Below the pieces are notes generated by a model. It did no database searches, was not told where the DNA came from, and was given only the letters and a program-made list of their open reading frames with translations. From assembly GCA_913050035.1 (NCBI GenBank), contig CAJXAC010000004.1, forward strand, positions 1 to 62,411: a stretch of DNA of 62,411 nt, read 5' to 3'. This document shows, in pieces, positions 1 to 62,411 of this stretch. Source of the DNA: an uncultured Gammaproteobacteria bacterium. Lineage in GTDB: Bacteria > Pseudomonadota > Gammaproteobacteria > Pseudomonadales > Azotimanducaceae. How positions within the stretch are numbered: position 1 is the stretch's first letter; each line of letters opens with the position of its first letter. The translations under genes were made by a program, and so were the position numbers.

Positions 1-1
1 C

Positions 2-799
2 GATGGTGTTCCATCGGTAGTCGAGGAGTCAACACTGACCAACTACGAGGCTGGAATCAAAGGCAACTATCTCGACGGCAGACTGCAGATGGCTCTTAGC
101 GGATTCATGATGAACTATGACGCGATGCATCTTGACGCTGTTCAAGAGCTAAGCGGTGGCTACCAACCAGGCCAGTTCGATCAAACGCCTCTTGCTGAAT
201 ACACGGCTGCCATTCCAGATACAAACGTCTGGGGCCTCGAGTTAGAGTACCAATACGCGATTACAGACAACGTGACGTTGTTAGGCTTCTATGCTTTCAC
301 CGACTCCGAGGTAGGCAAGCACTCATCAGTCATCCTGGGGGATCCTAATGCGCAGTATGGACTCTACGATCATCTAGATTTTTCCACAGGCGAAATGACT
401 CAAAGCTGGTATGAGTTGCCCTCTGATCAGACGGGTAATCGACTACCGAGCCAAGCGAAGCATAAAGCGGCGACTTCCGTGTTGTACAACATGGAAATGG
501 CCGGGGGCAGCTCTTGGAGCCTGCTAGGCACTTGGGCCTACAACGGATCAATGTATCCCACCATTGGAAACGTTGACCTGTATGAAATTCCCTCAAGCAA
601 CCGTTTTGACGCTTCGGCCACCTGGACTAACGCTGCCGAGGAAGTATCGGTAATGCTATATGTGAACAACCTGACAGATGAAATTACTTTGAATGAATTT
701 ATCGCGTCAGGCGGGCACGGCGGCATGGTTTTCTTGGGATCTCCGACCAATCAGAGAGAGATGGGGATCACTATGCGCTGGACCCCGAATTTCAAATAG
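2..799 (+). CDS. TonB-dependent receptor, C-terminal part (5' end outside window)
   Basis: The reading frame is open from base 2 and ends with TAG at 797-799, so the start and plug domain lie upstream of the window. The visible ~265 residues alternate polar and aromatic residues as outer-membrane beta strands do, with the typical NYEAGIKG strand near the beginning, an LYVNNLTDE segment and a last strand ending in MRWTPNFK. Such receptors take up sugars or siderophores across the outer membrane; the neighbouring glycosidases suggest a carbohydrate, but the substrate cannot be read from this fragment. A hairpin terminator follows. Confidence 0.85.
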   Translation, partial: DGVPSVVEESTLTNYEAGIKGNYLDGRLQMALSGFMMNYDAMHLDAVQELSGGYQPGQFDQTPLAEYTAAIPDTNVWGLELEYQYAITDNVTLLGFYAFTDSEVGKHSSVILGDPNAQYGLYDHLDFSTGEMTQSWYELPSDQTGNRLPSQAKHKAATSVLYNMEMAGGSSWSLLGTWAYNGSMYPTIGNVDLYEIPSSNRFDASATWTNAAEEVSVMLYVNNLTDEITLNEFIASGGHGGMVFLGSPTNQREMGITMRWTPNFK

Positions 800-821
800 A
801 GCAGTACCTACTTGCGCGAAT

Positions 822-850
822 GGGGCTATACCTCGTGTAGCCCCAACTTT
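822..850 (+). terminator. Rho-independent terminator after the TonB receptor
   Basis: A perfect 7-bp stem GGGGCTA (822-828) / TAGCCCC (838-844) with a 9-nt loop is followed by a short T-rich run. It lies 23 bp after the receptor stop codon and separates it from the convergent PhyH-HEAT gene. Confidence 0.6.
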
Positions 851-894
851 TCCCTCAAAACCATCTCTCTAATCGAACTCCACCTTCCTACATT

Positions 895-2631
895 TCACAC
901 TTTGAATTTTTCAAGTGCAGCAAGGCGTGCGAGCGTTGCCCGACCGTGCGCTATCGTCCACGCCCCTATCGGGCGCGAATTTTGAGCCGTATCCCAACAT
1001 CGGCCGCGAAGATACTGCACTGCTGCACGTAAACTATTTACCGAATCCGAGCGTTCCAAAGCAATACAAGCGATAAGAGGCGGGTAGCCATTCTCATCGT
1101 TCAACGCCTGCAAGAGAGCCGTTTCCACTTTGGCAACTAAGTGTTGCGGTTGCGACGCTGTCCTACTAACCCAAGAAAGCAGGGCAATTGCACTTAAGTA
1201 ACGCATCTGCTCGAACATGGAGAGCCTTCGCTCTGTATTAACATCTGTGCCCCACCCGGGCACGTCACCCGCAAGCAGATTGTTCATCCGCTCAATTGCG
1301 ACGGCATCAAAAGATCCCAATACAGCGAGAGCATCGAGAGCAACTCTGATGACTTCAGGTTCAGGGTCGTTTAGTAACTCAGCCATCCGATTCACATGAT
1401 CACCAACGATGACTGGCCCAGCATCACCCAACGCATAAATCGCATTTATCCGTATCCACGGATCAGCATGGTCTAGCAGCTCAATCAATGCCGACACTGC
1501 AGGCCGGCCAATCGCACTTAAAGCAATAGCCGAGTCCTCGGGGGTGAATTGCCCCTCTAGAAAAAACCGGTCCAAGTGGTGTGCCTTGCTGACTGATAGT
1601 GACTTGCCTGACGGGTTGCTGTGCCTCTGCTTACCCGCATTCGACAACAAATCAGCAACCAAATACTGAACCGCAGGGGCGCCGATCCCGGCAAGTCGAT
1701 ACAAGTACGATAACCGCTCTTGCTGATCGGGACTCTTCATACCATTGATCATTGCCGCCATTTCAGATTTTGAGGGTTCTGCGCCGTTAGTTCCGCCGCG
1801 ATCTTCTCCAAGCATCCAATTCCAGAGCGACTGCCAAACCGCCGGCAAATTATGGTGAGTATGCAGATTACTGGGAGTGCGCCAGTGTTGATCTCTGTTA
1901 TCCCACGTCGCCTTCGTTGGATTTTCGGTTCGCAGCGCCACAAACTTCATCATGTATCGACCCAGATCGCTATTATTCGGCGAACCAGCGTGGGCAAGAT
2001 CAAAGTGCGCAATAACCACCGATCCAGCCGGAATTTCTTGCATGACGGCCTGCTCCTCCCGCAGGTCATGCAGTGTCGCGTAGAGGTGAGACCCAGCAAG
2101 AAATCGCGTTGGCCCCATGTGCAAAGGGGTGGCATGAGGAAAGTAAAAAACGTTCGCCGCACGGAGCGTGTGCCACCGTGTCCGGCCACAACCCGCATGC
2201 GAGTCTTGATGCCAGCCCGAGAATGAAATAGAGCCCTCTGCCATCATGGGCTGCGATTCAAAAGCTGCAATTTGTCGCACATCGGCAGCTTCTTGTTCGA
2301 GAGAAGCACCCGAAGAAGTTGTGGCAGCGTTCGCTGCTAAGGGGTCACTATTGTGCGGGAATCGATGCGGCAGAAATACAAATCGATCGCCCAGCAGGCT
2401 CCGCAGGGCACCCTGTACCGCAGGACACTCACATAATTTATTCAAAGCTGGTACGCGCGGGACAATGTTGTCGCCGGGATGAGGCAGCTCATATTCCAGC
2501 GCGTATGCGATCTGTTCGGTCACCTTTTGGTGGAAAGAGGCTTCTAACTTCGAATCAATAATTACGAACCCATCGGCTATGAAACGCTGGACCTGATCGT
2601 CGCTTAATAACTGTAATTTCTGTTTATTCAT
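895..2631 (-). CDS. PhyH-family Fe(II)/2-oxoglutarate dioxygenase fused to HEAT-like repeats
   Basis: About 578 residues. The first ~300 residues are a phytanoyl-CoA dioxygenase (PhyH) fold: H141-x-D143 in GWHQDSHA and a distal His around 214 (DLAHAGSPN) would bind iron, and R225 could bind 2-oxoglutarate. From about residue 340 to 460 there are helical repeats of HEAT type (SAIGRPAVSALIELLDHADP, then a second unit IRINAIYALGDAGP). PhyH proteins are usually near 300 residues, so the repeat tail is unusual and may bind a partner. I place the start at ATG 2631 because GGTGGAG precedes it by 3 nt; the frame stays open to 2808 into the preceding gene's end. It follows the propeller gene at 2711-4069 on the same strand. 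Substrate unknown. Confidence 0.8.
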   Translation of the reverse strand: MNKQKLQLLSDDQVQRFIADGFVIIDSKLEASFHQKVTEQIAYALEYELPHPGDNIVPRVPALNKLCECPAVQGALRSLLGDRFVFLPHRFPHNSDPLAANAATTSSGASLEQEAADVRQIAAFESQPMMAEGSISFSGWHQDSHAGCGRTRWHTLRAANVFYFPHATPLHMGPTRFLAGSHLYATLHDLREEQAVMQEIPAGSVVIAHFDLAHAGSPNNSDLGRYMMKFVALRTENPTKATWDNRDQHWRTPSNLHTHHNLPAVWQSLWNWMLGEDRGGTNGAEPSKSEMAAMINGMKSPDQQERLSYLYRLAGIGAPAVQYLVADLLSNAGKQRHSNPSGKSLSVSKAHHLDRFFLEGQFTPEDSAIALSAIGRPAVSALIELLDHADPWIRINAIYALGDAGPVIVGDHVNRMAELLNDPEPEVIRVALDALAVLGSFDAVAIERMNNLLAGDVPGWGTDVNTERRLSMFEQMRYLSAIALLSWVSRTASQPQHLVAKVETALLQALNDENGYPPLIACIALERSDSVNSLRAAVQYLRGRCWDTAQNSRPIGAWTIAHGRATLARLAALEKFKV

Positions 2632-2710
2632 TACTCCACCGCGTTTCGCATTGCCATAGAGAATCGCACCAAACTCCACGCCGCGGTTTTCCAGACTATG
2701 GAAGCGGCGA

Positions 2711-4069
2711 TCATTTACTGACCAAGACAAACGAAAACAGTTTGGCTGCAACAACCGTGAACTCAATTTGTATCTCATTCGCGGCATCCAAGGAAGCCGG
2801 CATAACAACAGCGTCAGTTATCGAACTCGAAATGTTCCGCTCAGTTATTACTTCGCCATCGCAGTCTAAAATTCTCACCATCATCGAACCCTCAGGCGCC
2901 ACATCAGCAGTAACTCGAATCTCCTCACCGCGATACGCCAGAAGCTTTGTAATCAACCTACCCGCCTCACGGGTATTGATTTGGCAGTAGCCGGCAAAAC
3001 CATCCGGCCGCAGGGTTGCCAATGCTAAGCATCCGTTACGCCACCCGAAATGCAACCAATCACTACCGCCGTAATAAAGACGCACTTCGTCGTCCAAAAA
3101 TACCGGTCCGGAGCAGGCGTATACGCAACCATAATCGTAATCCAACTCGGTTTCGCTACAGCCGATAAGTGCATTGCCAGGGTCTATACGTCGCCAAACA
3201 CGAGTATCTTCGCTGTAGGCCAATTCCGTCCAAGCACGATCAATGACCTGGTCGTGTACTACCAACAGACCAAGGTAAATGCCAGCGTAAGGGAAGACCG
3301 TCATGCAGTATGGCTGCGCCTCCCAAGATTCACCATCGATCACAACCTCAGAACCTGACCAGTTGACGAAGTCACTGCTTTCGATTCTTGCAACCCTTCT
3401 GCACCAACCATGGTTTAGTTTTGATTCTGCACCTGATAGCACGCGATCGGTTTTGATCCAATCGCGAGTAAAAGCCACATATTTGTTTAGCTGCGACACC
3501 CAAATGGCATTGTTGTGAGTGTCGCCTGCCAACTGGCAATTGATTTTCTGAGGTTCAGACCATTCAAGACCGTTCGATGAGAAACTAACGCCTAAGCCTT
3601 GGAAGATTGCCTTATAGCGTCGATCAGGATTTTCTTCATTGTCATCTTGAAAAATGCCTGCCCCGTGCACTTTCCTCATAACAAGGTTGTTCTGTCGACT
3701 CCCAGCAAACTCGACTAGACCTAAGTCTGGTTTCTCCCAATTAACGCCGTCTCGCGACTGCGCATAACAGACACCCATTTCTTGATCGTCATGCGCGTCG
3801 AACGGCACCTCAAGACGCTTTGACAGCGACATACCTTGTGCCGAGTGCGCGACTATAAACGGGCTGTACCAGCACTTATACAAACCCTTTTCACGATCGA
3901 AACTGATGTTGCCGTAAAGATTATCAAAACGCCGCTCCCAGGAGTGGTCTTCTCCGAACAGCGGATTGGCGGGATGTTTTGTTACCTCACCCACCTCTAG
4001 CGCCATATTACTGGTCTTGGAAACGTTAGCGCTATCGAGCAACAGAAACCTGCGCTGAGCCGTTTGCAT
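2711..4069 (-). CDS. Five-bladed beta-propeller glycoside hydrolase-like protein (GH32/43 superfamily)
   Basis: 452 residues with no signal peptide. The sequence has the blade pattern of the GH32/GH43/GH62/GH68 superfamily: repeated YAQSRDGVNWEKPD, FSSNGLEWSEP and AYSEDTRVWRRID segments, each a beta-hairpin ending in a W/D turn. A clear catalytic NDPNG motif is absent, so hydrolysis is not proven; the nearest acidic candidates lie in RDP-like and YDYGC segments. It has no good ribosome-binding site before ATG 4069, but a copy of the recurrent GGGKGAA element lies 100 bp upstream in the same orientation. It probably forms an operon with the PhyH-HEAT gene. Confidence 0.65.
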   Translation of the reverse strand: MQTAQRRFLLLDSANVSKTSNMALEVGEVTKHPANPLFGEDHSWERRFDNLYGNISFDREKGLYKCWYSPFIVAHSAQGMSLSKRLEVPFDAHDDQEMGVCYAQSRDGVNWEKPDLGLVEFAGSRQNNLVMRKVHGAGIFQDDNEENPDRRYKAIFQGLGVSFSSNGLEWSEPQKINCQLAGDTHNNAIWVSQLNKYVAFTRDWIKTDRVLSGAESKLNHGWCRRVARIESSDFVNWSGSEVVIDGESWEAQPYCMTVFPYAGIYLGLLVVHDQVIDRAWTELAYSEDTRVWRRIDPGNALIGCSETELDYDYGCVYACSGPVFLDDEVRLYYGGSDWLHFGWRNGCLALATLRPDGFAGYCQINTREAGRLITKLLAYRGEEIRVTADVAPEGSMMVRILDCDGEVITERNISSSITDAVVMPASLDAANEIQIEFTVVAAKLFSFVLVSK

Positions 4070-4168
4070 GATGATCTATCTCGCTAAATTTGTTTCTTAG
4101 GACGATACTAGGTGGCACTTAAATCAAGTAAAAGACACACTGAAGTATCGGCACTGACGACAAAAAAT

Positions 4169-4188
4169 TATCACCCACAATTTTTCGC
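4169..4188 (-). promoter_or_regulatory. Recurrent TGGGKGAA element upstream of the propeller gene
   Basis: On the minus strand it reads gcgaaaaattgtgggtgata, matching the window-wide pattern GC-N-A/T-rich-TGGGKGA. It points toward the minus-strand gene starting at 4069, 100 bp away. Its presence also argues that the plus-strand PhyH starts downstream of it, at 4214. Confidence 0.4.
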
Positions 4189-4213
4189 GTACCTAAATTT
4201 TGAGCTTGGAGTG

Positions 4214-5023
4214 ATGGGCGCAATGCAGCTTAATGATGAAGAAAAAAGCACAGGACAATTGACCGAACAGACCCTGCAAGACGTAGCACTTAATCTGAAA
4301 AGTGAGGGTTATGTAATTCTGCACGAGGTGATGCCCCAGTCCTGGGTGACGGCAATGCGATCGCTATTTTGCGCGGAACTTGAAGCTAACTATCGCGACC
4401 AGCCAAGCCAACTCGCCAGCCAAAACGGCCACGGCGGGTTTCAACCGCCACTCAAAGCGCCGTTCTTAGACCCATCCATCATCGAGAATGAGATCGTTTT
4501 TCAAATCCTCGAATACACCTTAGGCAAGCATTTTTTCGGCTGCCTGCCCTACGGCTGCAATACCTCATTTCCGGGCAGCACAACGCAAAACGTCCATCGC
4601 GATTGCGGTCATCTATTTCCCGAATTAGACCTGGCACTGCCACCATTGCTCATCGTGGTGAATATCCTGCTTGACGAATTCACAGAATCAAACGGGGCAA
4701 CCGAAATATGGCCAGGATCGCATCGCCACATTGAGGCAGATCAAGCCGAAATCAGCACCCTGAAAATCGCGCCTAGCCGCTGGTCTGAACATACTTCTGT
4801 ACGAACGACAGCACCTGCAGGTTCGATAATCATACGCGATATGAGGACCTGGCACCGTGGTATGAGCAACACTACGGACGCATTACGCACCATGCTGTCC
4901 TTGGTTTATTACCGTCAGCACCTGTTACCCGACAATTTGAGATCATCGGATGAAGTCATCAACGAAGACGACTGGCAACAACTTTCCGAGCGCGCCAAGT
5001 GGATCTATCGACTATGGAAATAA
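4214..5023 (+). CDS. PhyH-family Fe(II)/2-oxoglutarate dioxygenase
   Basis: About 269 residues from ATG 4214; an upstream in-frame ATG at 4112 exists, but the extra 34 residues look non-conserved, and a regulatory-type element lies in them. TTGGAG precedes the chosen start closely. Iron ligands visible: H128-x-D130 in NVHRDCGH and distal H214 in RTWHRGMSN, with R225 as likely 2-oxoglutarate ligand. The WPGSHRH segment is typical of PhyH. It probably hydroxylates a small molecule in the cytoplasm. It is divergent from the propeller gene and runs into the xylulokinase gene 170 bp downstream. Confidence 0.8.
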   Translation: MGAMQLNDEEKSTGQLTEQTLQDVALNLKSEGYVILHEVMPQSWVTAMRSLFCAELEANYRDQPSQLASQNGHGGFQPPLKAPFLDPSIIENEIVFQILEYTLGKHFFGCLPYGCNTSFPGSTTQNVHRDCGHLFPELDLALPPLLIVVNILLDEFTESNGATEIWPGSHRHIEADQAEISTLKIAPSRWSEHTSVRTTAPAGSIIIRDMRTWHRGMSNTTDALRTMLSLVYYRQHLLPDNLRSSDEVINEDDWQQLSERAKWIYRLWK

Positions 5024-5051
5024 CCCCTAACCCTAGCACTCTGTTCCTGCA

Positions 5052-5070
5052 GAACGAAATTGGGGGAACT
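5052..5070 (+). promoter_or_regulatory. Recurrent TGGGKGAA element upstream of xylulokinase
   Basis: Reads gaacgaaattgggggaact, in the same orientation as the xylulokinase gene and 124 bp before its ATG. It suggests that the two sugar-kinase genes have their own promoter rather than depending on read-through from PhyH. Confidence 0.45.
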
Positions 5071-5193
5071 CACTAGGTTCCGCCCTTTCGTTCACAGCGC
5101 CCAGAGGGCCCAATAGCCTAATTGTTATTTTGGCCTGATGGGGTATAGATTTATGTTCCCACTGAGGCCGGTTTATCCACCCAAGGAAGTTAA

Positions 5194-6672
5194 ATGTCCA
5201 CAGTGCTTGGCATAGACGTTGGCACCCAAAATGTAAAAGCCGTTTTGTATGACATCGACACCCAGCAATGCAGCGCGGTGGCGAGCGCACCTCTAGCCCT
5301 GCACCAGACCAAGACTGGTATCGCGGAGCAAGAGGCGCAATGGTGGATAGATGCCCTACACGCAGCCGTAAATCAACTGGAACCAAACCTGCGCGCCCGC
5401 GTGGTGGCCATCGGCGTATCAGGGCAGCAACACGGCTTCGTGCCTATCAATCGGCAAGGCCAGCCGCTGGCGCCCGTAAAACTATGGTGTGATACATCGA
5501 CAACGGCGGAGTGTGATTATTTAATGGCCCAATTCGGCGGCAGCGAGGCCTGTCTGAGCGAACTTGGCAACCTTATTCTGCCCGGGTATACGGCATCGAA
5601 ATTGCTCTGGTTTCGCAACACTCTCCCCGATCTATACGCTCAGATGGACTGCATCCTTTTACCCCACGACTACATCAACTTCTATTTGACCGGCACTAAG
5701 AGCATGGAGGCTGGCGACTCATCAGGTACCGGTTTTATGGATGTTCGTGCGCGCCAGTGGTCGGAAAAAATGCTTCGAGTCATCGATCCAAAGGTCGATT
5801 TGCGCGATAGGCTTCCCGATATCAAAACATCCGCAACACCTATCGGTACCCTCTTACCCAACATTGCCCACAAGTTAGGACTGCCTCCGGGGAAGCCGGT
5901 GGCACCGGGTGGCGGCGATAATATGATGAGCGCGATTGGCACCGGTAACATCAGAAGCGGTGTGATCACCATGAGCTTAGGTACATCAGGCACGATCTAC
6001 AGCTACGCCGATAAACCAGTAGTTGATGAAGACGGCAGCATCGCTGCTTTTTGCTCGTCCAGCGGAGGCTGGCTGCCTTTAATCTGCACAATGAATTGCA
6101 CAGTCGGCACGGAGCTAATGCGCAATCTATTCGATACCGACATTGTAGCTTTTGAAGCCACTCTGCAAGCCTCGACGCGCGGGGCCGAGGGTATCCTGAC
6201 AGTGCCATTTTTTAATGGTGAACGTACACCGAACATACCTGCGGCTAAGGCTTGTCTATTCGGCCTCGATAGCCAAAACATGCACCAATCAAACTTTTTG
6301 CGCGCCACTGTCGAAGGCGTTACCTTTAGCCTGCGTGCCGGCCTTGAGCTGTTGATCGAGCAGGGTCTAAAGCCCGAAGAAATTGTCTTAACTGGCGGCG
6401 GCGCCAACAGCCCTACATGGCGGCAAACAGTCGCTGACGTCTGCAATATGCCGGTAACCATTTTACAAAACCAAGAATCTGCGGCATTCGGTGCAGCACT
6501 GCAGGCACTCGCTAGCGAAAGTGGCGAGGCTTTAGGAGATTTGACTGCAAAGCATATCAAGACTGACGTTGATGCCTGTCGTAAGCCCCAACAAACCTCG
6601 GTCGATTTTTATACCGAGCATTATCAGGCATATCAAAAAGCGGCCGCACATGTCGAAGATCTTTACCGGTAG
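5194..6672 (+). CDS. xylB: Xylulokinase (FGGY carbohydrate kinase)
   Basis: 492 residues, the usual xylulokinase length. The N-terminal ATPase signature GIDVGTQNVKAV, the SGQQHG sugar-binding loop (76-81), the LPHDYINFYLTG segment and GGGDNMM with catalytic D242 are all characteristic of XylB. It would phosphorylate D-xylulose (or a related ketose) with ATP in the cytosol, feeding the pentose phosphate pathway. ATG 5194 follows AAGGAAG at good spacing. The PfkB kinase starts 11 bp after its stop, so the two are co-transcribed. A pentitol or xylulose-forming dehydrogenase may be among the nearby SDRs. Confidence 0.9.
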   Translation: MSTVLGIDVGTQNVKAVLYDIDTQQCSAVASAPLALHQTKTGIAEQEAQWWIDALHAAVNQLEPNLRARVVAIGVSGQQHGFVPINRQGQPLAPVKLWCDTSTTAECDYLMAQFGGSEACLSELGNLILPGYTASKLLWFRNTLPDLYAQMDCILLPHDYINFYLTGTKSMEAGDSSGTGFMDVRARQWSEKMLRVIDPKVDLRDRLPDIKTSATPIGTLLPNIAHKLGLPPGKPVAPGGGDNMMSAIGTGNIRSGVITMSLGTSGTIYSYADKPVVDEDGSIAAFCSSSGGWLPLICTMNCTVGTELMRNLFDTDIVAFEATLQASTRGAEGILTVPFFNGERTPNIPAAKACLFGLDSQNMHQSNFLRATVEGVTFSLRAGLELLIEQGLKPEEIVLTGGGANSPTWRQTVADVCNMPVTILQNQESAAFGAALQALASESGEALGDLTAKHIKTDVDACRKPQQTSVDFYTEHYQAYQKAAAHVEDLYR

Positions 6673-6683
6673 CAGATGTTGAT

Positions 6684-7634
6684 ATGACCATAGCGGTTCT
6701 TGGCGAAGCCATTATTGACCTTATTATGAGTCCGCAAGGACACTACCACCCCCATCTCGGTGGATCACCGTACAACGTCACGGTCGGGCTTGCTCGACAA
6801 AATGAATCCGTTAGCTATCTTTCGCCCTTGTCCTCCGATAGCTTTGGCGACGCACTGCACTCGAAACTCCTAATGGAAGGTGTGCATATCCCGATGACCA
6901 AACGCTCGCCGCGCCCCACCTCTATCGCTCTGATAACGACTAATGCCGATAACCAGCCCGCCTATAGGTTGTACCGCGAGGGTATCGCAGACAAAGACTA
7001 CTCTATCTCCGATATTAAAAGTCAGCTGCCTTCGGATCTCACACTCATGCATACGGGGTCACTGGCAATTACCCCAAGCCAGCTACCAAAAATACGCGAG
7101 CTCCTGCGGATCATGCAGCAACGTGCAATACCTGTGAGCCTGGACATCAATGTTCGGCTTGGGGCCAGCGTAGATGTCGAAACCTATCTTGCTGGCATTT
7201 GGTCATTGCTGCCCTTTGCGGACATTGTCAAAGCCAGTGCTGAAGACTTAGCGCCACTCCAGCTTGCTGCAGACGCAGTGCATGCAGCAGAGATAGCCTT
7301 CCAAGAACAAGGCAAGGGGATATTCGTTCTCACACAGGGTGCAGGCGAAACGGTCTTGTTTACCAGCAACAAAACCTTTAAACAAAAGCCGCCAATTGTT
7401 ACTCATATCCAAGACTCGATTGGCGCAGGGGATAGTTTCTATGCGGCTTTCTTAGCCTGTTTCAGGCGCAGAGGGCTATGCCATTTGGCGGCAATCCATA
7501 ATCCTGCGGATTACATTGGCGATTCCGCTCTAATGGAGAGTCTAAGATATGCCAACGCAGCAGCGGCTATTAACCTGTCACGAAGCGGCTGTTCCCCGCC
7601 TACCGAGGCGCAGGTTGAGGCATTTCTAAACTAA
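6684..7634 (+). CDS. PfkB-family sugar kinase, probably fructokinase
   Basis: 316 residues. The ribokinase/PfkB fold is shown by the N-terminal GEAIIDLI and HLGGSPYNVTVGLARQ segments and the C-terminal signature DSIGAGDSFYAAFLA, whose Asp is the catalytic base. The N-terminal GGSPYNVA-type motif is typical of bacterial fructokinases. Together with two GH32 enzymes that would release fructose, D-fructose phosphorylation is the most likely role; 2-keto-3-deoxygluconate or ribose kinase cannot be excluded. It follows xylulokinase by 11 bp and is convergent with the GH32 gene downstream. Confidence 0.8.
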   Translation: MTIAVLGEAIIDLIMSPQGHYHPHLGGSPYNVTVGLARQNESVSYLSPLSSDSFGDALHSKLLMEGVHIPMTKRSPRPTSIALITTNADNQPAYRLYREGIADKDYSISDIKSQLPSDLTLMHTGSLAITPSQLPKIRELLRIMQQRAIPVSLDINVRLGASVDVETYLAGIWSLLPFADIVKASAEDLAPLQLAADAVHAAEIAFQEQGKGIFVLTQGAGETVLFTSNKTFKQKPPIVTHIQDSIGAGDSFYAAFLACFRRRGLCHLAAIHNPADYIGDSALMESLRYANAAAAINLSRSGCSPPTEAQVEAFLN

Positions 7635-7719
7635 ACCGGAAATCGCCGCTAATCCAAATCCTGCGCCCGTCAGCATAGTCTGCTCCCTCTCTGATGCCCC
7701 GAAGCCCAGATACTGCTCT

Positions 7720-9534
7720 CTAGTAAGGATTAGAAGGAGATATATGCCAAGACTGCAAGGCGCGGACAACCGCGCCACCTCCGACTGCGAATACACGCAC
7801 GCCTAAGCTATCCGTTCGCGCCGGATAGATGCGCCGCACCAACGCTTGCCTGTCGTTCGCAAACACTTCGACCACAGACTTGTCGATAAATACACGCAGC
7901 CGCAGCGGTTCATTTTTTTCCAGAGAGAAAGGCGCGGTTTCTATGTCTTTGGGCGAGTCTGCGGGTCCGGAGAGCCGCGTATCTATGCTTAGTGCCCGCT
8001 CCAAGGGATCAAAAGAAATAACCGTTTGCTCCTCGCCGTCGGGTGAAACACAAACTTTAATTCCAAATTCGGTCGCGTTAGCACTTTCCATATCGACGAC
8101 CAATTCAAGGCTATCGCCGCTAACACCGGCGACTACCACTTCAGCATTCGCGTCTACCTCAATGCTCTCCAAATGATGAGGCCGATACCGCAGCCGCTCG
8201 ATTTCCTCAGCCACCTCGATACGCAGGCGCCCCTCCTCACCCCTGTCGTCGCCCAGAGATATCACACGAGGCAGACTCATAACACCCGACCAGCCGGTGT
8301 CAAAACGAGTGCCCAGATCGCGCAAATCCAACAGCCAGGCCCACATTATTCTGCGGCCCTGATCATCCTCAAGGCTCTCGGGCGCGAAGAAAATATTGTC
8401 TCTCCAACTCATTTGCGCATGGATGTCTGGATAAAACTGCTCGTCCTTCCACTCCCCCACGTAATAGCGGCAGCCCATTCGATGACTTATGCACAACAAG
8501 ATATCTTTATCACCAAGACGAAAAAGCTCGGCGCACGACACATCTTCGTTTGGGGAAACTCCGTCTATCTCGTGCGCGAAAAGGTCTCCAACATAGCGCC
8601 AATCCCCGCCCATGGCAGGGGACTTTGCGATGGCTGGATACTCACCGCCGAAGATCGCGTAATAGAAGCCATTTTCATACCAAGCAAATGGATCCCAGGA
8701 TCGATATTTTTCTTGATTTTGAGCGCCAGCCTTAGGCGGTGGCGTAATTGGATTCGTTGCTAATTTTTCCCATGCATCAAGATCGTCATCGAGAGCAACC
8801 GCAAGCGCGTTACCAAGGCCGACTTGGTGATAGCAAATAGTCGGCACCCCGTGTTCATTTAGAAAACAGTTGCCACTGTACATGCCATCTAGGAGTCCTG
8901 TGGGATGATGACGCCAGTGAAACAGATCAGTGCTGGAAATGTGGCCCCAATGATCGGCTTTTTTGCCCGACCGTTTATCCTGAAAAATATAGAAAAGGTG
9001 GTACCGACCTTTCCAATAGATAGCCCCATTTGGGTCAAATGGAGCCGCAACGCCCTCTGGCACAACGAAGTGATAACCAGGTCGCCAGCGATCATTGAGC
9101 AATTGCTCGCGGTGCTCTCGCACAACCATAGCCGTCGCATCGATTGCATCCTTCAGCGCCTGCATGTCTTCGTCCATTGACCGTAATTCCCAATCTACGG
9201 TTTCCGTGTACGTTAACCGCCAAACTCCGTCGGATTCCCTCTTTAGATGATGCTTATGAGAAATCCTCCCCTTCGCAGAATCTGTGAGGATTGGGCTAAT
9301 GATGGCCTTGGAGCCGTCGACCACAACTTCTACCGTACGTAGGTCAATAGTGATCTCAAGCTTCGCTGAACCAATGACTGAAGCTAAATGCCAGTCATTC
9401 AGAGTCTGCTTGGTATAGCCCTTACTGTCCGCCCACTCATCTGAGTATGATTTTAGAACTGCATCAGTGTCATTACTCATCCGTGCAGCAACGTGCGCCT
9501 GCATGGCCGCTAAAACCTCTCTTTCAATACTCAC
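7720..9534 (-). CDS. GH32 glycoside hydrolase with N-terminal NTF2/SnoaL-like domain
   Basis: About 604 residues. Residues ~5-115 resemble the small NTF2/SnoaL fold; then a GH32 five-bladed propeller has FDPNG (nucleophile Asp about residue 167) and SWDPF (transition-state Asp about 281), followed by a beta-sandwich with the IDKSVVEVFAND signature of the GH32 C-terminal domain. The third motif reads SCAELF where ECPDLF is usual, so the acid/base Glu is moved or missing. No signal peptide, hence cytosolic. I chose GTG 9534 because AGGAG lies 5 nt upstream; the frame extends to TTG 9615 and ATG 9606 with poor sites. Likely acts on a fructoside, though its specificity is uncertain. Confidence 0.8.
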   Translation of the reverse strand: MSIEREVLAAMQAHVAARMSNDTDAVLKSYSDEWADSKGYTKQTLNDWHLASVIGSAKLEITIDLRTVEVVVDGSKAIISPILTDSAKGRISHKHHLKRESDGVWRLTYTETVDWELRSMDEDMQALKDAIDATAMVVREHREQLLNDRWRPGYHFVVPEGVAAPFDPNGAIYWKGRYHLFYIFQDKRSGKKADHWGHISSTDLFHWRHHPTGLLDGMYSGNCFLNEHGVPTICYHQVGLGNALAVALDDDLDAWEKLATNPITPPPKAGAQNQEKYRSWDPFAWYENGFYYAIFGGEYPAIAKSPAMGGDWRYVGDLFAHEIDGVSPNEDVSCAELFRLGDKDILLCISHRMGCRYYVGEWKDEQFYPDIHAQMSWRDNIFFAPESLEDDQGRRIMWAWLLDLRDLGTRFDTGWSGVMSLPRVISLGDDRGEEGRLRIEVAEEIERLRYRPHHLESIEVDANAEVVVAGVSGDSLELVVDMESANATEFGIKVCVSPDGEEQTVISFDPLERALSIDTRLSGPADSPKDIETAPFSLEKNEPLRLRVFIDKSVVEVFANDRQALVRRIYPARTDSLGVRVFAVGGGAVVRALQSWHISPSNPY

Positions 9535-9608
9535 GTCCACTCCTACAGGCGATCGCTTGAAACCGTACTTAGGGCCTATAGAAGTCTCAAGTAAGCCTTT
9601 AAGCATGC

Positions 9609-9628
9609 CACCCAAAAACAGGATTCGC
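9609..9628 (-). promoter_or_regulatory. Weak copy of the recurrent element upstream of the GH32 gene
   Basis: Minus strand reads gcgaatcctgtttttgggtg and continues gca rather than aa, so it is a poorer match. Orientation and distance (75 bp to GTG 9534) fit the other sites. Confidence 0.25.
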
Positions 9629-9643
9629 CGCCACTATGATGAT

Positions 9644-9662
9644 GCGCATAAATGGGGGAATT
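9644..9662 (+). promoter_or_regulatory. Recurrent TGGGKGAA element upstream of enoyl-CoA hydratase
   Basis: Reads gcgcataaatgggggaatt, in the same orientation as the hydratase gene and 82 bp before its ATG. With the weaker site at 9609-9628 on the other strand it forms a back-to-back pair between divergent genes. Confidence 0.45.
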
Positions 9663-9743
9663 ACGGTCAGCCCGGCTACTGCCGAGCGAATCAATCATAT
9701 ATCTTGCTGAAAATGATGCAGAGATAACACGGGAGGACGGCCC

Positions 9744-10589
9744 ATGACTGTAGCCTACGAAGAAGTCAACTATGCAGTTGAGGACGGTGTAGCAACCATA
9801 ACCATCAATAGGCCTGACCAGCTAAATGCGCTCACTGATCTAACGCAGGCCGAAATTCGTCACGCCTTGGGCCAATCAGAGAGTAATCCAGACGTAGTGG
9901 GCACAGTACTTACGGGGGCAGGTCGCGGATTCTGCTCTGGCGTCGACATGAACGCCTTAGGCGGGATGAGCGAAGCCGGTAAAAGACTAGGTAACAGCTA
10001 CGAACACCTTCAAGCTGACCCCGGAAACCCCGATAACGACCCCAATTACCAATCGTCGCCTACTTACTTTCTTGGCCTCAGAAAGCCACTTATCGCTGCC
10101 ATTAACGGCGCTGCTGCCGGATTGGGATTCAGCTACGCAACCTTCTGCGATATGCGCTTTATGGACAAAAGCGCAAAAATCGTCACCTCCTTTGCGCCAC
10201 GAGGCCTTATCGCGGAACACGGCACAAGCTGGATGCTGCCCAAACTGGTTGGCCCCTCCAATGCTCTGGACATGAACTGGAGCTCGCGCAAAATTAATGG
10301 CGAGGAGGCATTTCGCCTCGGCTACGCGAACAGACTATGCGAGGACGGAGACTGCGTTAGCGAGGCTCAAGCATATCTTAGGGAGATTGCACAAACCTCG
10401 GCGCCAATGTCCATAATGATGATGAAGCGACAAATCTATAAGCATCTGAGTAAGGAGCTTGGAGAGGCTATGAGCGAGTCTACCGTTTGGATGGACGAGA
10501 GTCTGGCCCGCAACGATTTCAAAGAAGGAGTCGCATCGTTTGTCGAGCGCCGGCCGCCGAACTTCGAAAAAATTAACGTCTCCGAGTAA
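9744..10589 (+). CDS. Enoyl-CoA hydratase/isomerase family protein
   Basis: 281 residues of the crotonase fold: VATITINRPDQLNALTD at the N-terminus, the first oxyanion-hole segment GRGFCSGVDMNALGG and the second KPLIAAINGAAAGLGFSYATFCD. Such enzymes hydrate, isomerise or cleave acyl-CoA thioesters. The catalytic Glu pair of classical hydratases is not obvious at the third motif (ARGLIAEHGTSWMLPKLVG), which retains one Glu-His; this pattern is common in isomerase-like members. ATG 9744 is preceded by GGGAGG. It sits alone among sugar genes, so it may act on a CoA-linked intermediate formed by PhyH enzymes. Confidence 0.85.
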   Translation: MTVAYEEVNYAVEDGVATITINRPDQLNALTDLTQAEIRHALGQSESNPDVVGTVLTGAGRGFCSGVDMNALGGMSEAGKRLGNSYEHLQADPGNPDNDPNYQSSPTYFLGLRKPLIAAINGAAAGLGFSYATFCDMRFMDKSAKIVTSFAPRGLIAEHGTSWMLPKLVGPSNALDMNWSSRKINGEEAFRLGYANRLCEDGDCVSEAQAYLREIAQTSAPMSIMMMKRQIYKHLSKELGEAMSESTVWMDESLARNDFKEGVASFVERRPPNFEKINVSE

Positions 10590-10807
10590 ACTGACGAGCG
10601 CCTGGACCAAGATGGCCGAGTGGAGCTAAATTCTTGCGCTACGAGCATGGATCTTGTCATGCTCAAACAAACCACCGACGCAACAGCTGCGGCAGTGCTT
10701 TTAATGAGGTGAAGCCCCATGCCTCACATGTCGCCAACAAGTGCAACGGTCACCTCTAGAACTAAAGCGACGTAAGCAAACGTTATGAACCGAAAGATAG
10801 CGGAAAA

Positions 10808-11722
10808 ATGAACGAGGAAGAGCAATATCTTTTTGATCTGCGCGGCTTCGTTGTTGTCAGAAATGCTTTGACACCCGCGCAGATCAACGATTTGTCGCAG
10901 CGACTGGATGCGCATCACGGCAAAAATAAGACCCCAATATTAGGCTCGGATCGAACCGTTTTAGGTAATCACGCCGACGACGCCTGGTCGGCACCCTCGC
11001 TACTGGAGTTGGGAGGCTCATATCTTGACCTGATAGATCTACCTGCCATAAAGCCATATCTCACCAAGCTACTAGGAGACCACTACCGCCTCGACCATGA
11101 CTACGCAAAGATCGACAGCAAAATGCCCGATCGGGAGAAAACCCTATATCTGCATGGCGGTGGACAGGGCGCGGGCGGGCCGGCAGATCTGGTGGGCCCT
11201 AGCGATGGCGGACAGTGCTTTTACCGCTATAGCAACGGCAGATTTTTTAACGGTTTGGTGGCCGTAGCTTTTGAGCTTGACGACGTTCAAGCCAGCGACG
11301 GTGGCTTCGCCTGTGTACCCGGGAGTCACAAATCCAATATCGGACTTCCCAAAGTCTGGCGACACAGCAAAACTCAAGCTGAACTACCAGACTTTGTGCA
11401 GCGCATAGCCGCGTCTGCGGGCGACGCTATTATTTTCACCGAAGCGTGCGCCCACGGCACGGTTCCCTGGGAGGGCCCACCGAGCCGCGAACGCAGAACC
11501 CTGTTTTATAAGTATTGTCCCCACGCGGTCGCCTGGAGCCCCTGTTATTACAATGCCAACAATTATCCTGAACTGACCGACGAACAGCGCCAGTTGCTTA
11601 TGCCGCCCAGCGCCTATGGACCGCATGCAGCCACACAGCACATCTGGCAAAGAGCGCAGGATGAACAGCTCGAGCTGCAGCGATTACGCGCAGAACTCGC
11701 CAAAACCCGCACTGCAGACTAG
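10808..11722 (+). CDS. PhyH-family protein with HxG in place of the HxD iron motif
   Basis: 304 residues. The PhyH fold is recognisable (LRGFVVVRNALTPAQI, PGSHKSNIGLP, distal H216 in EACAHGTVPW, basic RERR after it). At the position of the first iron ligands the sequence is H116-G-G118 in LYLHGGGQG, so the carboxylate ligand is replaced by Gly. In known Fe/2OG halogenases (SyrB2 HxA, WelO5 HxG) this substitution opens a site for chloride; in other PhyH relatives it may simply mark a divergent or inactive enzyme. A further Asp or Glu elsewhere could also substitute. It is followed 66 bp later by the glycerol dehydrogenase-like gene. Confidence 0.75.
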   Translation: MNEEEQYLFDLRGFVVVRNALTPAQINDLSQRLDAHHGKNKTPILGSDRTVLGNHADDAWSAPSLLELGGSYLDLIDLPAIKPYLTKLLGDHYRLDHDYAKIDSKMPDREKTLYLHGGGQGAGGPADLVGPSDGGQCFYRYSNGRFFNGLVAVAFELDDVQASDGGFACVPGSHKSNIGLPKVWRHSKTQAELPDFVQRIAASAGDAIIFTEACAHGTVPWEGPPSRERRTLFYKYCPHAVAWSPCYYNANNYPELTDEQRQLLMPPSAYGPHAATQHIWQRAQDEQLELQRLRAELAKTRTAD

Positions 11723-11788
11723 CGCGCATTCAAAAATATCATGACTATTAAAATCCACCGCCCGCAGAGCAAAAAATAGGCCGTTAGC

Positions 11789-12976
11789 ATGAGCAACCAA
11801 CCCTATCTCCCCGCAAAAATTTTTAACAACCGCAGCAACACAACGCCAAGAGTGATGGTTGCGCCGCAGCGTTATATTCAGGGGCCCGGGGTGATCGACC
11901 AGTTAGATATTTACCTCTCTCTGCTCACCGTTCGCAAAGTTGGAATACTCGCATCGCAACGTGGTCAAGCCGCCGAAGGAAAACGTATTTCCGAGACGCT
12001 ACACAAAAGTAATATTGAATCAGTGGCAGCACTCTTCACGGGTGAATGTTCATTGGCTGAAATCGAAGCACATGCCGCAACACTTGCAGAGCAAAATATA
12101 GATTGTCTTGTTGCAGTCGGCGGCGGCAAGCCAGTCGATGCAGGCAAGAGTATTGCCTACCGACTAAATGTCCCGGTTGTGATCGTGCCTACTCTCGCAT
12201 CCAATGATGCACCTTGCTCAGCACTGTCAGTGCTATATACGCCCGAAGGCTCAAACGACGGTGTCGAGTTTTACCCAAGCAATCCCGCAATAGTAATCGT
12301 CGATACCGAGATAATCGCTTCAGCGGGTGAGCGTTACCTGGTAGCAGGAATGGGCGACGCTCTGGCTACATGGTACGAGGCTAGAGTTTGTCTTAACAAT
12401 CCCAAGGCCTTAACTCCGCTCGGTGCGAGACCAACACTTGCTTCCTGCGCAATAGCGGAGGTATGCGCTCGTACCTTGTTTGAATATGGCAAATCCGCCA
12501 GCCAAGCTGTGGCAGCCAATGTTTGCGATGACTCTCTGGAGCGCGTAGTCGAGGCCAACACGCTACTCAGTGGCATCGGCTTTGAAAGCGGCGGTCTTGC
12601 CCTGGCTCACCCTTTGGCTCTGGCATTTACCCAAATTGACGCCATACACCATAAATATTTGCACGGAGAAATGGTTGCCATGGGAACAGCTATTCAACTG
12701 GCGCTGGAAAGATCCAATGAAGCAGAGAAGGTGGCACGCTTTTTTGCTCAAATTGGTCTACCAATACACATGGCCCAACTGTCCTTGTCTCTGGACGATG
12801 AGGAATCCGTCAATATCATTATTGAATCTGCATTAAAAAATAAAAATGCCCATCACATGCCGACAGCGGTTACTGCGCATTCATTACGCGATGCCATGCT
12901 CGGCGCGAACGCCTTAGGGGAAAAAGTGGCGAATGAAATTGGCGACGACGCATACCGGCGCCTGCACGAGCATTAG
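11789..12976 (+). CDS. gldA: Glycerol dehydrogenase-like iron/zinc alcohol dehydrogenase
   Basis: 395 residues. The GldA pattern is clear: VMVAPQRYIQGPGVIDQL at the N-terminus, NAD-binding VGGGKPVDAGKS, PTLASNDAPCSALSVLYTPEG, and metal ligands in GMGDALATWYEA (Asp), LALAHPL (His) and YLHGEMVAMG (His). It would oxidise a polyol such as glycerol to dihydroxyacetone with NAD. The first 22 residues exceed the usual length; ATG 11855 is an alternative start that gives the standard N-terminus. It probably shares a transcript with the preceding PhyH gene. A modified polyol substrate is possible in this context. Confidence 0.85.
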   Translation: MSNQPYLPAKIFNNRSNTTPRVMVAPQRYIQGPGVIDQLDIYLSLLTVRKVGILASQRGQAAEGKRISETLHKSNIESVAALFTGECSLAEIEAHAATLAEQNIDCLVAVGGGKPVDAGKSIAYRLNVPVVIVPTLASNDAPCSALSVLYTPEGSNDGVEFYPSNPAIVIVDTEIIASAGERYLVAGMGDALATWYEARVCLNNPKALTPLGARPTLASCAIAEVCARTLFEYGKSASQAVAANVCDDSLERVVEANTLLSGIGFESGGLALAHPLALAFTQIDAIHHKYLHGEMVAMGTAIQLALERSNEAEKVARFFAQIGLPIHMAQLSLSLDDEESVNIIIESALKNKNAHHMPTAVTAHSLRDAMLGANALGEKVANEIGDDAYRRLHEH

Positions 12977-13066
12977 TGATAGCAAAAAACTATCTACACC
13001 GACAGCGTCTACCCCAAATAGGACTCGATTCAGAAAGCCCATCAAGAGCGGATTGACGCGAAAAAC

Positions 13067-13960
13067 CTAGACAACAGTCTCTCTAAAAAATGCTGCAATT
13101 TTGTCGATCGCAGCTAGCGCCTCTGGAAGCTGGGTGAAAACCTGAAAATCATGGAACGCGTTATCGAATACCTCGATACGGCTATCAACCCCAGCTGCAA
13201 GCGCACGTTTATGAAGCTGGATCGAGTCATCGCGCAAAGGTTCATCCTCGGCAACCTGAAGCAACAGCGGCGGCAAGCCCTTATGGTCACCAAACAAAGG
13301 CGACACACCGACCGTGTCTAAGGGGAAACCCCCTGCATAGCTTTTCATGGCGTTTTGAAATTCGGCGCGCCGCTCGCCATAACTTTCACCACTAGCGGTG
13401 CCATCTAACCAGGGCGACAACAGCGCTGCAGCACCGCCAACGGCCAAACCCCTTTCCTTTAGCGTTAACATACAGGCTAAGGCCAGACCCCCTCCTGCGG
13501 AATCACCGACTAAGAGGATCCGCTCAGATGCAATATTACGGCTTAGTTCCATGAAGGCAGATACCGCATCGTCAAGCGCAGCTGGATAGGTATATTCGGG
13601 CACTAGGCGATAGTCGAGCCCGTATACCGGAATTCCACAGGCCAGCGCCAGATGAGCCATAAACGAGTTATATCCGTTAAGAGAGCCGACTCGATAACCA
13701 CCACCGTGAAAAAAAAGCACAACGTAATCTGATGCTTCGGGCGGCGCGCACTTTCTCGCCGGCCGGCCAGCCAAGACAAAATCCTCTAATACAATTTGTG
13801 CAGGAATCTTCAATGGGGCCATAAAAGCATCCAGATTCGCCCGCTCTTCAGCCGTACTCATTTTGCCTTTACTCGCAGTCTTCTGAGCACCTTGCGCGTT
13901 TATGCCCGCAAGAAATTTGCGCATCTCCTGACTGATCATCGACTGCTCTGATTTAACCAT
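13067..13960 (-). CDS. Alpha/beta hydrolase (hormone-sensitive lipase family)
   Basis: 297 residues. The HSL-family oxyanion motif HGGG (85-88), nucleophile GDSAGG (S154), a late Asp in AEDEPLRDD and His in NAFHDFQ complete the triad. It would hydrolyse short acyl esters in the cytoplasm; there is no signal peptide. It begins 14 bp after the stop of the transposase-derived gene on the same strand, so the two are likely co-transcribed. Useful for removing acetyl or similar groups from an imported glycoside (inference). Confidence 0.85.
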   Translation of the reverse strand: MVKSEQSMISQEMRKFLAGINAQGAQKTASKGKMSTAEERANLDAFMAPLKIPAQIVLEDFVLAGRPARKCAPPEASDYVVLFFHGGGYRVGSLNGYNSFMAHLALACGIPVYGLDYRLVPEYTYPAALDDAVSAFMELSRNIASERILLVGDSAGGGLALACMLTLKERGLAVGGAAALLSPWLDGTASGESYGERRAEFQNAMKSYAGGFPLDTVGVSPLFGDHKGLPPLLLQVAEDEPLRDDSIQLHKRALAAGVDSRIEVFDNAFHDFQVFTQLPEALAAIDKIAAFFRETVV

Positions 13961-13974
13961 GAAGCACTGAAACG

Positions 13975-15174
13975 CTATCGCGACACGGCTGCCGGCCCAC
14001 GCCCTGGGAGCAAGTAGGTTCTCTGTATTTGTCCATCGTGGGGGCTTTGGGTAAATATTTGATCGATAGGCAACTCAACACCCCTCACCGAAACTTCATA
14101 ACCAATAACAGCCTCAAGAAGCGTCATCAGTAACTGCAAACGTTTGTAGCTCAGCACTCGGAAATTTTCTGGATTGAAGCTCTCGCGCAGCGCCCGATGC
14201 ATTGCCAAAACATCCTGTAAAGACAGAAAAGAATCTACTAGCCCCATAAGCGCTTTGCGTGAGCGCAAATCAGTTTCGGTCGTAAGAAACGGCGTCGCTT
14301 GCTCTTCGAGGATCGAACTCTTAGTCCGCAGCGCAATAAAATTTACCGAGCGCCCCGAAGAGGGAATTTTTACCGAGGCACAACCTGCATGAACAAATAG
14401 GTCGAGATCGGTTTGTGTCGAACCGAGAACGCCTACAGGAACTAGCTTGTACAAAATTTTGCCATAGCGGGTCTCTACTCGATCGAGCATTTCCCCGATA
14501 GAAAAGCACTCGTTACGCACACGCACGGGCATATCGTGATCGTCGATCATAATCATGTAGTTAATGCCGCTGTCGGCAAAAATCATTTCAGACGTGTCGC
14601 GTGGGATGCTGCGATTATCAAGGAATATAATCCCTCGGTTGGACGTAGCTGCTAACACTTTTTTCACCGAGTTAAATACTTCTACCGCGTCACTGACAAA
14701 TCCTGGGACCTCATGCGACCAAACGTGCGTAAGTAACGGGAAGTAGGTTTTGGACTCCGGGTCGCTAGCGATAATTTCGCAAACTTTGAAGCCCGCGCTC
14801 GCGCTCTCCTCCGCGCTCGGCAAAAACTCAATTTTACGAGCAAATTTTTTGTGCAGCTCGGAGAGATGAACAATTAAGCGCGTTTGCCCGCTAACTTTTT
14901 CGCTGCCAATCTTCAGCAATCGATCAGATATATTGTTTACTAGCTCCACATCATAGAGATTTCGCGAAAGGCGTTTGTGGGTAGCGTGCAGGCTAATGCT
15001 TTCGTCTAAGCCTCTGGCAATCTCCGTTAAGTTCACCGAGCGCGATACGCTAATACCCTTGAGCATGCTGTGCACAAATTTGCGCTCCACCTTGCCTAAT
15101 GGTTGAGCGAGAGAATCAGCACAGAGTCGATCCGCAAAATCACTTAGACTTACTTTTTGATGCTTATTAACCAC
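13975..15174 (-). CDS. Transposase-derived (IS4-like DDE) protein, probably domesticated
   Basis: 399 residues. The N-terminus has the DNA-binding pattern of IS4-like DDE transposases (ERKFVHSMLKGISVSRSVN followed by EIARGL and HATHKRLSRNL). The RNase H-like core follows: RLIVHLSELHKKFARKIEFL, where the first catalytic Asp is expected but His stands, then GIIFLDNRSIPRD with a plausible second Asp. The C-terminus (LHRALRE-like AMHRALRESFNPENFRVLSYKR split across 348-370) matches the usual transposase end. No inverted repeats or target duplication are visible around it, and it is followed in operon by an intact esterase. The missing Asp suggests it no longer transposes and may act as a DNA-binding protein. 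Family assignment is from memory of the pattern only. Confidence 0.6.
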   Translation of the reverse strand: MVNKHQKVSLSDFADRLCADSLAQPLGKVERKFVHSMLKGISVSRSVNLTEIARGLDESISLHATHKRLSRNLYDVELVNNISDRLLKIGSEKVSGQTRLIVHLSELHKKFARKIEFLPSAEESASAGFKVCEIIASDPESKTYFPLLTHVWSHEVPGFVSDAVEVFNSVKKVLAATSNRGIIFLDNRSIPRDTSEMIFADSGINYMIMIDDHDMPVRVRNECFSIGEMLDRVETRYGKILYKLVPVGVLGSTQTDLDLFVHAGCASVKIPSSGRSVNFIALRTKSSILEEQATPFLTTETDLRSRKALMGLVDSFLSLQDVLAMHRALRESFNPENFRVLSYKRLQLLMTLLEAVIGYEVSVRGVELPIDQIFTQSPHDGQIQRTYLLPGRGPAAVSR

Positions 15175-15342
15175 AAATTATCTCCCAGATTTATCGAAGA
15201 TATCTAGCAAGTTGTAACTGTTCTATTCATCCTTACTCGCGTGGAAGACCCCTCGATCTAACTCTGCAGAAGTCCGCAAAACTCACCGAAACCGAGTGTA
15301 AAGATCGGTTAAATATTCGAGCAAAGATACACAACCGCACCA

Positions 15343-15361
15343 AATTCACCCAAAACTAGCG
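15343..15361 (-). promoter_or_regulatory. Recurrent TGGGKGAA element upstream of the transposase-derived gene
   Basis: Minus strand reads cgctagttttgggtgaatt. It points to the gene starting at 15174, 168 bp away, the longest spacing of the set, and overlaps the stop codon of the gene at 15356-15988. Confidence 0.35.
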
Positions 15362-15988
15362 AGCGTTTAATCCGCATAGGCTAATGAACTGATTCTTTTG
15401 ATCCTCGTTCATCGCAGGAAAATCGGGTACACCCAATTCCGTAGTGGGCCAATTCTGGAATTCTGGGGACGGCATTTGCATACTCGCGGCAATATTGTGA
15501 AGACCACCGCCTGCCTCTACCCCGTGGCTAAGCGCAACAATTATAGGCTTCGGCCACACCGGCGCCGGGACACCACCCATATCAGGCTTATAACCGAGGT
15601 AGGTTTCCATATGAGCAACCAATTGAGCTTCGTCTTCGCCTCGCTGCTTCTGACCGGCACTGCCGTAAAGAGTGCGAGACTGGTTACACAGATAAGCCCA
15701 GCGCAACTTGGCGTGAAAACCTGGGATGCTCAAGCATTGTTCAGAGACGCCATCGCCGCCTGAGATAACACCTTGGTGAACCATAAAATGGTAACCCGCG
15801 ATCGGTCGATCTTTACTCAAAAACCGATCGGGCGCGTGAGTGTAAATTTCACTAAACGCCCAAGAAAGATCTTCGGGCAGGTCTGCAGATTGCAGAATCT
15901 TGATGCCATACTCCGCGCAAGCTTGGCACCAAGCTAGTGAACCGAATTCGCCGACTGGCTCTAATGTGTTTACATCTATATCGAACAT
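15356..15988 (-). CDS. Protein of unknown function
   Basis: About 210 residues, not recognised. No signal peptide, no membrane segment. Conserved-looking features are a Cys-rich start (AWCQACAEYG), a His-containing AGYHFMVHQGVISGGDG stretch, PAPVWPKPIIVALSHGVEAGGG and a C-terminal FISLCGLNA. The balanced composition and good distance to a regulatory-type element suggest a real cytosolic enzyme or binding protein. The start is ATG 15988 (the frame has TTG 15994 just before) with GGGGGA 7 nt upstream. It is divergent from the ADP-ribosylglycohydrolase-fold gene at 16253. Confidence 0.6.
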   Translation of the reverse strand: MFDIDVNTLEPVGEFGSLAWCQACAEYGIKILQSADLPEDLSWAFSEIYTHAPDRFLSKDRPIAGYHFMVHQGVISGGDGVSEQCLSIPGFHAKLRWAYLCNQSRTLYGSAGQKQRGEDEAQLVAHMETYLGYKPDMGGVPAPVWPKPIIVALSHGVEAGGGLHNIAASMQMPSPEFQNWPTTELGVPDFPAMNEDQKNQFISLCGLNAR

Positions 15989-16053
15989 GTGCAAATCCCC
16001 CGCTCCAGATATTCATCCCCACGCTTCTGTGATTCAAGCAACATCCAGCAATA

Positions 16054-16073
16054 TTCCCCCAAAATTTCTGCGC
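16054..16073 (-). promoter_or_regulatory. Recurrent TGGGKGAA element upstream of the unknown protein
   Basis: Minus strand reads gcgcagaaattttgggggaa, 65 bp before ATG 15988 and pointing toward it. It is the left half of a mirror pair with the site at 16154-16170. Confidence 0.45.
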
Positions 16074-16153
16074 TTGCACTATGTCAGTCTGTTGCGCGGC
16101 ACGATCAAAATCCCCCAACTCATCCCTAACTGCCACTACCGCTATCGAACAAT

Positions 16154-16170
16154 CCGGTTTTGGGTGAAGT
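16154..16170 (+). promoter_or_regulatory. Recurrent TGGGKGAA element upstream of the first ADP-ribosylglycohydrolase-fold gene
   Basis: Reads ccggttttgggtgaagt, in the orientation of the gene at 16253, 82 bp upstream. Right half of the mirror pair in this divergent intergenic region. Confidence 0.45.
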
Positions 16171-16252
16171 AAGAGGCGACTTAGTTGACCCCCCGTATCA
16201 CCATTTCTAGTCTTAGCCCCGCCCTACCTGTAAGTCTCATAAGAACTCATCT

Positions 16253-17869
16253 ATGCACGCACTTGAAAAAACACTGATCAAGACAGAGTTGCGGCAGCGC
16301 AGCGAAGAGGGCTGCGACGTCCAGGAAATTACTCGGAGAGTTACTGAAGCATTTGAAAGCGACGCACCGGATAGAACTTTTCGGGCACTCTACGATGAAC
16401 TGATGGCGCTGCCCGTAGACGATTCATTTCCGCACATCGAGCCATCAACCTTGCCAGAAATTCAGGCCGCGCGTCCGCAACATCGGGGGGATCCTATTAT
16501 TTCCTGTGAGCAGGACACTATCGCTGACCAAATACATGGTGGCTGGCTTGGCAGAGCGGCGGGTTGCTGTCTGGGCAAACCTGTCGAGGGCTGGAGCAAA
16601 GAACGAATCGAAACCTATCTTGCGGACGTCAATGCCTTACCACTCGATAACTACATCCCATTTTCAGAGAACATGATTGCCGGAGCACTCAAACCTAGCA
16701 CACGAGGCAACATAGAGTGCATGGATCGAGACGACGATATGGACTTTACTGTCCTCGGCTTGCTGGCCTTGGAGCGTAAAGGTGCGGCATTAACATCTCG
16801 AACTATTGCAAATACCTGGGGAGCACAGATGCCCTTCGGGCTGACCTACACTGCAGAAAAAGTGGCGTATCGGAATTTCGCCCTGGGCATTTGGCCACCG
16901 CACTCTGCACTCTTTCGCAACCCATTCCGCGAGTGGATCGGCGCCCAAATCCGGGCTGACATCTTCGGTTACGTTATGCCCGGGCAACCTGAGAAAGCCG
17001 CCGAGTTAGCTTTTCGCGACGCGAGCATTTCCCACGATAAGAACGGCATATATGGCGAAATGTTCGTTGCTGCGATGATTGCTGCGGCATTTGGTGCGAG
17101 CGATGCTGAAAGCATTGTGAGTGCGGGCCTGAATGAAATACCCGAAGAGAGCCGGCTCGCTGCTGCTGTCCGCGCAACACAAATATGGTGTCTGGAAGAA
17201 CTATCGGCGAACAAACCAGATTGGCGAAACGTCTGGAGTCAGATCAATAAGCAATACGGCCACTACCACGGTGTTCACACTATTAATAACGCAGCCCTGG
17301 TAGTCCTTGGGGTCTATTTTGGTTTTTCAGATTATGAGCGGGGCATTATTGTTACAACCCTTGCAGGATGGGATACAGACTGCAATGCGGCTAGCGTAGG
17401 TTCGATCCTCGGGGTTAGATTCGGCGCCAAAGCGCTGCCCGAGAAGTGGACCCGCGTACTAAACGACCAACTCATTTCCGCGGTACGCGGAGAGAATACA
17501 AATAACCTATCCAATCTAGCCAAGCGGACACTGGCCGTCGCGCAGACAATCGAAAGCGCCAATACAGAGCAAACCGCCACTACCCTCTCCGGAGATGCGG
17601 CGGGCATCTGGGAATTAGAGACCGGCTGGGGTACGCATTTACTCAATCTCAGCGAGGGAACCGTTTATTTGCTAGATAACAAGCTGGGTCCATATACGAT
17701 CACAGCCAGTTCTTTTAGCGCCGGCGAATTGACTTTTAGTTTTGCAATCGACAAAGGCGATTGGGACTTTTCCGTCGATTTTGAGGGCAGACTCGACGGC
17801 GACACTATCGACGGTTCCTACTACCCCGGTATCGTACCGGTGAAGGGTAGGCGTCAATCGCACGCTTAG
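16253..17869 (+). CDS. ADP-ribosylglycohydrolase-fold protein with C-terminal beta domain
   Basis: 538 residues. After a ~75-residue unassigned front, the ARH/DraG fold runs from GGWLGRAAGCCLGKPVEGW to GWDTDCNAASVGSILGVRFG, with metal-binding acidic motifs MDRDDDMDFT and GWDTDCN. The last ~100 residues (IWELETGWGTHLLNLSEG onward) look like a small beta barrel that ends in YYPGIVPVKG. ARH enzymes remove ADP-ribose from proteins, but in carbohydrate islands related proteins are thought to cleave other N- or O-ribosides; the substrate here is unknown. The start has only a weak ribosome site (AAGAA). It is a distant paralogue of the gene at 40286. Confidence 0.8.
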   Translation: MHALEKTLIKTELRQRSEEGCDVQEITRRVTEAFESDAPDRTFRALYDELMALPVDDSFPHIEPSTLPEIQAARPQHRGDPIISCEQDTIADQIHGGWLGRAAGCCLGKPVEGWSKERIETYLADVNALPLDNYIPFSENMIAGALKPSTRGNIECMDRDDDMDFTVLGLLALERKGAALTSRTIANTWGAQMPFGLTYTAEKVAYRNFALGIWPPHSALFRNPFREWIGAQIRADIFGYVMPGQPEKAAELAFRDASISHDKNGIYGEMFVAAMIAAAFGASDAESIVSAGLNEIPEESRLAAAVRATQIWCLEELSANKPDWRNVWSQINKQYGHYHGVHTINNAALVVLGVYFGFSDYERGIIVTTLAGWDTDCNAASVGSILGVRFGAKALPEKWTRVLNDQLISAVRGENTNNLSNLAKRTLAVAQTIESANTEQTATTLSGDAAGIWELETGWGTHLLNLSEGTVYLLDNKLGPYTITASSFSAGELTFSFAIDKGDWDFSVDFEGRLDGDTIDGSYYPGIVPVKGRRQSHA

Positions 17870-17990
17870 CAGGTCATACAACACCTAATGCGCAATCATC
17901 TAAAATTAGACCGCCACAGTGTCGGGAACAGCACCATCACACAGTGCCGTTTAGGCCGAGCCTCAACGAGACCAAAAAAGGGAGTTAGTT

Positions 17991-19097
17991 ATGAAGATCA
18001 CTGATGTCAAAGTCACCGTATGGGAATGGAATGACATTCCGCCAACTCGCTATACGTTAAATGTAAAAAGTTCTGGCACTTCGACTCATATGGCTCTGGT
18101 GAAAATCATCACCGATGAAGGTATCGAGGGCCATGCCTTTCTGGGTAATGCGTTGAGTTCTCTGGGCAACGACGCAAACGTAATTATTGATCGATTTAAG
18201 CCAATGCTCGTCGGCCAGGATCCGTTAGCCCGCGAAAAAATATTCCAACGCATGTCTACCTGGGCAATGGGTCCGATCTTGAGAGTCATTGGCGCCATAG
18301 ACGTCGCGCTCTGGGATCTTGCTGGCAAAGCAGCAGGCATCCCAATTCACAAATTGATGGGATCATACCGTGAAAGCGTACCGGCCTACGCAAGCTCAGC
18401 CGTTTTCGAGCACACAGAGGAATACGCCGAGGAAGCTGTTCGCTATAAGGAAGCCGGCTGGAGCGCGTACAAAATACACCCGCCAGCCATTGCTGCATGG
18501 GACATCAAAATTTGCGAAGCAGTTCGGCGCGCGGTCGGCGATGACTATCGCATCATGCTGGATTCAACTTGGTCATATGATTATCCAGACGCGCTGCGGG
18601 TCGGTAGAGCGGCTGAGGCACTGGACTTTTATTGGTACGAAGATCCACTTGCGTACGATGACATCAACGGCTACGTGAAATTGAAGCAGGATCTGCGAAT
18701 TCCGCTAATGGCCACCGAAATGCCCAACACTGGGCCAACGGCTTACGCCCCATGGATTATGCAAAACGCCACCGATTATCTGCGCGGCGACGTTGCAATT
18801 AAGGGCGGCTTAACGTCGTGCCTTAAAACCGCTCATACCGCCGAAACTTTTCAAATGAATTACGAAGTGCATCATGGTGGCAACTCGCTAAACAACGTAG
18901 CGAATCTGCATCTGATAATGGCTGTAAAAAATTGCGAGTACTTTGAGGTGCTGCTGCCAGACGAGGTTCAAAAACACGGTTTAGTTAAGGACATCGAGGT
19001 GGACAAAAATGGCCTAGTGCATGCTCATCAGGGCCCCGGGCTCGGCGCCGAAATTGACTTCGATTTAATCGAGCACAACAAAGTCGCAGATCTTTAA
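17991..19097 (+). CDS. Enolase-superfamily (mandelate racemase type) acid-sugar dehydratase
   Basis: 368 residues. Capping domain then a barrel with K161-x-H163 in AYKIHPP, metal ligands D191 (MLDSTW), E217 (YWYEDPL) and E243 (ATEMPN), D267 in RGDVAIKGG and His 294/295 in YEVHHGG. This is the His-Asp dyad layout of the mandelate racemase subgroup, whose members dehydrate aldonic acids. KxH instead of KxK at strand 2 narrows but does not fix the substrate. ATG 17991 follows GGGAG. It heads an operon with the SDR (13 bp later) and the Kelch protein, fitting oxidation of a sugar to an acid followed by dehydration. Confidence 0.85.
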   Translation: MKITDVKVTVWEWNDIPPTRYTLNVKSSGTSTHMALVKIITDEGIEGHAFLGNALSSLGNDANVIIDRFKPMLVGQDPLAREKIFQRMSTWAMGPILRVIGAIDVALWDLAGKAAGIPIHKLMGSYRESVPAYASSAVFEHTEEYAEEAVRYKEAGWSAYKIHPPAIAAWDIKICEAVRRAVGDDYRIMLDSTWSYDYPDALRVGRAAEALDFYWYEDPLAYDDINGYVKLKQDLRIPLMATEMPNTGPTAYAPWIMQNATDYLRGDVAIKGGLTSCLKTAHTAETFQMNYEVHHGGNSLNNVANLHLIMAVKNCEYFEVLLPDEVQKHGLVKDIEVDKNGLVHAHQGPGLGAEIDFDLIEHNKVADL

Positions 19098-19110
19098 TTG
19101 AGACAAGGCA

Positions 19111-19920
19111 ATGCAGGATTTCGCAAAGAAAACAGTTTTCATAACGGGCGGCGCTAGCGGTGTTGGCTTAGGCATAGCTAAGGCATTTGCAAAACAAAAG
19201 GCCAACGTAGTTATTGCAGATATTCAACCAGATAGGCTGATTGAGGCAGAACGACAGCTGCGCACCCTAACCAATACCGTTCTAGCGATTGAGGTGGATA
19301 CCACCGACATCGTCTCGCTGCAGCGCGCAAAAGCAGAAATCGAGACCACCTTCGACCCTGTTAGCGTGTTGTGCAATAACGCCGGTATTGGCGGCGGCGG
19401 CAAAATACTTGAAACGGCGGAAGAAAAATGGCGCCGCGTCACCGAAGTGAATCTCTGGGGGCCGATCAACGGAGTGAAAATTTTCCTGCCTGACATGTTG
19501 GAGCGCGGTGAACCCGGCCATATTGTTAACACGGCCTCTTTTAGCGGCATTCAGGGGCACCATTCTCAAGGCGCATACGGCACTAGCAAGTTTGCGGCGG
19601 TGGGTTTTTCAGAGTTTCTACGTAACGATCTTGAGGGCACCTGCATATCGGCATCCGTGCTGTGCCCGCATGTCGTGGACACCCCGATTTTTTATCCGGA
19701 CCTAAAACCAAACGAAACCGAAGAAATTCAAGCGCGTAGGGAAAAAATGCCTTGGCTACAGGAAATTGCGGTATCGGCGGATACTGTCGGTGAACAGGTG
19801 CTGGCTGGTATCCGCAGTGATGAGCTGTACATTTTCTGTGACGGATCCGATTCTAGAAAAATGCTAGAAGCACGGTGCGACGATTTATTGGCCGCTATGG
19901 ACCGACAATTTCCAAAGTAG
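19111..19920 (+). CDS. Short-chain dehydrogenase/reductase
   Basis: 269 residues, classical SDR: cofactor loop TGGASGVGLGIAKA, NNAGIGGGG, and catalytic Ser in NTASFSG with AYGTSKFA (Y-x-x-x-K). The Asp of VIADIQPDR after strand 2 suggests NAD(H). It lies between the acid-sugar dehydratase and the Kelch gene with short gaps, so it probably oxidises a sugar or hydroxy acid in the same pathway. Confidence 0.85.
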   Translation: MQDFAKKTVFITGGASGVGLGIAKAFAKQKANVVIADIQPDRLIEAERQLRTLTNTVLAIEVDTTDIVSLQRAKAEIETTFDPVSVLCNNAGIGGGGKILETAEEKWRRVTEVNLWGPINGVKIFLPDMLERGEPGHIVNTASFSGIQGHHSQGAYGTSKFAAVGFSEFLRNDLEGTCISASVLCPHVVDTPIFYPDLKPNETEEIQARREKMPWLQEIAVSADTVGEQVLAGIRSDELYIFCDGSDSRKMLEARCDDLLAAMDRQFPK

Positions 19921-19959
19921 CGAAGCCTCTTTCACCGGAGATTTTACAGGAGTATGAGT

Positions 19960-20928
19960 ATGAGTGAGGCAACATACACATTGGATTGGCAGCAACTTGC
20001 TGATATGCCCGTTGCTAAATGGGAACCTGCCAGTCTTCTCATCGACGGCCAACTATATGTGCTCGGCGGCTACGAAAACTACATTATGTCGAGCAAACGA
20101 CTGCACGTTTTTGATCCCGAAACTGAGATCTGGACCCAACTTCAAGACTTACCCAGTGCCCTATCTCACGTCAATCTGGTTCCCGGTGAGTCAGGATTTT
20201 GGTTTGCCGGCGGCATGAAGGACAAGGTCCACCCCGGTAAAGATCACATTATTGCTGAGGTCTGGCATTACAACATTGAGCTTGATCGCTATACCGCCGC
20301 ACCGCTTCTACCAGGACCACGCGCAGGCGGCGGACTGGCGCGCCTAGGTGATAATTTGCACTATATTTCCGGGCTGATGGCTGACCGTGATACGGATTCG
20401 CCCGATCACTGGGTATTGGATCTCGCGACATGGCGAAAGGGAAACAGAACCGACTGGGTTGAGGCAGCACCCCTGCCTATTGCGCGCAACCAGCTCTCAA
20501 TTGCGGTACTGAATGACGAAATTTACGTCATTGGGGGGCAATTCAATCACGACTCGCAGCAACTGGATCAGACGAACGTCGACATCTACAGCCCAACAAC
20601 TCAGCAATGGCGTGCCGGCCCATCACTACCCTATGGTCATTCCCACTCGGAAGGTGCCACCTTTGTCTATGACAATACGATTTGGATGATCGGCGGACAC
20701 CACACTCCTGCGGGTGAAAAGAAGAGTTTTTGCAGCGACGTGTTAACTCTTAAGGCTGACGGCGAATGGGAACTTTTAAGTAAATTGCCCAAACCAATTT
20801 CTTCTCCAGCTGCGTCAATCGCCCAAAACAAGCTCTACGTCGCCGGCGGATGGGATGGACGCCGAGAAGAAGCTACGGAAAAGTGGCTGTCGTCACCGGA
20901 AGTGTGGGTGGCAAATATCAATACCTAA
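19960..20928 (+). CDS. Kelch-repeat beta-propeller protein
   Basis: About 322 residues. Five to six Kelch units are visible, each with a double Gly and a spaced aromatic pair: LYVLGGYENY, FWFAGGMKDK, LHYISGLMAD, IYVIGGQFNH, IWMIGGHHTP and LYVAGGWDGR. No signal peptide. Kelch propellers of this size occur as mutarotase-like or lyase-associated proteins (e.g. N-acetylneuraminate epimerase type) and could act on the sugar acid of this operon; the function is not certain. I prefer ATG 19960, 7 nt after AGGAG, over ATG 19954, which is only 1 nt from it. Confidence 0.8.
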   Translation: MSEATYTLDWQQLADMPVAKWEPASLLIDGQLYVLGGYENYIMSSKRLHVFDPETEIWTQLQDLPSALSHVNLVPGESGFWFAGGMKDKVHPGKDHIIAEVWHYNIELDRYTAAPLLPGPRAGGGLARLGDNLHYISGLMADRDTDSPDHWVLDLATWRKGNRTDWVEAAPLPIARNQLSIAVLNDEIYVIGGQFNHDSQQLDQTNVDIYSPTTQQWRAGPSLPYGHSHSEGATFVYDNTIWMIGGHHTPAGEKKSFCSDVLTLKADGEWELLSKLPKPISSPAASIAQNKLYVAGGWDGRREEATEKWLSSPEVWVANINT

Positions 20929-20982
20929 GCAGTGCTGACCCGACCATGCCAGGACTGACGGTAAAAGTGTTGGCTTATGGCG

Positions 20983-21834
20983 TCAAAACAACCCCGCTGT
21001 TGTTCGCAACTGAACCTCATCCTCTCGCAACAGGCTGCGCAGGTAAGCGGAATCATCGCTGGCCACAATGCTTTGTTCAGGTATCCGACCCTTGAAATCC
21101 TGAAACGGCAGCATGTACGGCCGACAATGCTGGCCTATCATGGTAACTCGCAGGCCCGGCGTTGTTTTCCGGTACGAGCCATGCCAAAGGCCGCCGTTAA
21201 ATATCACCAACGAGCCTTTCGGCGCGGTAACCGGCACCGATAAGGGCAGGGCCTCTCCGAGTTCTGGCAAGCGCTCCTTACGATGACTTCCAGGCACATA
21301 GGCTAATGCACCATCGTCGCGAGAATAGTCGGTCAGCGTCCAGTTCATGTTTGCGATATGCGGTAATTGCCAATTCCACGGGGCCGGCACCGCACTCTGA
21401 TCAGCATGAAAACCCGTAGTCTCCTCAGCAGGCCAAGCATCTGGCGTCTGCCACTTAATCCACCCATCGCTAACTGCAACACGATGCCCAACACCAAGCA
21501 GGTGCGTCATTAGTGCCTTCTTTACGGGATGCGTTAGCACTTCTAAAAATACTGGATCCTCGTATATGAGATGAGAAAAAATCATATGACCGATCTCACT
21601 CGGGCGACCGGTGAACGCCTTCGCAGGATTTTTGTGCAGTTCGAATTTGGCGTTTGCGCGGGCCTCGCCAACTCGCAAAATTGCGTCCCGTAATCGATCT
21701 ACCCAAGTGTCCGGAAGCCGCAGAGTGTCCTGATCCACCACAGTTAAACCGACCTCATCGAGTTCCTCGAGATGACAAGCCAGCCCATATTCCGCGACGA
21801 TTTCACCGATATCTATAACTTCATCAACAACCAT
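20983..21834 (-). CDS. PhyH-family Fe(II)/2-oxoglutarate dioxygenase
   Basis: 283 residues. H143-x-D145 in TGFHADQSA, distal H218 in GLWHGSYR and R229 form the Fe/2OG site; YVPGSHRKERLP is the usual PhyH loop. ATG 21834 lies 7 bp after the stop of the upstream ABC gene and is preceded by GGTCAGTG, so it is the last gene of the phosphoesterase-ABC-ABC-PhyH operon. An oxygenase travelling with a heterodimeric exporter suggests that it modifies the exported compound or processes a lipid-like substrate. Confidence 0.85.
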   Translation of the reverse strand: MVVDEVIDIGEIVAEYGLACHLEELDEVGLTVVDQDTLRLPDTWVDRLRDAILRVGEARANAKFELHKNPAKAFTGRPSEIGHMIFSHLIYEDPVFLEVLTHPVKKALMTHLLGVGHRVAVSDGWIKWQTPDAWPAEETTGFHADQSAVPAPWNWQLPHIANMNWTLTDYSRDDGALAYVPGSHRKERLPELGEALPLSVPVTAPKGSLVIFNGGLWHGSYRKTTPGLRVTMIGQHCRPYMLPFQDFKGRIPEQSIVASDDSAYLRSLLREDEVQLRTTAGLF

Positions 21835-21841
21835 CACTGAC

Positions 21842-23815
21842 CTACCCGTTTTGCAACTCAACGAACTTTCGATAGGCGCTCGTAGGCTGCGCCATAAGGG
21901 ACGCATGGTTACCCACATCGCGCACCTGCCCCTCCTCAAGAAAAATAATGCGATCAGCTTCTCGTATCGTCGACAATCGATGCGCGATCACTACGACCAA
22001 TCGTCCCTGCGCGGTATTGCGTAGAGCTTCAACCAGAGCATTCTCGGTTTTGGGGTCAAGGGCGGCGGTCGGCTCATCGAGAACTAGAATGGGCGTTTCC
22101 CGAACAAGACCTCGCGCAATAGACAAACGTTGTTTCTGACCCACCGACAACGTATCGCCACCCTTGCCAATCACGCTGTCGATACCGTCCGGAAACTGCT
22201 CAATGAATTCCATGGCACCCGCCAGCCGACAAGCTTCAAGCATCTGCTCGTCGGTAGCCTGCGGATTCGCCAGCAACAAGTTGTCACGAATACTCTCGGA
22301 CAAAAGCATATGTTCTTGAAAAACATACGTAACCTGCTTGCGAATTTCGTTTACACCGGTATCCGCCAGATCTATGTTGTCGAAGCGAATCCTACCCGCG
22401 GAGGGCTTGATATAACCAGGCAGCAAATAAGCTAGAGTTGTCTTACCAGCACCGGTAGGACCAACGATGGCGACCAGTTCGCCGAGCGGCAGCGTTAAAT
22501 TTACATCCTTCAATACTTGCCTACCGTCAGGATAAGCAAAGCTAACATTCTCGAGCTCAACACTCTTTTCAATTATCGGCAAGGGATCAGATTCGGTATC
22601 AAGTTCTGAAGTGTAATCAATAAAGAAAAACACACGTCGTACAGCCGCAACATTTCGTTGCAGGTCAATCCAATATTTACCGGCCAGCCGCGCGTTTCCT
22701 CCTAAAATAAAGAAAAATCCGGTAAGCACAGCATAGTCGCCAGGCGACAAACTCTCGGCAATGATTCTGTCCGTAGTAAGTACAAAAGCCAAACCCAGCG
22801 AAATAATGAGCGCAGCATATGACAGCGCGATAGCCGCCAGGTCTACCATAAAAGCAATACGGTGCCTCTTGAACGACTCTTTACTCTTGTCTGCAAAATT
22901 CTCCGATTCAACCTGCGATCCGCCTAGCGACTGCACGGCGCCAATATTGTCTACATTTTGCTCCATCTGATTTGTTGTTGATGCGCCCGCGGCACGACTT
23001 TCTTGATTGACTCGACGGGCAATGCCGGAAAGCGGTGCCGTGAGGATTAAGGTCATCGGCATTAGCGCTGCAGCGAGCCATACAATCTCTGGCGCAATGG
23101 CGCCGTAACTGTATTGCATCATCCACAGCGACAACACTGCACTAAAGAGAAGCAAAAACGGCGCCACGGTAAGCTTGTAGCAAATTTCAGGCAGCATAGG
23201 TGCGTCATACATCACGCGATACACTGAATCACCGATACGTTGATCATCCAGCGTGGTCATTTCCAGCCGCGTCAACCTCCCCATCAAACTGGTGCGCAGA
23301 CTATTTGCTAGTCGCTGAGTCATGCGAATGGTGAGCAGCGTTTCTAACAACCCCCACAAGCCGCTGGTCTGACTACCGCCGGTCGATAACGCTTGCTCCG
23401 ATTGCGTCGCCGCGTCGTGCCCTGCAGGTATTCCATCACGCTCCGTCTGAATGCTGGGCATAGCGCGCATACCGAAGAAGACGAGAAGCACTAGGAATAA
23501 GATTGTCAGCGAGATCATAATGTCACTCGGCGTCATTCCCTCAATAAAGTGGACTAACGGATTTAAAAAGGGCGGAAAGCGCACATTGGCATCTATAGGC
23601 TGCTGCAGAATCACTTGGTCCACGACGATTTTTAATAGCCAAGGCAAAACAATCGCCGGCAACAACGCAACCGTGGCAAAAACAAACTTATACGCAAACA
23701 GCTTCTTGACCTTAGTCAGCAAACCTAGGGACCGGCTGATCATGGCAAATGTTTGTGTTAGGGAAAGATCAGTGTCGACATCAATACGGTCGTCGTAACG
23801 TGTTGATTCACCCAT
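21842..23815 (-). CDS. ABC exporter half-transporter, second subunit (pair 1)
   Basis: About 657 residues. TM1 is followed by a long insert (roughly residues 60-160, with repeated charged and Ser/Gly-rich stretches), then the ABC membrane domain including TTLDDQRIGDSVYR, and a complete nucleotide-binding domain: Walker A GPTGAGKTT, signature LSVGQKQR, Walker B ILVLDEPTAALD, switch IAHRLST. Start ATG 23815 overlaps the stop of the first subunit by 8 nt (ATGGGTGA), so translation is coupled; upstream in-frame ATGs lie inside the preceding gene. It is the paralogue of the subunit at 45129. Substrate unknown. Confidence 0.85.
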   Translation of the reverse strand: MGESTRYDDRIDVDTDLSLTQTFAMISRSLGLLTKVKKLFAYKFVFATVALLPAIVLPWLLKIVVDQVILQQPIDANVRFPPFLNPLVHFIEGMTPSDIMISLTILFLVLLVFFGMRAMPSIQTERDGIPAGHDAATQSEQALSTGGSQTSGLWGLLETLLTIRMTQRLANSLRTSLMGRLTRLEMTTLDDQRIGDSVYRVMYDAPMLPEICYKLTVAPFLLLFSAVLSLWMMQYSYGAIAPEIVWLAAALMPMTLILTAPLSGIARRVNQESRAAGASTTNQMEQNVDNIGAVQSLGGSQVESENFADKSKESFKRHRIAFMVDLAAIALSYAALIISLGLAFVLTTDRIIAESLSPGDYAVLTGFFFILGGNARLAGKYWIDLQRNVAAVRRVFFFIDYTSELDTESDPLPIIEKSVELENVSFAYPDGRQVLKDVNLTLPLGELVAIVGPTGAGKTTLAYLLPGYIKPSAGRIRFDNIDLADTGVNEIRKQVTYVFQEHMLLSESIRDNLLLANPQATDEQMLEACRLAGAMEFIEQFPDGIDSVIGKGGDTLSVGQKQRLSIARGLVRETPILVLDEPTAALDPKTENALVEALRNTAQGRLVVVIAHRLSTIREADRIIFLEEGQVRDVGNHASLMAQPTSAYRKFVELQNG

Positions 23816-25775
23816 CTTGTTCGCCTCTGGTTTCATCGGTACCGAGTTCCGCGGCCACAAATTCGGCGTATGCACCATTTTGCGCAAGCAATTGCTGATG
23901 CGATCCCAACTCTTTGATTACCCCGTCTTCAAGAAAGGCGATTTGATCTGCATTACGAATGGTCGAAAGTCGATGGGTAATAATGAACACCACTCGTTCC
24001 CGTCCCCACTCACCAAGATTCGCCATGACCCGACGCTCTGTCTCCGCGTCCAGCGATGCCGTCGGCTCATCAAGAATCAATATCGGTGTATCGCGCAAAA
24101 CCGCGCGCGCGATGGAAATGCGCTGGCGCTGGCCGGTAGAAAGTTTCCCGCCCCGCTCCCCTAGCTCTGTGTCATAGCCATCAGGCATCGCCCGAACGAA
24201 CTCATCCGCACAAGCGACCTGTGCTGCAGCCGTGACCTGACCTTGATCAATATCACTCCTTCCATAGCGAATGTTGTCTGCGACACTCGTCGCAAACAAT
24301 ACGTTCTGCTGCAGCGCGATAGATACGTTTGAGCGAACATCCTCCGCAGACATCTGGCTCAACGCGACCTCGTTAACAAGTACCGCGCCTGCGTCCGGAT
24401 TATACAGACGCAAAAGCATAGACATGAGCGTAGACTTGCCTGACCCGGTCGCGCCAACGATTGCTGTTACCGTACCCGTTTTTGCCGATAGCGACGCGCC
24501 CTTCAAAATCATGCGATCCGGCTGATAACCGAACTCTATATTTTCGATGCGCACTTCTTTCAGCTTTTCTGGAAACGCTTGAGGCGATTCCACATCAACA
24601 ACCTCGGGCTCTAAATCCAGCAAGAAAAATGCGCGCTTTAAACCGGCAACGAGATCCTGGACGGTAGACCAGTAAAAGGCTAGCTCCCAAATCTGCGCCG
24701 ATACTTCTTCCCCTCGACCAGTCGCGACCTTAAACGCACCGAGGTTCCATACCGCAAAACCTACCAACGCAATGCTGCCTCCCAAAAAAGTCGAATCCCC
24801 ACGAATCGTCCAAGTGGCCATAAAGTAGTCGGCTATGAACACAAAACTGAGCCCGACAACCGCAACGCTTACGGTCAGATAGGCAATGTATTTGCGCATA
24901 TCAAAAGCGGCATCCAACGCCTTCTGTGAATCGCTCTGAAAACGCTCCATCAGTCGGGTTTCCGCACCGCTTGCTTTTACTACCCGGATGGCGGCCAGCG
25001 TCTCCTGGATCCTTGAAGTCAGATCGCTGTTGTACTCTCGTGACAACGTCGCAGCCACACGAATCTTAGGAATATAAAACCGCATTAACATGATGGTGGG
25101 GACCGCTGCCGCCACCAACAAAAACCCTAAGACAGGAGAAAAAAGCAGTAGGACTATAATCCCAAAGGTCGCCCAAGCGACCACACGCAGTGGCGAGATC
25201 ACCATATAAAGCAATACGTTGACAATCGTCGCACTGTCCTGGTAAATCCGATAAATCGCATCGCCGGTTTTCGAATCACTGTGATATCGAAGCGACAGAT
25301 GTTCTACTCGCGACAGCATCTCCACACGTAAATCCTGATTAACACGCTGAAAGATCCAGGTCATGTAATACCAAACACAGACGCTGATCCCTAACAACAG
25401 CACCGCCAAAACACCTGCGAGGACAATGACTCGTTCGCGCACAACCTTGCGTTGCTCCAACCCTAATTGGCCGTTCTCAGCGCCCGCAGATGAAACAAAG
25501 TCTTCATCAAGCAGCAACATAGTCGCCTGCAGTGGCTCTAGCTTTTCGCCCAAGATAATTTTGTTTTCGATCAGATCAGTACCAATAAACGCAGCGCCCA
25601 ATAGGAACGCGCCGAGCACCGAGTTAATTAGCACGAAGGTAGCGAGGTGTTTCGCTTGCGGCCGATAGTATGGCCAACAGCGCCAAGCCAGTTTGAACGC
25701 CTCTTTAACTGACCCAGACTCTGCGGAGGACTCTACCGGATCTTCGTGTACCAAGTTCGCATCAGCGTCCACCAT
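23808..25775 (-). CDS. ABC exporter half-transporter, first subunit (pair 1)
   Basis: 655 residues with an N-terminal TM domain of six segments, a polar loop after TM1 (residues ~75-110) and a C-terminal nucleotide-binding domain: GATGSGKST, LSTGQRQR, ILILDEPTASLD, ITHRLST. The cytoplasmic loop contains QRVNQDLR and then LRYHSDSKTGDAIYRIYQD, which recurs almost unchanged in the subunit at 42610. All catalytic motifs are intact, as they are in its partner, so both ATP sites could be active. GGGAG lies 2 nt before ATG 25775. MsbA/LmrA-type half exporters move lipids, peptides or drugs outward. Confidence 0.9.
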   Translation of the reverse strand: MVDADANLVHEDPVESSAESGSVKEAFKLAWRCWPYYRPQAKHLATFVLINSVLGAFLLGAAFIGTDLIENKIILGEKLEPLQATMLLLDEDFVSSAGAENGQLGLEQRKVVRERVIVLAGVLAVLLLGISVCVWYYMTWIFQRVNQDLRVEMLSRVEHLSLRYHSDSKTGDAIYRIYQDSATIVNVLLYMVISPLRVVAWATFGIIVLLLFSPVLGFLLVAAAVPTIMLMRFYIPKIRVAATLSREYNSDLTSRIQETLAAIRVVKASGAETRLMERFQSDSQKALDAAFDMRKYIAYLTVSVAVVGLSFVFIADYFMATWTIRGDSTFLGGSIALVGFAVWNLGAFKVATGRGEEVSAQIWELAFYWSTVQDLVAGLKRAFFLLDLEPEVVDVESPQAFPEKLKEVRIENIEFGYQPDRMILKGASLSAKTGTVTAIVGATGSGKSTLMSMLLRLYNPDAGAVLVNEVALSQMSAEDVRSNVSIALQQNVLFATSVADNIRYGRSDIDQGQVTAAAQVACADEFVRAMPDGYDTELGERGGKLSTGQRQRISIARAVLRDTPILILDEPTASLDAETERRVMANLGEWGRERVVFIITHRLSTIRNADQIAFLEDGVIKELGSHQQLLAQNGAYAEFVAAELGTDETRGEQDG

Positions 25776-25803
25776 GACTCCCTTCGCTCTGTCTTAGCCC
25801 TGC

Positions 25804-26556
25804 CTATCTGTATCCCTGACGCGCATAGCGCGTCCAAGGCTCCCGCTTGCCGATGCCATAACCATTCAAAAATCCTTCAACCAACCATGACTTAAAGTCC
25901 GGAAAATCGTTTAACACGTTTATCCGGTCGAGTGCTGCTAACCACGGCGCTGGGTCGTAGCACACGTGGCGAGCGTCATAGACCCCATCCTCGAACACAC
26001 CGTAGCACGCGTGTAAAACCCCACATCGCGGTTGGCCTACGCTGCCTGGATTGATAAACGTTCGACTACCAATGTCGCGGGTGAATTGCACATGGGTATG
26101 GCCAAAAAGGACCAGTTCAGCGTCGGTGCCGCCCGCCAAAAGCTCAAAAACCTCGTCGCTTGCATCTGGCACTGCCGCTAAATCTCTGCTGCCTAGATCG
26201 CCGTGATGGAGATAGGCGGATATTCCCCCAAATTCGTACCAACCGGCATCGGTAAATGTACTAATTTTGGCGACCGCCGAGTCATCTAGATCGGCCAGAA
26301 TCCAATCATTAAGCGCGACCCATTCAGCAGGCCAACTGCGGAACGTACTCGGGTCAAGAACTTCATCATCGTGGTTCCCACGAATCGTAATAATTGGGTT
26401 CAGAGCGCTCAATAGTTCTAGGGTTTCATTCGCCTGCGGCCCCGACAAGAAAGCGTCGCCAAGAAAAACCGACGCATCAGCATCCCTCTCGGCTTGCATG
26501 ACCGCACGCAGTGCTTCAGCATTACCGTGTATGTCACTAATCAGCAGGATTTTCAT
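25804..26556 (-). CDS. Calcineurin-like metallophosphoesterase (YfcE type)
   Basis: 250 residues with all five metallophosphoesterase motifs: SDIHGN at the N-terminus, GDAFLSGP, RGNHDDEV, HHGDLGS and FGHTHVQF. Proteins of this type hydrolyse phosphodiesters or phosphomonoesters with two metals in the cytosol. It is the first gene of the operon that continues into the two ABC subunits and PhyH (28 bp to the next ATG). A copy of the recurrent element lies 50 bp upstream. Confidence 0.85.
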   Translation of the reverse strand: MKILLISDIHGNAEALRAVMQAERDADASVFLGDAFLSGPQANETLELLSALNPIITIRGNHDDEVLDPSTFRSWPAEWVALNDWILADLDDSAVAKISTFTDAGWYEFGGISAYLHHGDLGSRDLAAVPDASDEVFELLAGGTDAELVLFGHTHVQFTRDIGSRTFINPGSVGQPRCGVLHACYGVFEDGVYDARHVCYDPAPWLAALDRINVLNDFPDFKSWLVEGFLNGYGIGKREPWTRYARQGYR

Positions 26557-26605
26557 AGAATTAGCTTATTGATCGCTTCAAACGATTGGAACAGCACAAT
26601 GAAAA

Positions 26606-26623
26606 AGCTCCCCCATTTTTGCG
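26606..26623 (-). promoter_or_regulatory. Recurrent TGGGKGAA element upstream of the phosphoesterase-ABC-PhyH operon
   Basis: Minus strand reads cgcaaaaatgggggagct, 50 bp before the phosphoesterase ATG and pointing into the operon. Confidence 0.45.
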
Positions 26624-26737
26624 TGCCAGCGCGAAGCCAACACAATGAAAGTGCCAGCTACATCGGTTCACCTTGTAGTATCCGAGCTTCTCTGCCTATT
26701 ACTTAGCAGTTTCTGCGCGAGCAAAAGGCCGGAACGG

Positions 26738-28102
26738 CTACTCAAATACGGACTTCAACTCATACAATTCAAACTGCTCTAGGGTCTGCTCATCTCCAGA
26801 TCCATAAAATATTAAGGGATCAACATGACCATCGGGCAAATAACAAAATGAGGCCGACGCCTCGCCGTCATTGACAAAAATCTCCAGCGACGTGACATCA
26901 ACAATGAGGCGGACCGACAGTCGGGCATCACTTGCTGCTGACGATCGCAGATCAACCGACTCTTCTACCAGGCCGAGCTTGTGCGGCCTGCCCTTTTCAA
27001 ATTTCACGCACCCCGTCGCCCAATCAAATGCTAGCACCTGACCGCGCACCATCAGATACAAGGCTTTGCTAGAGCCCCTCGACACTTTGAACGACACATC
27101 AAAAAGCTTAGCCCGAGTATCTGCAATGAAGGGCTCGCCAGGACTTATCCTTATATTCTCCAGCGTTACGGCTCTGCCACGCAACGCATTGAATTCTGTA
27201 ACCGGCTGGCGAGTTAATACTGTCTCGGCCCCGGCTCCCTTGAGCTTGAGTTCCACAGGGATGGATAGCTGTTGATTAAATGGCATCTCGGGGTACAAGC
27301 CACCCGCCATCCAGGATATCTGCACACATCTACCATCCGGTGCATTACTCCAAGTTTGTGCCGCATAACCATTAAATCCACGCTCACAGACCTGCATCTC
27401 GGTCTCTGACGAAAATTTTGCACCATCAAAAGTTCCAAGCAAATAACGACCGCTAGCACTCCAAAAGATCCAGCGTTCAGCGCCGGATTCATCGCACAGA
27501 GAGAACATGTCAGGACATTCGGTGTCGCCGGGCAATGCCAACTCCTGAATTTTTTGCCATCGACGAGCGTTCTTAGACGCCAATAGCGCATAGCGATCGT
27601 CAGCAAGGTACAAAGCCATAATCCACTGCTGACTGACCGAATGCCAGATGACCTTTGGATCGCGGTTATCACCTTCGATCCAATCAACCACAGGATTGTC
27701 AATAAATTTAGTCCAATGCCTACCCTTATCTAGACTGTATGCGAGGCATTGGGTGAAAGGCCGTGCCGGTTTTACCGCAGCACCGGCGGCGGTATAAAAG
27801 GCGAGCAGCGTACCGGCGCCGAAACCAGCTGTGTCGTCGTGGTCAACAACCGCTGACCCTGAAAACATTGTACCCATAGCGTCCGGATGCAGCGCATGCT
27901 CCAATTGCTCCCAATGCAGCAAATCTCGGCTTACGGCGTGGCCCCAGGTCATATCACCCCAAATCGGCGCGTTTGGATTGTGCTGAAAGAAAAGATGCCA
28001 AACACCATCACAGTAAACTAACCCGTTGGGGTCATTCAGCCAATTTTGCTTCGCAGTGAAATGGAATTGCGGACGGTGTAATTCGGCATACAGTCTGCTC
28101 AT
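26738..28102 (-). CDS. GH32 fructosidase (levanase/invertase type)
   Basis: 454 residues, cytosolic. All three GH32 motifs are canonical: WLNDPNG (nucleophile D24), DNRDPK (D148) and TECPDM (acid/base E195); a beta-sandwich with a VTSLEIFVNDGEAS signature follows. It releases terminal fructose from sucrose, inulin- or levan-type oligosaccharides or other fructosides. ATG 28102 is preceded by AGGGGG at 5 nt spacing; the frame runs on to 28156. It is divergent from the phosphotransferase at 28312. The fructose formed would be the substrate of the kinase at 6684. Confidence 0.9.
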   Translation of the reverse strand: MSRLYAELHRPQFHFTAKQNWLNDPNGLVYCDGVWHLFFQHNPNAPIWGDMTWGHAVSRDLLHWEQLEHALHPDAMGTMFSGSAVVDHDDTAGFGAGTLLAFYTAAGAAVKPARPFTQCLAYSLDKGRHWTKFIDNPVVDWIEGDNRDPKVIWHSVSQQWIMALYLADDRYALLASKNARRWQKIQELALPGDTECPDMFSLCDESGAERWIFWSASGRYLLGTFDGAKFSSETEMQVCERGFNGYAAQTWSNAPDGRCVQISWMAGGLYPEMPFNQQLSIPVELKLKGAGAETVLTRQPVTEFNALRGRAVTLENIRISPGEPFIADTRAKLFDVSFKVSRGSSKALYLMVRGQVLAFDWATGCVKFEKGRPHKLGLVEESVDLRSSAASDARLSVRLIVDVTSLEIFVNDGEASASFCYLPDGHVDPLIFYGSGDEQTLEQFELYELKSVFE

Positions 28103-28210
28103 AACGGCCCCCTGCCGTAACACTTCTTTCTGAATCAGTGTTGTAGTACAGCGCAAAAACGATTTCCAGTAATGTCGCAGCTTATTGAATGCAGAGGTAA
28201 CCCATATCTT

Positions 28211-28230
28211 GGAACCCTAAATGGGTGATC
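28211..28230 (+). promoter_or_regulatory. Recurrent TGGGKGAA element upstream of the phosphotransferase gene
   Basis: Reads ggaaccctaaatgggtgatc, 82 bp before ATG 28312 in the same orientation. A weaker half-match (agatatgggttacct, minus strand, near 28195-28209) could serve the divergent GH32 gene. Confidence 0.4.
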
Positions 28231-28311
28231 TTCTAACCGACCGCAGTTTGTTGCTTGTCTTGCACAAGCGATAATGAGCGCAGACTTTGTATTACCCTGG
28301 AGCCGGTCTTA

Positions 28312-31125
28312 ATGTTCACCACACCACTCACGACAGATCAAGACGCCTTGGAACGAGTAGGAGGTAAGGGCAGGTCTCTATCAAAAATGGTTCGCGAGGG
28401 TTTCAATGTTCCAAGCGGATTTATTGTAACCGCTGACGCCTACCGATCATTTATCAAAGATAATCAGCTACAAACTGAAATTGTTGAAAGTGCAAGGCCC
28501 CAACTCAAAGCCGGATACCCAGTCTTCGATCAAAGCTCCAAGGTGATCGCCGACCTGATCCAACAATCGACCGTGGATGATGGCCTGATTGATGCAGTCA
28601 AATCAGCTTATCGCGATCTAGCTGGCGGCATGGATGCCAATCACCCAGTCGCTGTTCGATCATCGGCCAACGCGGAAGATTTGCCAGGTCTTTCATTCGC
28701 GGGCCAACAAGAAACTTATCTGAATGTAAGAGGTGAGGAGGCCGTCGTTGCGGCAGTTAAAAATTGTTGGGCCTCATTATGGACCGCTCAAGCCATCAGC
28801 TATCGCCATCAAAACGGTATTGATCAAGACAGCGTTGCCATGGCTGTTGTCGTGCAACGAATGGTGCCATCCGAAGTCTCTGGCATTCTATTTACCGCGA
28901 ATCCGGCATCTGGAGAGCGCTCTGAAATCATCATAAACGGCAGTTTTGGGTTAGGCGAAGCAGTGGTGAGCGGCCAGGTTACGCCAGATACTTACATTGT
29001 CGATCGCGAAACTTTAAGCGTTCAGCAAGAGCTTCTAGGCCCCAAAGAGCAGCAAATCGTGTCTGACGGTGACAACGGGGTGCGCATGGAATCTGTTGCC
29101 GAAGAGGACCGCGGCAAATCCTCTATCAGCACCGACCAACTACTTGAACTCTGCGAGACCGCGCTCAAGATTGAACAACTGTATGACGGGCTGCCGCAGG
29201 ATATCGAGTGGGCGTTTCACAATGGTGAGCTACACTTGCTGCAGTCTAGGCCTATTACGAACTTACCGGCACAACCTATTGATCTTATATGGGAGCCTAC
29301 GCCGCCTGCTAGGTTTGTTAGCCGAAGGCAGATCGTTGAGAACATGCCGGAGCCCATTTCACCACTGTTTGAGGATCTCTATCTAACTCAGGGGCTTGAA
29401 TCGCCACGACCCAAAAGCCTAATGGTTGGCGGAGGCCCGATGTTCGTCACCGTTAACGGCTACGCCTACCAACGATTTGACTTTCCGCAAATCATCAAAG
29501 AAGCAGATCAGCGTACACAACAGCAGCAAAACCGCGGTATATCAGAGGCACAAATTGAAGCTGCTGAGTACAGTGCCTTTGCAGAGCAACTGCAAAAAAG
29601 CAAGGCAGCAGCTACGGACGCTGCCGTCGCAGACTTAGAACCATTCCGCGCGCACCTGAGCGATGTCGATCGGGCGAACTATGAGGCTTGGTATGCCGAG
29701 CATAAACAAGACGACTTGGATGCTTTGATCGTATTACCTGAAAGCAATAACCCAACTTATATGGCTTTCAACAACACCACCATCAACGACAACCAATTAA
29801 AGTCTTGGTATGAACAAACATTACCCCGCCTCGAGGGGGTTGCAGAAAAGTGGCGAGCGCTTGATGTCGAAGCAGCAGATGACGACACATTGCTCGCAGC
29901 CATTATGGAAATGGGCATTGAAGAAGGCCGCTATTGGTCAGCTGATTCCAGTCACACTTTCGGGGTAGCAAAATCAACAGACGACCAACTGCAGTGTTTT
30001 TTGCGGGAAACTCTGCCGGAACACAACTTCATCAGTGGCCAGTTTCTAACGGGTATCGAATCCAAGGCCATGCAGGCTAATGCAGACCTATTCAAGATTG
30101 CAAAACTTGTTCGTGCCAGCGCACACCTAAGCTATGTCGTGCTCACCATACCATCGCAATTTTTGCTGCAGACCTTGCGCAACGATGCAGAGGGCGCCGA
30201 TGTCGTCACCGCCCTAGACAACTATCTAACGGCCTATGGTCATCAGGGCTATAGCATGGATTTCATCGAACCGACGCAAGTCGAGGATCCATCCGCTCTA
30301 TTTGCAACGCTTAAAGGCATGGTCCGCGACCGCAACTATGATCCAAAGAATCAGGCACAAAAAACTGCGGAAATCCGCGAGAAAAAACTTGCAGAAATCT
30401 CCAACCTGCTGAGCGGCTTAAGCTACTGGCAATTCCGGTTTCGGCTGTGGCTGGCCCTAAAATATAACTTTATACGCGAAGAGGTTGCGTTTCGCTTTGG
30501 CTATACCTGGTCTATTTTGCGACCCATGGTCAACGAGCTAGGTCAACGTTTGGTGGCCGACGGGACTTTGGAAGCAGCAGATCATGCTTACTTTTTGGTG
30601 AGCGAAGAACTGCAACAGGCGCTGATTGCGCGCAAAGCTGGTAAAGCTAGACCAGATCTCGGCAGCCTCGCAGTAGAGCGACAGGCGTTGAGGGAGGCGC
30701 GCAAGCTGCACCACCCGCCAGGCACACTGCCCGCAGAGGCCAGCGACATGCAGTCGATCTCTTTCAAAGAGACGCAGATCAAGAACGATGGCGACAGTAT
30801 GGTTATGCGTGGATTCCCTGTCAGCTCAGGATCAATAACCGCTAAGGCCAGCGTTATTCTTGGTCCTGCCGAGTTCGATAATATGATTGCGGGCAGCATC
30901 CTCGTGAGCCCATTGACCACTCCGGCATGGACCCAGCTGTTTGCTAACGCTGTCGGCTTGGTTACCGATGTAGGCAGTATTCTTGCCCACGGATCTATTG
31001 TTGCTCGTGAATACGGAATACCTGCTGTGCTTGGCGTTGGCGACGGCACCAAGCGAATTAAGCACGGCCAAACCATTACCGTAGAGGGCGATTCCGGCGT
31101 AGTAACGATCCACGACGACGAATAA
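28312..31125 (+). CDS. PEP-synthase/rifampin-phosphotransferase-like dikinase
   Basis: 937 residues. N-terminal ATP-grasp domain (GGKGRSLSKM, AVRSSANAEDLPGLSFAGQQ, QDIEWAFHNGELHLLQSRPI), a long middle domain rich in helices, and a C-terminal swivelling phosphohistidine domain with LAHGSIVAREYGIPAVLG, whose His carries the phosphate. The order ATP-binding, middle, His domain is that of rifampin phosphotransferase rather than of PEP synthase, which ends in a PEP-binding barrel. It would transfer the beta-phosphate of ATP to a hydroxyl on a small molecule. ATG 28312 gives the standard N-terminus; 19 more residues are open upstream. The real substrate here may be a pathway glycoside, not rifampin. 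Confidence 0.8.
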   Translation: MFTTPLTTDQDALERVGGKGRSLSKMVREGFNVPSGFIVTADAYRSFIKDNQLQTEIVESARPQLKAGYPVFDQSSKVIADLIQQSTVDDGLIDAVKSAYRDLAGGMDANHPVAVRSSANAEDLPGLSFAGQQETYLNVRGEEAVVAAVKNCWASLWTAQAISYRHQNGIDQDSVAMAVVVQRMVPSEVSGILFTANPASGERSEIIINGSFGLGEAVVSGQVTPDTYIVDRETLSVQQELLGPKEQQIVSDGDNGVRMESVAEEDRGKSSISTDQLLELCETALKIEQLYDGLPQDIEWAFHNGELHLLQSRPITNLPAQPIDLIWEPTPPARFVSRRQIVENMPEPISPLFEDLYLTQGLESPRPKSLMVGGGPMFVTVNGYAYQRFDFPQIIKEADQRTQQQQNRGISEAQIEAAEYSAFAEQLQKSKAAATDAAVADLEPFRAHLSDVDRANYEAWYAEHKQDDLDALIVLPESNNPTYMAFNNTTINDNQLKSWYEQTLPRLEGVAEKWRALDVEAADDDTLLAAIMEMGIEEGRYWSADSSHTFGVAKSTDDQLQCFLRETLPEHNFISGQFLTGIESKAMQANADLFKIAKLVRASAHLSYVVLTIPSQFLLQTLRNDAEGADVVTALDNYLTAYGHQGYSMDFIEPTQVEDPSALFATLKGMVRDRNYDPKNQAQKTAEIREKKLAEISNLLSGLSYWQFRFRLWLALKYNFIREEVAFRFGYTWSILRPMVNELGQRLVADGTLEAADHAYFLVSEELQQALIARKAGKARPDLGSLAVERQALREARKLHHPPGTLPAEASDMQSISFKETQIKNDGDSMVMRGFPVSSGSITAKASVILGPAEFDNMIAGSILVSPLTTPAWTQLFANAVGLVTDVGSILAHGSIVAREYGIPAVLGVGDGTKRIKHGQTITVEGDSGVVTIHDDE

Positions 31126-31197
31126 CTACGCCCTCAATAGTCTTATCACCTAACCGAATCCTACTCAGGTGCAAGTGCGGCGCTTACGACGTAAATC

Positions 31198-31947
31198 TTA
31201 GCCCTTATCTTCGATCGCGATGGCTCGAACCCAAGTTCCCTCCATCGACTCGACGTTCAGCGGCAGGCTGAGAAAGAACACACGTTCCTGGGTTAATGCC
31301 TGCAGATTATCCAAGGGATATACAATAGGAATGTTGTTACCCGTCATGGCGCGATGGGTAGGGCTATTGTTCGGCTCAGGTGCATCAGTGTTTGTCTCCC
31401 AGCTGATGCCGGGCACACCTACCCCGAGCATTTTGATCTTTTTCTCTTCCGCCAACCAAAATGCCGTATCCCCCTCGATCCAAGGTTGGTCTTCGCCACT
31501 CCATTTACTGCCGAGCAGAACAATATCACCCTCTCTAACATTTTCTAGATGTTGCGGGAGAATGGGCTGTCCTTTTAGGTGATCGAGCATGCACACTACG
31601 GCTTCACCGAAATAGGTCGGCAACGGCATATCCCAGATTCCAAGCATGCCCTCAGGCAATTCAGTCCAGTTGTCGTTGTGTCCAACACCTAGCTGAATAT
31701 GGCTTCCCATATGCCCACTAAGCCCGCCGATCGGCCATTCCGCCACTGTACCTTCGTTCGTGCCAACAAGGTGCTCAATAGTGCCGTCACGTTCGTTAAC
31801 CGTCTCCTCGACGATCCAGGGCATGTTGTATACGTCGCGGGTGCCTTGTTCTACTGAGCCGTTCAGTCGCGTCAATCGCGAAACCAGCTCTACAGTCAGA
31901 TCAACGATCTTAGCGCTGCCTAAACTTTCGAACATTTCTTCCATCAT
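31198..31947 (-). CDS. Cyclase-family (KynB-like) metal-dependent hydrolase
   Basis: 249 residues of the PF04199 cyclase fold. The family's metal motif HxGTHxDxPxH reads here HMGSHIQLGVGH, so the first Asp is Gln. ENVREGDIVLLGSKWSG and IKMLGVGVPGISWETN match the later core strands. Members hydrolyse cyclic amides, lactones or formamides. It is the last gene of the OtnK-aldolase-cyclase-cyclase operon and a paralogue of its neighbour, about 66 bp away. A role as lactonase ahead of sugar-acid breakdown is an inference. Confidence 0.75.
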   Translation of the reverse strand: MMEEMFESLGSAKIVDLTVELVSRLTRLNGSVEQGTRDVYNMPWIVEETVNERDGTIEHLVGTNEGTVAEWPIGGLSGHMGSHIQLGVGHNDNWTELPEGMLGIWDMPLPTYFGEAVVCMLDHLKGQPILPQHLENVREGDIVLLGSKWSGEDQPWIEGDTAFWLAEEKKIKMLGVGVPGISWETNTDAPEPNNSPTHRAMTGNNIPIVYPLDNLQALTQERVFFLSLPLNVESMEGTWVRAIAIEDKG

Positions 31948-32013
31948 GCCCTGTTCCTCATAACTTTAGAGCTATCTATGCTTGTCTTCAGCGCTGCCCC
32001 TGCGCGAGGCGTG

Positions 32014-32826
32014 TTACACATTTGGCGCTTCAAAGGCTATCGCTCGAATAAAACTGGCTTCCAATTTTGGAGTATTCAAGGGCAAGCCAAAGTAAAACAC
32101 TCGCTGCTGCTGCAATACGTCGATATTCACAAGAGGATGCGCTATCGGGATGTTGGCGCCTAACAACATCCTCCTGATGGGCGAATTCGCTGGCGCAGCC
32201 GCTTTAAGTGCGTACTGCCACTGCACCCCAGTTGCCTGCAGCCCGAGCATTCTGATTCGCCTGTCTGAAATTAACCATTGCGCCGTCGACTCGGACAGCC
32301 AAGGCTGTTCCAGCCCTTCATAACAACTGGTCATCAGGAGTATGTCACCTTGGTTAACGTGCTCTAGATGCTCGGGCAATATTTCTTGACCACGCAAATC
32401 GCCTTTTTGACTTTGCATTCTAAAGCCTTCGCCTAGCGGATAACGCGCAGATTCGTCATCGGCCCTCGGCTCAAGGTGATCGAGGCTTACTACCGAAGCC
32501 GGCCCAACGAACGTTTCCAGCGGCATTTCCCAAAGCCCCTGCATCTCTTTGGGCATACCAGACCAGTGGTCTATGTGTCCTTTACCAGCTTGCACATGCG
32601 CGCCGTGATGCGATGTCATACGTTCCTGATGCCAGACTGCATCATCCTTAGGCGCCGAATAGAGCGTGAAGAGCGAATTATCCCCCGGAAATCGCCCCTC
32701 TTGCATTACCCACGGCTTGCCATAGGGATCTCTTGTGCCTTCTTCAATCGTGCCATCTACGCGGTGTACCCGAGCCTTGATCCGAGGACTCAAATCAACA
32801 ACTCGACACTCGTCAAATGAAATCAT
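32014..32826 (-). CDS. Cyclase-family (KynB-like) metal-dependent hydrolase
   Basis: 270 residues, same family as the next gene. Metal motif HHGAHVQAGKGH, again Gln where Asp is usual; core strands NQGDILLMTSCYEG and IRMLGLQATGVQWQY are present, with an insert (residues ~115-140) lacking in the paralogue. ATG 32826 has GGTGAG 7 nt upstream; the frame also offers GTG 32838. A recurrent regulatory-type element lies in the gap after the aldolase, so it may also be transcribed on its own. Confidence 0.75.
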   Translation of the reverse strand: MISFDECRVVDLSPRIKARVHRVDGTIEEGTRDPYGKPWVMQEGRFPGDNSLFTLYSAPKDDAVWHQERMTSHHGAHVQAGKGHIDHWSGMPKEMQGLWEMPLETFVGPASVVSLDHLEPRADDESARYPLGEGFRMQSQKGDLRGQEILPEHLEHVNQGDILLMTSCYEGLEQPWLSESTAQWLISDRRIRMLGLQATGVQWQYALKAAAPANSPIRRMLLGANIPIAHPLVNIDVLQQQRVFYFGLPLNTPKLEASFIRAIAFEAPNV

Positions 32827-32895
32827 GGTAACGCTCACCCTTGTATCCGCAGCCAGAGTACGCCATCAAATTAGACCGGCAACCCAGCACTCACG

Positions 32896-32915
32896 GTATT
32901 CACCCATTTACCGGC
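32896..32915 (-). promoter_or_regulatory. Recurrent TGGGKGAA element between aldolase and cyclase genes
   Basis: Minus strand reads gccggtaaatgggtgaatac, one of the best matches, 70 bp before ATG 32826. It would give the two cyclase genes an internal promoter within the operon. Confidence 0.45.
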
Positions 32916-32939
32916 AAAGAATTTAAGTCGTCTTATATG

Positions 32940-33593
32940 CTAGATAAACGATCCATAGCTGACTTTTTTTACCCGGTCGAAAAACTCGCGCCACTCCTCT
33001 TTGCTAAGCAAATACGGTTCGCCTAGCTGACAGGCGAGCAGATATTGGCGGCACATAATTTCCAGACGATGGGCAAGAGAAACCGCGTTAGCGAGATCTC
33101 GACCACGACAAATCATGCCATGCGCTCCTAGCAAACAAGCCGAACGTTTGTGCAAAGCCGCCGCTGCATCTTGCGCCAACTTCTCGGTACCGAAGGTTGA
33201 ATACGGAACACAGGGTACATCTGAGCCGCCAAACGAACCGACCAAATAATGGAAGCCCGGTAAACCGCGACCCTGGCAGGCCAACGCCACGCAATGATCT
33301 GAGTGGGTATGCACTACCGCCTCGGCCTTGGTCTCTTTGTAGATTGCCGCGTGCATCCGCCACTCGCTCGAGGGCTTACGCTCACCACTCCATTCGCCGT
33401 CCAAAGTGACCTCTACAACATGCTCAGGCGCAATATTCGAACCTGTAGCTCCAGAGGGCGATATCAGCATGTTATCGCCGAAACGACAGCTCACATTGCC
33501 CGACGATAATTCGTTAAGCCCAATCGACTCTAGCTGTTGGTATTGCTCAGCGAGCTGAGCTCGCAAATTTGCTTCATTGTGTTGCCCGCTCAT
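32940..33593 (-). CDS. otnC: Class II aldolase, probably 3-oxo-tetronate 4-phosphate decarboxylase
   Basis: 217 residues of the class II aldolase/adducin fold: NELSSGNVSCRFGDNMLISPSG, the zinc pair in VVHTHSDH, a distal His in LLGAHGMIC and the catalytic Glu in SSEWRMH. Next to an OtnK-type kinase (14 bp upstream), this matches the OtnK-OtnC pair that converts 3-oxo-tetronate to dihydroxyacetone phosphate; L-fuculose-phosphate aldolase activity is the alternative. GGGGGT precedes ATG 33593. Confidence 0.75.
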   Translation of the reverse strand: MSGQHNEANLRAQLAEQYQQLESIGLNELSSGNVSCRFGDNMLISPSGATGSNIAPEHVVEVTLDGEWSGERKPSSEWRMHAAIYKETKAEAVVHTHSDHCVALACQGRGLPGFHYLVGSFGGSDVPCVPYSTFGTEKLAQDAAAALHKRSACLLGAHGMICRGRDLANAVSLAHRLEIMCRQYLLACQLGEPYLLSKEEWREFFDRVKKVSYGSFI

Positions 33594-33607
33594 TAAACCC
33601 CCAAAAG

Positions 33608-34900
33608 TTAATTGCGTTCCGCCAGTCGCATCCTTTCCAAAGCACGGAAAAAGAAATCATCCTGCCCTAATGCACCTGCTTTCAGAACCAATGAGACAGG
33701 TTCTGGCGTGGATTGATGGCAGTAGCCGCCGCCTAGTTCATCGAATGCAGACACCTCAACCGAGGCGATATCTAAGGAGTTGATAACCTGCCCAGAGGTT
33801 TCGCCTCCAGCGACTACGAATTTCCTGAAACCCATGCCAAGCAATCCTCGTGCGACCTCGCCAATGATATGATCAGCCAGAGCCGCGGCGCCCTCGCGAC
33901 CGAGCATTGCTTGGTTTTTTTCAACGTCTGCAACATCGTCCGAGGTAGCGATAGCCAGCGGCTGATCCTCTGGTTGCGCTCTTACCCAAGCTAATATGCG
34001 TTCTACAAAAGCTGCAGGATCTCCTGCATCGAGCAAATTTATATGCAACAGGGGGTGCTGTTGGGCAAATCGCTGCAGCTGCCGCAGCGTCGGCCCCGCA
34101 CAACTACCAGCAATCACAGCTTCCCGCCCGGGAGACGGCGGCAGCAAAGTTTTTTGCGAGCTTTGCAATTCCGTGCCATTGCGTTGTCGCCATGCCCGCG
34201 CGAGAAATACTGGCAGCGCATCGGCCCCGGTAGTTAACGGCCAATCTAGGACAAACTCGCAGATACGTTCAAGATCCGCGTCGTCCGCTGTATCCGCGAT
34301 AAAAAGTTTTTTTCCATCCGCTTTGGCTAGATGGGATTCAACGGCCGCAGTGCCCTGTACCAAAACACCATGCGGGATTAGACCCACCTGCTCAGTAGTT
34401 TGGGGTTCAAGTACTTCAACAAGATTAGAGTTCAACATCGGTGTGACCGGATCATGTTTCTTAAACGAATCCTCTAACGGGGTTGCACCGATGAACATCC
34501 TGCCCTGAAAGACAGTAACCGTATGCCGCGGAAAAGCGGGGCAAAATATCGTCTTGGATCCGCCGCTCGCCTCCAGCATCGCAAGCGCGACGGGACCAAT
34601 ATTGCCTCGATCAGTGCAATCGAACGTAGCGCAGTACTTATAGTAGAACCGTTGAATACCCAGTTTTTGTAAACCCGCGACAACAGCCTGCGCTTCGAGC
34701 ACAGCCAGATCTGGCTCAATTAGTCGGATTTTTCTCGCAACGACTACAGCTTCTGCTGTGGTCGGGTCAATTTCTGCCAATGCTTCAACTGAACTTACCA
34801 ATGGACACCGGATACCCTCGGCCTCAAGCAAGCTCGCGACCATCATGCCCCCGGTGAGATCATCGGCAAGTATTCCTAACTCCAAAACCACGACTCCCAT
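33608..34900 (-). CDS. otnK: Four-carbon acid-sugar kinase (OtnK/DUF1537 family)
   Basis: 430 residues. N-terminal GILADDLTGG with the two Asp of the substrate site, YYKYCATFDCTDRGNIGP, CPAFPRHTVTVFQG, then a C-terminal nucleotide domain with GSCAGPT and VVAGGETSGQVINSL. These are the signatures of 3-oxo-tetronate and D-threonate/erythronate kinases. It would phosphorylate a four-carbon acid, and the downstream aldolase would split the product. It is the first gene of the minus operon and has a recurrent element 65 bp upstream. Confidence 0.85.
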   Translation of the reverse strand: MGVVVLELGILADDLTGGMMVASLLEAEGIRCPLVSSVEALAEIDPTTAEAVVVARKIRLIEPDLAVLEAQAVVAGLQKLGIQRFYYKYCATFDCTDRGNIGPVALAMLEASGGSKTIFCPAFPRHTVTVFQGRMFIGATPLEDSFKKHDPVTPMLNSNLVEVLEPQTTEQVGLIPHGVLVQGTAAVESHLAKADGKKLFIADTADDADLERICEFVLDWPLTTGADALPVFLARAWRQRNGTELQSSQKTLLPPSPGREAVIAGSCAGPTLRQLQRFAQQHPLLHINLLDAGDPAAFVERILAWVRAQPEDQPLAIATSDDVADVEKNQAMLGREGAAALADHIIGEVARGLLGMGFRKFVVAGGETSGQVINSLDIASVEVSAFDELGGGYCHQSTPEPVSLVLKAGALGQDDFFFRALERMRLAERN

Positions 34901-34964
34901 TTAATCCGCCGCCCAGCCATCGTAAGCCATTCTCAAGCACGAGCCTTCGCATGGGCCCCTCAAA

Positions 34965-34984
34965 GTCACCCAAATTTGCAACCA
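34965..34984 (-). promoter_or_regulatory. Recurrent TGGGKGAA element upstream of otnK
   Basis: Minus strand reads tggttgcaaatttgggtgac, 65 bp from the otnK start and pointing toward it. A second half-match (minus GGGTAAA, around 34994-35000) lies just behind it. It is paired back-to-back with the plus-strand site at 35021. Confidence 0.45.
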
Positions 34985-35020
34985 GGCTGAGAATTTACCC
35001 AGTGGTGCAGAACGCGTCGA

Positions 35021-35040
35021 GCGCTAGAAATTGGGGGAAA
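35021..35040 (+). promoter_or_regulatory. Recurrent TGGGKGAA element upstream of PhyH
   Basis: Reads gcgctagaaattgggggaaa, a near-consensus copy 85 bp before ATG 35125 and in its orientation. Confidence 0.45.
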
Positions 35041-35124
35041 ACGCAATATGGCCGTGTGTAAATGTTCGAGCCGACATATAAAGTGCGCTGCAATAGATAC
35101 TACAAGCCAGCGTAAAAACGACAC

Positions 35125-35730
35125 ATGCAGGAAGCAGAGCTCAGCGCGCTATCAACATCATTTAGAGACAACGGCTTTGCGATCGCTCGAAGTTTTTTCA
35201 AGCCCGAGCAGGTCGAAGAAATTTGCTGGCGTGCAGAGAGGATTTTAAGCAATCGAACTGAATTTTCGCCGACCTACACAAATATCACCAAGGGATTGGA
35301 AAAAGCAGACGACTTCTTCGAAAAACTGCTTAATGAGGGGCCACAAGTCCCACTGCTGCAAAAACTACTCGGTACAAAGCCCATTCCTGCAACCGCAAGC
35401 TTCTTTACCAAGAACAAAAACTATGAAGAGATTTATCCGCATATCGACGCAGTTTACGGTGGCGTGATCTGGGTCGCCCTGGACGATACCAATCGCGAAA
35501 ACGGCTGCATTCACTTCCTTAAAGGCTCTCACAAGCACGAAGCCGAATTCGCCCATCTGCGCCCAAACCAGCCCAATGACCTTTCCAATCATCCTGACTT
35601 GGTGGAAGCAGCTATGAGCGCTGGCGACATGTTGCTGTTTCAATCTCGAACCGTGCATTGGTCAGGGGCCAACCATAACGGCACGCAACGCCGAGGCTTT
35701 AATTGTTTCTATACCGGGAGATTAGATTAG
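35125..35730 (+). CDS. PhyH-family Fe(II)/2-oxoglutarate dioxygenase, short form
   Basis: 201 residues, shorter than usual, but the iron site is complete: H106-x-D108 in YPHIDAVYGG, distal H178 in RTVHWSGANH and R189/190. CIHFLKGSHKHEAEF is the typical PhyH loop. It is divergent from otnK and 112 bp upstream of an SDR on the same strand. Cytosolic oxygenase of unknown substrate. Confidence 0.85.
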   Translation: MQEAELSALSTSFRDNGFAIARSFFKPEQVEEICWRAERILSNRTEFSPTYTNITKGLEKADDFFEKLLNEGPQVPLLQKLLGTKPIPATASFFTKNKNYEEIYPHIDAVYGGVIWVALDDTNRENGCIHFLKGSHKHEAEFAHLRPNQPNDLSNHPDLVEAAMSAGDMLLFQSRTVHWSGANHNGTQRRGFNCFYTGRLD

Positions 35731-35842
35731 CGTTTCAGGCCAGCAGTGATCGGGGATCCTCATCGTGACCGACCGGTTTTAGCTAATACGTAGCTACCAA
35801 TCTACAACGGCACTGCTTCAATAATCATCACGCCCTGCTTCT

Positions 35843-36748
35843 ATGAATCAATTCACCAAAAACACTACCGCTGAAGAGGTGACCGCACACCTTGATCTAT
35901 CCGAGACTACGGTGCTCGTCACTGGATGCACCTCCGGCATAGGCCGCGAGAGCATGCGAGTGCTCGCATTGCGCGGCGCTCATGTTTTAGCAACAGGAAG
36001 AACCGAAGAAAAAGTGCAACTCGCCAGTCGCAATATGGCGGGCAAAATCACACCTCTGGCCCTAGAACTGACCGACCCAGCCTCGATTAGCGACTGTGCG
36101 AACACTTTGTTGGCTGCAGATCTGGTGCCGGATACTGTTATTTGCAATGCGGGCATATATCCTTTTGGCTCTCTTGAACTGGTAAATGGTGTCGAAAAAG
36201 TTTTCTTTGCTAATTTTCTTGGTCACTTCGCGCTAATCAAATACCTATTACCAGCCATGCAAGAGCGGGGCGTGGGGAGCTTTGTTCATGTCAGCAGCGA
36301 TTCAGCCTACAAACAGGCACCCGCATGCGGCATCGACTTTGCCAATCTGCGTGGCGAGGGTGTTTTCCATGCCGGAGAGGCTTACGGCAGATCGAAGCTC
36401 GCCAATGCGCTTTTTTCGTTGGAATTGGCAGACCGCCTGAAGGGCACTAACCTAACGTCGAACGCACTGCATCCCGGCAGCATTCTGACCAACATCAGCC
36501 ATGCAGCGCCCTTTTGGACGAAAGCAGCCGCACTAATGGCTCGCGGGTTCCTGCGTACCGTTGAGGAAGGGGCCTCTACCCAAGTTTATGTGGCCACGCA
36601 TCCCGATGCAGCAAAAGAGTCGGGATGTTTTTTTGCTGCATGCAAGCTCGTCGAACTCGAGCACGACCACCTGCTCGCTAATCGAACATTGGCCCATGAG
36701 CTTTGGCAAGTTGCCGAAGATATGTTGCAACACATTCAGACCGCCTAA
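35843..36748 (+). CDS. Short-chain dehydrogenase/reductase
   Basis: 301 residues, retinol-dehydrogenase-like SDR: VTGCTSGIGRESMRVLALRGAHVLATGRTEEK (split here as cofactor loop TGCTSGIGRES and Arg after strand 2, favouring NADP), CNAGIYPFG, VHVSSDS and AYGRSKLA with catalytic Tyr and Lys. The C-terminus is longer than in classical SDRs. It likely reduces or oxidises a ketone or alcohol of the island's substrate. No clear ribosome-binding site before ATG 35843. Confidence 0.85.
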   Translation: MNQFTKNTTAEEVTAHLDLSETTVLVTGCTSGIGRESMRVLALRGAHVLATGRTEEKVQLASRNMAGKITPLALELTDPASISDCANTLLAADLVPDTVICNAGIYPFGSLELVNGVEKVFFANFLGHFALIKYLLPAMQERGVGSFVHVSSDSAYKQAPACGIDFANLRGEGVFHAGEAYGRSKLANALFSLELADRLKGTNLTSNALHPGSILTNISHAAPFWTKAAALMARGFLRTVEEGASTQVYVATHPDAAKESGCFFAACKLVELEHDHLLANRTLAHELWQVAEDMLQHIQTA

Positions 36749-36832
36749 CGCAACAAGATAGCCCGCCCGTTTACCCCGCAGCTAGACTCTTTTCCACCCC
36801 TCGTAAATCTCGGCAAGCACCCGCGCAGGTCG

Positions 36833-36852
36833 GCACAGTCAATTTTGGGGTA
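36833..36852 (+). promoter_or_regulatory. Possible variant of the recurrent element upstream of the sulfatase
   Basis: Reads gcacagtcaattttggggta, with GGGGTAA where GGGGGAA is usual. Orientation and 82-bp distance to ATG 36934 fit the other sites. Confidence 0.3.
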
Positions 36853-36933
36853 ATGTATCGCCATACCGGATTGCATTATTTTGCCCGCGGTAAATACGTT
36901 ATGGGATAGTGACTGGATAGAACCGAGCGATTC

Positions 36934-38343
36934 ATGCCTAGACCGAACATAGTATTCATCTTCAGCGATCAACAGCGCGCAGACACAATGGGCCACGCAG
37001 GCGACCCAGTAGCGATTACGCCGCATCTGGACAAACTTGCCGCAGAGGGAACCGTCTTCAGCCAATGCTTCACCAGTTCACCAGTCTGTATGCCTGCTCG
37101 CGCAAGTATGATGACCGGATATAAGGTTCATCAGCATGGCGTATGGGCCTTTGCAGATCCAGAACTTCGCCACGGACAAAGCCACGTGCGCAATATTCGA
37201 GACGCCGGCTATCGCACCGGCGTGGTCGGCAAAACTCACCTTTGGCGCCACGGTCCCGGGCACGCAGGCGAGCATAAACAAGAAATGCAAGATTGGGGTT
37301 TTGTCGACGCCAGAGAAACTACTGGACCATCCGAGTCACTATTAACTGACTCGTTATACACCGACCATTTGGCCGCTCGTGGGTTACTCGATGCGCACCG
37401 GCAATATTTCGAAATGTACTTACGTGGAACCAGACCATACCCATGGGAACTACCGCCCACCCCGTTGCCCACCGAAGATCACCTCGACGTCTTTATTGGC
37501 CGTCTCGCGCAAGAGTGGATCAACGACTGCGACAACGCCGAACCCTTTTATTTACAAGTGAATTTCGGGGGGCCACATGACCCCTGGGACGCACCCCCTG
37601 AGTATCGCAGTTTATACAACCCTGACGATATGCCGCTTTCGATTCGCGACCAACGGACCGGCCCACTGTCCTCTCATGTGGAGTTACTGCTTAAACATGC
37701 GCCGAACAAGCTCAATAAAATGGGCGTTGCGCAAAACCAACTGCTGAAGGCTAACTACTATAGCAAGGTGACCCTAATCGATGATTGTGTTGGCGGGATT
37801 TTGCAAACATTAGAAGAGCGTAATCTGTTGGATAACACCTGGATTGTTTTTTCGTCGGACCACGGAGAAATGCTTGGCGATCACGGATTACTTGCAAAAA
37901 AGGTCTTTTATGAGGGCGCTGTCAAGGTACCCTGTTTGTTTCGCTCGCCAAACGGACGAGGCCAAGGTACCGCTCAGGCCCTCACTTGCCACTTGGATAT
38001 TGTTGCAACGCTTATTGATATCTGCAAAGCCAGACCACTTCAGGACAGCGACGGCCAGTCAGTTCTGCCAATTCTTGAAGGTGATTCAAACCATTCCCAA
38101 CGCACTGCGGTATTGAGTGAACTGGGTCTACCGCCATCAGCTTTCGTTATGCTGCGCACCAGCAGACATAAACTCTCGGCGGATGCAAAAACCCGGGAAC
38201 CCATCGAACTTTACGATCTCACTGAGGATCCCAACGAATTGCACAACCTGGTCACTCATGCCGACCACGTCGAAAGGCGCCAACAATTACTCAACGAGGT
38301 TTTGAATCCACTACTGTCCAGCCTGGATACTAGGGCCTGGTAG
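36934..38343 (+). CDS. Type I sulfatase, apparently cytosolic
   Basis: 469 residues. Metal site FSDQQRAD, formylglycine motif C52-x-P54-x-R56 (CMPARASMMTG), GKTHLW, FGGPHDPW and FSSDHGEMLGDHG make an arylsulfatase-type enzyme complete in its key residues. The protein starts directly with the first strand (PNIVFIFSD), so no signal peptide is present; most carbohydrate sulfatases are exported. Cys-type sulfatases need a maturation enzyme that is not in the window. It would remove sulfate esters from an imported small substrate. Confidence 0.9.
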   Translation: MPRPNIVFIFSDQQRADTMGHAGDPVAITPHLDKLAAEGTVFSQCFTSSPVCMPARASMMTGYKVHQHGVWAFADPELRHGQSHVRNIRDAGYRTGVVGKTHLWRHGPGHAGEHKQEMQDWGFVDARETTGPSESLLTDSLYTDHLAARGLLDAHRQYFEMYLRGTRPYPWELPPTPLPTEDHLDVFIGRLAQEWINDCDNAEPFYLQVNFGGPHDPWDAPPEYRSLYNPDDMPLSIRDQRTGPLSSHVELLLKHAPNKLNKMGVAQNQLLKANYYSKVTLIDDCVGGILQTLEERNLLDNTWIVFSSDHGEMLGDHGLLAKKVFYEGAVKVPCLFRSPNGRGQGTAQALTCHLDIVATLIDICKARPLQDSDGQSVLPILEGDSNHSQRTAVLSELGLPPSAFVMLRTSRHKLSADAKTREPIELYDLTEDPNELHNLVTHADHVERRQQLLNEVLNPLLSSLDTRAW

Positions 38344-38426
38344 GTGAAAAGCATACGGCCAAACAAAGAAAGAGTTCATCCATCCCGCAACCACAAACAA
38401 CTGCACACAAGCTACGGGAGTAACCC

Positions 38427-39203
38427 ATGTCGAATTTTTCACTGCACAATAAAACCGTAATAGTGACTGGCGGAGCCGGCGGTCTTGGTCGTGCCATGTG
38501 CGCCAACTTCGGCGCTGCCGGCGCCAACGTTATTGTTGCAAGCCGCAGCCAAGACAAAATTGCGGCAGAAGCCGCCAGTCTGCAAAGAAAAGGCTATAGC
38601 GCGGCAGCCATCCCGGTGGACGTAACCGACGAGCAACAGGTGAACTCTCTGATCGATGAGACAGTTGCCACTTTTGGCTCGGTGGACGTGGTCATAAACA
38701 ACGCCGGGCGATGGGGACGTAGCTACGCTGCTGAGGACACACCATTAGATGAGTGGCGCACCATTGTCGACCAGAACCTAACAGGCGTATTCCTGCCCTG
38801 CATGGCCGCTGGCCGGCAAATGATCAAACAAAAGGGTGGTAAAATCATTAACATTTCGTCAACCGCCGGCAGCAAAGGCAATCCGCATCAGTTGCACTAT
38901 TCTGCTGCCAAGGCCGGCGTCATAAGCCTTACCAACAATCTCGCTTACATGTGGGCACAGCACAATATTAACGTTAATTGCATTCTACCCGGCCTCATCG
39001 CCACCGAGGAACTTAAGGGCTACGGGATTATTCCCGCAAATACCGACGCCGAAGGCAATCCAGTACCGCGACTGGAACTAACACCGAATCCGGAAGACGT
39101 CGCGGATCTTGCCCTATTTCTGGCGTCTCCGGCCTCCGATGCGCTAACCGGAGAGCTTTATCCAATTCGCGCCTGGCTGAAATCAGAGCGATTTTGGCAA
39201 TAA
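38427..39203 (+). CDS. Short-chain dehydrogenase/reductase
   Basis: 258 residues: TGGAGGLGRAMCANFG, NNAGRWG, NISSTAGS and LHYSAAKAG (catalytic Tyr/Lys). Arg after strand 2 (ASRSQDK) suggests NADP. Its C-terminal half closely resembles the SDR at 48120, both ending in a PEDVADLALFLA-type helix and a PIRA tail. ATG 38427 follows GGGAG. It lies 83 bp after the sulfatase and could be co-transcribed. Confidence 0.85.
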   Translation: MSNFSLHNKTVIVTGGAGGLGRAMCANFGAAGANVIVASRSQDKIAAEAASLQRKGYSAAAIPVDVTDEQQVNSLIDETVATFGSVDVVINNAGRWGRSYAAEDTPLDEWRTIVDQNLTGVFLPCMAAGRQMIKQKGGKIINISSTAGSKGNPHQLHYSAAKAGVISLTNNLAYMWAQHNINVNCILPGLIATEELKGYGIIPANTDAEGNPVPRLELTPNPEDVADLALFLASPASDALTGELYPIRAWLKSERFWQ

Positions 39204-39403
39204 CGCGCTTATAGGATTAAAGCTAGCGCAACGCAGAAAGCCGCGTCGGCGCCCCAAACTGGCCGCGCACATTAAAGCTGTTCGTAGAGCCGAAGACGCA
39301 AGAGCTCCATTAAAAGCACGGCAACTGAGCACAAATCTAAAGGCAGACGCGGCTTATATCGGCTTCAGCCCAATGCAAGCAACAGCTTAGCTACCTGAAT
39401 CGA

Positions 39404-40195
39404 TTAGCGACGCAGCCGATGACCACCGTCAACATTCAACACTTCACCGGTAAAGTACGCGCCTGCGCGACTACACAGCATAATGGCGACGCCTGCTATG
39501 TCGTGGATATCACCATAACGATGGGCCGGAATCCGCTGCAATTCTGCTTTATAGGCTTCGGCCTCCGGATCCTGCCAGGCACCACGGGTCATTTCTGAAT
39601 AGAACCTGCCCGGTGCAATGGCGTTAACGCGAATATGCTCATCGGCAAAGGCTAAAGCCAACTGCGGCGTCAGGTGCTCCACCGCCTTTTTGCTAGTGGA
39701 ATACGCCATAACGTGTGCATATATCTCACTGGCAGCCACCGAACTGATAAAAATAACGCTCGAGGGTGCATCCACTGTCGCCCGGCCTTTCAACAAATCG
39801 AGAAGCGCCTGGGTCAAAAACAGGGGCGACCGGAGGTTAATGTCCATGGTTCGGTCCCAGTCATCAGCGCTCATCTGGGCGAAAGGTCCTCCTGTTCCTA
39901 GTCCTGCATTATTGACCAGCACATCGATAAAAGACTCTTGATCACGGAGTCTGGCCGCCAATGCCTCAACCCCCTCCAGCGTTGATAGATCGCCAACAAC
40001 GGGAAGACACTCGCCGGATGCGATCGCGGAAAGTTCTTCCGCTTTAGCCTGCAACTTATCCGCGGAACGTGCGGTGATATACACCCGCTCAGCCCCTGCT
40101 TCGAGAAAACCCTGAGCCATATAGCTGCCCAGTCCGGTAGAACCCCCTGTCACGACACAGACTTTGCCACGCATGGAAAACAGCGTTTCTAACAT
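39404..40195 (-). CDS. Short-chain dehydrogenase/reductase (gluconate/ketoreductase type)
   Basis: 263 residues, classical SDR with VVTGGSTGLGSYMAQGF, NNAGLGTGG, ISSVAAS and AYSTSKKA; the C-terminal GEVLNVDGGHRL is standard. ITARSADK after strand 2 favours NADP. GGAGG precedes ATG 40195. It follows the ADP-ribosylglycohydrolase-fold gene on the same strand with a 90-bp gap, so the two are probably one unit. Confidence 0.85.
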   Translation of the reverse strand: MLETLFSMRGKVCVVTGGSTGLGSYMAQGFLEAGAERVYITARSADKLQAKAEELSAIASGECLPVVGDLSTLEGVEALAARLRDQESFIDVLVNNAGLGTGGPFAQMSADDWDRTMDINLRSPLFLTQALLDLLKGRATVDAPSSVIFISSVAASEIYAHVMAYSTSKKAVEHLTPQLALAFADEHIRVNAIAPGRFYSEMTRGAWQDPEAEAYKAELQRIPAHRYGDIHDIAGVAIMLCSRAGAYFTGEVLNVDGGHRLRR

Positions 40196-40285
40196 AAAAC
40201 CTCCGCTCCAGATTTTCCTATGCCACCGGCGCTCTGATCGGCGGCAGCGTCAAGCGCCGCGCCTACCTCACGTTTTGCCATACTG

Positions 40286-42328
40286 CTAATCTGCCGCCGC
40301 AACTTCCACTTTGTGAGTTGCGCTGCGGCCATCTGCGACGATCAGGCCGATCGCGCCGCTGTCCAGCGACGAATCTCGCGCTGTTAACACCGTTGAACCA
40401 TTGATCTCACCTACCAGTTCATCGCCTACTACCCGCAACGTCATATCCAAAGTGTCGCCGAACGACCAATTAAATTCGGCCTCGGCTAATACGCTTTCTT
40501 CGTGCAAGCTTTTCACCAACTGGACTTTTTGCTCGCGCGTGATCAGCAGCGCATAAAATCGAGTTAAGCCCTGCACCCGTGCCGCGACACCAGCGCGCGA
40601 GACAAGATGCGGCGTTACATCAGCACTGACCGCATAGTCAGTCCATTCACGGGTGCCCTGAGAAATCATGCCAAGACCCTCGTTTTGCACGAGCCGGAAC
40701 ATCTCCGTCCAACCTACTAATTGATCAACTGCGTCAACCCAGGCACGCCTCCACATTAGTCCTTTATGCTTGGGCCGCTCGAATGTCACCTGCGGATTCC
40801 CCCGCCAACCGACATGATCTAAATGGAGGGAAACGTCTTTATTTAAGCGAATGCCCACTTCGAAAATCGGCCCAGGTAGACTGGGAACCTGAAGTGAAAG
40901 ATTGGTGGCATCCCCGGTAGTGGTGTCCACATCAATATAATCCACCTCGTCATCCTCACCGTAGTAGGCGATGTATAGATTTGCACCGGGCTCGCTAATA
41001 CGCGCAGACACATTTTGACCCGAAAATATCCTTGGCGAAGCCATAAGTTTGTAGTGCGCCTTTTCAAAGTATTCAGCGACTTCTATCGATGGTGCAAATA
41101 CAGGTGTGCCTATTCGCGCTCCTGACTTACCGACAATGCGCAACGACCCACCCTGCAAGTTGCTCAACTCCGCCGTGCCCGATTGAACTTGGAAGCCCTG
41201 AACAGAGCCAGGAAAGCTGAAATGGAATTGCGCACCTTGCTTCGGTTCGAAACTGGGCTCGCCAGCAAGCGTATGGCCCATGTTGATGATCTGTTTGGCT
41301 TCGCGCGCGCAATCACTTATACAGCGATCGCCGTCCGAGGTCGGACAGTACAACCGGTCGGCGACTGGGCCGCGCCAATCAATACCTCGATCAGCACTCG
41401 CATCGATGCCTTCTAAGCCCACCAGTAAGCCCATAAGGCAGCCCACATTGCCGGAATTACAGTCTGTATCCCAACCGCAGGTGTTAACAATCTTTAAAGT
41501 CTCAGAAAAATCGCCCTCGCCGTGCAGTAGCGAGTGAATGATCAAACCGTGGTTCGGCACCATATGGCAGTTGCCGCCATATTTGTCATACCCATAGTTT
41601 GCTTCCAACTTCTCTCTTGTGGCACGCCAATCTTTCTCTACGGCATACCAGGCACGCAAGTCAGCGATCATCCTAGCAATAACCGAATCTTTAGGAATAT
41701 AACTCAGGCCAATATCAATGAGCTTCTGAATGTCGTTTTCCACAAAAGCCATAGCCTCCATAGCGGCTAAAACCTTCGCGCCATTAACAGCTTCCCCGTC
41801 GTGGCTTACTCTAGCCGCGGCTTCGGCAAACTTTACAGCCTGATCCGGATCACCCGGGGCGACCATGGCCCATCCGTCAATGAATATTTGCGCGCCAATT
41901 TGCTCCGCTACCACCTGCCCATTCATTTCCATTGACCCACTCATCGGTGCGTCTATACCGTTGGCGAGACGCAGGTAGGCGGTGTGCTCAGTGGACTGGC
42001 CTAAGCCACCCCACCACAATACGCTTCTGCCCTTGATGAGATAATTGAGCCAACTTTCGCCGATATCTTTTGGACTGATGTCTGGGTTAGTTCCGTGATC
42101 TTCCAGCGCGCGAATGAAAGTGAACGTGCCAGCTATGTCGTCATCCGTGACGATAAGCGGTACGTCGAGCTTGTCGTGCACATAATATTCAATATCGCCG
42201 AGCCGTTGCTGAATCCGCTCGTACGACCATCCCTCAAAAGGCCGCCCCAAATAGACGCCGATTACCTTACCTAATACCCCTGCGTAAACACGCTCAGCAT
42301 AGTCTGGCGTTATCTGCACCATCTCCAA
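40286..42328 (-). CDS. ADP-ribosylglycohydrolase-fold protein with C-terminal concanavalin-like domain
   Basis: 680 residues. Residues ~8-340 are the ARH fold: AGVLGKVIGVYLGRPFEGWS, metal motif VTDDDIAGTF, a GGNCHMVPNHG loop and TCGWDTDCNSGNVGCLMG. After a beta-rich linker, the last ~170 residues (WTDYAVSADVTPHLVSRAG, LDMTLRVVGDELVGEINGS and GAIGLIVADG) are a LamG/DUF1080-type beta-sandwich that often binds sugars. The combination suggests hydrolysis of a glycoside rather than of protein ADP-ribose. AGGAGG precedes ATG 42328. It is divergent from the second ABC pair. Confidence 0.8.
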   Translation of the reverse strand: MEMVQITPDYAERVYAGVLGKVIGVYLGRPFEGWSYERIQQRLGDIEYYVHDKLDVPLIVTDDDIAGTFTFIRALEDHGTNPDISPKDIGESWLNYLIKGRSVLWWGGLGQSTEHTAYLRLANGIDAPMSGSMEMNGQVVAEQIGAQIFIDGWAMVAPGDPDQAVKFAEAAARVSHDGEAVNGAKVLAAMEAMAFVENDIQKLIDIGLSYIPKDSVIARMIADLRAWYAVEKDWRATREKLEANYGYDKYGGNCHMVPNHGLIIHSLLHGEGDFSETLKIVNTCGWDTDCNSGNVGCLMGLLVGLEGIDASADRGIDWRGPVADRLYCPTSDGDRCISDCAREAKQIINMGHTLAGEPSFEPKQGAQFHFSFPGSVQGFQVQSGTAELSNLQGGSLRIVGKSGARIGTPVFAPSIEVAEYFEKAHYKLMASPRIFSGQNVSARISEPGANLYIAYYGEDDEVDYIDVDTTTGDATNLSLQVPSLPGPIFEVGIRLNKDVSLHLDHVGWRGNPQVTFERPKHKGLMWRRAWVDAVDQLVGWTEMFRLVQNEGLGMISQGTREWTDYAVSADVTPHLVSRAGVAARVQGLTRFYALLITREQKVQLVKSLHEESVLAEAEFNWSFGDTLDMTLRVVGDELVGEINGSTVLTARDSSLDSGAIGLIVADGRSATHKVEVAAAD

Positions 42329-42395
42329 CCTCCTTGGACAATTACCCCAACAGCGTAAGAACTTTCACGAAGCGAACGCAACGCTCGAGCCGTAG

Positions 42396-42415
42396 ATTTC
42401 CCCCATTTTCGCCGC
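42396..42415 (-). promoter_or_regulatory. Recurrent TGGGKGAA element upstream of the second ADP-ribosylglycohydrolase-fold gene
   Basis: Minus strand reads gcggcgaaaatgggggaaat, 67 bp before ATG 42328 and pointing to it. Mirror partner of the site at 42521. Confidence 0.5.
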
Positions 42416-42520
42416 ACAATTGAAACAAGCAAGGTTTTGCACAAGCGACTCCGATCTTCACCTTGTGGCGGAATTACAGCCCATAAATAGCGTGCAGCTA
42501 GACCTAGGCAGCTAATCGCT

Positions 42521-42540
42521 AAGCAGTTTATGGGTGAACT
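42521..42540 (+). promoter_or_regulatory. Recurrent TGGGKGAA element upstream of ABC pair 2
   Basis: Reads aagcagtttatgggtgaact, 69 bp before ATG 42610 and in its orientation. With 42396-42415 it gives one outward-pointing site per divergent gene. Confidence 0.5.
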
Positions 42541-42609
42541 AATAAATACAAGCGTTGACCCACCGCGACGCGGCTTTATAGGCTGATCCGAGTAACGTCG
42601 GGGGCGTTC

Positions 42610-45132
42610 ATGACCAATTCAAACCGGGCCAAGGCTCTGCCATTTCTTGGCACAGGCCCCGTAAACGAAGATCAAAAAGACAGTCCTGCCGCAGACCAGG
42701 GCTTCGTCGCCATTGCCATGATTTTTGCCCGAACTTGGCCATTCCTGAAGCCCTATATTCTTGGATACTGGCGTGAGCTGTCATTTTCAGGCAGCGACGC
42801 GGCAACAAGCCCGACACCTTTCGGACACACCGAATCCGAGACGCCTTCCAGTGCACCTGATGCGCCTACCGATAACCAGGCGACACGATGGAGTTTTAAG
42901 CATATACCACCGCTCGCCACCCTAACCGCTGCCCTTGGCCCAGTTACTGGGGTGCTGCCCTATAACGAAAGTTGGTTATATGATTTTTTGCTGATCACCA
43001 CTTTTGCAATGGCAGTCCTTTCGTGGTGCCTGCTCGTTGCCAAGAAAAAAGTTTATGCGGTTCTTTCGACAAGTCTTTTCATTATCGGAGCTGTGAGTTT
43101 TTTATTTGCGGTATTCGTCGTCGAGGGCCTACTCGACAATGTTTATATCGCGATCATGTGCGCCGTCAGCGCAGGGATTTGGTTGTTTCAATACCAGTTT
43201 CAAGCCGGCAGGTTGCGCTTCAGAATCCGCCTTGGAAGCCACTTAATTTATTACTTTGTCGGAGTATGGGCATCCACACTACTGCTGATTTTGATTTCAT
43301 TGTTTTCTGTAGACGTAGTCAGCCAATCGATTCTGCAGGCGAAACCGCTGACGCCGTTTATTGCGGATCTAATCGCAGATCCTGAACTCGCGGGTACCCC
43401 AATAGAGGGCTCCAAACCAGTTGATTCGCCCAACCAAGACAGTGCCAATATAGAACTCAATCCTCTCTCGTCGGAGCAGCGCCACAGCCTGAAATCGGTC
43501 TATGCCGTGTTTTTGGTACTCGGCTGGCTCGCGCAGTTGCCGCTTGGTTTCGCACTACCCTATTACTACATCTACATCATGCAAAGGGTGAATCAGGATC
43601 TACGCGTTGCTTTAGTAGGCCGCTGGCATCAGTTATCCCTGCGCTACCACAGCAATCATCGGGTTGGCGATTCTGTATATCGAATTTATCAGGACAGCTC
43701 TCAAGTAACGGCTGTCATCGGCGAAATTACGCAAGCGCTACAGGTCCTGATCACCTATTTTACCGGCATCATCTTTCTGTTTGCGCTGGATCCAATTTTA
43801 GGGCTGATGGCGCTGTCAATTATAGTTGGCACCTTAATATGGGCGCGCTGGTTTTCACCCCGCATGCGAGTCAATTCTTTGGCCAGCCGCCAAGCTAATT
43901 CGAATTTCACATCACGCGTACAGGAAACGTTTGCAAGTACCCGGCTTATCAAGGCTTTTAGCACAGAGGAGAAAGAGCAACAGCGTTTCGAGTCAGACTC
44001 CATCAATGCGTTCAATGCGTCATACCGCGTCCGCTCATTAATGGCGGTTATTGGGATTGTCACCTTCACAATCGCCGCGGGCGCGCTGTTATATGGGCAA
44101 TACCTGACCGCCATCTGGGCATTTGGCGAGCGCGAAACCTACGCCAGTGTATTAGTGGCGCTCGTCGGCCTAAGTTTCTTACGCTGGAATCTTTCCGCAT
44201 ATCAGTCCGCTCAGGAATATTTAGGCGCTTCCAGCGTCTCCATCCGTGACTTAGTCGACCGCTGGACCCGGGCACAAGACATGGCTATGGGCCTGAATAG
44301 AGTATTCGATATTCTCGACATTGAGCCCGACGTCAAATCCAAACCTAATGCCCCGGCACTAGGAGGATTTCACCACGAGCTTCGCTTTGACAAAGTAAGC
44401 TTTGCTTACGAACCCGAAAGACCTGTTTTGCAGGACATTAGCTTTAGCGTAAAGCCAGGTACCGTGACCGCAATTGTCGGGCCAACCGGTTCCGGCAAAA
44501 CCAGCTTAATGAGTTTGATTTCCCGGCTTTTCGATCCCGACGCTGGCTCGGTATCAATTGATGGTGTGGATCTTAGAGATCTAGACCTAGAGAGTTTGCG
44601 CGCAAATGTATCGGTCGCTTTACAGGAAAACGTCTTATTTGGTTTATCTTTACGCGACAACATTCGCTATGCACTGCCAGAGGCTACCGACGCGCAGCTT
44701 ATGGAAGCCGTGAGGGTCGCCTGCGTAGAGGAATACATTGCCAGCTTACCCGAAGGGTTAGACACGGTATTGAGTGATCGAGGCGGCAAGCTATCCACCG
44801 GCCAGCGCCAACGTCTTTCAATCGCGCGCGCCCTTGTAAAAGGCGCACCGATCCTTGTTCTCGACGAGCCCACCGCAGCCCTTGATGCTGCTACCGAGCA
44901 TCGCGTTCTCCAGCGCCTCACAGAGTGGGCGCAGAAGCGAGCGGTATTTCTGATTACGCATCGCATATCCACTATTCAACAAGCGGACACTATCTTGTAT
45001 ATCGACCAAGGCAGACTGCTCGAGCAGGGATCGCATACCCAACTCATGTCGATCGAGAGTGGTTTCTACCGCGCTTTTGTTGAGACCGAGGCAAGGCTTT
45101 CACAGCGAACCTTTAACGAGCAGCAGCTATGA
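42610..45132 (+). CDS. ABC exporter half-transporter with long N-terminal extension, first subunit (pair 2)
   Basis: 840 residues, about 180 more than its paralogue at 23808. The extra N-terminus has a polar first ~95 residues followed by four predicted hydrophobic segments (around residues 98-225), then the ordinary membrane domain with RVNQDLRVALVG and LRYHSNHRVGDSVYRIYQD, and a complete nucleotide-binding domain: GPTGSGKTS, LSTGQRQR, ILVLDEPTAALD, ITHRIST. GGGGG lies 4 nt before ATG 42610. Its stop overlaps the next ATG (ATGA), so the two subunits are translationally coupled and likely form a heterodimer. Confidence 0.9.
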   Translation: MTNSNRAKALPFLGTGPVNEDQKDSPAADQGFVAIAMIFARTWPFLKPYILGYWRELSFSGSDAATSPTPFGHTESETPSSAPDAPTDNQATRWSFKHIPPLATLTAALGPVTGVLPYNESWLYDFLLITTFAMAVLSWCLLVAKKKVYAVLSTSLFIIGAVSFLFAVFVVEGLLDNVYIAIMCAVSAGIWLFQYQFQAGRLRFRIRLGSHLIYYFVGVWASTLLLILISLFSVDVVSQSILQAKPLTPFIADLIADPELAGTPIEGSKPVDSPNQDSANIELNPLSSEQRHSLKSVYAVFLVLGWLAQLPLGFALPYYYIYIMQRVNQDLRVALVGRWHQLSLRYHSNHRVGDSVYRIYQDSSQVTAVIGEITQALQVLITYFTGIIFLFALDPILGLMALSIIVGTLIWARWFSPRMRVNSLASRQANSNFTSRVQETFASTRLIKAFSTEEKEQQRFESDSINAFNASYRVRSLMAVIGIVTFTIAAGALLYGQYLTAIWAFGERETYASVLVALVGLSFLRWNLSAYQSAQEYLGASSVSIRDLVDRWTRAQDMAMGLNRVFDILDIEPDVKSKPNAPALGGFHHELRFDKVSFAYEPERPVLQDISFSVKPGTVTAIVGPTGSGKTSLMSLISRLFDPDAGSVSIDGVDLRDLDLESLRANVSVALQENVLFGLSLRDNIRYALPEATDAQLMEAVRVACVEEYIASLPEGLDTVLSDRGGKLSTGQRQRLSIARALVKGAPILVLDEPTAALDAATEHRVLQRLTEWAQKRAVFLITHRISTIQQADTILYIDQGRLLEQGSHTQLMSIESGFYRAFVETEARLSQRTFNEQQL

Positions 45133-47153
45133 GCAGCACCCCACCCGTAAGGCAAAAAAGTGATCCCGAGATCTCGTTTCAACAAACAATACGAGTCTTT
45201 GCCAAACTACTTTCATACCTGAGCCTGTTTAAAGCTCGTATCTTCACAAAACTCGGCTTTATTACCTTTGAGCACGTGCTGCGTATTCTGCTTTTACCCT
45301 GGCCACTGAAGATTATTGTCGACCATGTCATTCTCGGAGAGCCCATCAACGCCGATGGCAGCGGGTTCCCCGACTACATGCAACCTATCCTGTTTTTCCT
45401 CTCGGACAAAACATCTCAGGAAATCATGTCTTGGATCTTGGTGGTCGGCATCATGATGGTAATTTTGATGGGGATGACCCCCAACCGAGGGACCGGTAGA
45501 AATGCAACCGGGCGCTATACCGGTGCCGCGGCAGGGTCGTTGGGTGCCGCATCCGCAGAACTGGCGCAAGGTCACGATACCGCTACACAGACAGAAAACG
45601 CGTCTAATGCTGCATATAGTGAAATGGGCGGACTACTGGGCATTCTAGATTTCAATATTCACATGCGACTGTCCCAATCCCTAAACCACTTACTGCGTTC
45701 CGAGCTGGCAGAGCATATTAAATCCTTACCCATGACCACTCTGGACGACCAGCGCATTGGCGACAGCGTGTATCGGGTGATCTATGACACCACCAGCGCC
45801 TCGGGCATTTACGGGGAATTAACCTTAGGACTTTACGGCGGTTTGCTGATGGTCGCACTAACCCTGTACGTCATGTTCACAAGCTTCGGGAGCGCGCCGG
45901 AAGTGATTATCGTCGGCGTCTTAGTAGGGCCACTGACCTTTATGTTTGTCATCCCCTTCGCGCGGCTTGCGCGCAATAAAAGTCAGGCCAGCCGCCTCGC
46001 TGGATCCGAAACCACCAGCAACATCGAAGAGGGCATGGCGAACGTACTTGCGGTTCAGAGTATGGGCGGTAACAAACGCGAGAGCGAGCGGTTCGCCAAC
46101 GCAAGTAACGAATCTTTTCGTAAGTTCCGTGCCGAGGTGCTGGTGAAGTTACTCTTCGGTCATGCCGGTTCTTTGGCTTTTCTTACCGGACAAATAATTT
46201 TCTTTTTGGTCATCGCCGGCTATGTCATCGACGGCACATTTACCGCTGGCGACTACTTCGTGCTGTTCTACTACTTCTTCGTACTTAGTGCTGTATTTTA
46301 TTCCTTCGGCTTCCTATACACGGATTTACAGGTAGCCATTGCCGGCTTAGCTAGAGTGTTCAATCTGCTAGACCTGCCAGGCGAAAAATTTGCAGACGGT
46401 ATCGCTATTCCGGAAATTCAGCACGGCATAAAAATGCGCAGCGTCACACTCACCTATCCTGATGGCCGTGTTGCCTTAAAAGACGTTAACTTTGAAGCGC
46501 AGTTGGGAAAAATTGTCGCCTTAGTAGGACCAACCGGCGCGGGGAAGACCAGCCTCGCCTATCTGATACCAAGTTTCTTACAGCCCACTAGCGGCAACGT
46601 CACAATTGATGGGGTAGACGTTAGAGACATCTCAGTGCCCAGTCTACGAAAGCAGGTGGCCTATGTTTTTCAAGAAACCCAGCTTTTTTCCGATTCAATC
46701 GCCGACAATATCCGATATGGAAACCGCGCTGCCGCTATCGAAGACGTACACGACGCAGCAAAAACCGCCGGCGCACACGATTTCATTATGGCGCTGCCAG
46801 AAGGCTACGACACAAATCTTGGCACCATAACCAGCAAACTCTCCGTTGGTCAGAAACAGCGGATATCAATAGCCCGGGGCTTACTGAAAAAGTCCAAGAT
46901 ACTAATTCTCGACGAACCCACATCAGCACTCGATCCTGAAACCGAATCCTACCTCGTCGATGCCTTACATAAGGCCGCTACAGAAAAATTAGTGGTGATC
47001 ATTGCACACCGACTCTCAACCATCACCCACGCAGACAAGATCTATTTTTTAGAAGATGGTCAAATACTAGAATCAGGCTCCCACCATGACCTGATGAGTA
47101 CAAAAAACGGGCGCTACCGTCACTATATTGAATTACAGGCAGGAGCGAATTGA
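45129..47153 (+). CDS. ABC exporter half-transporter, second subunit (pair 2)
   Basis: 674 residues. TM1, a long Gly/Ala/Thr-rich insert (residues ~115-165, GRNATGRYTGAAAGSLGAA type), the ABC membrane domain with TTLDDQRIGDSVYRVIYD, then GPTGAGKTS, LSVGQKQR, ILILDEPTSALD and IAHRLST, all intact. It is clearly the paralogue of the subunit at 21842, including the insert and the DTATQTE-like stretch before the second membrane region. The downstream LLM gene starts with TTG overlapping its stop. Confidence 0.9.
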   Translation: MSSTPPVRQKSDPEISFQQTIRVFAKLLSYLSLFKARIFTKLGFITFEHVLRILLLPWPLKIIVDHVILGEPINADGSGFPDYMQPILFFLSDKTSQEIMSWILVVGIMMVILMGMTPNRGTGRNATGRYTGAAAGSLGAASAELAQGHDTATQTENASNAAYSEMGGLLGILDFNIHMRLSQSLNHLLRSELAEHIKSLPMTTLDDQRIGDSVYRVIYDTTSASGIYGELTLGLYGGLLMVALTLYVMFTSFGSAPEVIIVGVLVGPLTFMFVIPFARLARNKSQASRLAGSETTSNIEEGMANVLAVQSMGGNKRESERFANASNESFRKFRAEVLVKLLFGHAGSLAFLTGQIIFFLVIAGYVIDGTFTAGDYFVLFYYFFVLSAVFYSFGFLYTDLQVAIAGLARVFNLLDLPGEKFADGIAIPEIQHGIKMRSVTLTYPDGRVALKDVNFEAQLGKIVALVGPTGAGKTSLAYLIPSFLQPTSGNVTIDGVDVRDISVPSLRKQVAYVFQETQLFSDSIADNIRYGNRAAAIEDVHDAAKTAGAHDFIMALPEGYDTNLGTITSKLSVGQKQRISIARGLLKKSKILILDEPTSALDPETESYLVDALHKAATEKLVVIIAHRLSTITHADKIYFLEDGQILESGSHHDLMSTKNGRYRHYIELQAGAN

Positions 47154-48079
47154 TCACGAACGAAAAGATGCGTTTCGGCTTTTGGCCTAATCCACGCAGC
47201 GACTACAAATCGACCCGGATTCTGGCCCAGCACGCTGAAACAACCGGCTGGGACGGCATTTGGCTTGCCGACCATTTTTTGCCGGAGGAAGATGCTTTAA
47301 TACCGGTACACGAGAGTTGGATCACACTAGCGGCCCTCGCCCGCGATATTCCACGAGTGCGCCTTGGCACCCTTGTTACGGGTAATACCTACCGACATCC
47401 GGCAGTGCTCGCCAATATGGTTGCTACCTTAGACAACCTTGCCGATGGACGGGTGGTGCTCGGGCTCGGCGCAGGCTGGCAGCAAAACGAACATGACGCC
47501 TACGGCATTGAGTACGGCACCGTAAGTTCGCGCTTAGATATGCTCGAAGAAGCCTGCCAGGTGTTACGAGGCCTTTTTCAAAACGACTATTTCAATTTTG
47601 ATGGCCAGCATTACCAACTCAAGAACGCGCCTTTAGAACCCAAACCCCAGCAGGCAAAGATACCGCTGATGATTGGCGGCGGCGGCGAACAACGCACCCT
47701 AAAAATCGCAGCCCAGTACGCTGACGAATGGAATGTCTGGGGAGACGCCCAGATTTTACGCCACAAAATGAATATCTTAGACCAGCACTGCGAATCCGCA
47801 GGACGAGATCCGCACGAAATTGAGCGTTCTGCCGTTGCTCTGTTATTTCTTAGCGACAATGAAAAATACCTAAACAAAATACGCGCGGCAGAACTCGCCT
47901 CTCCGGCGATAATTGGTAATGTCAACGAAGTAATTGAAATCGTTAGCACGTTAAAAGAAATTGGCGTTAAAGAGCTGATTATTCCCGATTTTACCCTTGG
48001 GACCTTGATCGGTGCAGACACGGTGAAACAAGATTTAATGGAAAAATTTATCACTGAGGTTGCCGCCAAAATCTCGTAA
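47150..48079 (+). CDS. LLM-class (luciferase-like) flavin/F420-dependent oxidoreductase
   Basis: 309 residues, bacterial-luciferase barrel: FWPNPRSDYK, GIWLADHFLP, RVRLGTLVTGNTYRHPAVLANM, RVVLGLGAGWQQNEHDAYG and KIPLMIGGGGEQRTLKIAA. Such enzymes use reduced flavin or F420 for monooxygenation or reduction. I keep TTG 47150 because GGAG lies 4 nt upstream and it overlaps the ABC stop (TTGA); ATG 47168 is the alternative. Tight coupling to the exporter implies joint production or processing of the exported substrate. Confidence 0.85.
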   Translation: MITNEKMRFGFWPNPRSDYKSTRILAQHAETTGWDGIWLADHFLPEEDALIPVHESWITLAALARDIPRVRLGTLVTGNTYRHPAVLANMVATLDNLADGRVVLGLGAGWQQNEHDAYGIEYGTVSSRLDMLEEACQVLRGLFQNDYFNFDGQHYQLKNAPLEPKPQQAKIPLMIGGGGEQRTLKIAAQYADEWNVWGDAQILRHKMNILDQHCESAGRDPHEIERSAVALLFLSDNEKYLNKIRAAELASPAIIGNVNEVIEIVSTLKEIGVKELIIPDFTLGTLIGADTVKQDLMEKFITEVAAKIS

Positions 48080-48119
48080 CCATGCAAAGAATTCACATCC
48101 AACATAATGGAACACAGCA

Positions 48120-48875
48120 ATGGACAATCCGCATAAAGACCAAGTCGTAATTATCACTGGAGGCGCTGGCGGTATCGGTAGTCAGATGGCCAGCACGTTT
48201 GCAAATCAGGGTGCTCGAGTAGTCATAGCGGGTCGGGATGAGGACAAGCTAAAGAAAACGGCCAGCCATATCGCAGGGAAGAATAACACCTGCCTGCCAA
48301 TACCCTGCGACGTAACCGACCCAGATCAGGTCGAGCACCTCGTCGCGGACACAGTCGAGCAATTCGGTCGCATCGACGTCTTAGTGAACAACGCGGGTGG
48401 CGCAATGTTCGTAAAACCACCAGAAAAATTACGACCTGAGCAATGGCGAGCGGCTATCGATCTAAACTTGAACAGCGTATTTTATTGCAGCGCGGCAGCC
48501 GGCCAGCGCATGATTCAACAAAATAGTGGTCGAATCATAAACATCTCATCGGTAGCCGGCGTAAAGAACTCGCCGTCCTTCGTCCATTACGGTGCCGCTA
48601 AAGCAGGAGTTATCAACCTAACAAAATCTATGGCAGTTTGCTGGGGGCCTCATAACATCAATATCAACTGCATCGCACCTGGACTAACGGCTACAGAAGG
48701 AGTCGCACAGTGGCTACCAGCAAAAAACAGAGAAGACGGCTCTCCGGTTCCGCCGCTCGAGTACCCGCCAGATCCGCAGAATGTTGCCGACCTCGCCCTA
48801 TTTCTTGCAGCGCCGGGCAGCGCAAGGATTAGTGGGGAAATTTTTCCGATCCGTGCGCTTAACGAAATAGTCTAG
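48120..48875 (+). CDS. Short-chain dehydrogenase/reductase
   Basis: 251 residues: TGGAGGIGSQMASTF, NNAGGAMFV, NISSVAG and VHYGAAKAG. AGRDEDK after strand 2 suggests NADP. Its whole C-terminus parallels the SDR at 38427, ending in FPIRALNE. It follows the LLM gene by 40 bp and is the last gene of the second ABC unit. Confidence 0.85.
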   Translation: MDNPHKDQVVIITGGAGGIGSQMASTFANQGARVVIAGRDEDKLKKTASHIAGKNNTCLPIPCDVTDPDQVEHLVADTVEQFGRIDVLVNNAGGAMFVKPPEKLRPEQWRAAIDLNLNSVFYCSAAAGQRMIQQNSGRIINISSVAGVKNSPSFVHYGAAKAGVINLTKSMAVCWGPHNININCIAPGLTATEGVAQWLPAKNREDGSPVPPLEYPPDPQNVADLALFLAAPGSARISGEIFPIRALNEIV

Positions 48876-49052
48876 GGCGCTGAAAAAAATCCCCAGCCTG
48901 GACTCGAGCTGCCGTGATATGCCCTAGCAACTCGGCCGGTATAGAACTGGCGCGCCCTTGTTAAAGAACTTACACGTCAAGCTCCCAAGCGAGTACCCAT
49001 GCATTTAAGTGCGAAAGCACCACCGATTCTAAATATGTAAGTTCTACTCGCC

Positions 49053-50102
49053 TTACAAAACCGGGGGTAAAAGATAAGCATCGAGCACGCCCATTGGGCC
49101 AAGCACTCGATTAACGTCAGCCCGCTGCGCAGGCGACAATCCTTCGATTTCATCGCGAATATGACAACGTGATACCTCACTGTATTTTAGCGAGCGCATA
49201 CGTACCAAGCCTTCACCAAGATCCACTTCGCACCACTTCTCGCCGGCAGCCAATGCTTCCCGGGATACCAACAGAAACTGATGGTAAGTGTCCCGCATAT
49301 GGGTAAACAGCGGCGCTAACGTTGTCGGCAATTCGTCATTTGCCAGATATTGGCCATCATCAGATCGCGCTTGAAACAGCCGCTCCATAGTCTCAAGTAA
49401 AGCCGGCGCACTGGCCTCCACCCAACTCCTGGGCTCTGGATCTGCCGCCATATGCGCCTTGAACAGCCCAGCAAAGGTAAAGTCGCCAAGACTCGCCCGC
49501 TCACCTAACAAAAATCCGTGCTGCTGATAATGGGCGTCCACATGCACCATTAACGACTGAAAATCTGCTTTCACTGCCGCCGCTTGATCTGGCCCACACC
49601 CACGGTTGGCACAGGCGCGCAGACCAAAATTGTCGCGCACTTCGGTAATACGCTGCACGGCCTCAGCCTGCTCTTCAGGCGTTAGACCCTCGTGCATGAA
49701 TTTCCCCTTCGCATTGGCGTAGAAACCTAGAGCAACATGCTCGATGTTATGGGGATAACACCAACGACTGCTGATGGCATAGCGTCCAAACCATTCATCT
49801 GCCCAATCTTCGAGCAGATGTGCGGCAATCCGTTGTACCGGTGTCACGGGCATAATCTGACGCTCGGGGTATTTAGCATTGAGCATGAGGCCGATAGGCG
49901 TGGTGTCGTGGATAAACCAGCCCTCGGGGGTTTGTAACCCCGGGATAAAGTGAGTACCCAAGCGGCCCTCCACTTCTGCACGAGCATGCTCAGTTTTTAG
50001 ACAAAACTCATAGTCAACGTCTAGGTAGTTAAGCATCGCCTGCAACTTACGCGTAAAGAGACTGTGCTCACCACCCCATAAACTATAGCGTCCATCAAAC
50101 AT
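49053..50102 (-). CDS. Glutathione S-transferase-like protein, long form
   Basis: 349 residues. The N-terminal thioredoxin-like domain (GGEHSLFTRKLQAMLNYLDVDYEF, IPGLQTPEGWFIHDTTPI) and an all-helical C-terminal domain with HGFLLGERASLGDFTFAGLF match GST architecture, but about 100 residues longer than usual, including a final extension. Catalytic Ser/Cys may be S13 region. Conjugation or lyase activity on a glutathione-linked compound is likely but unproven. GGAG precedes ATG 50102 by 9 nt. It overlaps nothing and is 13 bp downstream of an esterase gene on the same strand. Confidence 0.75.
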   Translation of the reverse strand: MFDGRYSLWGGEHSLFTRKLQAMLNYLDVDYEFCLKTEHARAEVEGRLGTHFIPGLQTPEGWFIHDTTPIGLMLNAKYPERQIMPVTPVQRIAAHLLEDWADEWFGRYAISSRWCYPHNIEHVALGFYANAKGKFMHEGLTPEEQAEAVQRITEVRDNFGLRACANRGCGPDQAAAVKADFQSLMVHVDAHYQQHGFLLGERASLGDFTFAGLFKAHMAADPEPRSWVEASAPALLETMERLFQARSDDGQYLANDELPTTLAPLFTHMRDTYHQFLLVSREALAAGEKWCEVDLGEGLVRMRSLKYSEVSRCHIRDEIEGLSPAQRADVNRVLGPMGVLDAYLLPPVL

Positions 50103-50115
50103 TTACCTGGCTCCT

Positions 50116-51105
50116 TCAAGTTTCAATAGATCGATCTTGCTGATTCAAAAATCGATCATAAAATTCAGCATAACTGTCAAAGGTAAAGTTCAGCGCTACT
50201 GCACCGATCTCAGTACCTTGTGCAATGACATCAAAGGCATGGAAACAATCTTCAAACTCGGCATAGCGCACTTCGATTCCTGCGTCGCGTAACGACCGGA
50301 CATACGCCTGAGTCTCTCGATAAAACGGTTCTAACGTACCGACAAAGGTAATGGTCGGCGGAAACTCCGCATAATCACTGTTCCGAGCAGCAGCGGCATA
50401 AGTTGGTATGGCGCTCCCACTCTGTTCAAGAGCCGCCAAATAGGCCTGCCAGCCAATGCGGTTGGTCAGGGTATTCCACACCGGCACGTCAATATTTCGC
50501 TCAGCATCCTGTGGTTGCTCATCATCGATCATTGGGTAAATGGGCATCTGAAAAGCGATATTTACATCTCCGGTGTCTCGCGCCTTCAGCGTCACTGCCG
50601 CCGCGAGCCCACCACCGGCACTGTGCCCAGCCACCATAACCGCATCCGCTCTTGCTCCCAATTGAACTGCATTGTCGTTAGCCCAAAGCATCGTTTCATA
50701 GCAGTCGTTAAAGCCTGCTGGGTAGGGTTCGGTATACGCTTTGCGATAGTCTGGTGCGACCACAATACAGGGCCTGGTATTGATGAATCGTTCGATCAGT
50801 TCAGCGGACATTTCCGGGTTACCCAATATGTAGCCGCCGCCGTGAAAGTACAGTAACAAGGGTAAAGGGCCCTCTTGTTGTAGGGGCTTATAGACTCGAG
50901 CGCGGATCTGCCAGCGCCCATCACTGCTGGGAATATGTACTTCATCACACCGCAATCCAGGCCGATCCTTGCCCGCCAACAAGCCCTTCAGCAACTTATT
51001 CGCCAGTGTTGTTAACCACCTGTGCTTAATCAGGGTCTCGAAACGACTGACGCGATTGAAAAACGGTTGTAGGTCAGCATGCACCATTGAGCGGGTAACT
51101 TTCAT
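50116..51105 (-). CDS. Alpha/beta hydrolase (hormone-sensitive lipase family)
   Basis: 329 residues: oxyanion motif HGGG (88-91), nucleophile GHSAGGG (S162), Asp late in VGTLEPFYRE region and His in DCFHAFDV. It hydrolyses esters in the cytosol. It forms a minus-strand run with the GST-like gene (13 bp) and the DUF427 gene (80 bp). Distinct from the esterase at 13067, with low similarity outside the motifs. Confidence 0.85.
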   Translation of the reverse strand: MKVTRSMVHADLQPFFNRVSRFETLIKHRWLTTLANKLLKGLLAGKDRPGLRCDEVHIPSSDGRWQIRARVYKPLQQEGPLPLLLYFHGGGYILGNPEMSAELIERFINTRPCIVVAPDYRKAYTEPYPAGFNDCYETMLWANDNAVQLGARADAVMVAGHSAGGGLAAAVTLKARDTGDVNIAFQMPIYPMIDDEQPQDAERNIDVPVWNTLTNRIGWQAYLAALEQSGSAIPTYAAAARNSDYAEFPPTITFVGTLEPFYRETQAYVRSLRDAGIEVRYAEFEDCFHAFDVIAQGTEIGAVALNFTFDSYAEFYDRFLNQQDRSIET

Positions 51106-51185
51106 CGGTCGATTCCGTTAGTTGTTGATTGTCGTGGGTACATCCAGCCGATCACTGGTATAGCCAACACCTGTCACCTTCTATA

Positions 51186-51686
51186 TCACCAACCCAGAGT
51201 ACCTGGATCCCCCTTAAATGGGCCAACCACCTCTGGGGTAATCCACCCACCATAAAAGTCCCCCTGCTGCGCTTGTACCTTTTCGCCGTCCACAAAGCAG
51301 TCTGCTAACGAAGCATAGAACGAGTACCACCCGTCAATACGCGCAAATCGTTCCGAGGGATTGTCATAGCGCCACGCTAGTCGCACATTCTGATACGCAA
51401 AATAGCTGGCACGCCCTTTCCATTCACAGAAACTCGAACCCTCAAGCATGGTTAACGGCTCAAGAATGGCTTCCGGCGCCAGATAAAATGTGGGCGGGCT
51501 GGCCGTTTCCAGCACACGAATACTGCCATTACTGCGGGCGATCAGGATGCCGTCTTTGCTCCTTACTTCCACCGATCTTTGGTCCGACATCAGCGCAGGT
51601 GGGCGCGGATAGTCCCATACCGACTCTTGATTCGGACCCGGACTCAGCGCAAAGTCCGGCCGCGTATTACCTTGGTATTTCCACAT
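51186..51686 (-). CDS. DUF427 domain protein
   Basis: 166 residues. The DUF427 pattern is recognisable: VEVRSKDGILIARSNGSIRVLE, FYLAPEAI, FCEWKGRASYF, LADCFVDGEKV and the ending GDFYGGWITPEVVGPFKG. The family's function is not established. ATG 51686 is preferred; the frame also has GTG 51701. First gene of a minus-strand run with the esterase and GST-like genes. Confidence 0.8.
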   Translation of the reverse strand: MWKYQGNTRPDFALSPGPNQESVWDYPRPPALMSDQRSVEVRSKDGILIARSNGSIRVLETASPPTFYLAPEAILEPLTMLEGSSFCEWKGRASYFAYQNVRLAWRYDNPSERFARIDGWYSFYASLADCFVDGEKVQAQQGDFYGGWITPEVVGPFKGDPGTLGW

Positions 51687-51860
51687 CGCTCTGCCTGTCA
51701 CCCTATTCTATTAACAAAAAACATTACCGCGTAAGCGCTTCGAGATTAGAAGGATCGAACTCATTTGTAACGCGCTTTCACGCCCAGCCTACCCCTAGCT
51801 GTGCATGATTTCCCCATCGAGCAGCAGATCCAACATGCTTTACTGGTTAATATTGGGACA

Positions 51861-52259
51861 ATGACTACTTTGTTTGGACGGATACTCCTTGGTGCCTCAG
51901 CACTCACATTCCTCGCCTATGGCGGCATAAGCCTGTATTCGCCCGCCATTCCCGCCGGCATCGCCGGAATCGAAATACTCAGCGGCGATGGCTTCGCAGA
52001 GGTCAGCGGCATGTATGGCGGCCTGCAAACAGGGATCGGTCTGTTTTGTTTACTGGCGTTTTTCAAGCATGACTATTATCGATCCGGTCTGATTATCTTG
52101 GGGCTGACTATGATTAGCCTTGCCATTGCTCGATTGAGCGGCATGTTGATGACCCCGGCTCCAGTCACCCTGTACTCATACGGCGCGCTTGCTTTTGAAT
52201 TTGTTGTCGCCGCCCTGGCTTTTTTCGCGCTTTCCAGGATGCCCAATGACCCAGCATGA
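51861..52259 (+). CDS. Small integral membrane protein (DUF4345-like)
   Basis: 132 residues with four hydrophobic segments (ILLGASALTFLAYG, GIGLFCLLAF, LIILGLTMISLAI and FEFVVAALAFFAL) and a conserved-looking SGMYGG. I assign DUF4345 from the overall pattern; function unknown. ATG 51861 begins at the first membrane helix; the frame extends to 51801. Its stop overlaps the next gene by 14 bp. Confidence 0.65.
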   Translation: MTTLFGRILLGASALTFLAYGGISLYSPAIPAGIAGIEILSGDGFAEVSGMYGGLQTGIGLFCLLAFFKHDYYRSGLIILGLTMISLAIARLSGMLMTPAPVTLYSYGALAFEFVVAALAFFALSRMPNDPA

Positions 52260-52788
52260 ATACATCTTCATTGCGGTATCAATCATTCTGGGTTTGGCGA
52301 TTACCCGCTTACTGCGCACCGCAGCCGCATTAGTTCGCGCCAGAGATCGAGTGACGTTTCATTGGTCATCCGCCCTTTGGGCTTTCAGTGTGATGCTTTA
52401 TATCCTGCAGCTTTGGTGGATAGGTTGGGGCTTACGCGTAATCGAGGATTGGACGTTCCTCGACTTCATTATTTTAGTTTTCGGTTCTTCCTGCCTCTAT
52501 GGCGCCGCGGAGATGGCTCTGACCAGCCCCGAAGGAGCGACCCTAGACATGTTGCAAGAAAGCCAAAACCTTGGACGCCTTTCCGCACTATCCATGCTGC
52601 TGTATTTTTTCGTTGGACCTTACGTCAACATAATCATGTACAACAACGACGCAGTAATACCATCGTTATTGGTACCGTCCTTGGGGATTGGCTTAATGGC
52701 ACTGGTGATCAGCGCACCCAAGCGCTTCCCGCTGTGGTCGGCGCTCTTTTTGATCTACTCCATCAGCATCCTGGTACTGACTGTATAG
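52246..52788 (+). CDS. Integral membrane protein of unknown function
   Basis: 180 residues with five to six hydrophobic helices (IFIAVSIILGLAITRLL at the N-terminus, WAFSVMLYILQLWWIGWG, LLYFFVGPYV, IGLMALVISA, LFLIYSISILVLTV). No catalytic motif seen. It starts at ATG 52246 inside the end of the preceding small membrane protein gene, so they are coupled. Convergent with the DUF1295 gene, 6 bp away. Confidence 0.75.
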   Translation: MTQHEYIFIAVSIILGLAITRLLRTAAALVRARDRVTFHWSSALWAFSVMLYILQLWWIGWGLRVIEDWTFLDFIILVFGSSCLYGAAEMALTSPEGATLDMLQESQNLGRLSALSMLLYFFVGPYVNIIMYNNDAVIPSLLVPSLGIGLMALVISAPKRFPLWSALFLIYSISILVLTV

Positions 52789-52794
52789 TCGGCG

Positions 52795-53715
52795 TTAACT
52801 GGATCGCCGCGGTCTCCCTGGAAAGAATCGATTGGTGCGCTGCTGATAATCTTTGTAACCCGCTCGTTTCTGTTCCGAGTAATACTCCGACGGCACCGCA
52901 CCGGTGGTAAACACCAGCGTTGTGTACATCGCCGTGGACGCAAACAACAACCCAATACCCAGCAAGACCCAAATTAACACATGCTCCGACCCCTGCAGGC
53001 TCAACCAAGACGGCACAGCGGCAATCACCAACCCGTTCCACACCATCCACTCGTAAAAATAATTCGGGTGTCGGCAGTAACGCCATAACCCAACATCACA
53101 AACCTGATTGTGTTTACCTTGGCGTTTCATCGCGCGCAAAAAGTTTACCTTCTGTAGGTCTGCTAAAGACTCTAAGCACAGCGCCACCACACTGATACTC
53201 AAGCCCACGATTTCCAGCACGGCGAACTGCTGACTGCCATTCGCTGTAAGCATAAAAATAGGCAAGGCTAAAAATGACGCATTAGCAAGCCCCTGAGAGA
53301 TAGCATCGACCTGACGCGCCAGTCCGACATTACTCTTGCCCTCTGCCTGCCAACGCACGCGGAGGTATTGATAACGAGGGAATTCCTTTTGCAGCAGACC
53401 ACGCCGCCAAAAATTTAGCGCGCCTATACCCATGCGCAAGCCCACCACCGCCAGTAACAGACTGATCAACAGCGAGCGCAACCAATAACCGTCGCTGAAT
53501 CCGTAGGCCAGAAGCGCCATCAACACCAAACCCCAGGGCCAACCGATATCGACATAGCTCATACGTCCGGTGCGCCAAATCGGTAAACACACCACCAGAG
53601 CAAAGAGCAATAATTGCGCTAAGCCATTCACCAAGCCAATGAAAGCAAGAGAACTCGAAACAAGAATCACCGCCCAGCTAATAAGATATGGGTACCAAGG
53701 TCGAAAATAATGCAA
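52795..53715 (-). CDS. DUF1295/steroid 5-alpha-reductase-like membrane protein
   Basis: 306 residues, seven or so membrane segments. The C-terminal half has the family signature VGLWRYCRHPNYFYEWMVWNG and then a final SEYYSEQKRAGYKDYQQRTNRFFPG, matching the methyltransferase/5-alpha-reductase-type fold that binds NADPH or SAM near the membrane. TTG 53715 has GGAG 6 nt upstream; no ATG lies nearby. Substrate probably a lipid or isoprenoid. Confidence 0.8.
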   Translation of the reverse strand: MHYFRPWYPYLISWAVILVSSSLAFIGLVNGLAQLLLFALVVCLPIWRTGRMSYVDIGWPWGLVLMALLAYGFSDGYWLRSLLISLLLAVVGLRMGIGALNFWRRGLLQKEFPRYQYLRVRWQAEGKSNVGLARQVDAISQGLANASFLALPIFMLTANGSQQFAVLEIVGLSISVVALCLESLADLQKVNFLRAMKRQGKHNQVCDVGLWRYCRHPNYFYEWMVWNGLVIAAVPSWLSLQGSEHVLIWVLLGIGLLFASTAMYTTLVFTTGAVPSEYYSEQKRAGYKDYQQRTNRFFPGRPRRSS

Positions 53716-53894
53716 TTAGAACTCCAACATACGAGGGTCGGCCAATCCCGTGGGCCGGTTGAGAAACATCAGGGGATAACGCGCATTGTATAAAACCCGC
53801 ACCGTCTCTGTCAGAAGAATCCCGGTAGTCCAAATAATCGCCGCGCCAAAATCATGGGCGCATGTCCCACCAAGCGCATATGCCGACCTTGAGC

Positions 53895-54836
53895 TTAGGC
53901 GGACTGCGCCGGGGCAAAACGCCTTAGTTGCGCTACTACTTCAGCACCTAAGGCTACTTCCTCTTCGGCATGTTCCGCGCAAATCTTTAAGTTAAACAGC
54001 CGGCAACCAGACTCGATATACGGTGCCAATTGCTCAGCAACCTCAGCCGGCGTTCCCGACGGTGTATAGCGCTCAAACTTTTCAAAAGGTATGTGATAGA
54101 AACCCTCCATACCGGTTTTTACTGCATCATAGGCCTTCTTCGAACTTTTCAGATCTACGCCGACCCATGGCTGATAGCCATGACACCAAGCTACATCGCG
54201 GCGCCCCAATGCGCTGGCTTCGTTGTGCACTATTTCAACCGCATCGGCAAACCTGCGTGCCGAGCACCATACACCGATCCAACCCTCGCTGAATTTAGCC
54301 GCTCGAGTGAGCGCCGCATCTGACCGTCCGCCCACTAATACGGGAATCGGAATGCGCGGCGTGGGCTTTATTACCGCGTCAGTGACGGCAAATTCGCGAC
54401 CCGCAAAAGTAACCGAGTCGCCATTCAACACACCTTTGATAATTTCCAACGATTCATTGGCTCGAACTCCACGGCGGCGAGGATCAACCCCGCAGACTTC
54501 TGACTCGTGCCGATCTTCACCGCCGATTCCCACGCCAAAAATCATTCGTCCAGGAGCAATCCTTGCCATGCTTGCCAATTGTCGCGCTACTGGAAGCGGA
54601 TGCCGCAGCGGTAGCAGATAAATACTGATCATTACACCAATGTCCGGATTCAACTGAGACAGCGAGGCCACCTCAACGAAGCCGTCAGTGCCAGAGCCAT
54701 TGCGGAAAGACACATGGTCGGCCATAAACACATGATCAAAGCCCGAATTCACAATACCGGCGAGGGTTTGCTGCCGCGCCTGCCAGTCTAATGCCCAGAG
54801 GTTACTCGGCGTTGCGAGACCAAATTTGAGTTCCAT
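53895..54836 (-). CDS. LLM-class flavin/F420-dependent oxidoreductase
   Basis: 313 residues: FGLATPSN, DHVFMADHVSF, IGVMISIYLLPLRHPLPVARQLASM split around strand 3, MIFGVGIGGEDRHE, PRIPIPVLVGGRSDAALTRAA and PSGTPAEVAEQLAPYIESGC. Family relative of the gene at 47150 but not close. It precedes, on the minus strand, no gene within 180 bp; the acyl-CoA dehydrogenase-fold gene lies 43 bp upstream, so both may be one operon of flavin enzymes. Confidence 0.85.
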   Translation of the reverse strand: MELKFGLATPSNLWALDWQARQQTLAGIVNSGFDHVFMADHVSFRNGSGTDGFVEVASLSQLNPDIGVMISIYLLPLRHPLPVARQLASMARIAPGRMIFGVGIGGEDRHESEVCGVDPRRRGVRANESLEIIKGVLNGDSVTFAGREFAVTDAVIKPTPRIPIPVLVGGRSDAALTRAAKFSEGWIGVWCSARRFADAVEIVHNEASALGRRDVAWCHGYQPWVGVDLKSSKKAYDAVKTGMEGFYHIPFEKFERYTPSGTPAEVAEQLAPYIESGCRLFNLKICAEHAEEEVALGAEVVAQLRRFAPAQSA

Positions 54837-54879
54837 AGCGCCCCTTAATTAGGTTCGTTTACTGCTAACCGTTATACGG

Positions 54880-56058
54880 CTATAAACCAAAAGCCTTTTC
54901 GTCGAGTCCAAGCATGACCCGCCCAGCCAACTCCATTACCGGCTCGCCCACCATCATGTGTTGCGACGCCACATGAACATCGCGAAAGTGACGCTGTAAG
55001 CACGACGTCTCAAACACCGAGGTGCCGCCCAGTAGTGTGTACATACGATCAATGACATCGATCGACGTATTCACCGCATGCACGGTCGCGGTACGCATCT
55101 GACGCCGGTCTTCCAAGGAGCCCGGCGCCAGTTGGGCATGCTGCCAACCTTGGCGAATTGTCTCGTAAAAAAGAGATTTGGCCGCGCGCAACGCCGTATC
55201 GGCTGCTGCGACATCGATGTGTAAGGACGGCCGCAACGACAGCGCGCGACGGCTACCTTGGGGTGTTTTCTTCTTCGATTCGTTAAGTACTTCAGTAATG
55301 CTGGCTTGAGCCATACCCAGACAGATCGCACCAATCGGTATACCCAGTAAAGCAAATTTCGGAAATTGATAGATCGGCAGTTGCGCATGAATCGAATCTT
55401 CCACGTCACCAGCCATGCGCTCGGCGGGCACCCAGACATCTTCAGCAATATAATCACTAGAACCCGAGCCTCGCAGACCCGATACGTGCCAGTTGTCCTG
55501 AATATCTATTTCTTCTGGCCGAAAGAACACCCGAGTCAGCGGTGCTGCGCGCTGGACCGGTTCGCCCGCCTCATCAACCTCATGGATGCCACCAGAGATC
55601 CACTCAGCATTGCGGCATCCGGATCCCCAGCGCCAATGGCCATTGATCCGATAACCGTCAACACCATCGCGGGATTCCGCATGCGCCGTGCCGCTGTCGG
55701 CAAAGACACCACTGGTAATAACGTTGGGATTTGCCAGCATTTCTGCCAACTGAGATGGCGGCAACGCGCCGAATAAGTATTGCGAGGTGGCGCCAATAAA
55801 AACACACCACGCAGTCGAGCCATTGGCCATGGCAAGGGTTTCGCAAATCTTGCAAAACACCTCGGGTGAGGTACCCAGTCCACCTAACCGCTCAGGCACC
55901 ACTAAACGGTAAAAGCCCAGAGCAGCTAATTTTTCTGCCAAATCTTGGGGTAACTGGCGCAACTGATCGATTTCACCACTGCGCCGCTCAAGCTCTGCCT
56001 GTAACTGCTGCGCATGACCAATGAGTTCCGCGTCTGGTGCTATTGCCGAAGCTTGCAT
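54880..56058 (-). CDS. Acyl-CoA dehydrogenase-fold flavin monooxygenase (group D type)
   Basis: 392 residues. The acyl-CoA dehydrogenase fold is present (LAALGFYRLVVPERLGGLG, GSTAWCVFIGATSQ, INGHWRWGSGCRNAEW, SGLRGSGSSDYIAEDVWVP) with the C-terminal variant seen in HsaA/DszC-type monooxygenases rather than a classical catalytic Glu region. It would use reduced flavin to hydroxylate or desulfurise a substrate. ATG 56058 follows GGAGGG at 4 nt; TTG 56070 is the other option. Confidence 0.8.
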   Translation of the reverse strand: MQASAIAPDAELIGHAQQLQAELERRSGEIDQLRQLPQDLAEKLAALGFYRLVVPERLGGLGTSPEVFCKICETLAMANGSTAWCVFIGATSQYLFGALPPSQLAEMLANPNVITSGVFADSGTAHAESRDGVDGYRINGHWRWGSGCRNAEWISGGIHEVDEAGEPVQRAAPLTRVFFRPEEIDIQDNWHVSGLRGSGSSDYIAEDVWVPAERMAGDVEDSIHAQLPIYQFPKFALLGIPIGAICLGMAQASITEVLNESKKKTPQGSRRALSLRPSLHIDVAAADTALRAAKSLFYETIRQGWQHAQLAPGSLEDRRQMRTATVHAVNTSIDVIDRMYTLLGGTSVFETSCLQRHFRDVHVASQHMMVGEPVMELAGRVMLGLDEKAFGL

Positions 56059-56192
56059 TAGACCCTCCAAAACACTTGCGCCTTACGTTACGGATCGGCG
56101 CCCTAAAGCCAATAAGGAGCATGCCAGAACATGTCGCAACATCAAAATAAGCGAAATCTCGGCCAACTAAACGAGGTCACTGCAGCAACCGA

Positions 56193-57518
56193 TTAGGCCG
56201 AAATGATACTTTCAATTTTATCCTGCGCAGCCTCAATCAGTTTGGGCAGGTGATAAGTTGGAAACAAGTCCGGCGACGCGTCATAGTCGCGCAGCAACAG
56301 CTTAGTCAAATTCGATTTGTGCGCCTCGGTTGCCCCGTCTTGGATACCCATTTGTGGTGCAGCCATCCACATATCAGCTAGGGGCGTTTCATTGGACATT
56401 CCTAGTGCGCCGTGCAGATGAATCGCGCGATATACGATGTCATGGTTGAGCTTTGCCGCAGTAATTTTTATTGAAGCGATGTGCTTCCTGATTTCCCGGC
56501 TATAAGCTTGAGTTTTATCAATCAGCCAGGCCGTATAAAGCACATGCAACCTAAATTGCGTCAACTCTACATATGAGTCGGCTATGTCCTGCTGAACCAT
56601 CTGCAACTCACTTAACAACTGCCCCTTGGACTTCCGACTAAGTGCTCGCTCACACATCATATCTAGGGCTTTTGTACACGTCCCAACTGCCCTCATGGCG
56701 TGGTGTACACGACCACCGCTCAATCTAGTCTGAGAACCAACGAAACCTGCTCCTTCCTCGCCAAGAAGATTCTCTCTCGGTATCCTCACATCGTTGTAGC
56801 GAATGTACGCGTGCCCGCCGCCGCCGCTTGTATTGTAATTCTCTTGGAGCGACGTCCCAATGGTGTGAACATTGCGGACTATTTCTACACCAGGGGTATC
56901 GCGATCAACCAAAAACATAGAAGCGCGCTCCATTAGAGGGGCATCAGGGTTAGTGATCGCCATGACGATCAGAAAGTCCGCGTTAGCGCCATTTGACGTG
57001 AACCATTTTTCTCCACTAATCACCCACTGGTCGCCATCACGCTGTGCTGAGCATATGAATTCTCCCGGCTCGCCAGCGTGCGGCTCTGTCATAGAATAGG
57101 CAGACCGTTTTGTGCCTTCTAGCAACGGCTGCATGTAGTTTTTTTTCTGATCCTCAGTGCCGTTATGCGCAATCAGTTCCATATTGCCCGTATCGGGCGC
57201 CTGACAGCCAAATAAGGTCGGCCCCATTCGAGTCCGGCCTAATTTTTCATTCAACAAGCAGAGCTTTACCTGACCTAAACCCGGCCCCCCAAGTTCCGGC
57301 CCCAAATGAAAGCCCCAGAGACCCTGATCTTTTACCCGCTGCTTTAGATGCTCGATATGCCGTCGAACCGCATTCCACCCCTCCTTAGTGAGGGGTTCAC
57401 CATCTTTCGTTTTACCAATCCTAAAAAAATTATCCAACGGCTCTATTTCTTCTTTCGCAAACTTTTCAACCCAATCAATTTGCTCCTGAAACTCTGGCTC
57501 TACATCAAAATTTATCAT
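56193..57518 (-). CDS. Acyl-CoA dehydrogenase
   Basis: 441 residues. Canonical motifs: AYSMTEPHAGEPG for the flavin, DQWVISGEKWFTSNGANAD, GAGFVGSQTRLSGGRVHHA and the C-terminal AIHLHGALGMSNETPLADMW. It resembles long-chain FadE-type enzymes that start beta-oxidation. GGGGGGA lies 7 nt before ATG 57518 as ribosome site. The 247-bp gap upstream holds a T-rich region and a weak copy of the recurrent element (minus, about 57625-57645); nothing else was seen there. Confidence 0.9.
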   Translation of the reverse strand: MINFDVEPEFQEQIDWVEKFAKEEIEPLDNFFRIGKTKDGEPLTKEGWNAVRRHIEHLKQRVKDQGLWGFHLGPELGGPGLGQVKLCLLNEKLGRTRMGPTLFGCQAPDTGNMELIAHNGTEDQKKNYMQPLLEGTKRSAYSMTEPHAGEPGEFICSAQRDGDQWVISGEKWFTSNGANADFLIVMAITNPDAPLMERASMFLVDRDTPGVEIVRNVHTIGTSLQENYNTSGGGGHAYIRYNDVRIPRENLLGEEGAGFVGSQTRLSGGRVHHAMRAVGTCTKALDMMCERALSRKSKGQLLSELQMVQQDIADSYVELTQFRLHVLYTAWLIDKTQAYSREIRKHIASIKITAAKLNHDIVYRAIHLHGALGMSNETPLADMWMAAPQMGIQDGATEAHKSNLTKLLLRDYDASPDLFPTYHLPKLIEAAQDKIESIISA

Positions 57519-57765
57519 TTGCTTCCCCCCAATTGTGTATGTCGTTGCGAGTTCACTTTACTATGCTATCCATTGGTTAATTGCGTATACCACCGTGATA
57601 GAGTTTCGCGTCCAGATGCTTTCCTCTACCCCCAAACTTCTTCTGGGTTTATCCCTTTCATAACAATACCGCCGTGCGAATTTTCCCAACTCGACGTCCA
57701 ATCCGGCTCGACGCACAAAGCTCCCTTAAATTTAAAAGTAACTGATATCGAGCGGAACACGCGTG

Positions 57766-58581
57766 CTAAAGGGGATCGCCCCCTAATACGGCAGGTGTTT
57801 CGCAATAGGTCGTAAGAATGTACCGCTGATGCTCTTCGATTCGCTCGGAAAGCACATCGGCGATCTCCGGGATTTTCGAGTTCGCGGCAAAAAAACCTAG
57901 CATGCCTTTGTTTTGCTGAGTAACCGGCATAATTTCAGGCGGTGTGGCGGTGACACTCATGCTCATGGTTGCCCAATAAATATCGGCAGCCGACAGCGCA
58001 TCGCCAACCAGATATGAGGAGCCCCGCTCGGCTTGCTGCGCCAAACGGTTGTCGATCAACGCAATCGCCTCGGCGATCTTAGCTGGGGCTGCAGCGCTGG
58101 CCGCATCACTGTATCCATACTTACGACCCAAAGGGCCATCATTAAGAATGCGCATATTCCACACAATACCGTCTTCTGCTAACACCACCGCGCATAGCCC
58201 AAACATGTCTACTCGCTGCGCAAAACTTTCTGGAATCAACGACGGACTGCTAGGACTGCCAATTCTTTCCGCCAGTGCAAGCTGTTCGGTCCAAACATTG
58301 CGCGGCCGCTCTTCAGCGTAAAACATAGTCGGCAGACCGGTTTGGCTGGTGAGCTCGTACAACCGAGCCTGGCGGTCCTGACCGGTCTCTTTGTCAACGC
58401 CCATAAGCGGGTGCAACGCCCTAATTACGGGAATACCTTTGACAAAACATATGTTTTTCAGTGCTTCTGCAAACAACGCCTGAACGCCGGGAATGAAGGT
58501 AATTCGGGTTCCTTCGGTCATTGCCGCTGCTTCGTCCAGCGATATGAAATTTGGACTGTTCGTGGTCGTGTCGCTACTCAT
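57766..58581 (-). CDS. Glutathione S-transferase-like protein
   Basis: 271 residues. A weak N-terminal thioredoxin-like part (FAEALKNICFVKGIPVIR) and a helical C-terminal domain with SSYLVGDALSAADIYWATMS, the N-capping box typical of GSTs. No obvious catalytic residue. Proteins like this act in detoxification or as lyases. It is 65 bp from the GNAT gene and on the same strand. Confidence 0.75.
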   Translation of the reverse strand: MSSDTTTNSPNFISLDEAAAMTEGTRITFIPGVQALFAEALKNICFVKGIPVIRALHPLMGVDKETGQDRQARLYELTSQTGLPTMFYAEERPRNVWTEQLALAERIGSPSSPSLIPESFAQRVDMFGLCAVVLAEDGIVWNMRILNDGPLGRKYGYSDAASAAAPAKIAEAIALIDNRLAQQAERGSSYLVGDALSAADIYWATMSMSVTATPPEIMPVTQQNKGMLGFFAANSKIPEIADVLSERIEEHQRYILTTYCETPAVLGGDPL

Positions 58582-58646
58582 GGTTTGCTCTCGTGTTAAT
58601 TTTTGCTTTCAGCATTTACTGCCCCGTCAATACTTTACCCCATGGG

Positions 58647-59084
58647 CTACAAAGTCTGGCGCATCTCAAGCCCTACATTGATGAATCCGTATTTCGCGTA
58701 GAACGGCTCATTGTGTTTAGTCGATTCAAGCAGATACAGGCCAAACTCTTTGCACCCTCTGGCCTTTGCCAAGCTGATAGTTTCCTCAAGCAACAGCCCG
58801 CCGACATTCTTGCCCCGAGCCTTCGGGTCAACCACCAGCTCTTCTAACTGACAATATTCGCCGTTGTAGCGCAAAGCCAAATTAAAAGAAATAGAGGCCA
58901 TCCCAAGAAGGTCACCGTCCTCCTCAGCAACAACCAAGCAACCCCTAGCTTTAGAAATTAGCTCGTTGAAGGTGCCGGAATCAAATAACCCATGGTCATT
59001 AGCGCTTGCGCCAACAAGAATGTTCAGCAGCTCTGAGCACTTCGACAGATCAGCCGACCCAGCAAGCCTTATACTTACGCTCAT
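58647..59084 (-). CDS. GNAT-family N-acetyltransferase
   Basis: 145 residues: the family core LEELVVDPKARGKNVGGLLLEE contains the Q/RxxGxG/A acetyl-CoA loop, preceded by GDLLGMASISFNL and followed by GLYLLESTKHNEPFYAKYGF. It transfers acetyl from acetyl-CoA to an amine; substrate unknown. GGGGGG-TGAGTA lies directly upstream of ATG 59084. Confidence 0.85.
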   Translation of the reverse strand: MSVSIRLAGSADLSKCSELLNILVGASANDHGLFDSGTFNELISKARGCLVVAEEDGDLLGMASISFNLALRYNGEYCQLEELVVDPKARGKNVGGLLLEETISLAKARGCKEFGLYLLESTKHNEPFYAKYGFINVGLEMRQTL

Positions 59085-59199
59085 TACTCACCCCCCAAAA
59101 ATGGCCAGACCCTACTAGACTCGTCTGCCGAAGACCTGCGATCTGATTATTGGCTGGCCAGTTGGCACTCTCACTACGCCCGCGTCATCCACATGGAAG

Positions 59200-60576
59200 T
59201 CAATTCTCATACGATTCAACTATGGCCTGGTAAGTTGCGACCTGGAGCTCGGATCTCAGAGGCCAAGGTGAGGACATAAGCTGGATCATACTCACAACTA
59301 CAACCTCCTCGACCGGGTCGATCCAAAAGACGGTTCCTGCAGCGCCTCCCCAGTTATATTCTCCAGCGCTACCAATTACACCCGCGTATGCAGGGTTAGT
59401 AACGACCCCGAACCCGAGCCCAAAACCAACACCAGAAGTATTCCCATCAGTGGTTGGTTGTTCACCGATGCCACCCATTTGCATAGAGGGATTAAGATGA
59501 TTTTGTGCCATATAGGCAACGGTTTTGGGACTCAAAATTCTATTCCCCTCGAGAATTCCACCACTCCTCATCGCTTCAGCGAATCGGGCGTAGTCCATTG
59601 CGGTTGAAACTAGGCCGCCGCCACCGGAGAACAAACTGACGCTCTCATAGTCAACCATCGCAACATTTTTTCGGCTCTTAAAGAACGCTGCAAAAGGGTT
59701 GTCCGCGGGAACTTCTGAGACATCCATCAGTCCACCGGTCTGCGGATCCAATATATGATTGGGCAGAAACCTCGCCATCTTATTATCGGGAACCTCAAAA
59801 AACGTATCCTCCATCCCTAGCGGCTTGAATAGATTTTCTCGCAGATAAACATCAAAAGATTGCCCGCTTAATCTCTGCACTATTAAACCCGTAATATCTA
59901 CAGCGATCGAATAGTGGTATCGCGAGCCCGGCTGAAACTTCAACGGCAATTGCGCAACTCGTTGTGCAAATTCGTCTAAATCTTGGGCAGCCCAAATGTC
60001 TGCACCTAGATAAGCTCGGTCAACAAGATCAGTCTGGGCAGCGAATCCGTATGAGAGACCAGTTGTATGTGTAAGCAACTGGTGCATGGTCATGGGCTTA
60101 GCCTGATCTTCCAACTGCCCATCGGCATTAAGGACCTTCACGTCTTTGAGTTCTGGTACGAACTTGGCGACCGGGTCGCTTAGTTGGAATTTCCCTTGTT
60201 CATAGAGTTGCATAGCGGCCGCTGCAGTGATCGGTTTGGTCATGGAATAAATTCTAAACAGATCATCTTTTTGCATGGGTCTATCGTCATCAGAACCCCG
60301 GGCACCGTGCGCTTTGTAATGAACGACTTTGCCATTGCGCATTACAAGATTAACCATGCCTGCAACTTGATTATTCTTGACATACCGCTCGCCCAAGGCA
60401 GTCATCCTTTCCATGCGATCAGAAGACATGCCGACCTTTTCTGCTTTTGATGATGGAAGATCTTTAGTTTCGCTAGCTGATGCTGGTCCAGCCAACAGAA
60501 CAAGGGCCAATAGCAAGCCTCGAATAAAGCCCTTTTGAGGCAACCCTGAAAGCTCTATGCGTCGCGTATAGTTCAC
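59200..60576 (-). CDS. Exported serine beta-lactamase-fold esterase
   Basis: 458 residues. Signal peptide (LLLALVLLAGPASA, cleavage near residue 35), then the class C/EstB fold: SxxK at S111-M-T-K114, a Tyr motif YHYSIAVDITG around 217, and WGGAAGTVFWIDP late. The YxN motif of true beta-lactamases reads YSI here, favouring an esterase. It acts in the periplasm. Start is GTG 60576 with GGGGAGAG 3 nt upstream. Confidence 0.85.
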   Translation of the reverse strand: MNYTRRIELSGLPQKGFIRGLLLALVLLAGPASASETKDLPSSKAEKVGMSSDRMERMTALGERYVKNNQVAGMVNLVMRNGKVVHYKAHGARGSDDDRPMQKDDLFRIYSMTKPITAAAAMQLYEQGKFQLSDPVAKFVPELKDVKVLNADGQLEDQAKPMTMHQLLTHTTGLSYGFAAQTDLVDRAYLGADIWAAQDLDEFAQRVAQLPLKFQPGSRYHYSIAVDITGLIVQRLSGQSFDVYLRENLFKPLGMEDTFFEVPDNKMARFLPNHILDPQTGGLMDVSEVPADNPFAAFFKSRKNVAMVDYESVSLFSGGGGLVSTAMDYARFAEAMRSGGILEGNRILSPKTVAYMAQNHLNPSMQMGGIGEQPTTDGNTSGVGFGLGFGVVTNPAYAGVIGSAGEYNWGGAAGTVFWIDPVEEVVVVSMIQLMSSPWPLRSELQVATYQAIVESYEN

Positions 60577-60707
60577 TTCTCTCTCCCCAATCGATTATAT
60601 GCGTTAGCGCCAATCCTACTTCCGATCATTTAGTCTTGCCAGAGCTCTCCCTGCCCATGAACGAACTGATGAGGTAATTTTCCGCGCCTCCTTTGTCAAA
60701 TGCCGCA

Positions 60708-60727
60708 GCTCCCAAAAAATGGGTGGA
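60708..60727 (+). promoter_or_regulatory. Possible copy of the recurrent element upstream of the nucleoside hydrolase
   Basis: Reads gctcccaaaaaatgggtgga, with GGGTGGA at the end; 66 bp before GTG 60793 and in its orientation. It also contains a CCCA...TGGG inverted repeat, so it may be unrelated. Confidence 0.3.
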
Positions 60728-60792
60728 TACAATTTGACCGATTTTGTTATCGGGTAATATTGGGTTTCTTTTTCTGTCGGAGAAACTAGGTC

Positions 60793-61731
60793 GTGGGCAT
60801 TCCAGTTATTGTTGATACTGATATTGGGCACGATGTAGACGACGTTTGGGCGTTAGCTTTTTTACTGCGCTGTCCAGAGCTGGACGTAAAATTAATCACT
60901 ACAACAACCGGCGATACGCTATATAGAGCGCGCCTGACCGCCAAGTTACTGGAGAATTTGGGGGCTACTCATATTCCTATTGGCGTAGGTATACCCTTAG
61001 ACGATAACCCGCATACTCATCAGGAGTGGCTTGGAGAATACGACCTCGACCAGTACCCCGGTCAAGTTCTTCACGACGGCGTTGGCGCTCTTTGCGAAAC
61101 TATTATGGCGTCCGCGCAAACTGTGTCTCTTATTTGTATCGGTCCGCTGCCAAATATTGCGGCTGCGCTGTCTCGAGAGCCTGCTATCTCCAGAAAAGCT
61201 AAATTTGTGGGTATGCACGGAAGCATTCGCAGAGGCTATGCCGGCGCTCCTAAGCCCATGCGGGAATTCAATGTAAAGCTTCATACCCTCTCTTGCCGCG
61301 CCGTGTTCGAGGCAGAGTGGGAGAAGGTGATCACGCCTCTCGATACTTGTGGCGATATCATTTTAGATGGTGACCGTTTCGCCCTAATCAAAGAAGTTGC
61401 GGAACGCGAAGGCCCCAATAGTCCCGCAGGTATTTGCATCGCCAACCATGAGGCTTGGTTTCGCGCCATTAGCAACGGCGGCGCGATTAAAAAGATGGAT
61501 CCACAGAAACAGAGCTCGATACTTTATGACCTCGTCGCGATCTACTTAGGGTTCGCAGAACATTGGCTTGAAATGGAGGAATTGAAGATAGAGGTTACGC
61601 CCGACGGAAAAACCTTAGAAGGCGATCAAGGAAATACCATTCGTTGCGCCATGAACTGGAAAGATCGCCCAGCCTTTCTAGATCTGGTGACCAGTCGTTT
61701 AACTGAATCTTCCGCGTCAATATCTGAATAA
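60793..61731 (+). CDS. Inosine/uridine-preferring nucleoside hydrolase family protein
   Basis: 312 residues. The N-terminal calcium-binding motif DTDIGHDVDDVWALAFLL (Asp cluster) and CIGPLPNIAAAL are hallmarks of the family, which splits N-ribosides into base and ribose. The C-terminal Asp-rich loop differs from canonical enzymes, so the substrate may be a nucleoside analogue. GTG 60793 is the start; GGAGAA lies about 10 nt upstream. Together with two ADP-ribosylglycohydrolase-fold proteins it points to riboside chemistry in the region. Confidence 0.85.
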   Translation: MGIPVIVDTDIGHDVDDVWALAFLLRCPELDVKLITTTTGDTLYRARLTAKLLENLGATHIPIGVGIPLDDNPHTHQEWLGEYDLDQYPGQVLHDGVGALCETIMASAQTVSLICIGPLPNIAAALSREPAISRKAKFVGMHGSIRRGYAGAPKPMREFNVKLHTLSCRAVFEAEWEKVITPLDTCGDIILDGDRFALIKEVAEREGPNSPAGICIANHEAWFRAISNGGAIKKMDPQKQSSILYDLVAIYLGFAEHWLEMEELKIEVTPDGKTLEGDQGNTIRCAMNWKDRPAFLDLVTSRLTESSASISE

Positions 61732-61884
61732 CGCGGAGCGAATCGCGTGCACTTCTCTTTGTATCGTAACTTTTCTGATCCAAAGCCAAACATTATTTAT
61801 TCAATTCAGAGCCCGCTAACTCAGCTCATATTTTATGACCAGAAATATCGCGCATACCGGGTACGGAGAACTTGCAGCCAAGAC

Positions 61885-62411
61885 CTAGTTAATCACTTCT
61901 TTAAGGAATTTTTCCTTAAGATACTCCTCATCCAAACTGGCATGCCGAAGCTGTGCCACCTGCCCTCTGTCTGTTGCAATTTCCCCAATTCGACCAGGAT
62001 TAGATTTAAATAGTTTCTTGCTTTGATAGTTAGCAATATCGTCAGCATAGGCTTGCTCTATGGATATGATGTTCCAACCGTTTTGTCTTAACTCGTCAAC
62101 CAAATCACCAATAAAAAGCGCCGATATATCCATTTCATGTAACAACAGTACATGCTTAGGTGAACGACCCAGATGTCGAACCGCCATCTGGTCGTAGTGA
62201 TTAATACTTTCCATCAAGGTCTGAACATAGAAGCTGCTCATCCTTTGCATATCAATAGTGACGCCGTCCTTTATGGCTTCCTGGAATAGACTTTCTATGA
62301 ACCAATCCCAGTTCGTTAACGTTATGTAGGCATTAAAGTAGCTGTGCTCCGCTAACAGCGCTCTCATTCCATCGCGTTTTTCCAAACTGTCCCCCTCTTT
62401 CAAATACGGAA
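61885..62411 (-). CDS. Polysaccharide deacetylase family protein, C-terminal part (5' end outside window)
   Basis: The frame is open to the right window edge, so the N-terminal catalytic part with the metal-binding Asp-His-His motifs is missing. The visible ~174 residues have the usual NodB-type C-terminal sequence: YITLTNWDWFIE, then HVLLLHEMDISALFIGDL and NGWNIISIEQAYAD. It would remove acetyl or cut a carbohydrate amide; localisation is unknown because the N-terminus is not seen. The 150 bp between it and the nucleoside hydrolase hold no feature I can name. Confidence 0.75.
   Translation of the reverse strand, partial: PYLKEGDSLEKRDGMRALLAEHSYFNAYITLTNWDWFIESLFQEAIKDGVTIDMQRMSSFYVQTLMESINHYDQMAVRHLGRSPKHVLLLHEMDISALFIGDLVDELRQNGWNIISIEQAYADDIANYQSKKLFKSNPGRIGEIATDRGQVAQLRHASLDEEYLKEKFLKEVIN

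Follow-up and report, generated by a model that had tools for sequence, protein, structure and literature searches.

Introduction

Eukaryotes offer established examples of transcription factors derived from transposases, and the bacterial case found in print is the RNA-guided TldR; a bacterial transcription regulator derived from a DDE transposase was not described among the listed titles and abstract openings of the open-licence literature. In the parts of the papers used here, FHY3/FAR1 is a eukaryotic transposase turned transcription factor (PMC6000157), and SETMAR is a eukaryotic transposase-derived factor that retains binding to terminal inverted repeats (TIRs) (PMC9062482). Among bacterial proteins, TldR is described there as a TnpB-like, nuclease-dead repressor, that is, a transposon protein that has lost catalysis and regulates chromosomal targets (PMC13418256), while InsA of IS1 shares the end-binding domain of the transposase and regulates transcription through binding the ends (PMC12428005).

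Here, we computationally analyzed a 62,411-nucleotide stretch (the window) from an uncultured gammaproteobacterium, in which an earlier note had described a short asymmetric element before many genes of a metabolic island. The window encodes P0002, a catalytically dead homologue of DDE transposases. Like TldR, P0002 is a bacterial transposon protein with lost catalysis and is proposed to regulate chromosomal targets; TldR is RNA-guided and derived from TnpB, whereas P0002 is derived from a DDE transposase and would recognise a DNA site of fixed sequence. TldR is defined by TnpB homology and a guide RNA, and the homology of P0002 is instead to DDE transposases. Compared to InsA, which acts on its own insertion sequence (IS) and represses, P0002 probably activates many chromosomal operons, judging from promoter sequence. 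FHY3/FAR1 and SETMAR differ from P0002 in having eukaryotic hosts, and both stem from transposase superfamilies other than that of P0002.

Results

A directional element is confined to the island

The element copies, the promoter boxes at two of them and the candidate regulator gene are as follows:

4168..4181, minus strand: element before 2711-4069
5057..5070, plus strand: element preceding FGGY kinase 5194 and pfkB kinase 6684, also conserved in G014
9649..9662, plus strand: element preceding the enoyl-CoA hydratase-type gene 9744, also conserved in G014
13975..15174, minus strand: gene of the candidate regulator P0002 (399 aa), a catalytically dead homologue of DDE transposases that this genome carries once
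15343..15356, minus strand: element at 172 bp ahead of P0002, also conserved in G002 and G014
16052..16065, minus strand: element before 15356-15994 (unknown family)
16157..16170, plus strand: element before ARH-fold gene 16253
16185..16213, plus strand: promoter of the 16157..16170 element, -35 TTGACC (16185-16190) and -10 TAGTCT (16208-16213)
26606..26619, minus strand: element before metallophosphatase 25804-26556
28218..28231, plus strand: element before PPDK_N/PEP-utilisers gene 28255
32897..32910, minus strand: element before cyclase 32014-32838
34963..34976, minus strand: element before otnK-type gene 33608-34900 and aldolase II 32940
35028..35041, plus strand: element before PhyH gene 35125
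36842..36855, plus strand: variant of the element, TTTTGGGGTAA, preceding sulfatase 36934 and conserved in part of the relatives
42396..42409, minus strand: element preceding the ARH-fold gene 40286-42328, with conservation in six loci
42527..42540, plus strand: element preceding the ABC operon 42610-47153, with conservation in six loci
42555..42584, plus strand: ABC operon promoter, -35 TTGACC (42555-42560) and -10 TAGGCT (42579-42584)

The pattern WWWTGGGKGA had 13 matches in the window, of which 12 were intergenic, and all 12 were oriented toward the next gene, an orientation that the earlier note had claimed for nearly every copy, at 27-172 bp from the start codon by our own gene calls. 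Intergenic DNA makes up 8.4% of the window, and the 12 intergenic copies compare with 0.19 expected from dinucleotide shuffles of the intergenic segments (maximum 3 among 1000 shuffles). The true core topped 210 permuted cores with a score of 12, and the runners-up (8, 7 and 6) had most letters in common with it. Across the genome (2.615 Mb), WWWTGGGKGAA matched 21 times, with 10 matches within the 62 kb window (one of these intragenic, at 26223), compared to 11 matches of the reversed pattern across the whole genome. A genome-wide scan found no excess of the element outside the window, and all 9 genomic matches to profile R1 at E<=10 fell inside it. Contig G002:C10 is 98% identical, and its 13 core matches all lay at 73.6-111.1 kb of 114 kb. 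The excess over shuffled sequence and the absence of a genome-wide excess elsewhere indicate that the element is real and beyond chance.

The 13 main sites were found where they had first been reported, and the right-hand third of the window, described as nearly free of copies, held no exact one, the last good copy being at 42531. The copy at 4169, ATTGTGGGTGAT, departs from the WWW rule by one base and lies within a long ORF (4112-5023) that has an in-frame ATG downstream of the copy. Five weaker sites had also been proposed; none was an exact core match, but the one at 36833 is kept in some relatives, where the variant before the sulfatase gene was conserved in L089/L093 (one genome) and L092, and not in L095, L096 or L101/L109. 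The leading GC-N of the original description carried at most 0.13 bit per position at -12 to -6, and its GC varied between orthologues, so the leading GC was rejected as a part of the element. Two sites elsewhere, G000:C6:1025 and C7:899, lie outside ORFs of 60 aa or more; with no R1 match and no spaced -35 by eye, they were left out of the regulon.

The element is linked to -35 and -10 boxes at a fixed distance

Alignment of 43 chosen sites in 15 groups from orthologous islands revealed three conserved blocks, namely the element, a -35 box 24 nt past the element's T and a -10 box 47-48 nt past that T. The blocks downstream of the element spanned +21 to +30 and +44 to +54, and +24 was the best of 125 offsets for the -35/-10 pair at the 13 window sites. 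The element and its -35/-10 boxes were kept between species while the flanks diverged. As in activator-dependent sigma70 promoters, the element precedes the -35 box with a constant spacing, and the poor -35 and -10 boxes found at many sites suit activation. By its sequence, the element promoter is of sigma70 type, with a putative site of activator type spanning roughly -64 to -46. The fixed spacing, the cross-species conservation and the confinement to the island lend good support to the original proposal of one regulon with an asymmetric, promoter-linked element.

The same anatomy bears on three other readings. The +21 to +30 block lies about 16 nt past TGGGKGAA, an ECF-like spacing, and the element could serve as the -35 for an alternative sigma factor of ECF type; this leaves the best -35/-10 pair at +24 unexplained, and we rejected it as very unlikely because a further block, the third, is conserved at +44 to +54. 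The resemblance of the copies to TIRs would suit neutral relics of transposon ends, an origin that is extremely unlikely given that element and boxes are conserved across species amid diverging flanks and that 12 of 12 intergenic core copies face the next gene. P0002 might also bind the element and repress the promoters, as InsA binds the IS1 ends and represses the IS1 promoter in the portion of PMC12428005 used here. We consider such repression unlikely, since the site keeps a constant distance ahead of -35 and does not cover the -35/-10 boxes or the start, and the poor boxes at many sites fit activation.

P0002 is the best candidate regulator

The earlier note had stated that the window holds no regulator gene. 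Among the 51 called window genes, Pfam gave no match to known regulator families at E<=0.001, and no AraC-, LysR- or LuxR-type regulator was present. An Rfam scan, which served as the search for a guide RNA, returned no matches. The statement is very probably wrong, the best candidate being P0002, which is transposase-derived and unrecognised by Pfam (no match found). Its orthologues are also located in the islands of G002 and G014, and its dN/dS was 0.04 and 0.10 in two pairs. Members of the P0002 family, used as queries in plasmid and viral searches, found no relative.

Among 39 same-genus genomes, at least two R1 matches were present in 10 of the 13 that bear P0002, compared to 1 of the 26 that lack it (p=4.5e-6). 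After removal of genomes known to be in the R1 model or near-identical to one that is, the counts were 4/7 and 1/26 (p=0.004). Outside the genus the separation was poor, with an R1 match in 8/29 P0002 genomes and 16/138 others. R1 matches were also seen in three genomes that lack P0002, G119, G152 and G175; the matches in the latter two are alike and look like coding DNA by eye.

The P0002 gene itself carries the element. In sets of homologues that are not independent of one another, it was located upstream of 23 of 30 P0002 homologues, compared to 3 of 80 upstream regions taken as controls; the 210 permuted cores averaged 1.4 of 30. The seven homologues without an upstream element included that of G012 and the three most basal in the drawn tree. 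Downstream, no element was found within 450 bp of any of the 30.

P0002 is homologous to IS4-superfamily DDE transposases

The P0002 family was homologous to the intact DDE transposase L191, the nearest intact relative found (i-E 4.3e-32 at Z=5000), over most of its length (profile positions 6-348 of 395). L191 itself narrowly passes Pfam DDE_Tnp_1 (23.2 vs 23 bits). When searched against profiles of known transposases, the family gave weak results. With hhalign, scores against 27 ORFs from DDE_Tnp_1 loci resembled those obtained with control proteins (40 of 47 were run); against 6 IS4_2-locus ORFs (one under the family cut-off) the score was 20.6, a value surpassed in 3 of 150 column shuffles, and the alignment covered 178 columns vs at most 115 in any shuffle. 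The structure model of P0002 was poor; the best fold match was the Tn5 transposase 1muh.

P0002 thus shares sequence homology with IS4-superfamily DDE transposases and differs from them in other respects. The D-D-E triad is broken, with the first catalytic Asp (D1) replaced in 29 of 29 family members, whereas D, D and E were all present in 5 of 5 compared transposases. The gene does not lie between inverted terminal repeats, as judged by the lack of a downstream TIR-like partner (0/30), and it is not repeated, with one match in G000.

Ends of related insertion sequences carry the core of the element

The ends of related insertion sequences read W4TGGGKARA, near-identical to the element's W4TGGGKGAA, with a constant difference at one position (A vs G after K). 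TIRs with W3TGGGK were present in 11 of 12 related IS copies, compared to 2 of 30 unrelated DDE_Tnp_1 transposases. The element matrix alone matched TIR ends at only p=0.004-0.029 each.

Many metabolic islands are run by AraC-, LysR- or LuxR-type regulators, and the element could be the operator of such an ordinary regulator encoded elsewhere, with P0002 merely co-regulated and its transposase ancestry unrelated to regulation. Asymmetric sites upstream of -35 are known for these regulators, our regulator scan covered the genes of the window, and the binding of P0002 is something we infer. We regard this reading as improbable, given the lack of a known regulator family among the 51 genes at the threshold used, and it leaves unexplained both the identity of the element with the core of the IS ends of P0002's transposase relatives and the presence of the element before P0002 genes in many genomes.

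Discussion

We consider it likely, from sequence comparison, that the element is the DNA-binding site of the transposase-derived P0002 and that P0002 is the activator of the island. The TIRs of an ancestral IS4-like insertion sequence, W4TGGGKARA...CYWG, would have served its transposase as an asymmetric site. Within this family of bacteria, one copy may have shed its catalytic residues and flanking ends and persisted as a gene (13975-15174) under purifying selection, retaining much the same DNA preference, W4TGGGKGAA. Sites of this kind, which may descend from TIRs, are now found 24 nt ahead of the -35 hexamers in weak promoters of sigma70 type, where P0002 bound at about -64 to -46, with any inducer it may have, would recruit RNA polymerase. 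P0002 would thereby turn on the kinases, the PhyH oxygenase, the GH32 neighbourhood, the ARH-fold enzymes, the otnK/aldolase genes and the ABC transporters of the island, as well as its own gene.

On balance, P0002 probably represents a new family of bacterial activators, arisen from a catalytically dead DDE transposase with retained end recognition and acting through 13 or more TIR-like operators upstream of -35, so that the metabolic island would be run by a regulatory network grown from an insertion sequence. If true, a protein-guided, DDE-derived regulator with a still recognisable set of promoters would make it possible to trace how a mobile element turns into a regulatory network. The proposal would also give a named gene and a defined site to a regulon for which annotation supplies no regulator, and may offer an entry point to gene control in uncultured OM182-like marine bacteria.

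Genomic distribution of the element

All 13 main sites of the earlier note were found in the sequence. The core WWWTGGGKGA occurred 13 times in the window, 12 of these in intergenic DNA, and each of the 12 intergenic copies faced the next gene, in the orientation that had been claimed. The comparison with shuffled DNA agreed, with 12 intergenic copies against 0.19 expected and at most 3 in 1000 dinucleotide shuffles, and the true core ranked first among 210 permuted cores in the intergenic DNA of the window.

The proposed genome-wide scan (2.6 Mb in 120 contigs, the window being the entire contig C4) bore the pattern out within the window, which holds 10 of the 21 WWWTGGGKGAA matches in 2.4% of the sequence. 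A reversed-pattern control gave 11 matches in the whole genome, so there was no excess outside the window. A looser pattern with at most one mismatch gave 327 matches, compared with 238 for its control. R1, a 65-nt profile from 36 promoters, gave 9 matches in the whole genome at E≤10, every one in the window; since its training set included 13 window sites (4 of which fall below the R1 threshold), the finding is the absence of R1 matches elsewhere in the genome. The near-identical contig G002:C10 reaches 68 kb further left than the window, and all 13 of its WWWTGGGKGA matches were confined to 73.6-111.1 kb.

Features of the window and of one other contig
1-799 (+): the window opens mid-gene, TonB-dependent receptor-like by eye (against G002:C10)
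2711-4069 (-): protein of 452 aa that matches nothing in Pfam; a relative seen only in G002 among the loci compared
13975-15174 (-): P0002, a 399-aa candidate regulator
15356-15994 (-): 212-aa protein, family unassigned, with its own element, adjoining P0002; relatives in the G002, G014 and G012 islands
16111-16117 (-): extra TGGGGGA after GAGT, in the gap that also holds the elements at 16061 and 16161
26224-26233 (-): WWWTGGGKGA copy within a metallophosphatase gene, in G002 too; left out of the regulatory count
36842-36855: variant element TTTTGGGGTAA preceding a sulfatase gene; kept in two other genomes (L089/L093; L092), absent in L095, L096 and L101/L109
Contig C7 of the same genome, locus L053, 2-499 (-): proteorhodopsin-like gene by eye; a single TTTTGGGTGAA stands some 400 bp before it, without the promoter spacing

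Promoter anatomy

Six orthologous loci (ABC identity 74-100%) retained both elements of the gap that separates the ARH-fold gene from the ABC operon, with mostly divergent flanks around them. Named relatives of the ABC-transporter gene of the window are gammaproteobacterial MAGs, such as ARS1012 (98%), OM182 bacterium MED-G155 (84%) and UBA6968 (80%). Numbered from the T of TGGG, three blocks of high within-group identity were found at -4 to +14 (the element), +21 to +30 and about +44 to +54 in 43 sites of 15 groups, 36 of the 63 pairs compared coming from groups l and m, the divergent ARH-fold/ABC pair. Because the sites were chosen with the core required, its conservation is partly by construction; the two downstream blocks are free of that. 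The sigma70 -35/-10 pair at the 13 window sites topped 125 offsets at +24, with 78 matches (mean 51.3, SD 7.5), and TANN[ACT]T peaked at +47/+48, in 6 of the 13. Transcription would start at about +60 from the T of TGGG; the element would then span roughly -64 to -46, as for an activator site.

P0002 as a candidate regulator

The earlier note held that the window contains no regulator gene. This stood for known regulator families, with zero Pfam matches at E≤0.001 among the 51 called genes, but not for the candidate P0002. Searches of Pfam, NCBIfam, PDB sequences and PHROGs found nothing significant for P0002. When 29 family members were compared with NCBIfam, weak matches to IS4 transposases appeared in 4 (best E 0.029) and to IS1634 transposases in 2 (best E 0.0027), beside other names equally weak.

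Within the taxonomic family, 42 of 206 genomes carried the P0002 family, compared with 3 of 369 in a sample of the class, the source genome among the 3. At least two R1 matches were present in 10 of 13 same-genus genomes with P0002 compared with 1 of 26 without (P = 4.5e-6, n = 39; L095, part of the R1 model, may or may not be among the 39), and in 4 of 7 compared with 1 of 26 when the R1 training genomes were removed (P = 0.004). The exception without P0002, G007, is a genome 70% complete. In G013, G022 and G215, the three P0002 genomes with at most one R1 match, P0002 is divergent (44-45% identity), and the element lies upstream of it in each. Beyond the genus R1 discriminated poorly, with a match in 8 of 29 P0002 genomes and 16 of 138 without P0002. 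The dN/dS of P0002 homologues was 0.04 (dS 3.9) and 0.10 in two pairs; three more pairs were saturated.

The search for the element covered the 450 bp before each homologue and the first 60 bp within its ORF, and accepted TGGGKGA if no more than one of the four bases before it was not W. The element was found at 23 of 30 P0002 homologues, in the gene's sense in 16; these occurrences are not independent because many homologues are closely related, L139 counts only via a minus-strand match within its called ORF, and the matches of L147 sit at its called start. Control upstreams carried it in 3 of 80, and 210 permuted cores gave a mean of 1.4 at the 30 homologues; the best of these, at 19, differs little from the true core. 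No element was found within 450 bp downstream of the 30 homologues.

Within genus g50, six genomes (G129, G177, G198, G157, G186 and G096) have homologues of P0002 and of the ABC gene no more than 3 kb apart. G121 has two P0002 homologues, L118 (9911-11095, +) and L143, with 46% and 51% identity; divergent elements precede the first, and none was found before the second.

Transposase descent of P0002

The P0002-family profile matched L191, a transposase locus of a same-class genome, at E=3e-27, aligned over profile positions 6-348 of 395. Its 424-aa ORF lies barely above the Pfam DDE_Tnp_1 cut-off (23.2 vs 23 bits), and Thermus plasmids carry relatives of it that have a transposase annotation. 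The catalytic columns read D, D, E in all five transposases compared (L191, L242, L245 and two Thermus proteins). Among the 29 family members, the first D is replaced throughout (H 21, Q 5, R 2, N 1), the second is kept in 22, E stands at the third column in 3, and none has the full triad. The five transposases split from the 29 members with support of 100/100 in a midpoint-rooted tree with long-branch warnings, and a single ancestral loss of catalysis, before the 29 members diverged, is the simplest reading, though not proven. An AlphaFold model from two sequences was poor (pLDDT 42.5, pTM 0.41); its best PDB match by Foldseek, and the only one at E<0.001, was Tn5 transposase (E 5.2e-5, TM 0.28 by query). 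Alignment of the family with other transposases by hhalign gave nothing clear.

The element resembles transposon ends

Ends of P0002-related transposase loci (L242-L250 series chosen by eye from printed matches)
L191: flanking inverted repeats, inner to outer, AAAATGGGGAGACGCYAG
L245: perfect 18-bp ends TTTTTGGGGAAAGTCCTG
L242, L243, L244, L246, L248, L249: AAAAATGGGGAGA at the single end seen
L239: AAAAAATGGGGAGACGCCAG
L240 and L241 (Thermus): right end TTTTGGGTAAAGCCCTG, left end ATGTGGGTAAAGTCCTG
L250, left end of the copy with right end L243: AAAAGTGGGG

Of 12 related IS copies, 11 have W3TGGGKARA at an end, and L247 is the one where no such end was found. The count includes L240 and L241, which are nearly identical to each other, and two loci of a single genome, L244 and L249, that may be the two halves of one IS copy. 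Among 30 unrelated DDE_Tnp_1 transposases, W3TGGGK was found within 300 bp of an ORF end in 2 and W3TGGGKARA in 1. The island element W4TGGGKGAA and the IS end have the same core and the same G/T at K, with one constant difference, and at regulated promoters the gene lies on the side corresponding to the outer side of the IS end. The asymmetry described in the earlier note fits this likeness, since the ends that transposases recognise are asymmetric too. The element matrix alone gave P = 0.004-0.029 for each of four TIR ends; the strength of the likeness lies in repeated in-register agreement across many copies, not in single-end scores.

The Thermus plasmid loci L240 and L241, relatives of the ancestral IS, have ends CAGGRCTTTACCCA. 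The T. parvatiensis copy is flanked by a 10-bp duplication TTACACATAA, seen by eye.

Proposed role of P0002

Known systems set beside P0002 are IS1 InsA (PMC12428005), TldR (PMC13418256) and the transposase-derived eukaryotic factors FHY3/FAR1 (PMC6000157) and SETMAR (PMC9062482). Titles and abstract openings of the literature matches listed named no bacterial transcription regulator derived from a DDE transposase. The element sites may descend from real IS ends; alternatively, they may have arisen by point mutation for a protein that read the TIR. From these computational results, we infer that P0002, a probable transposase descendant, would bind the element and activate the island promoters.
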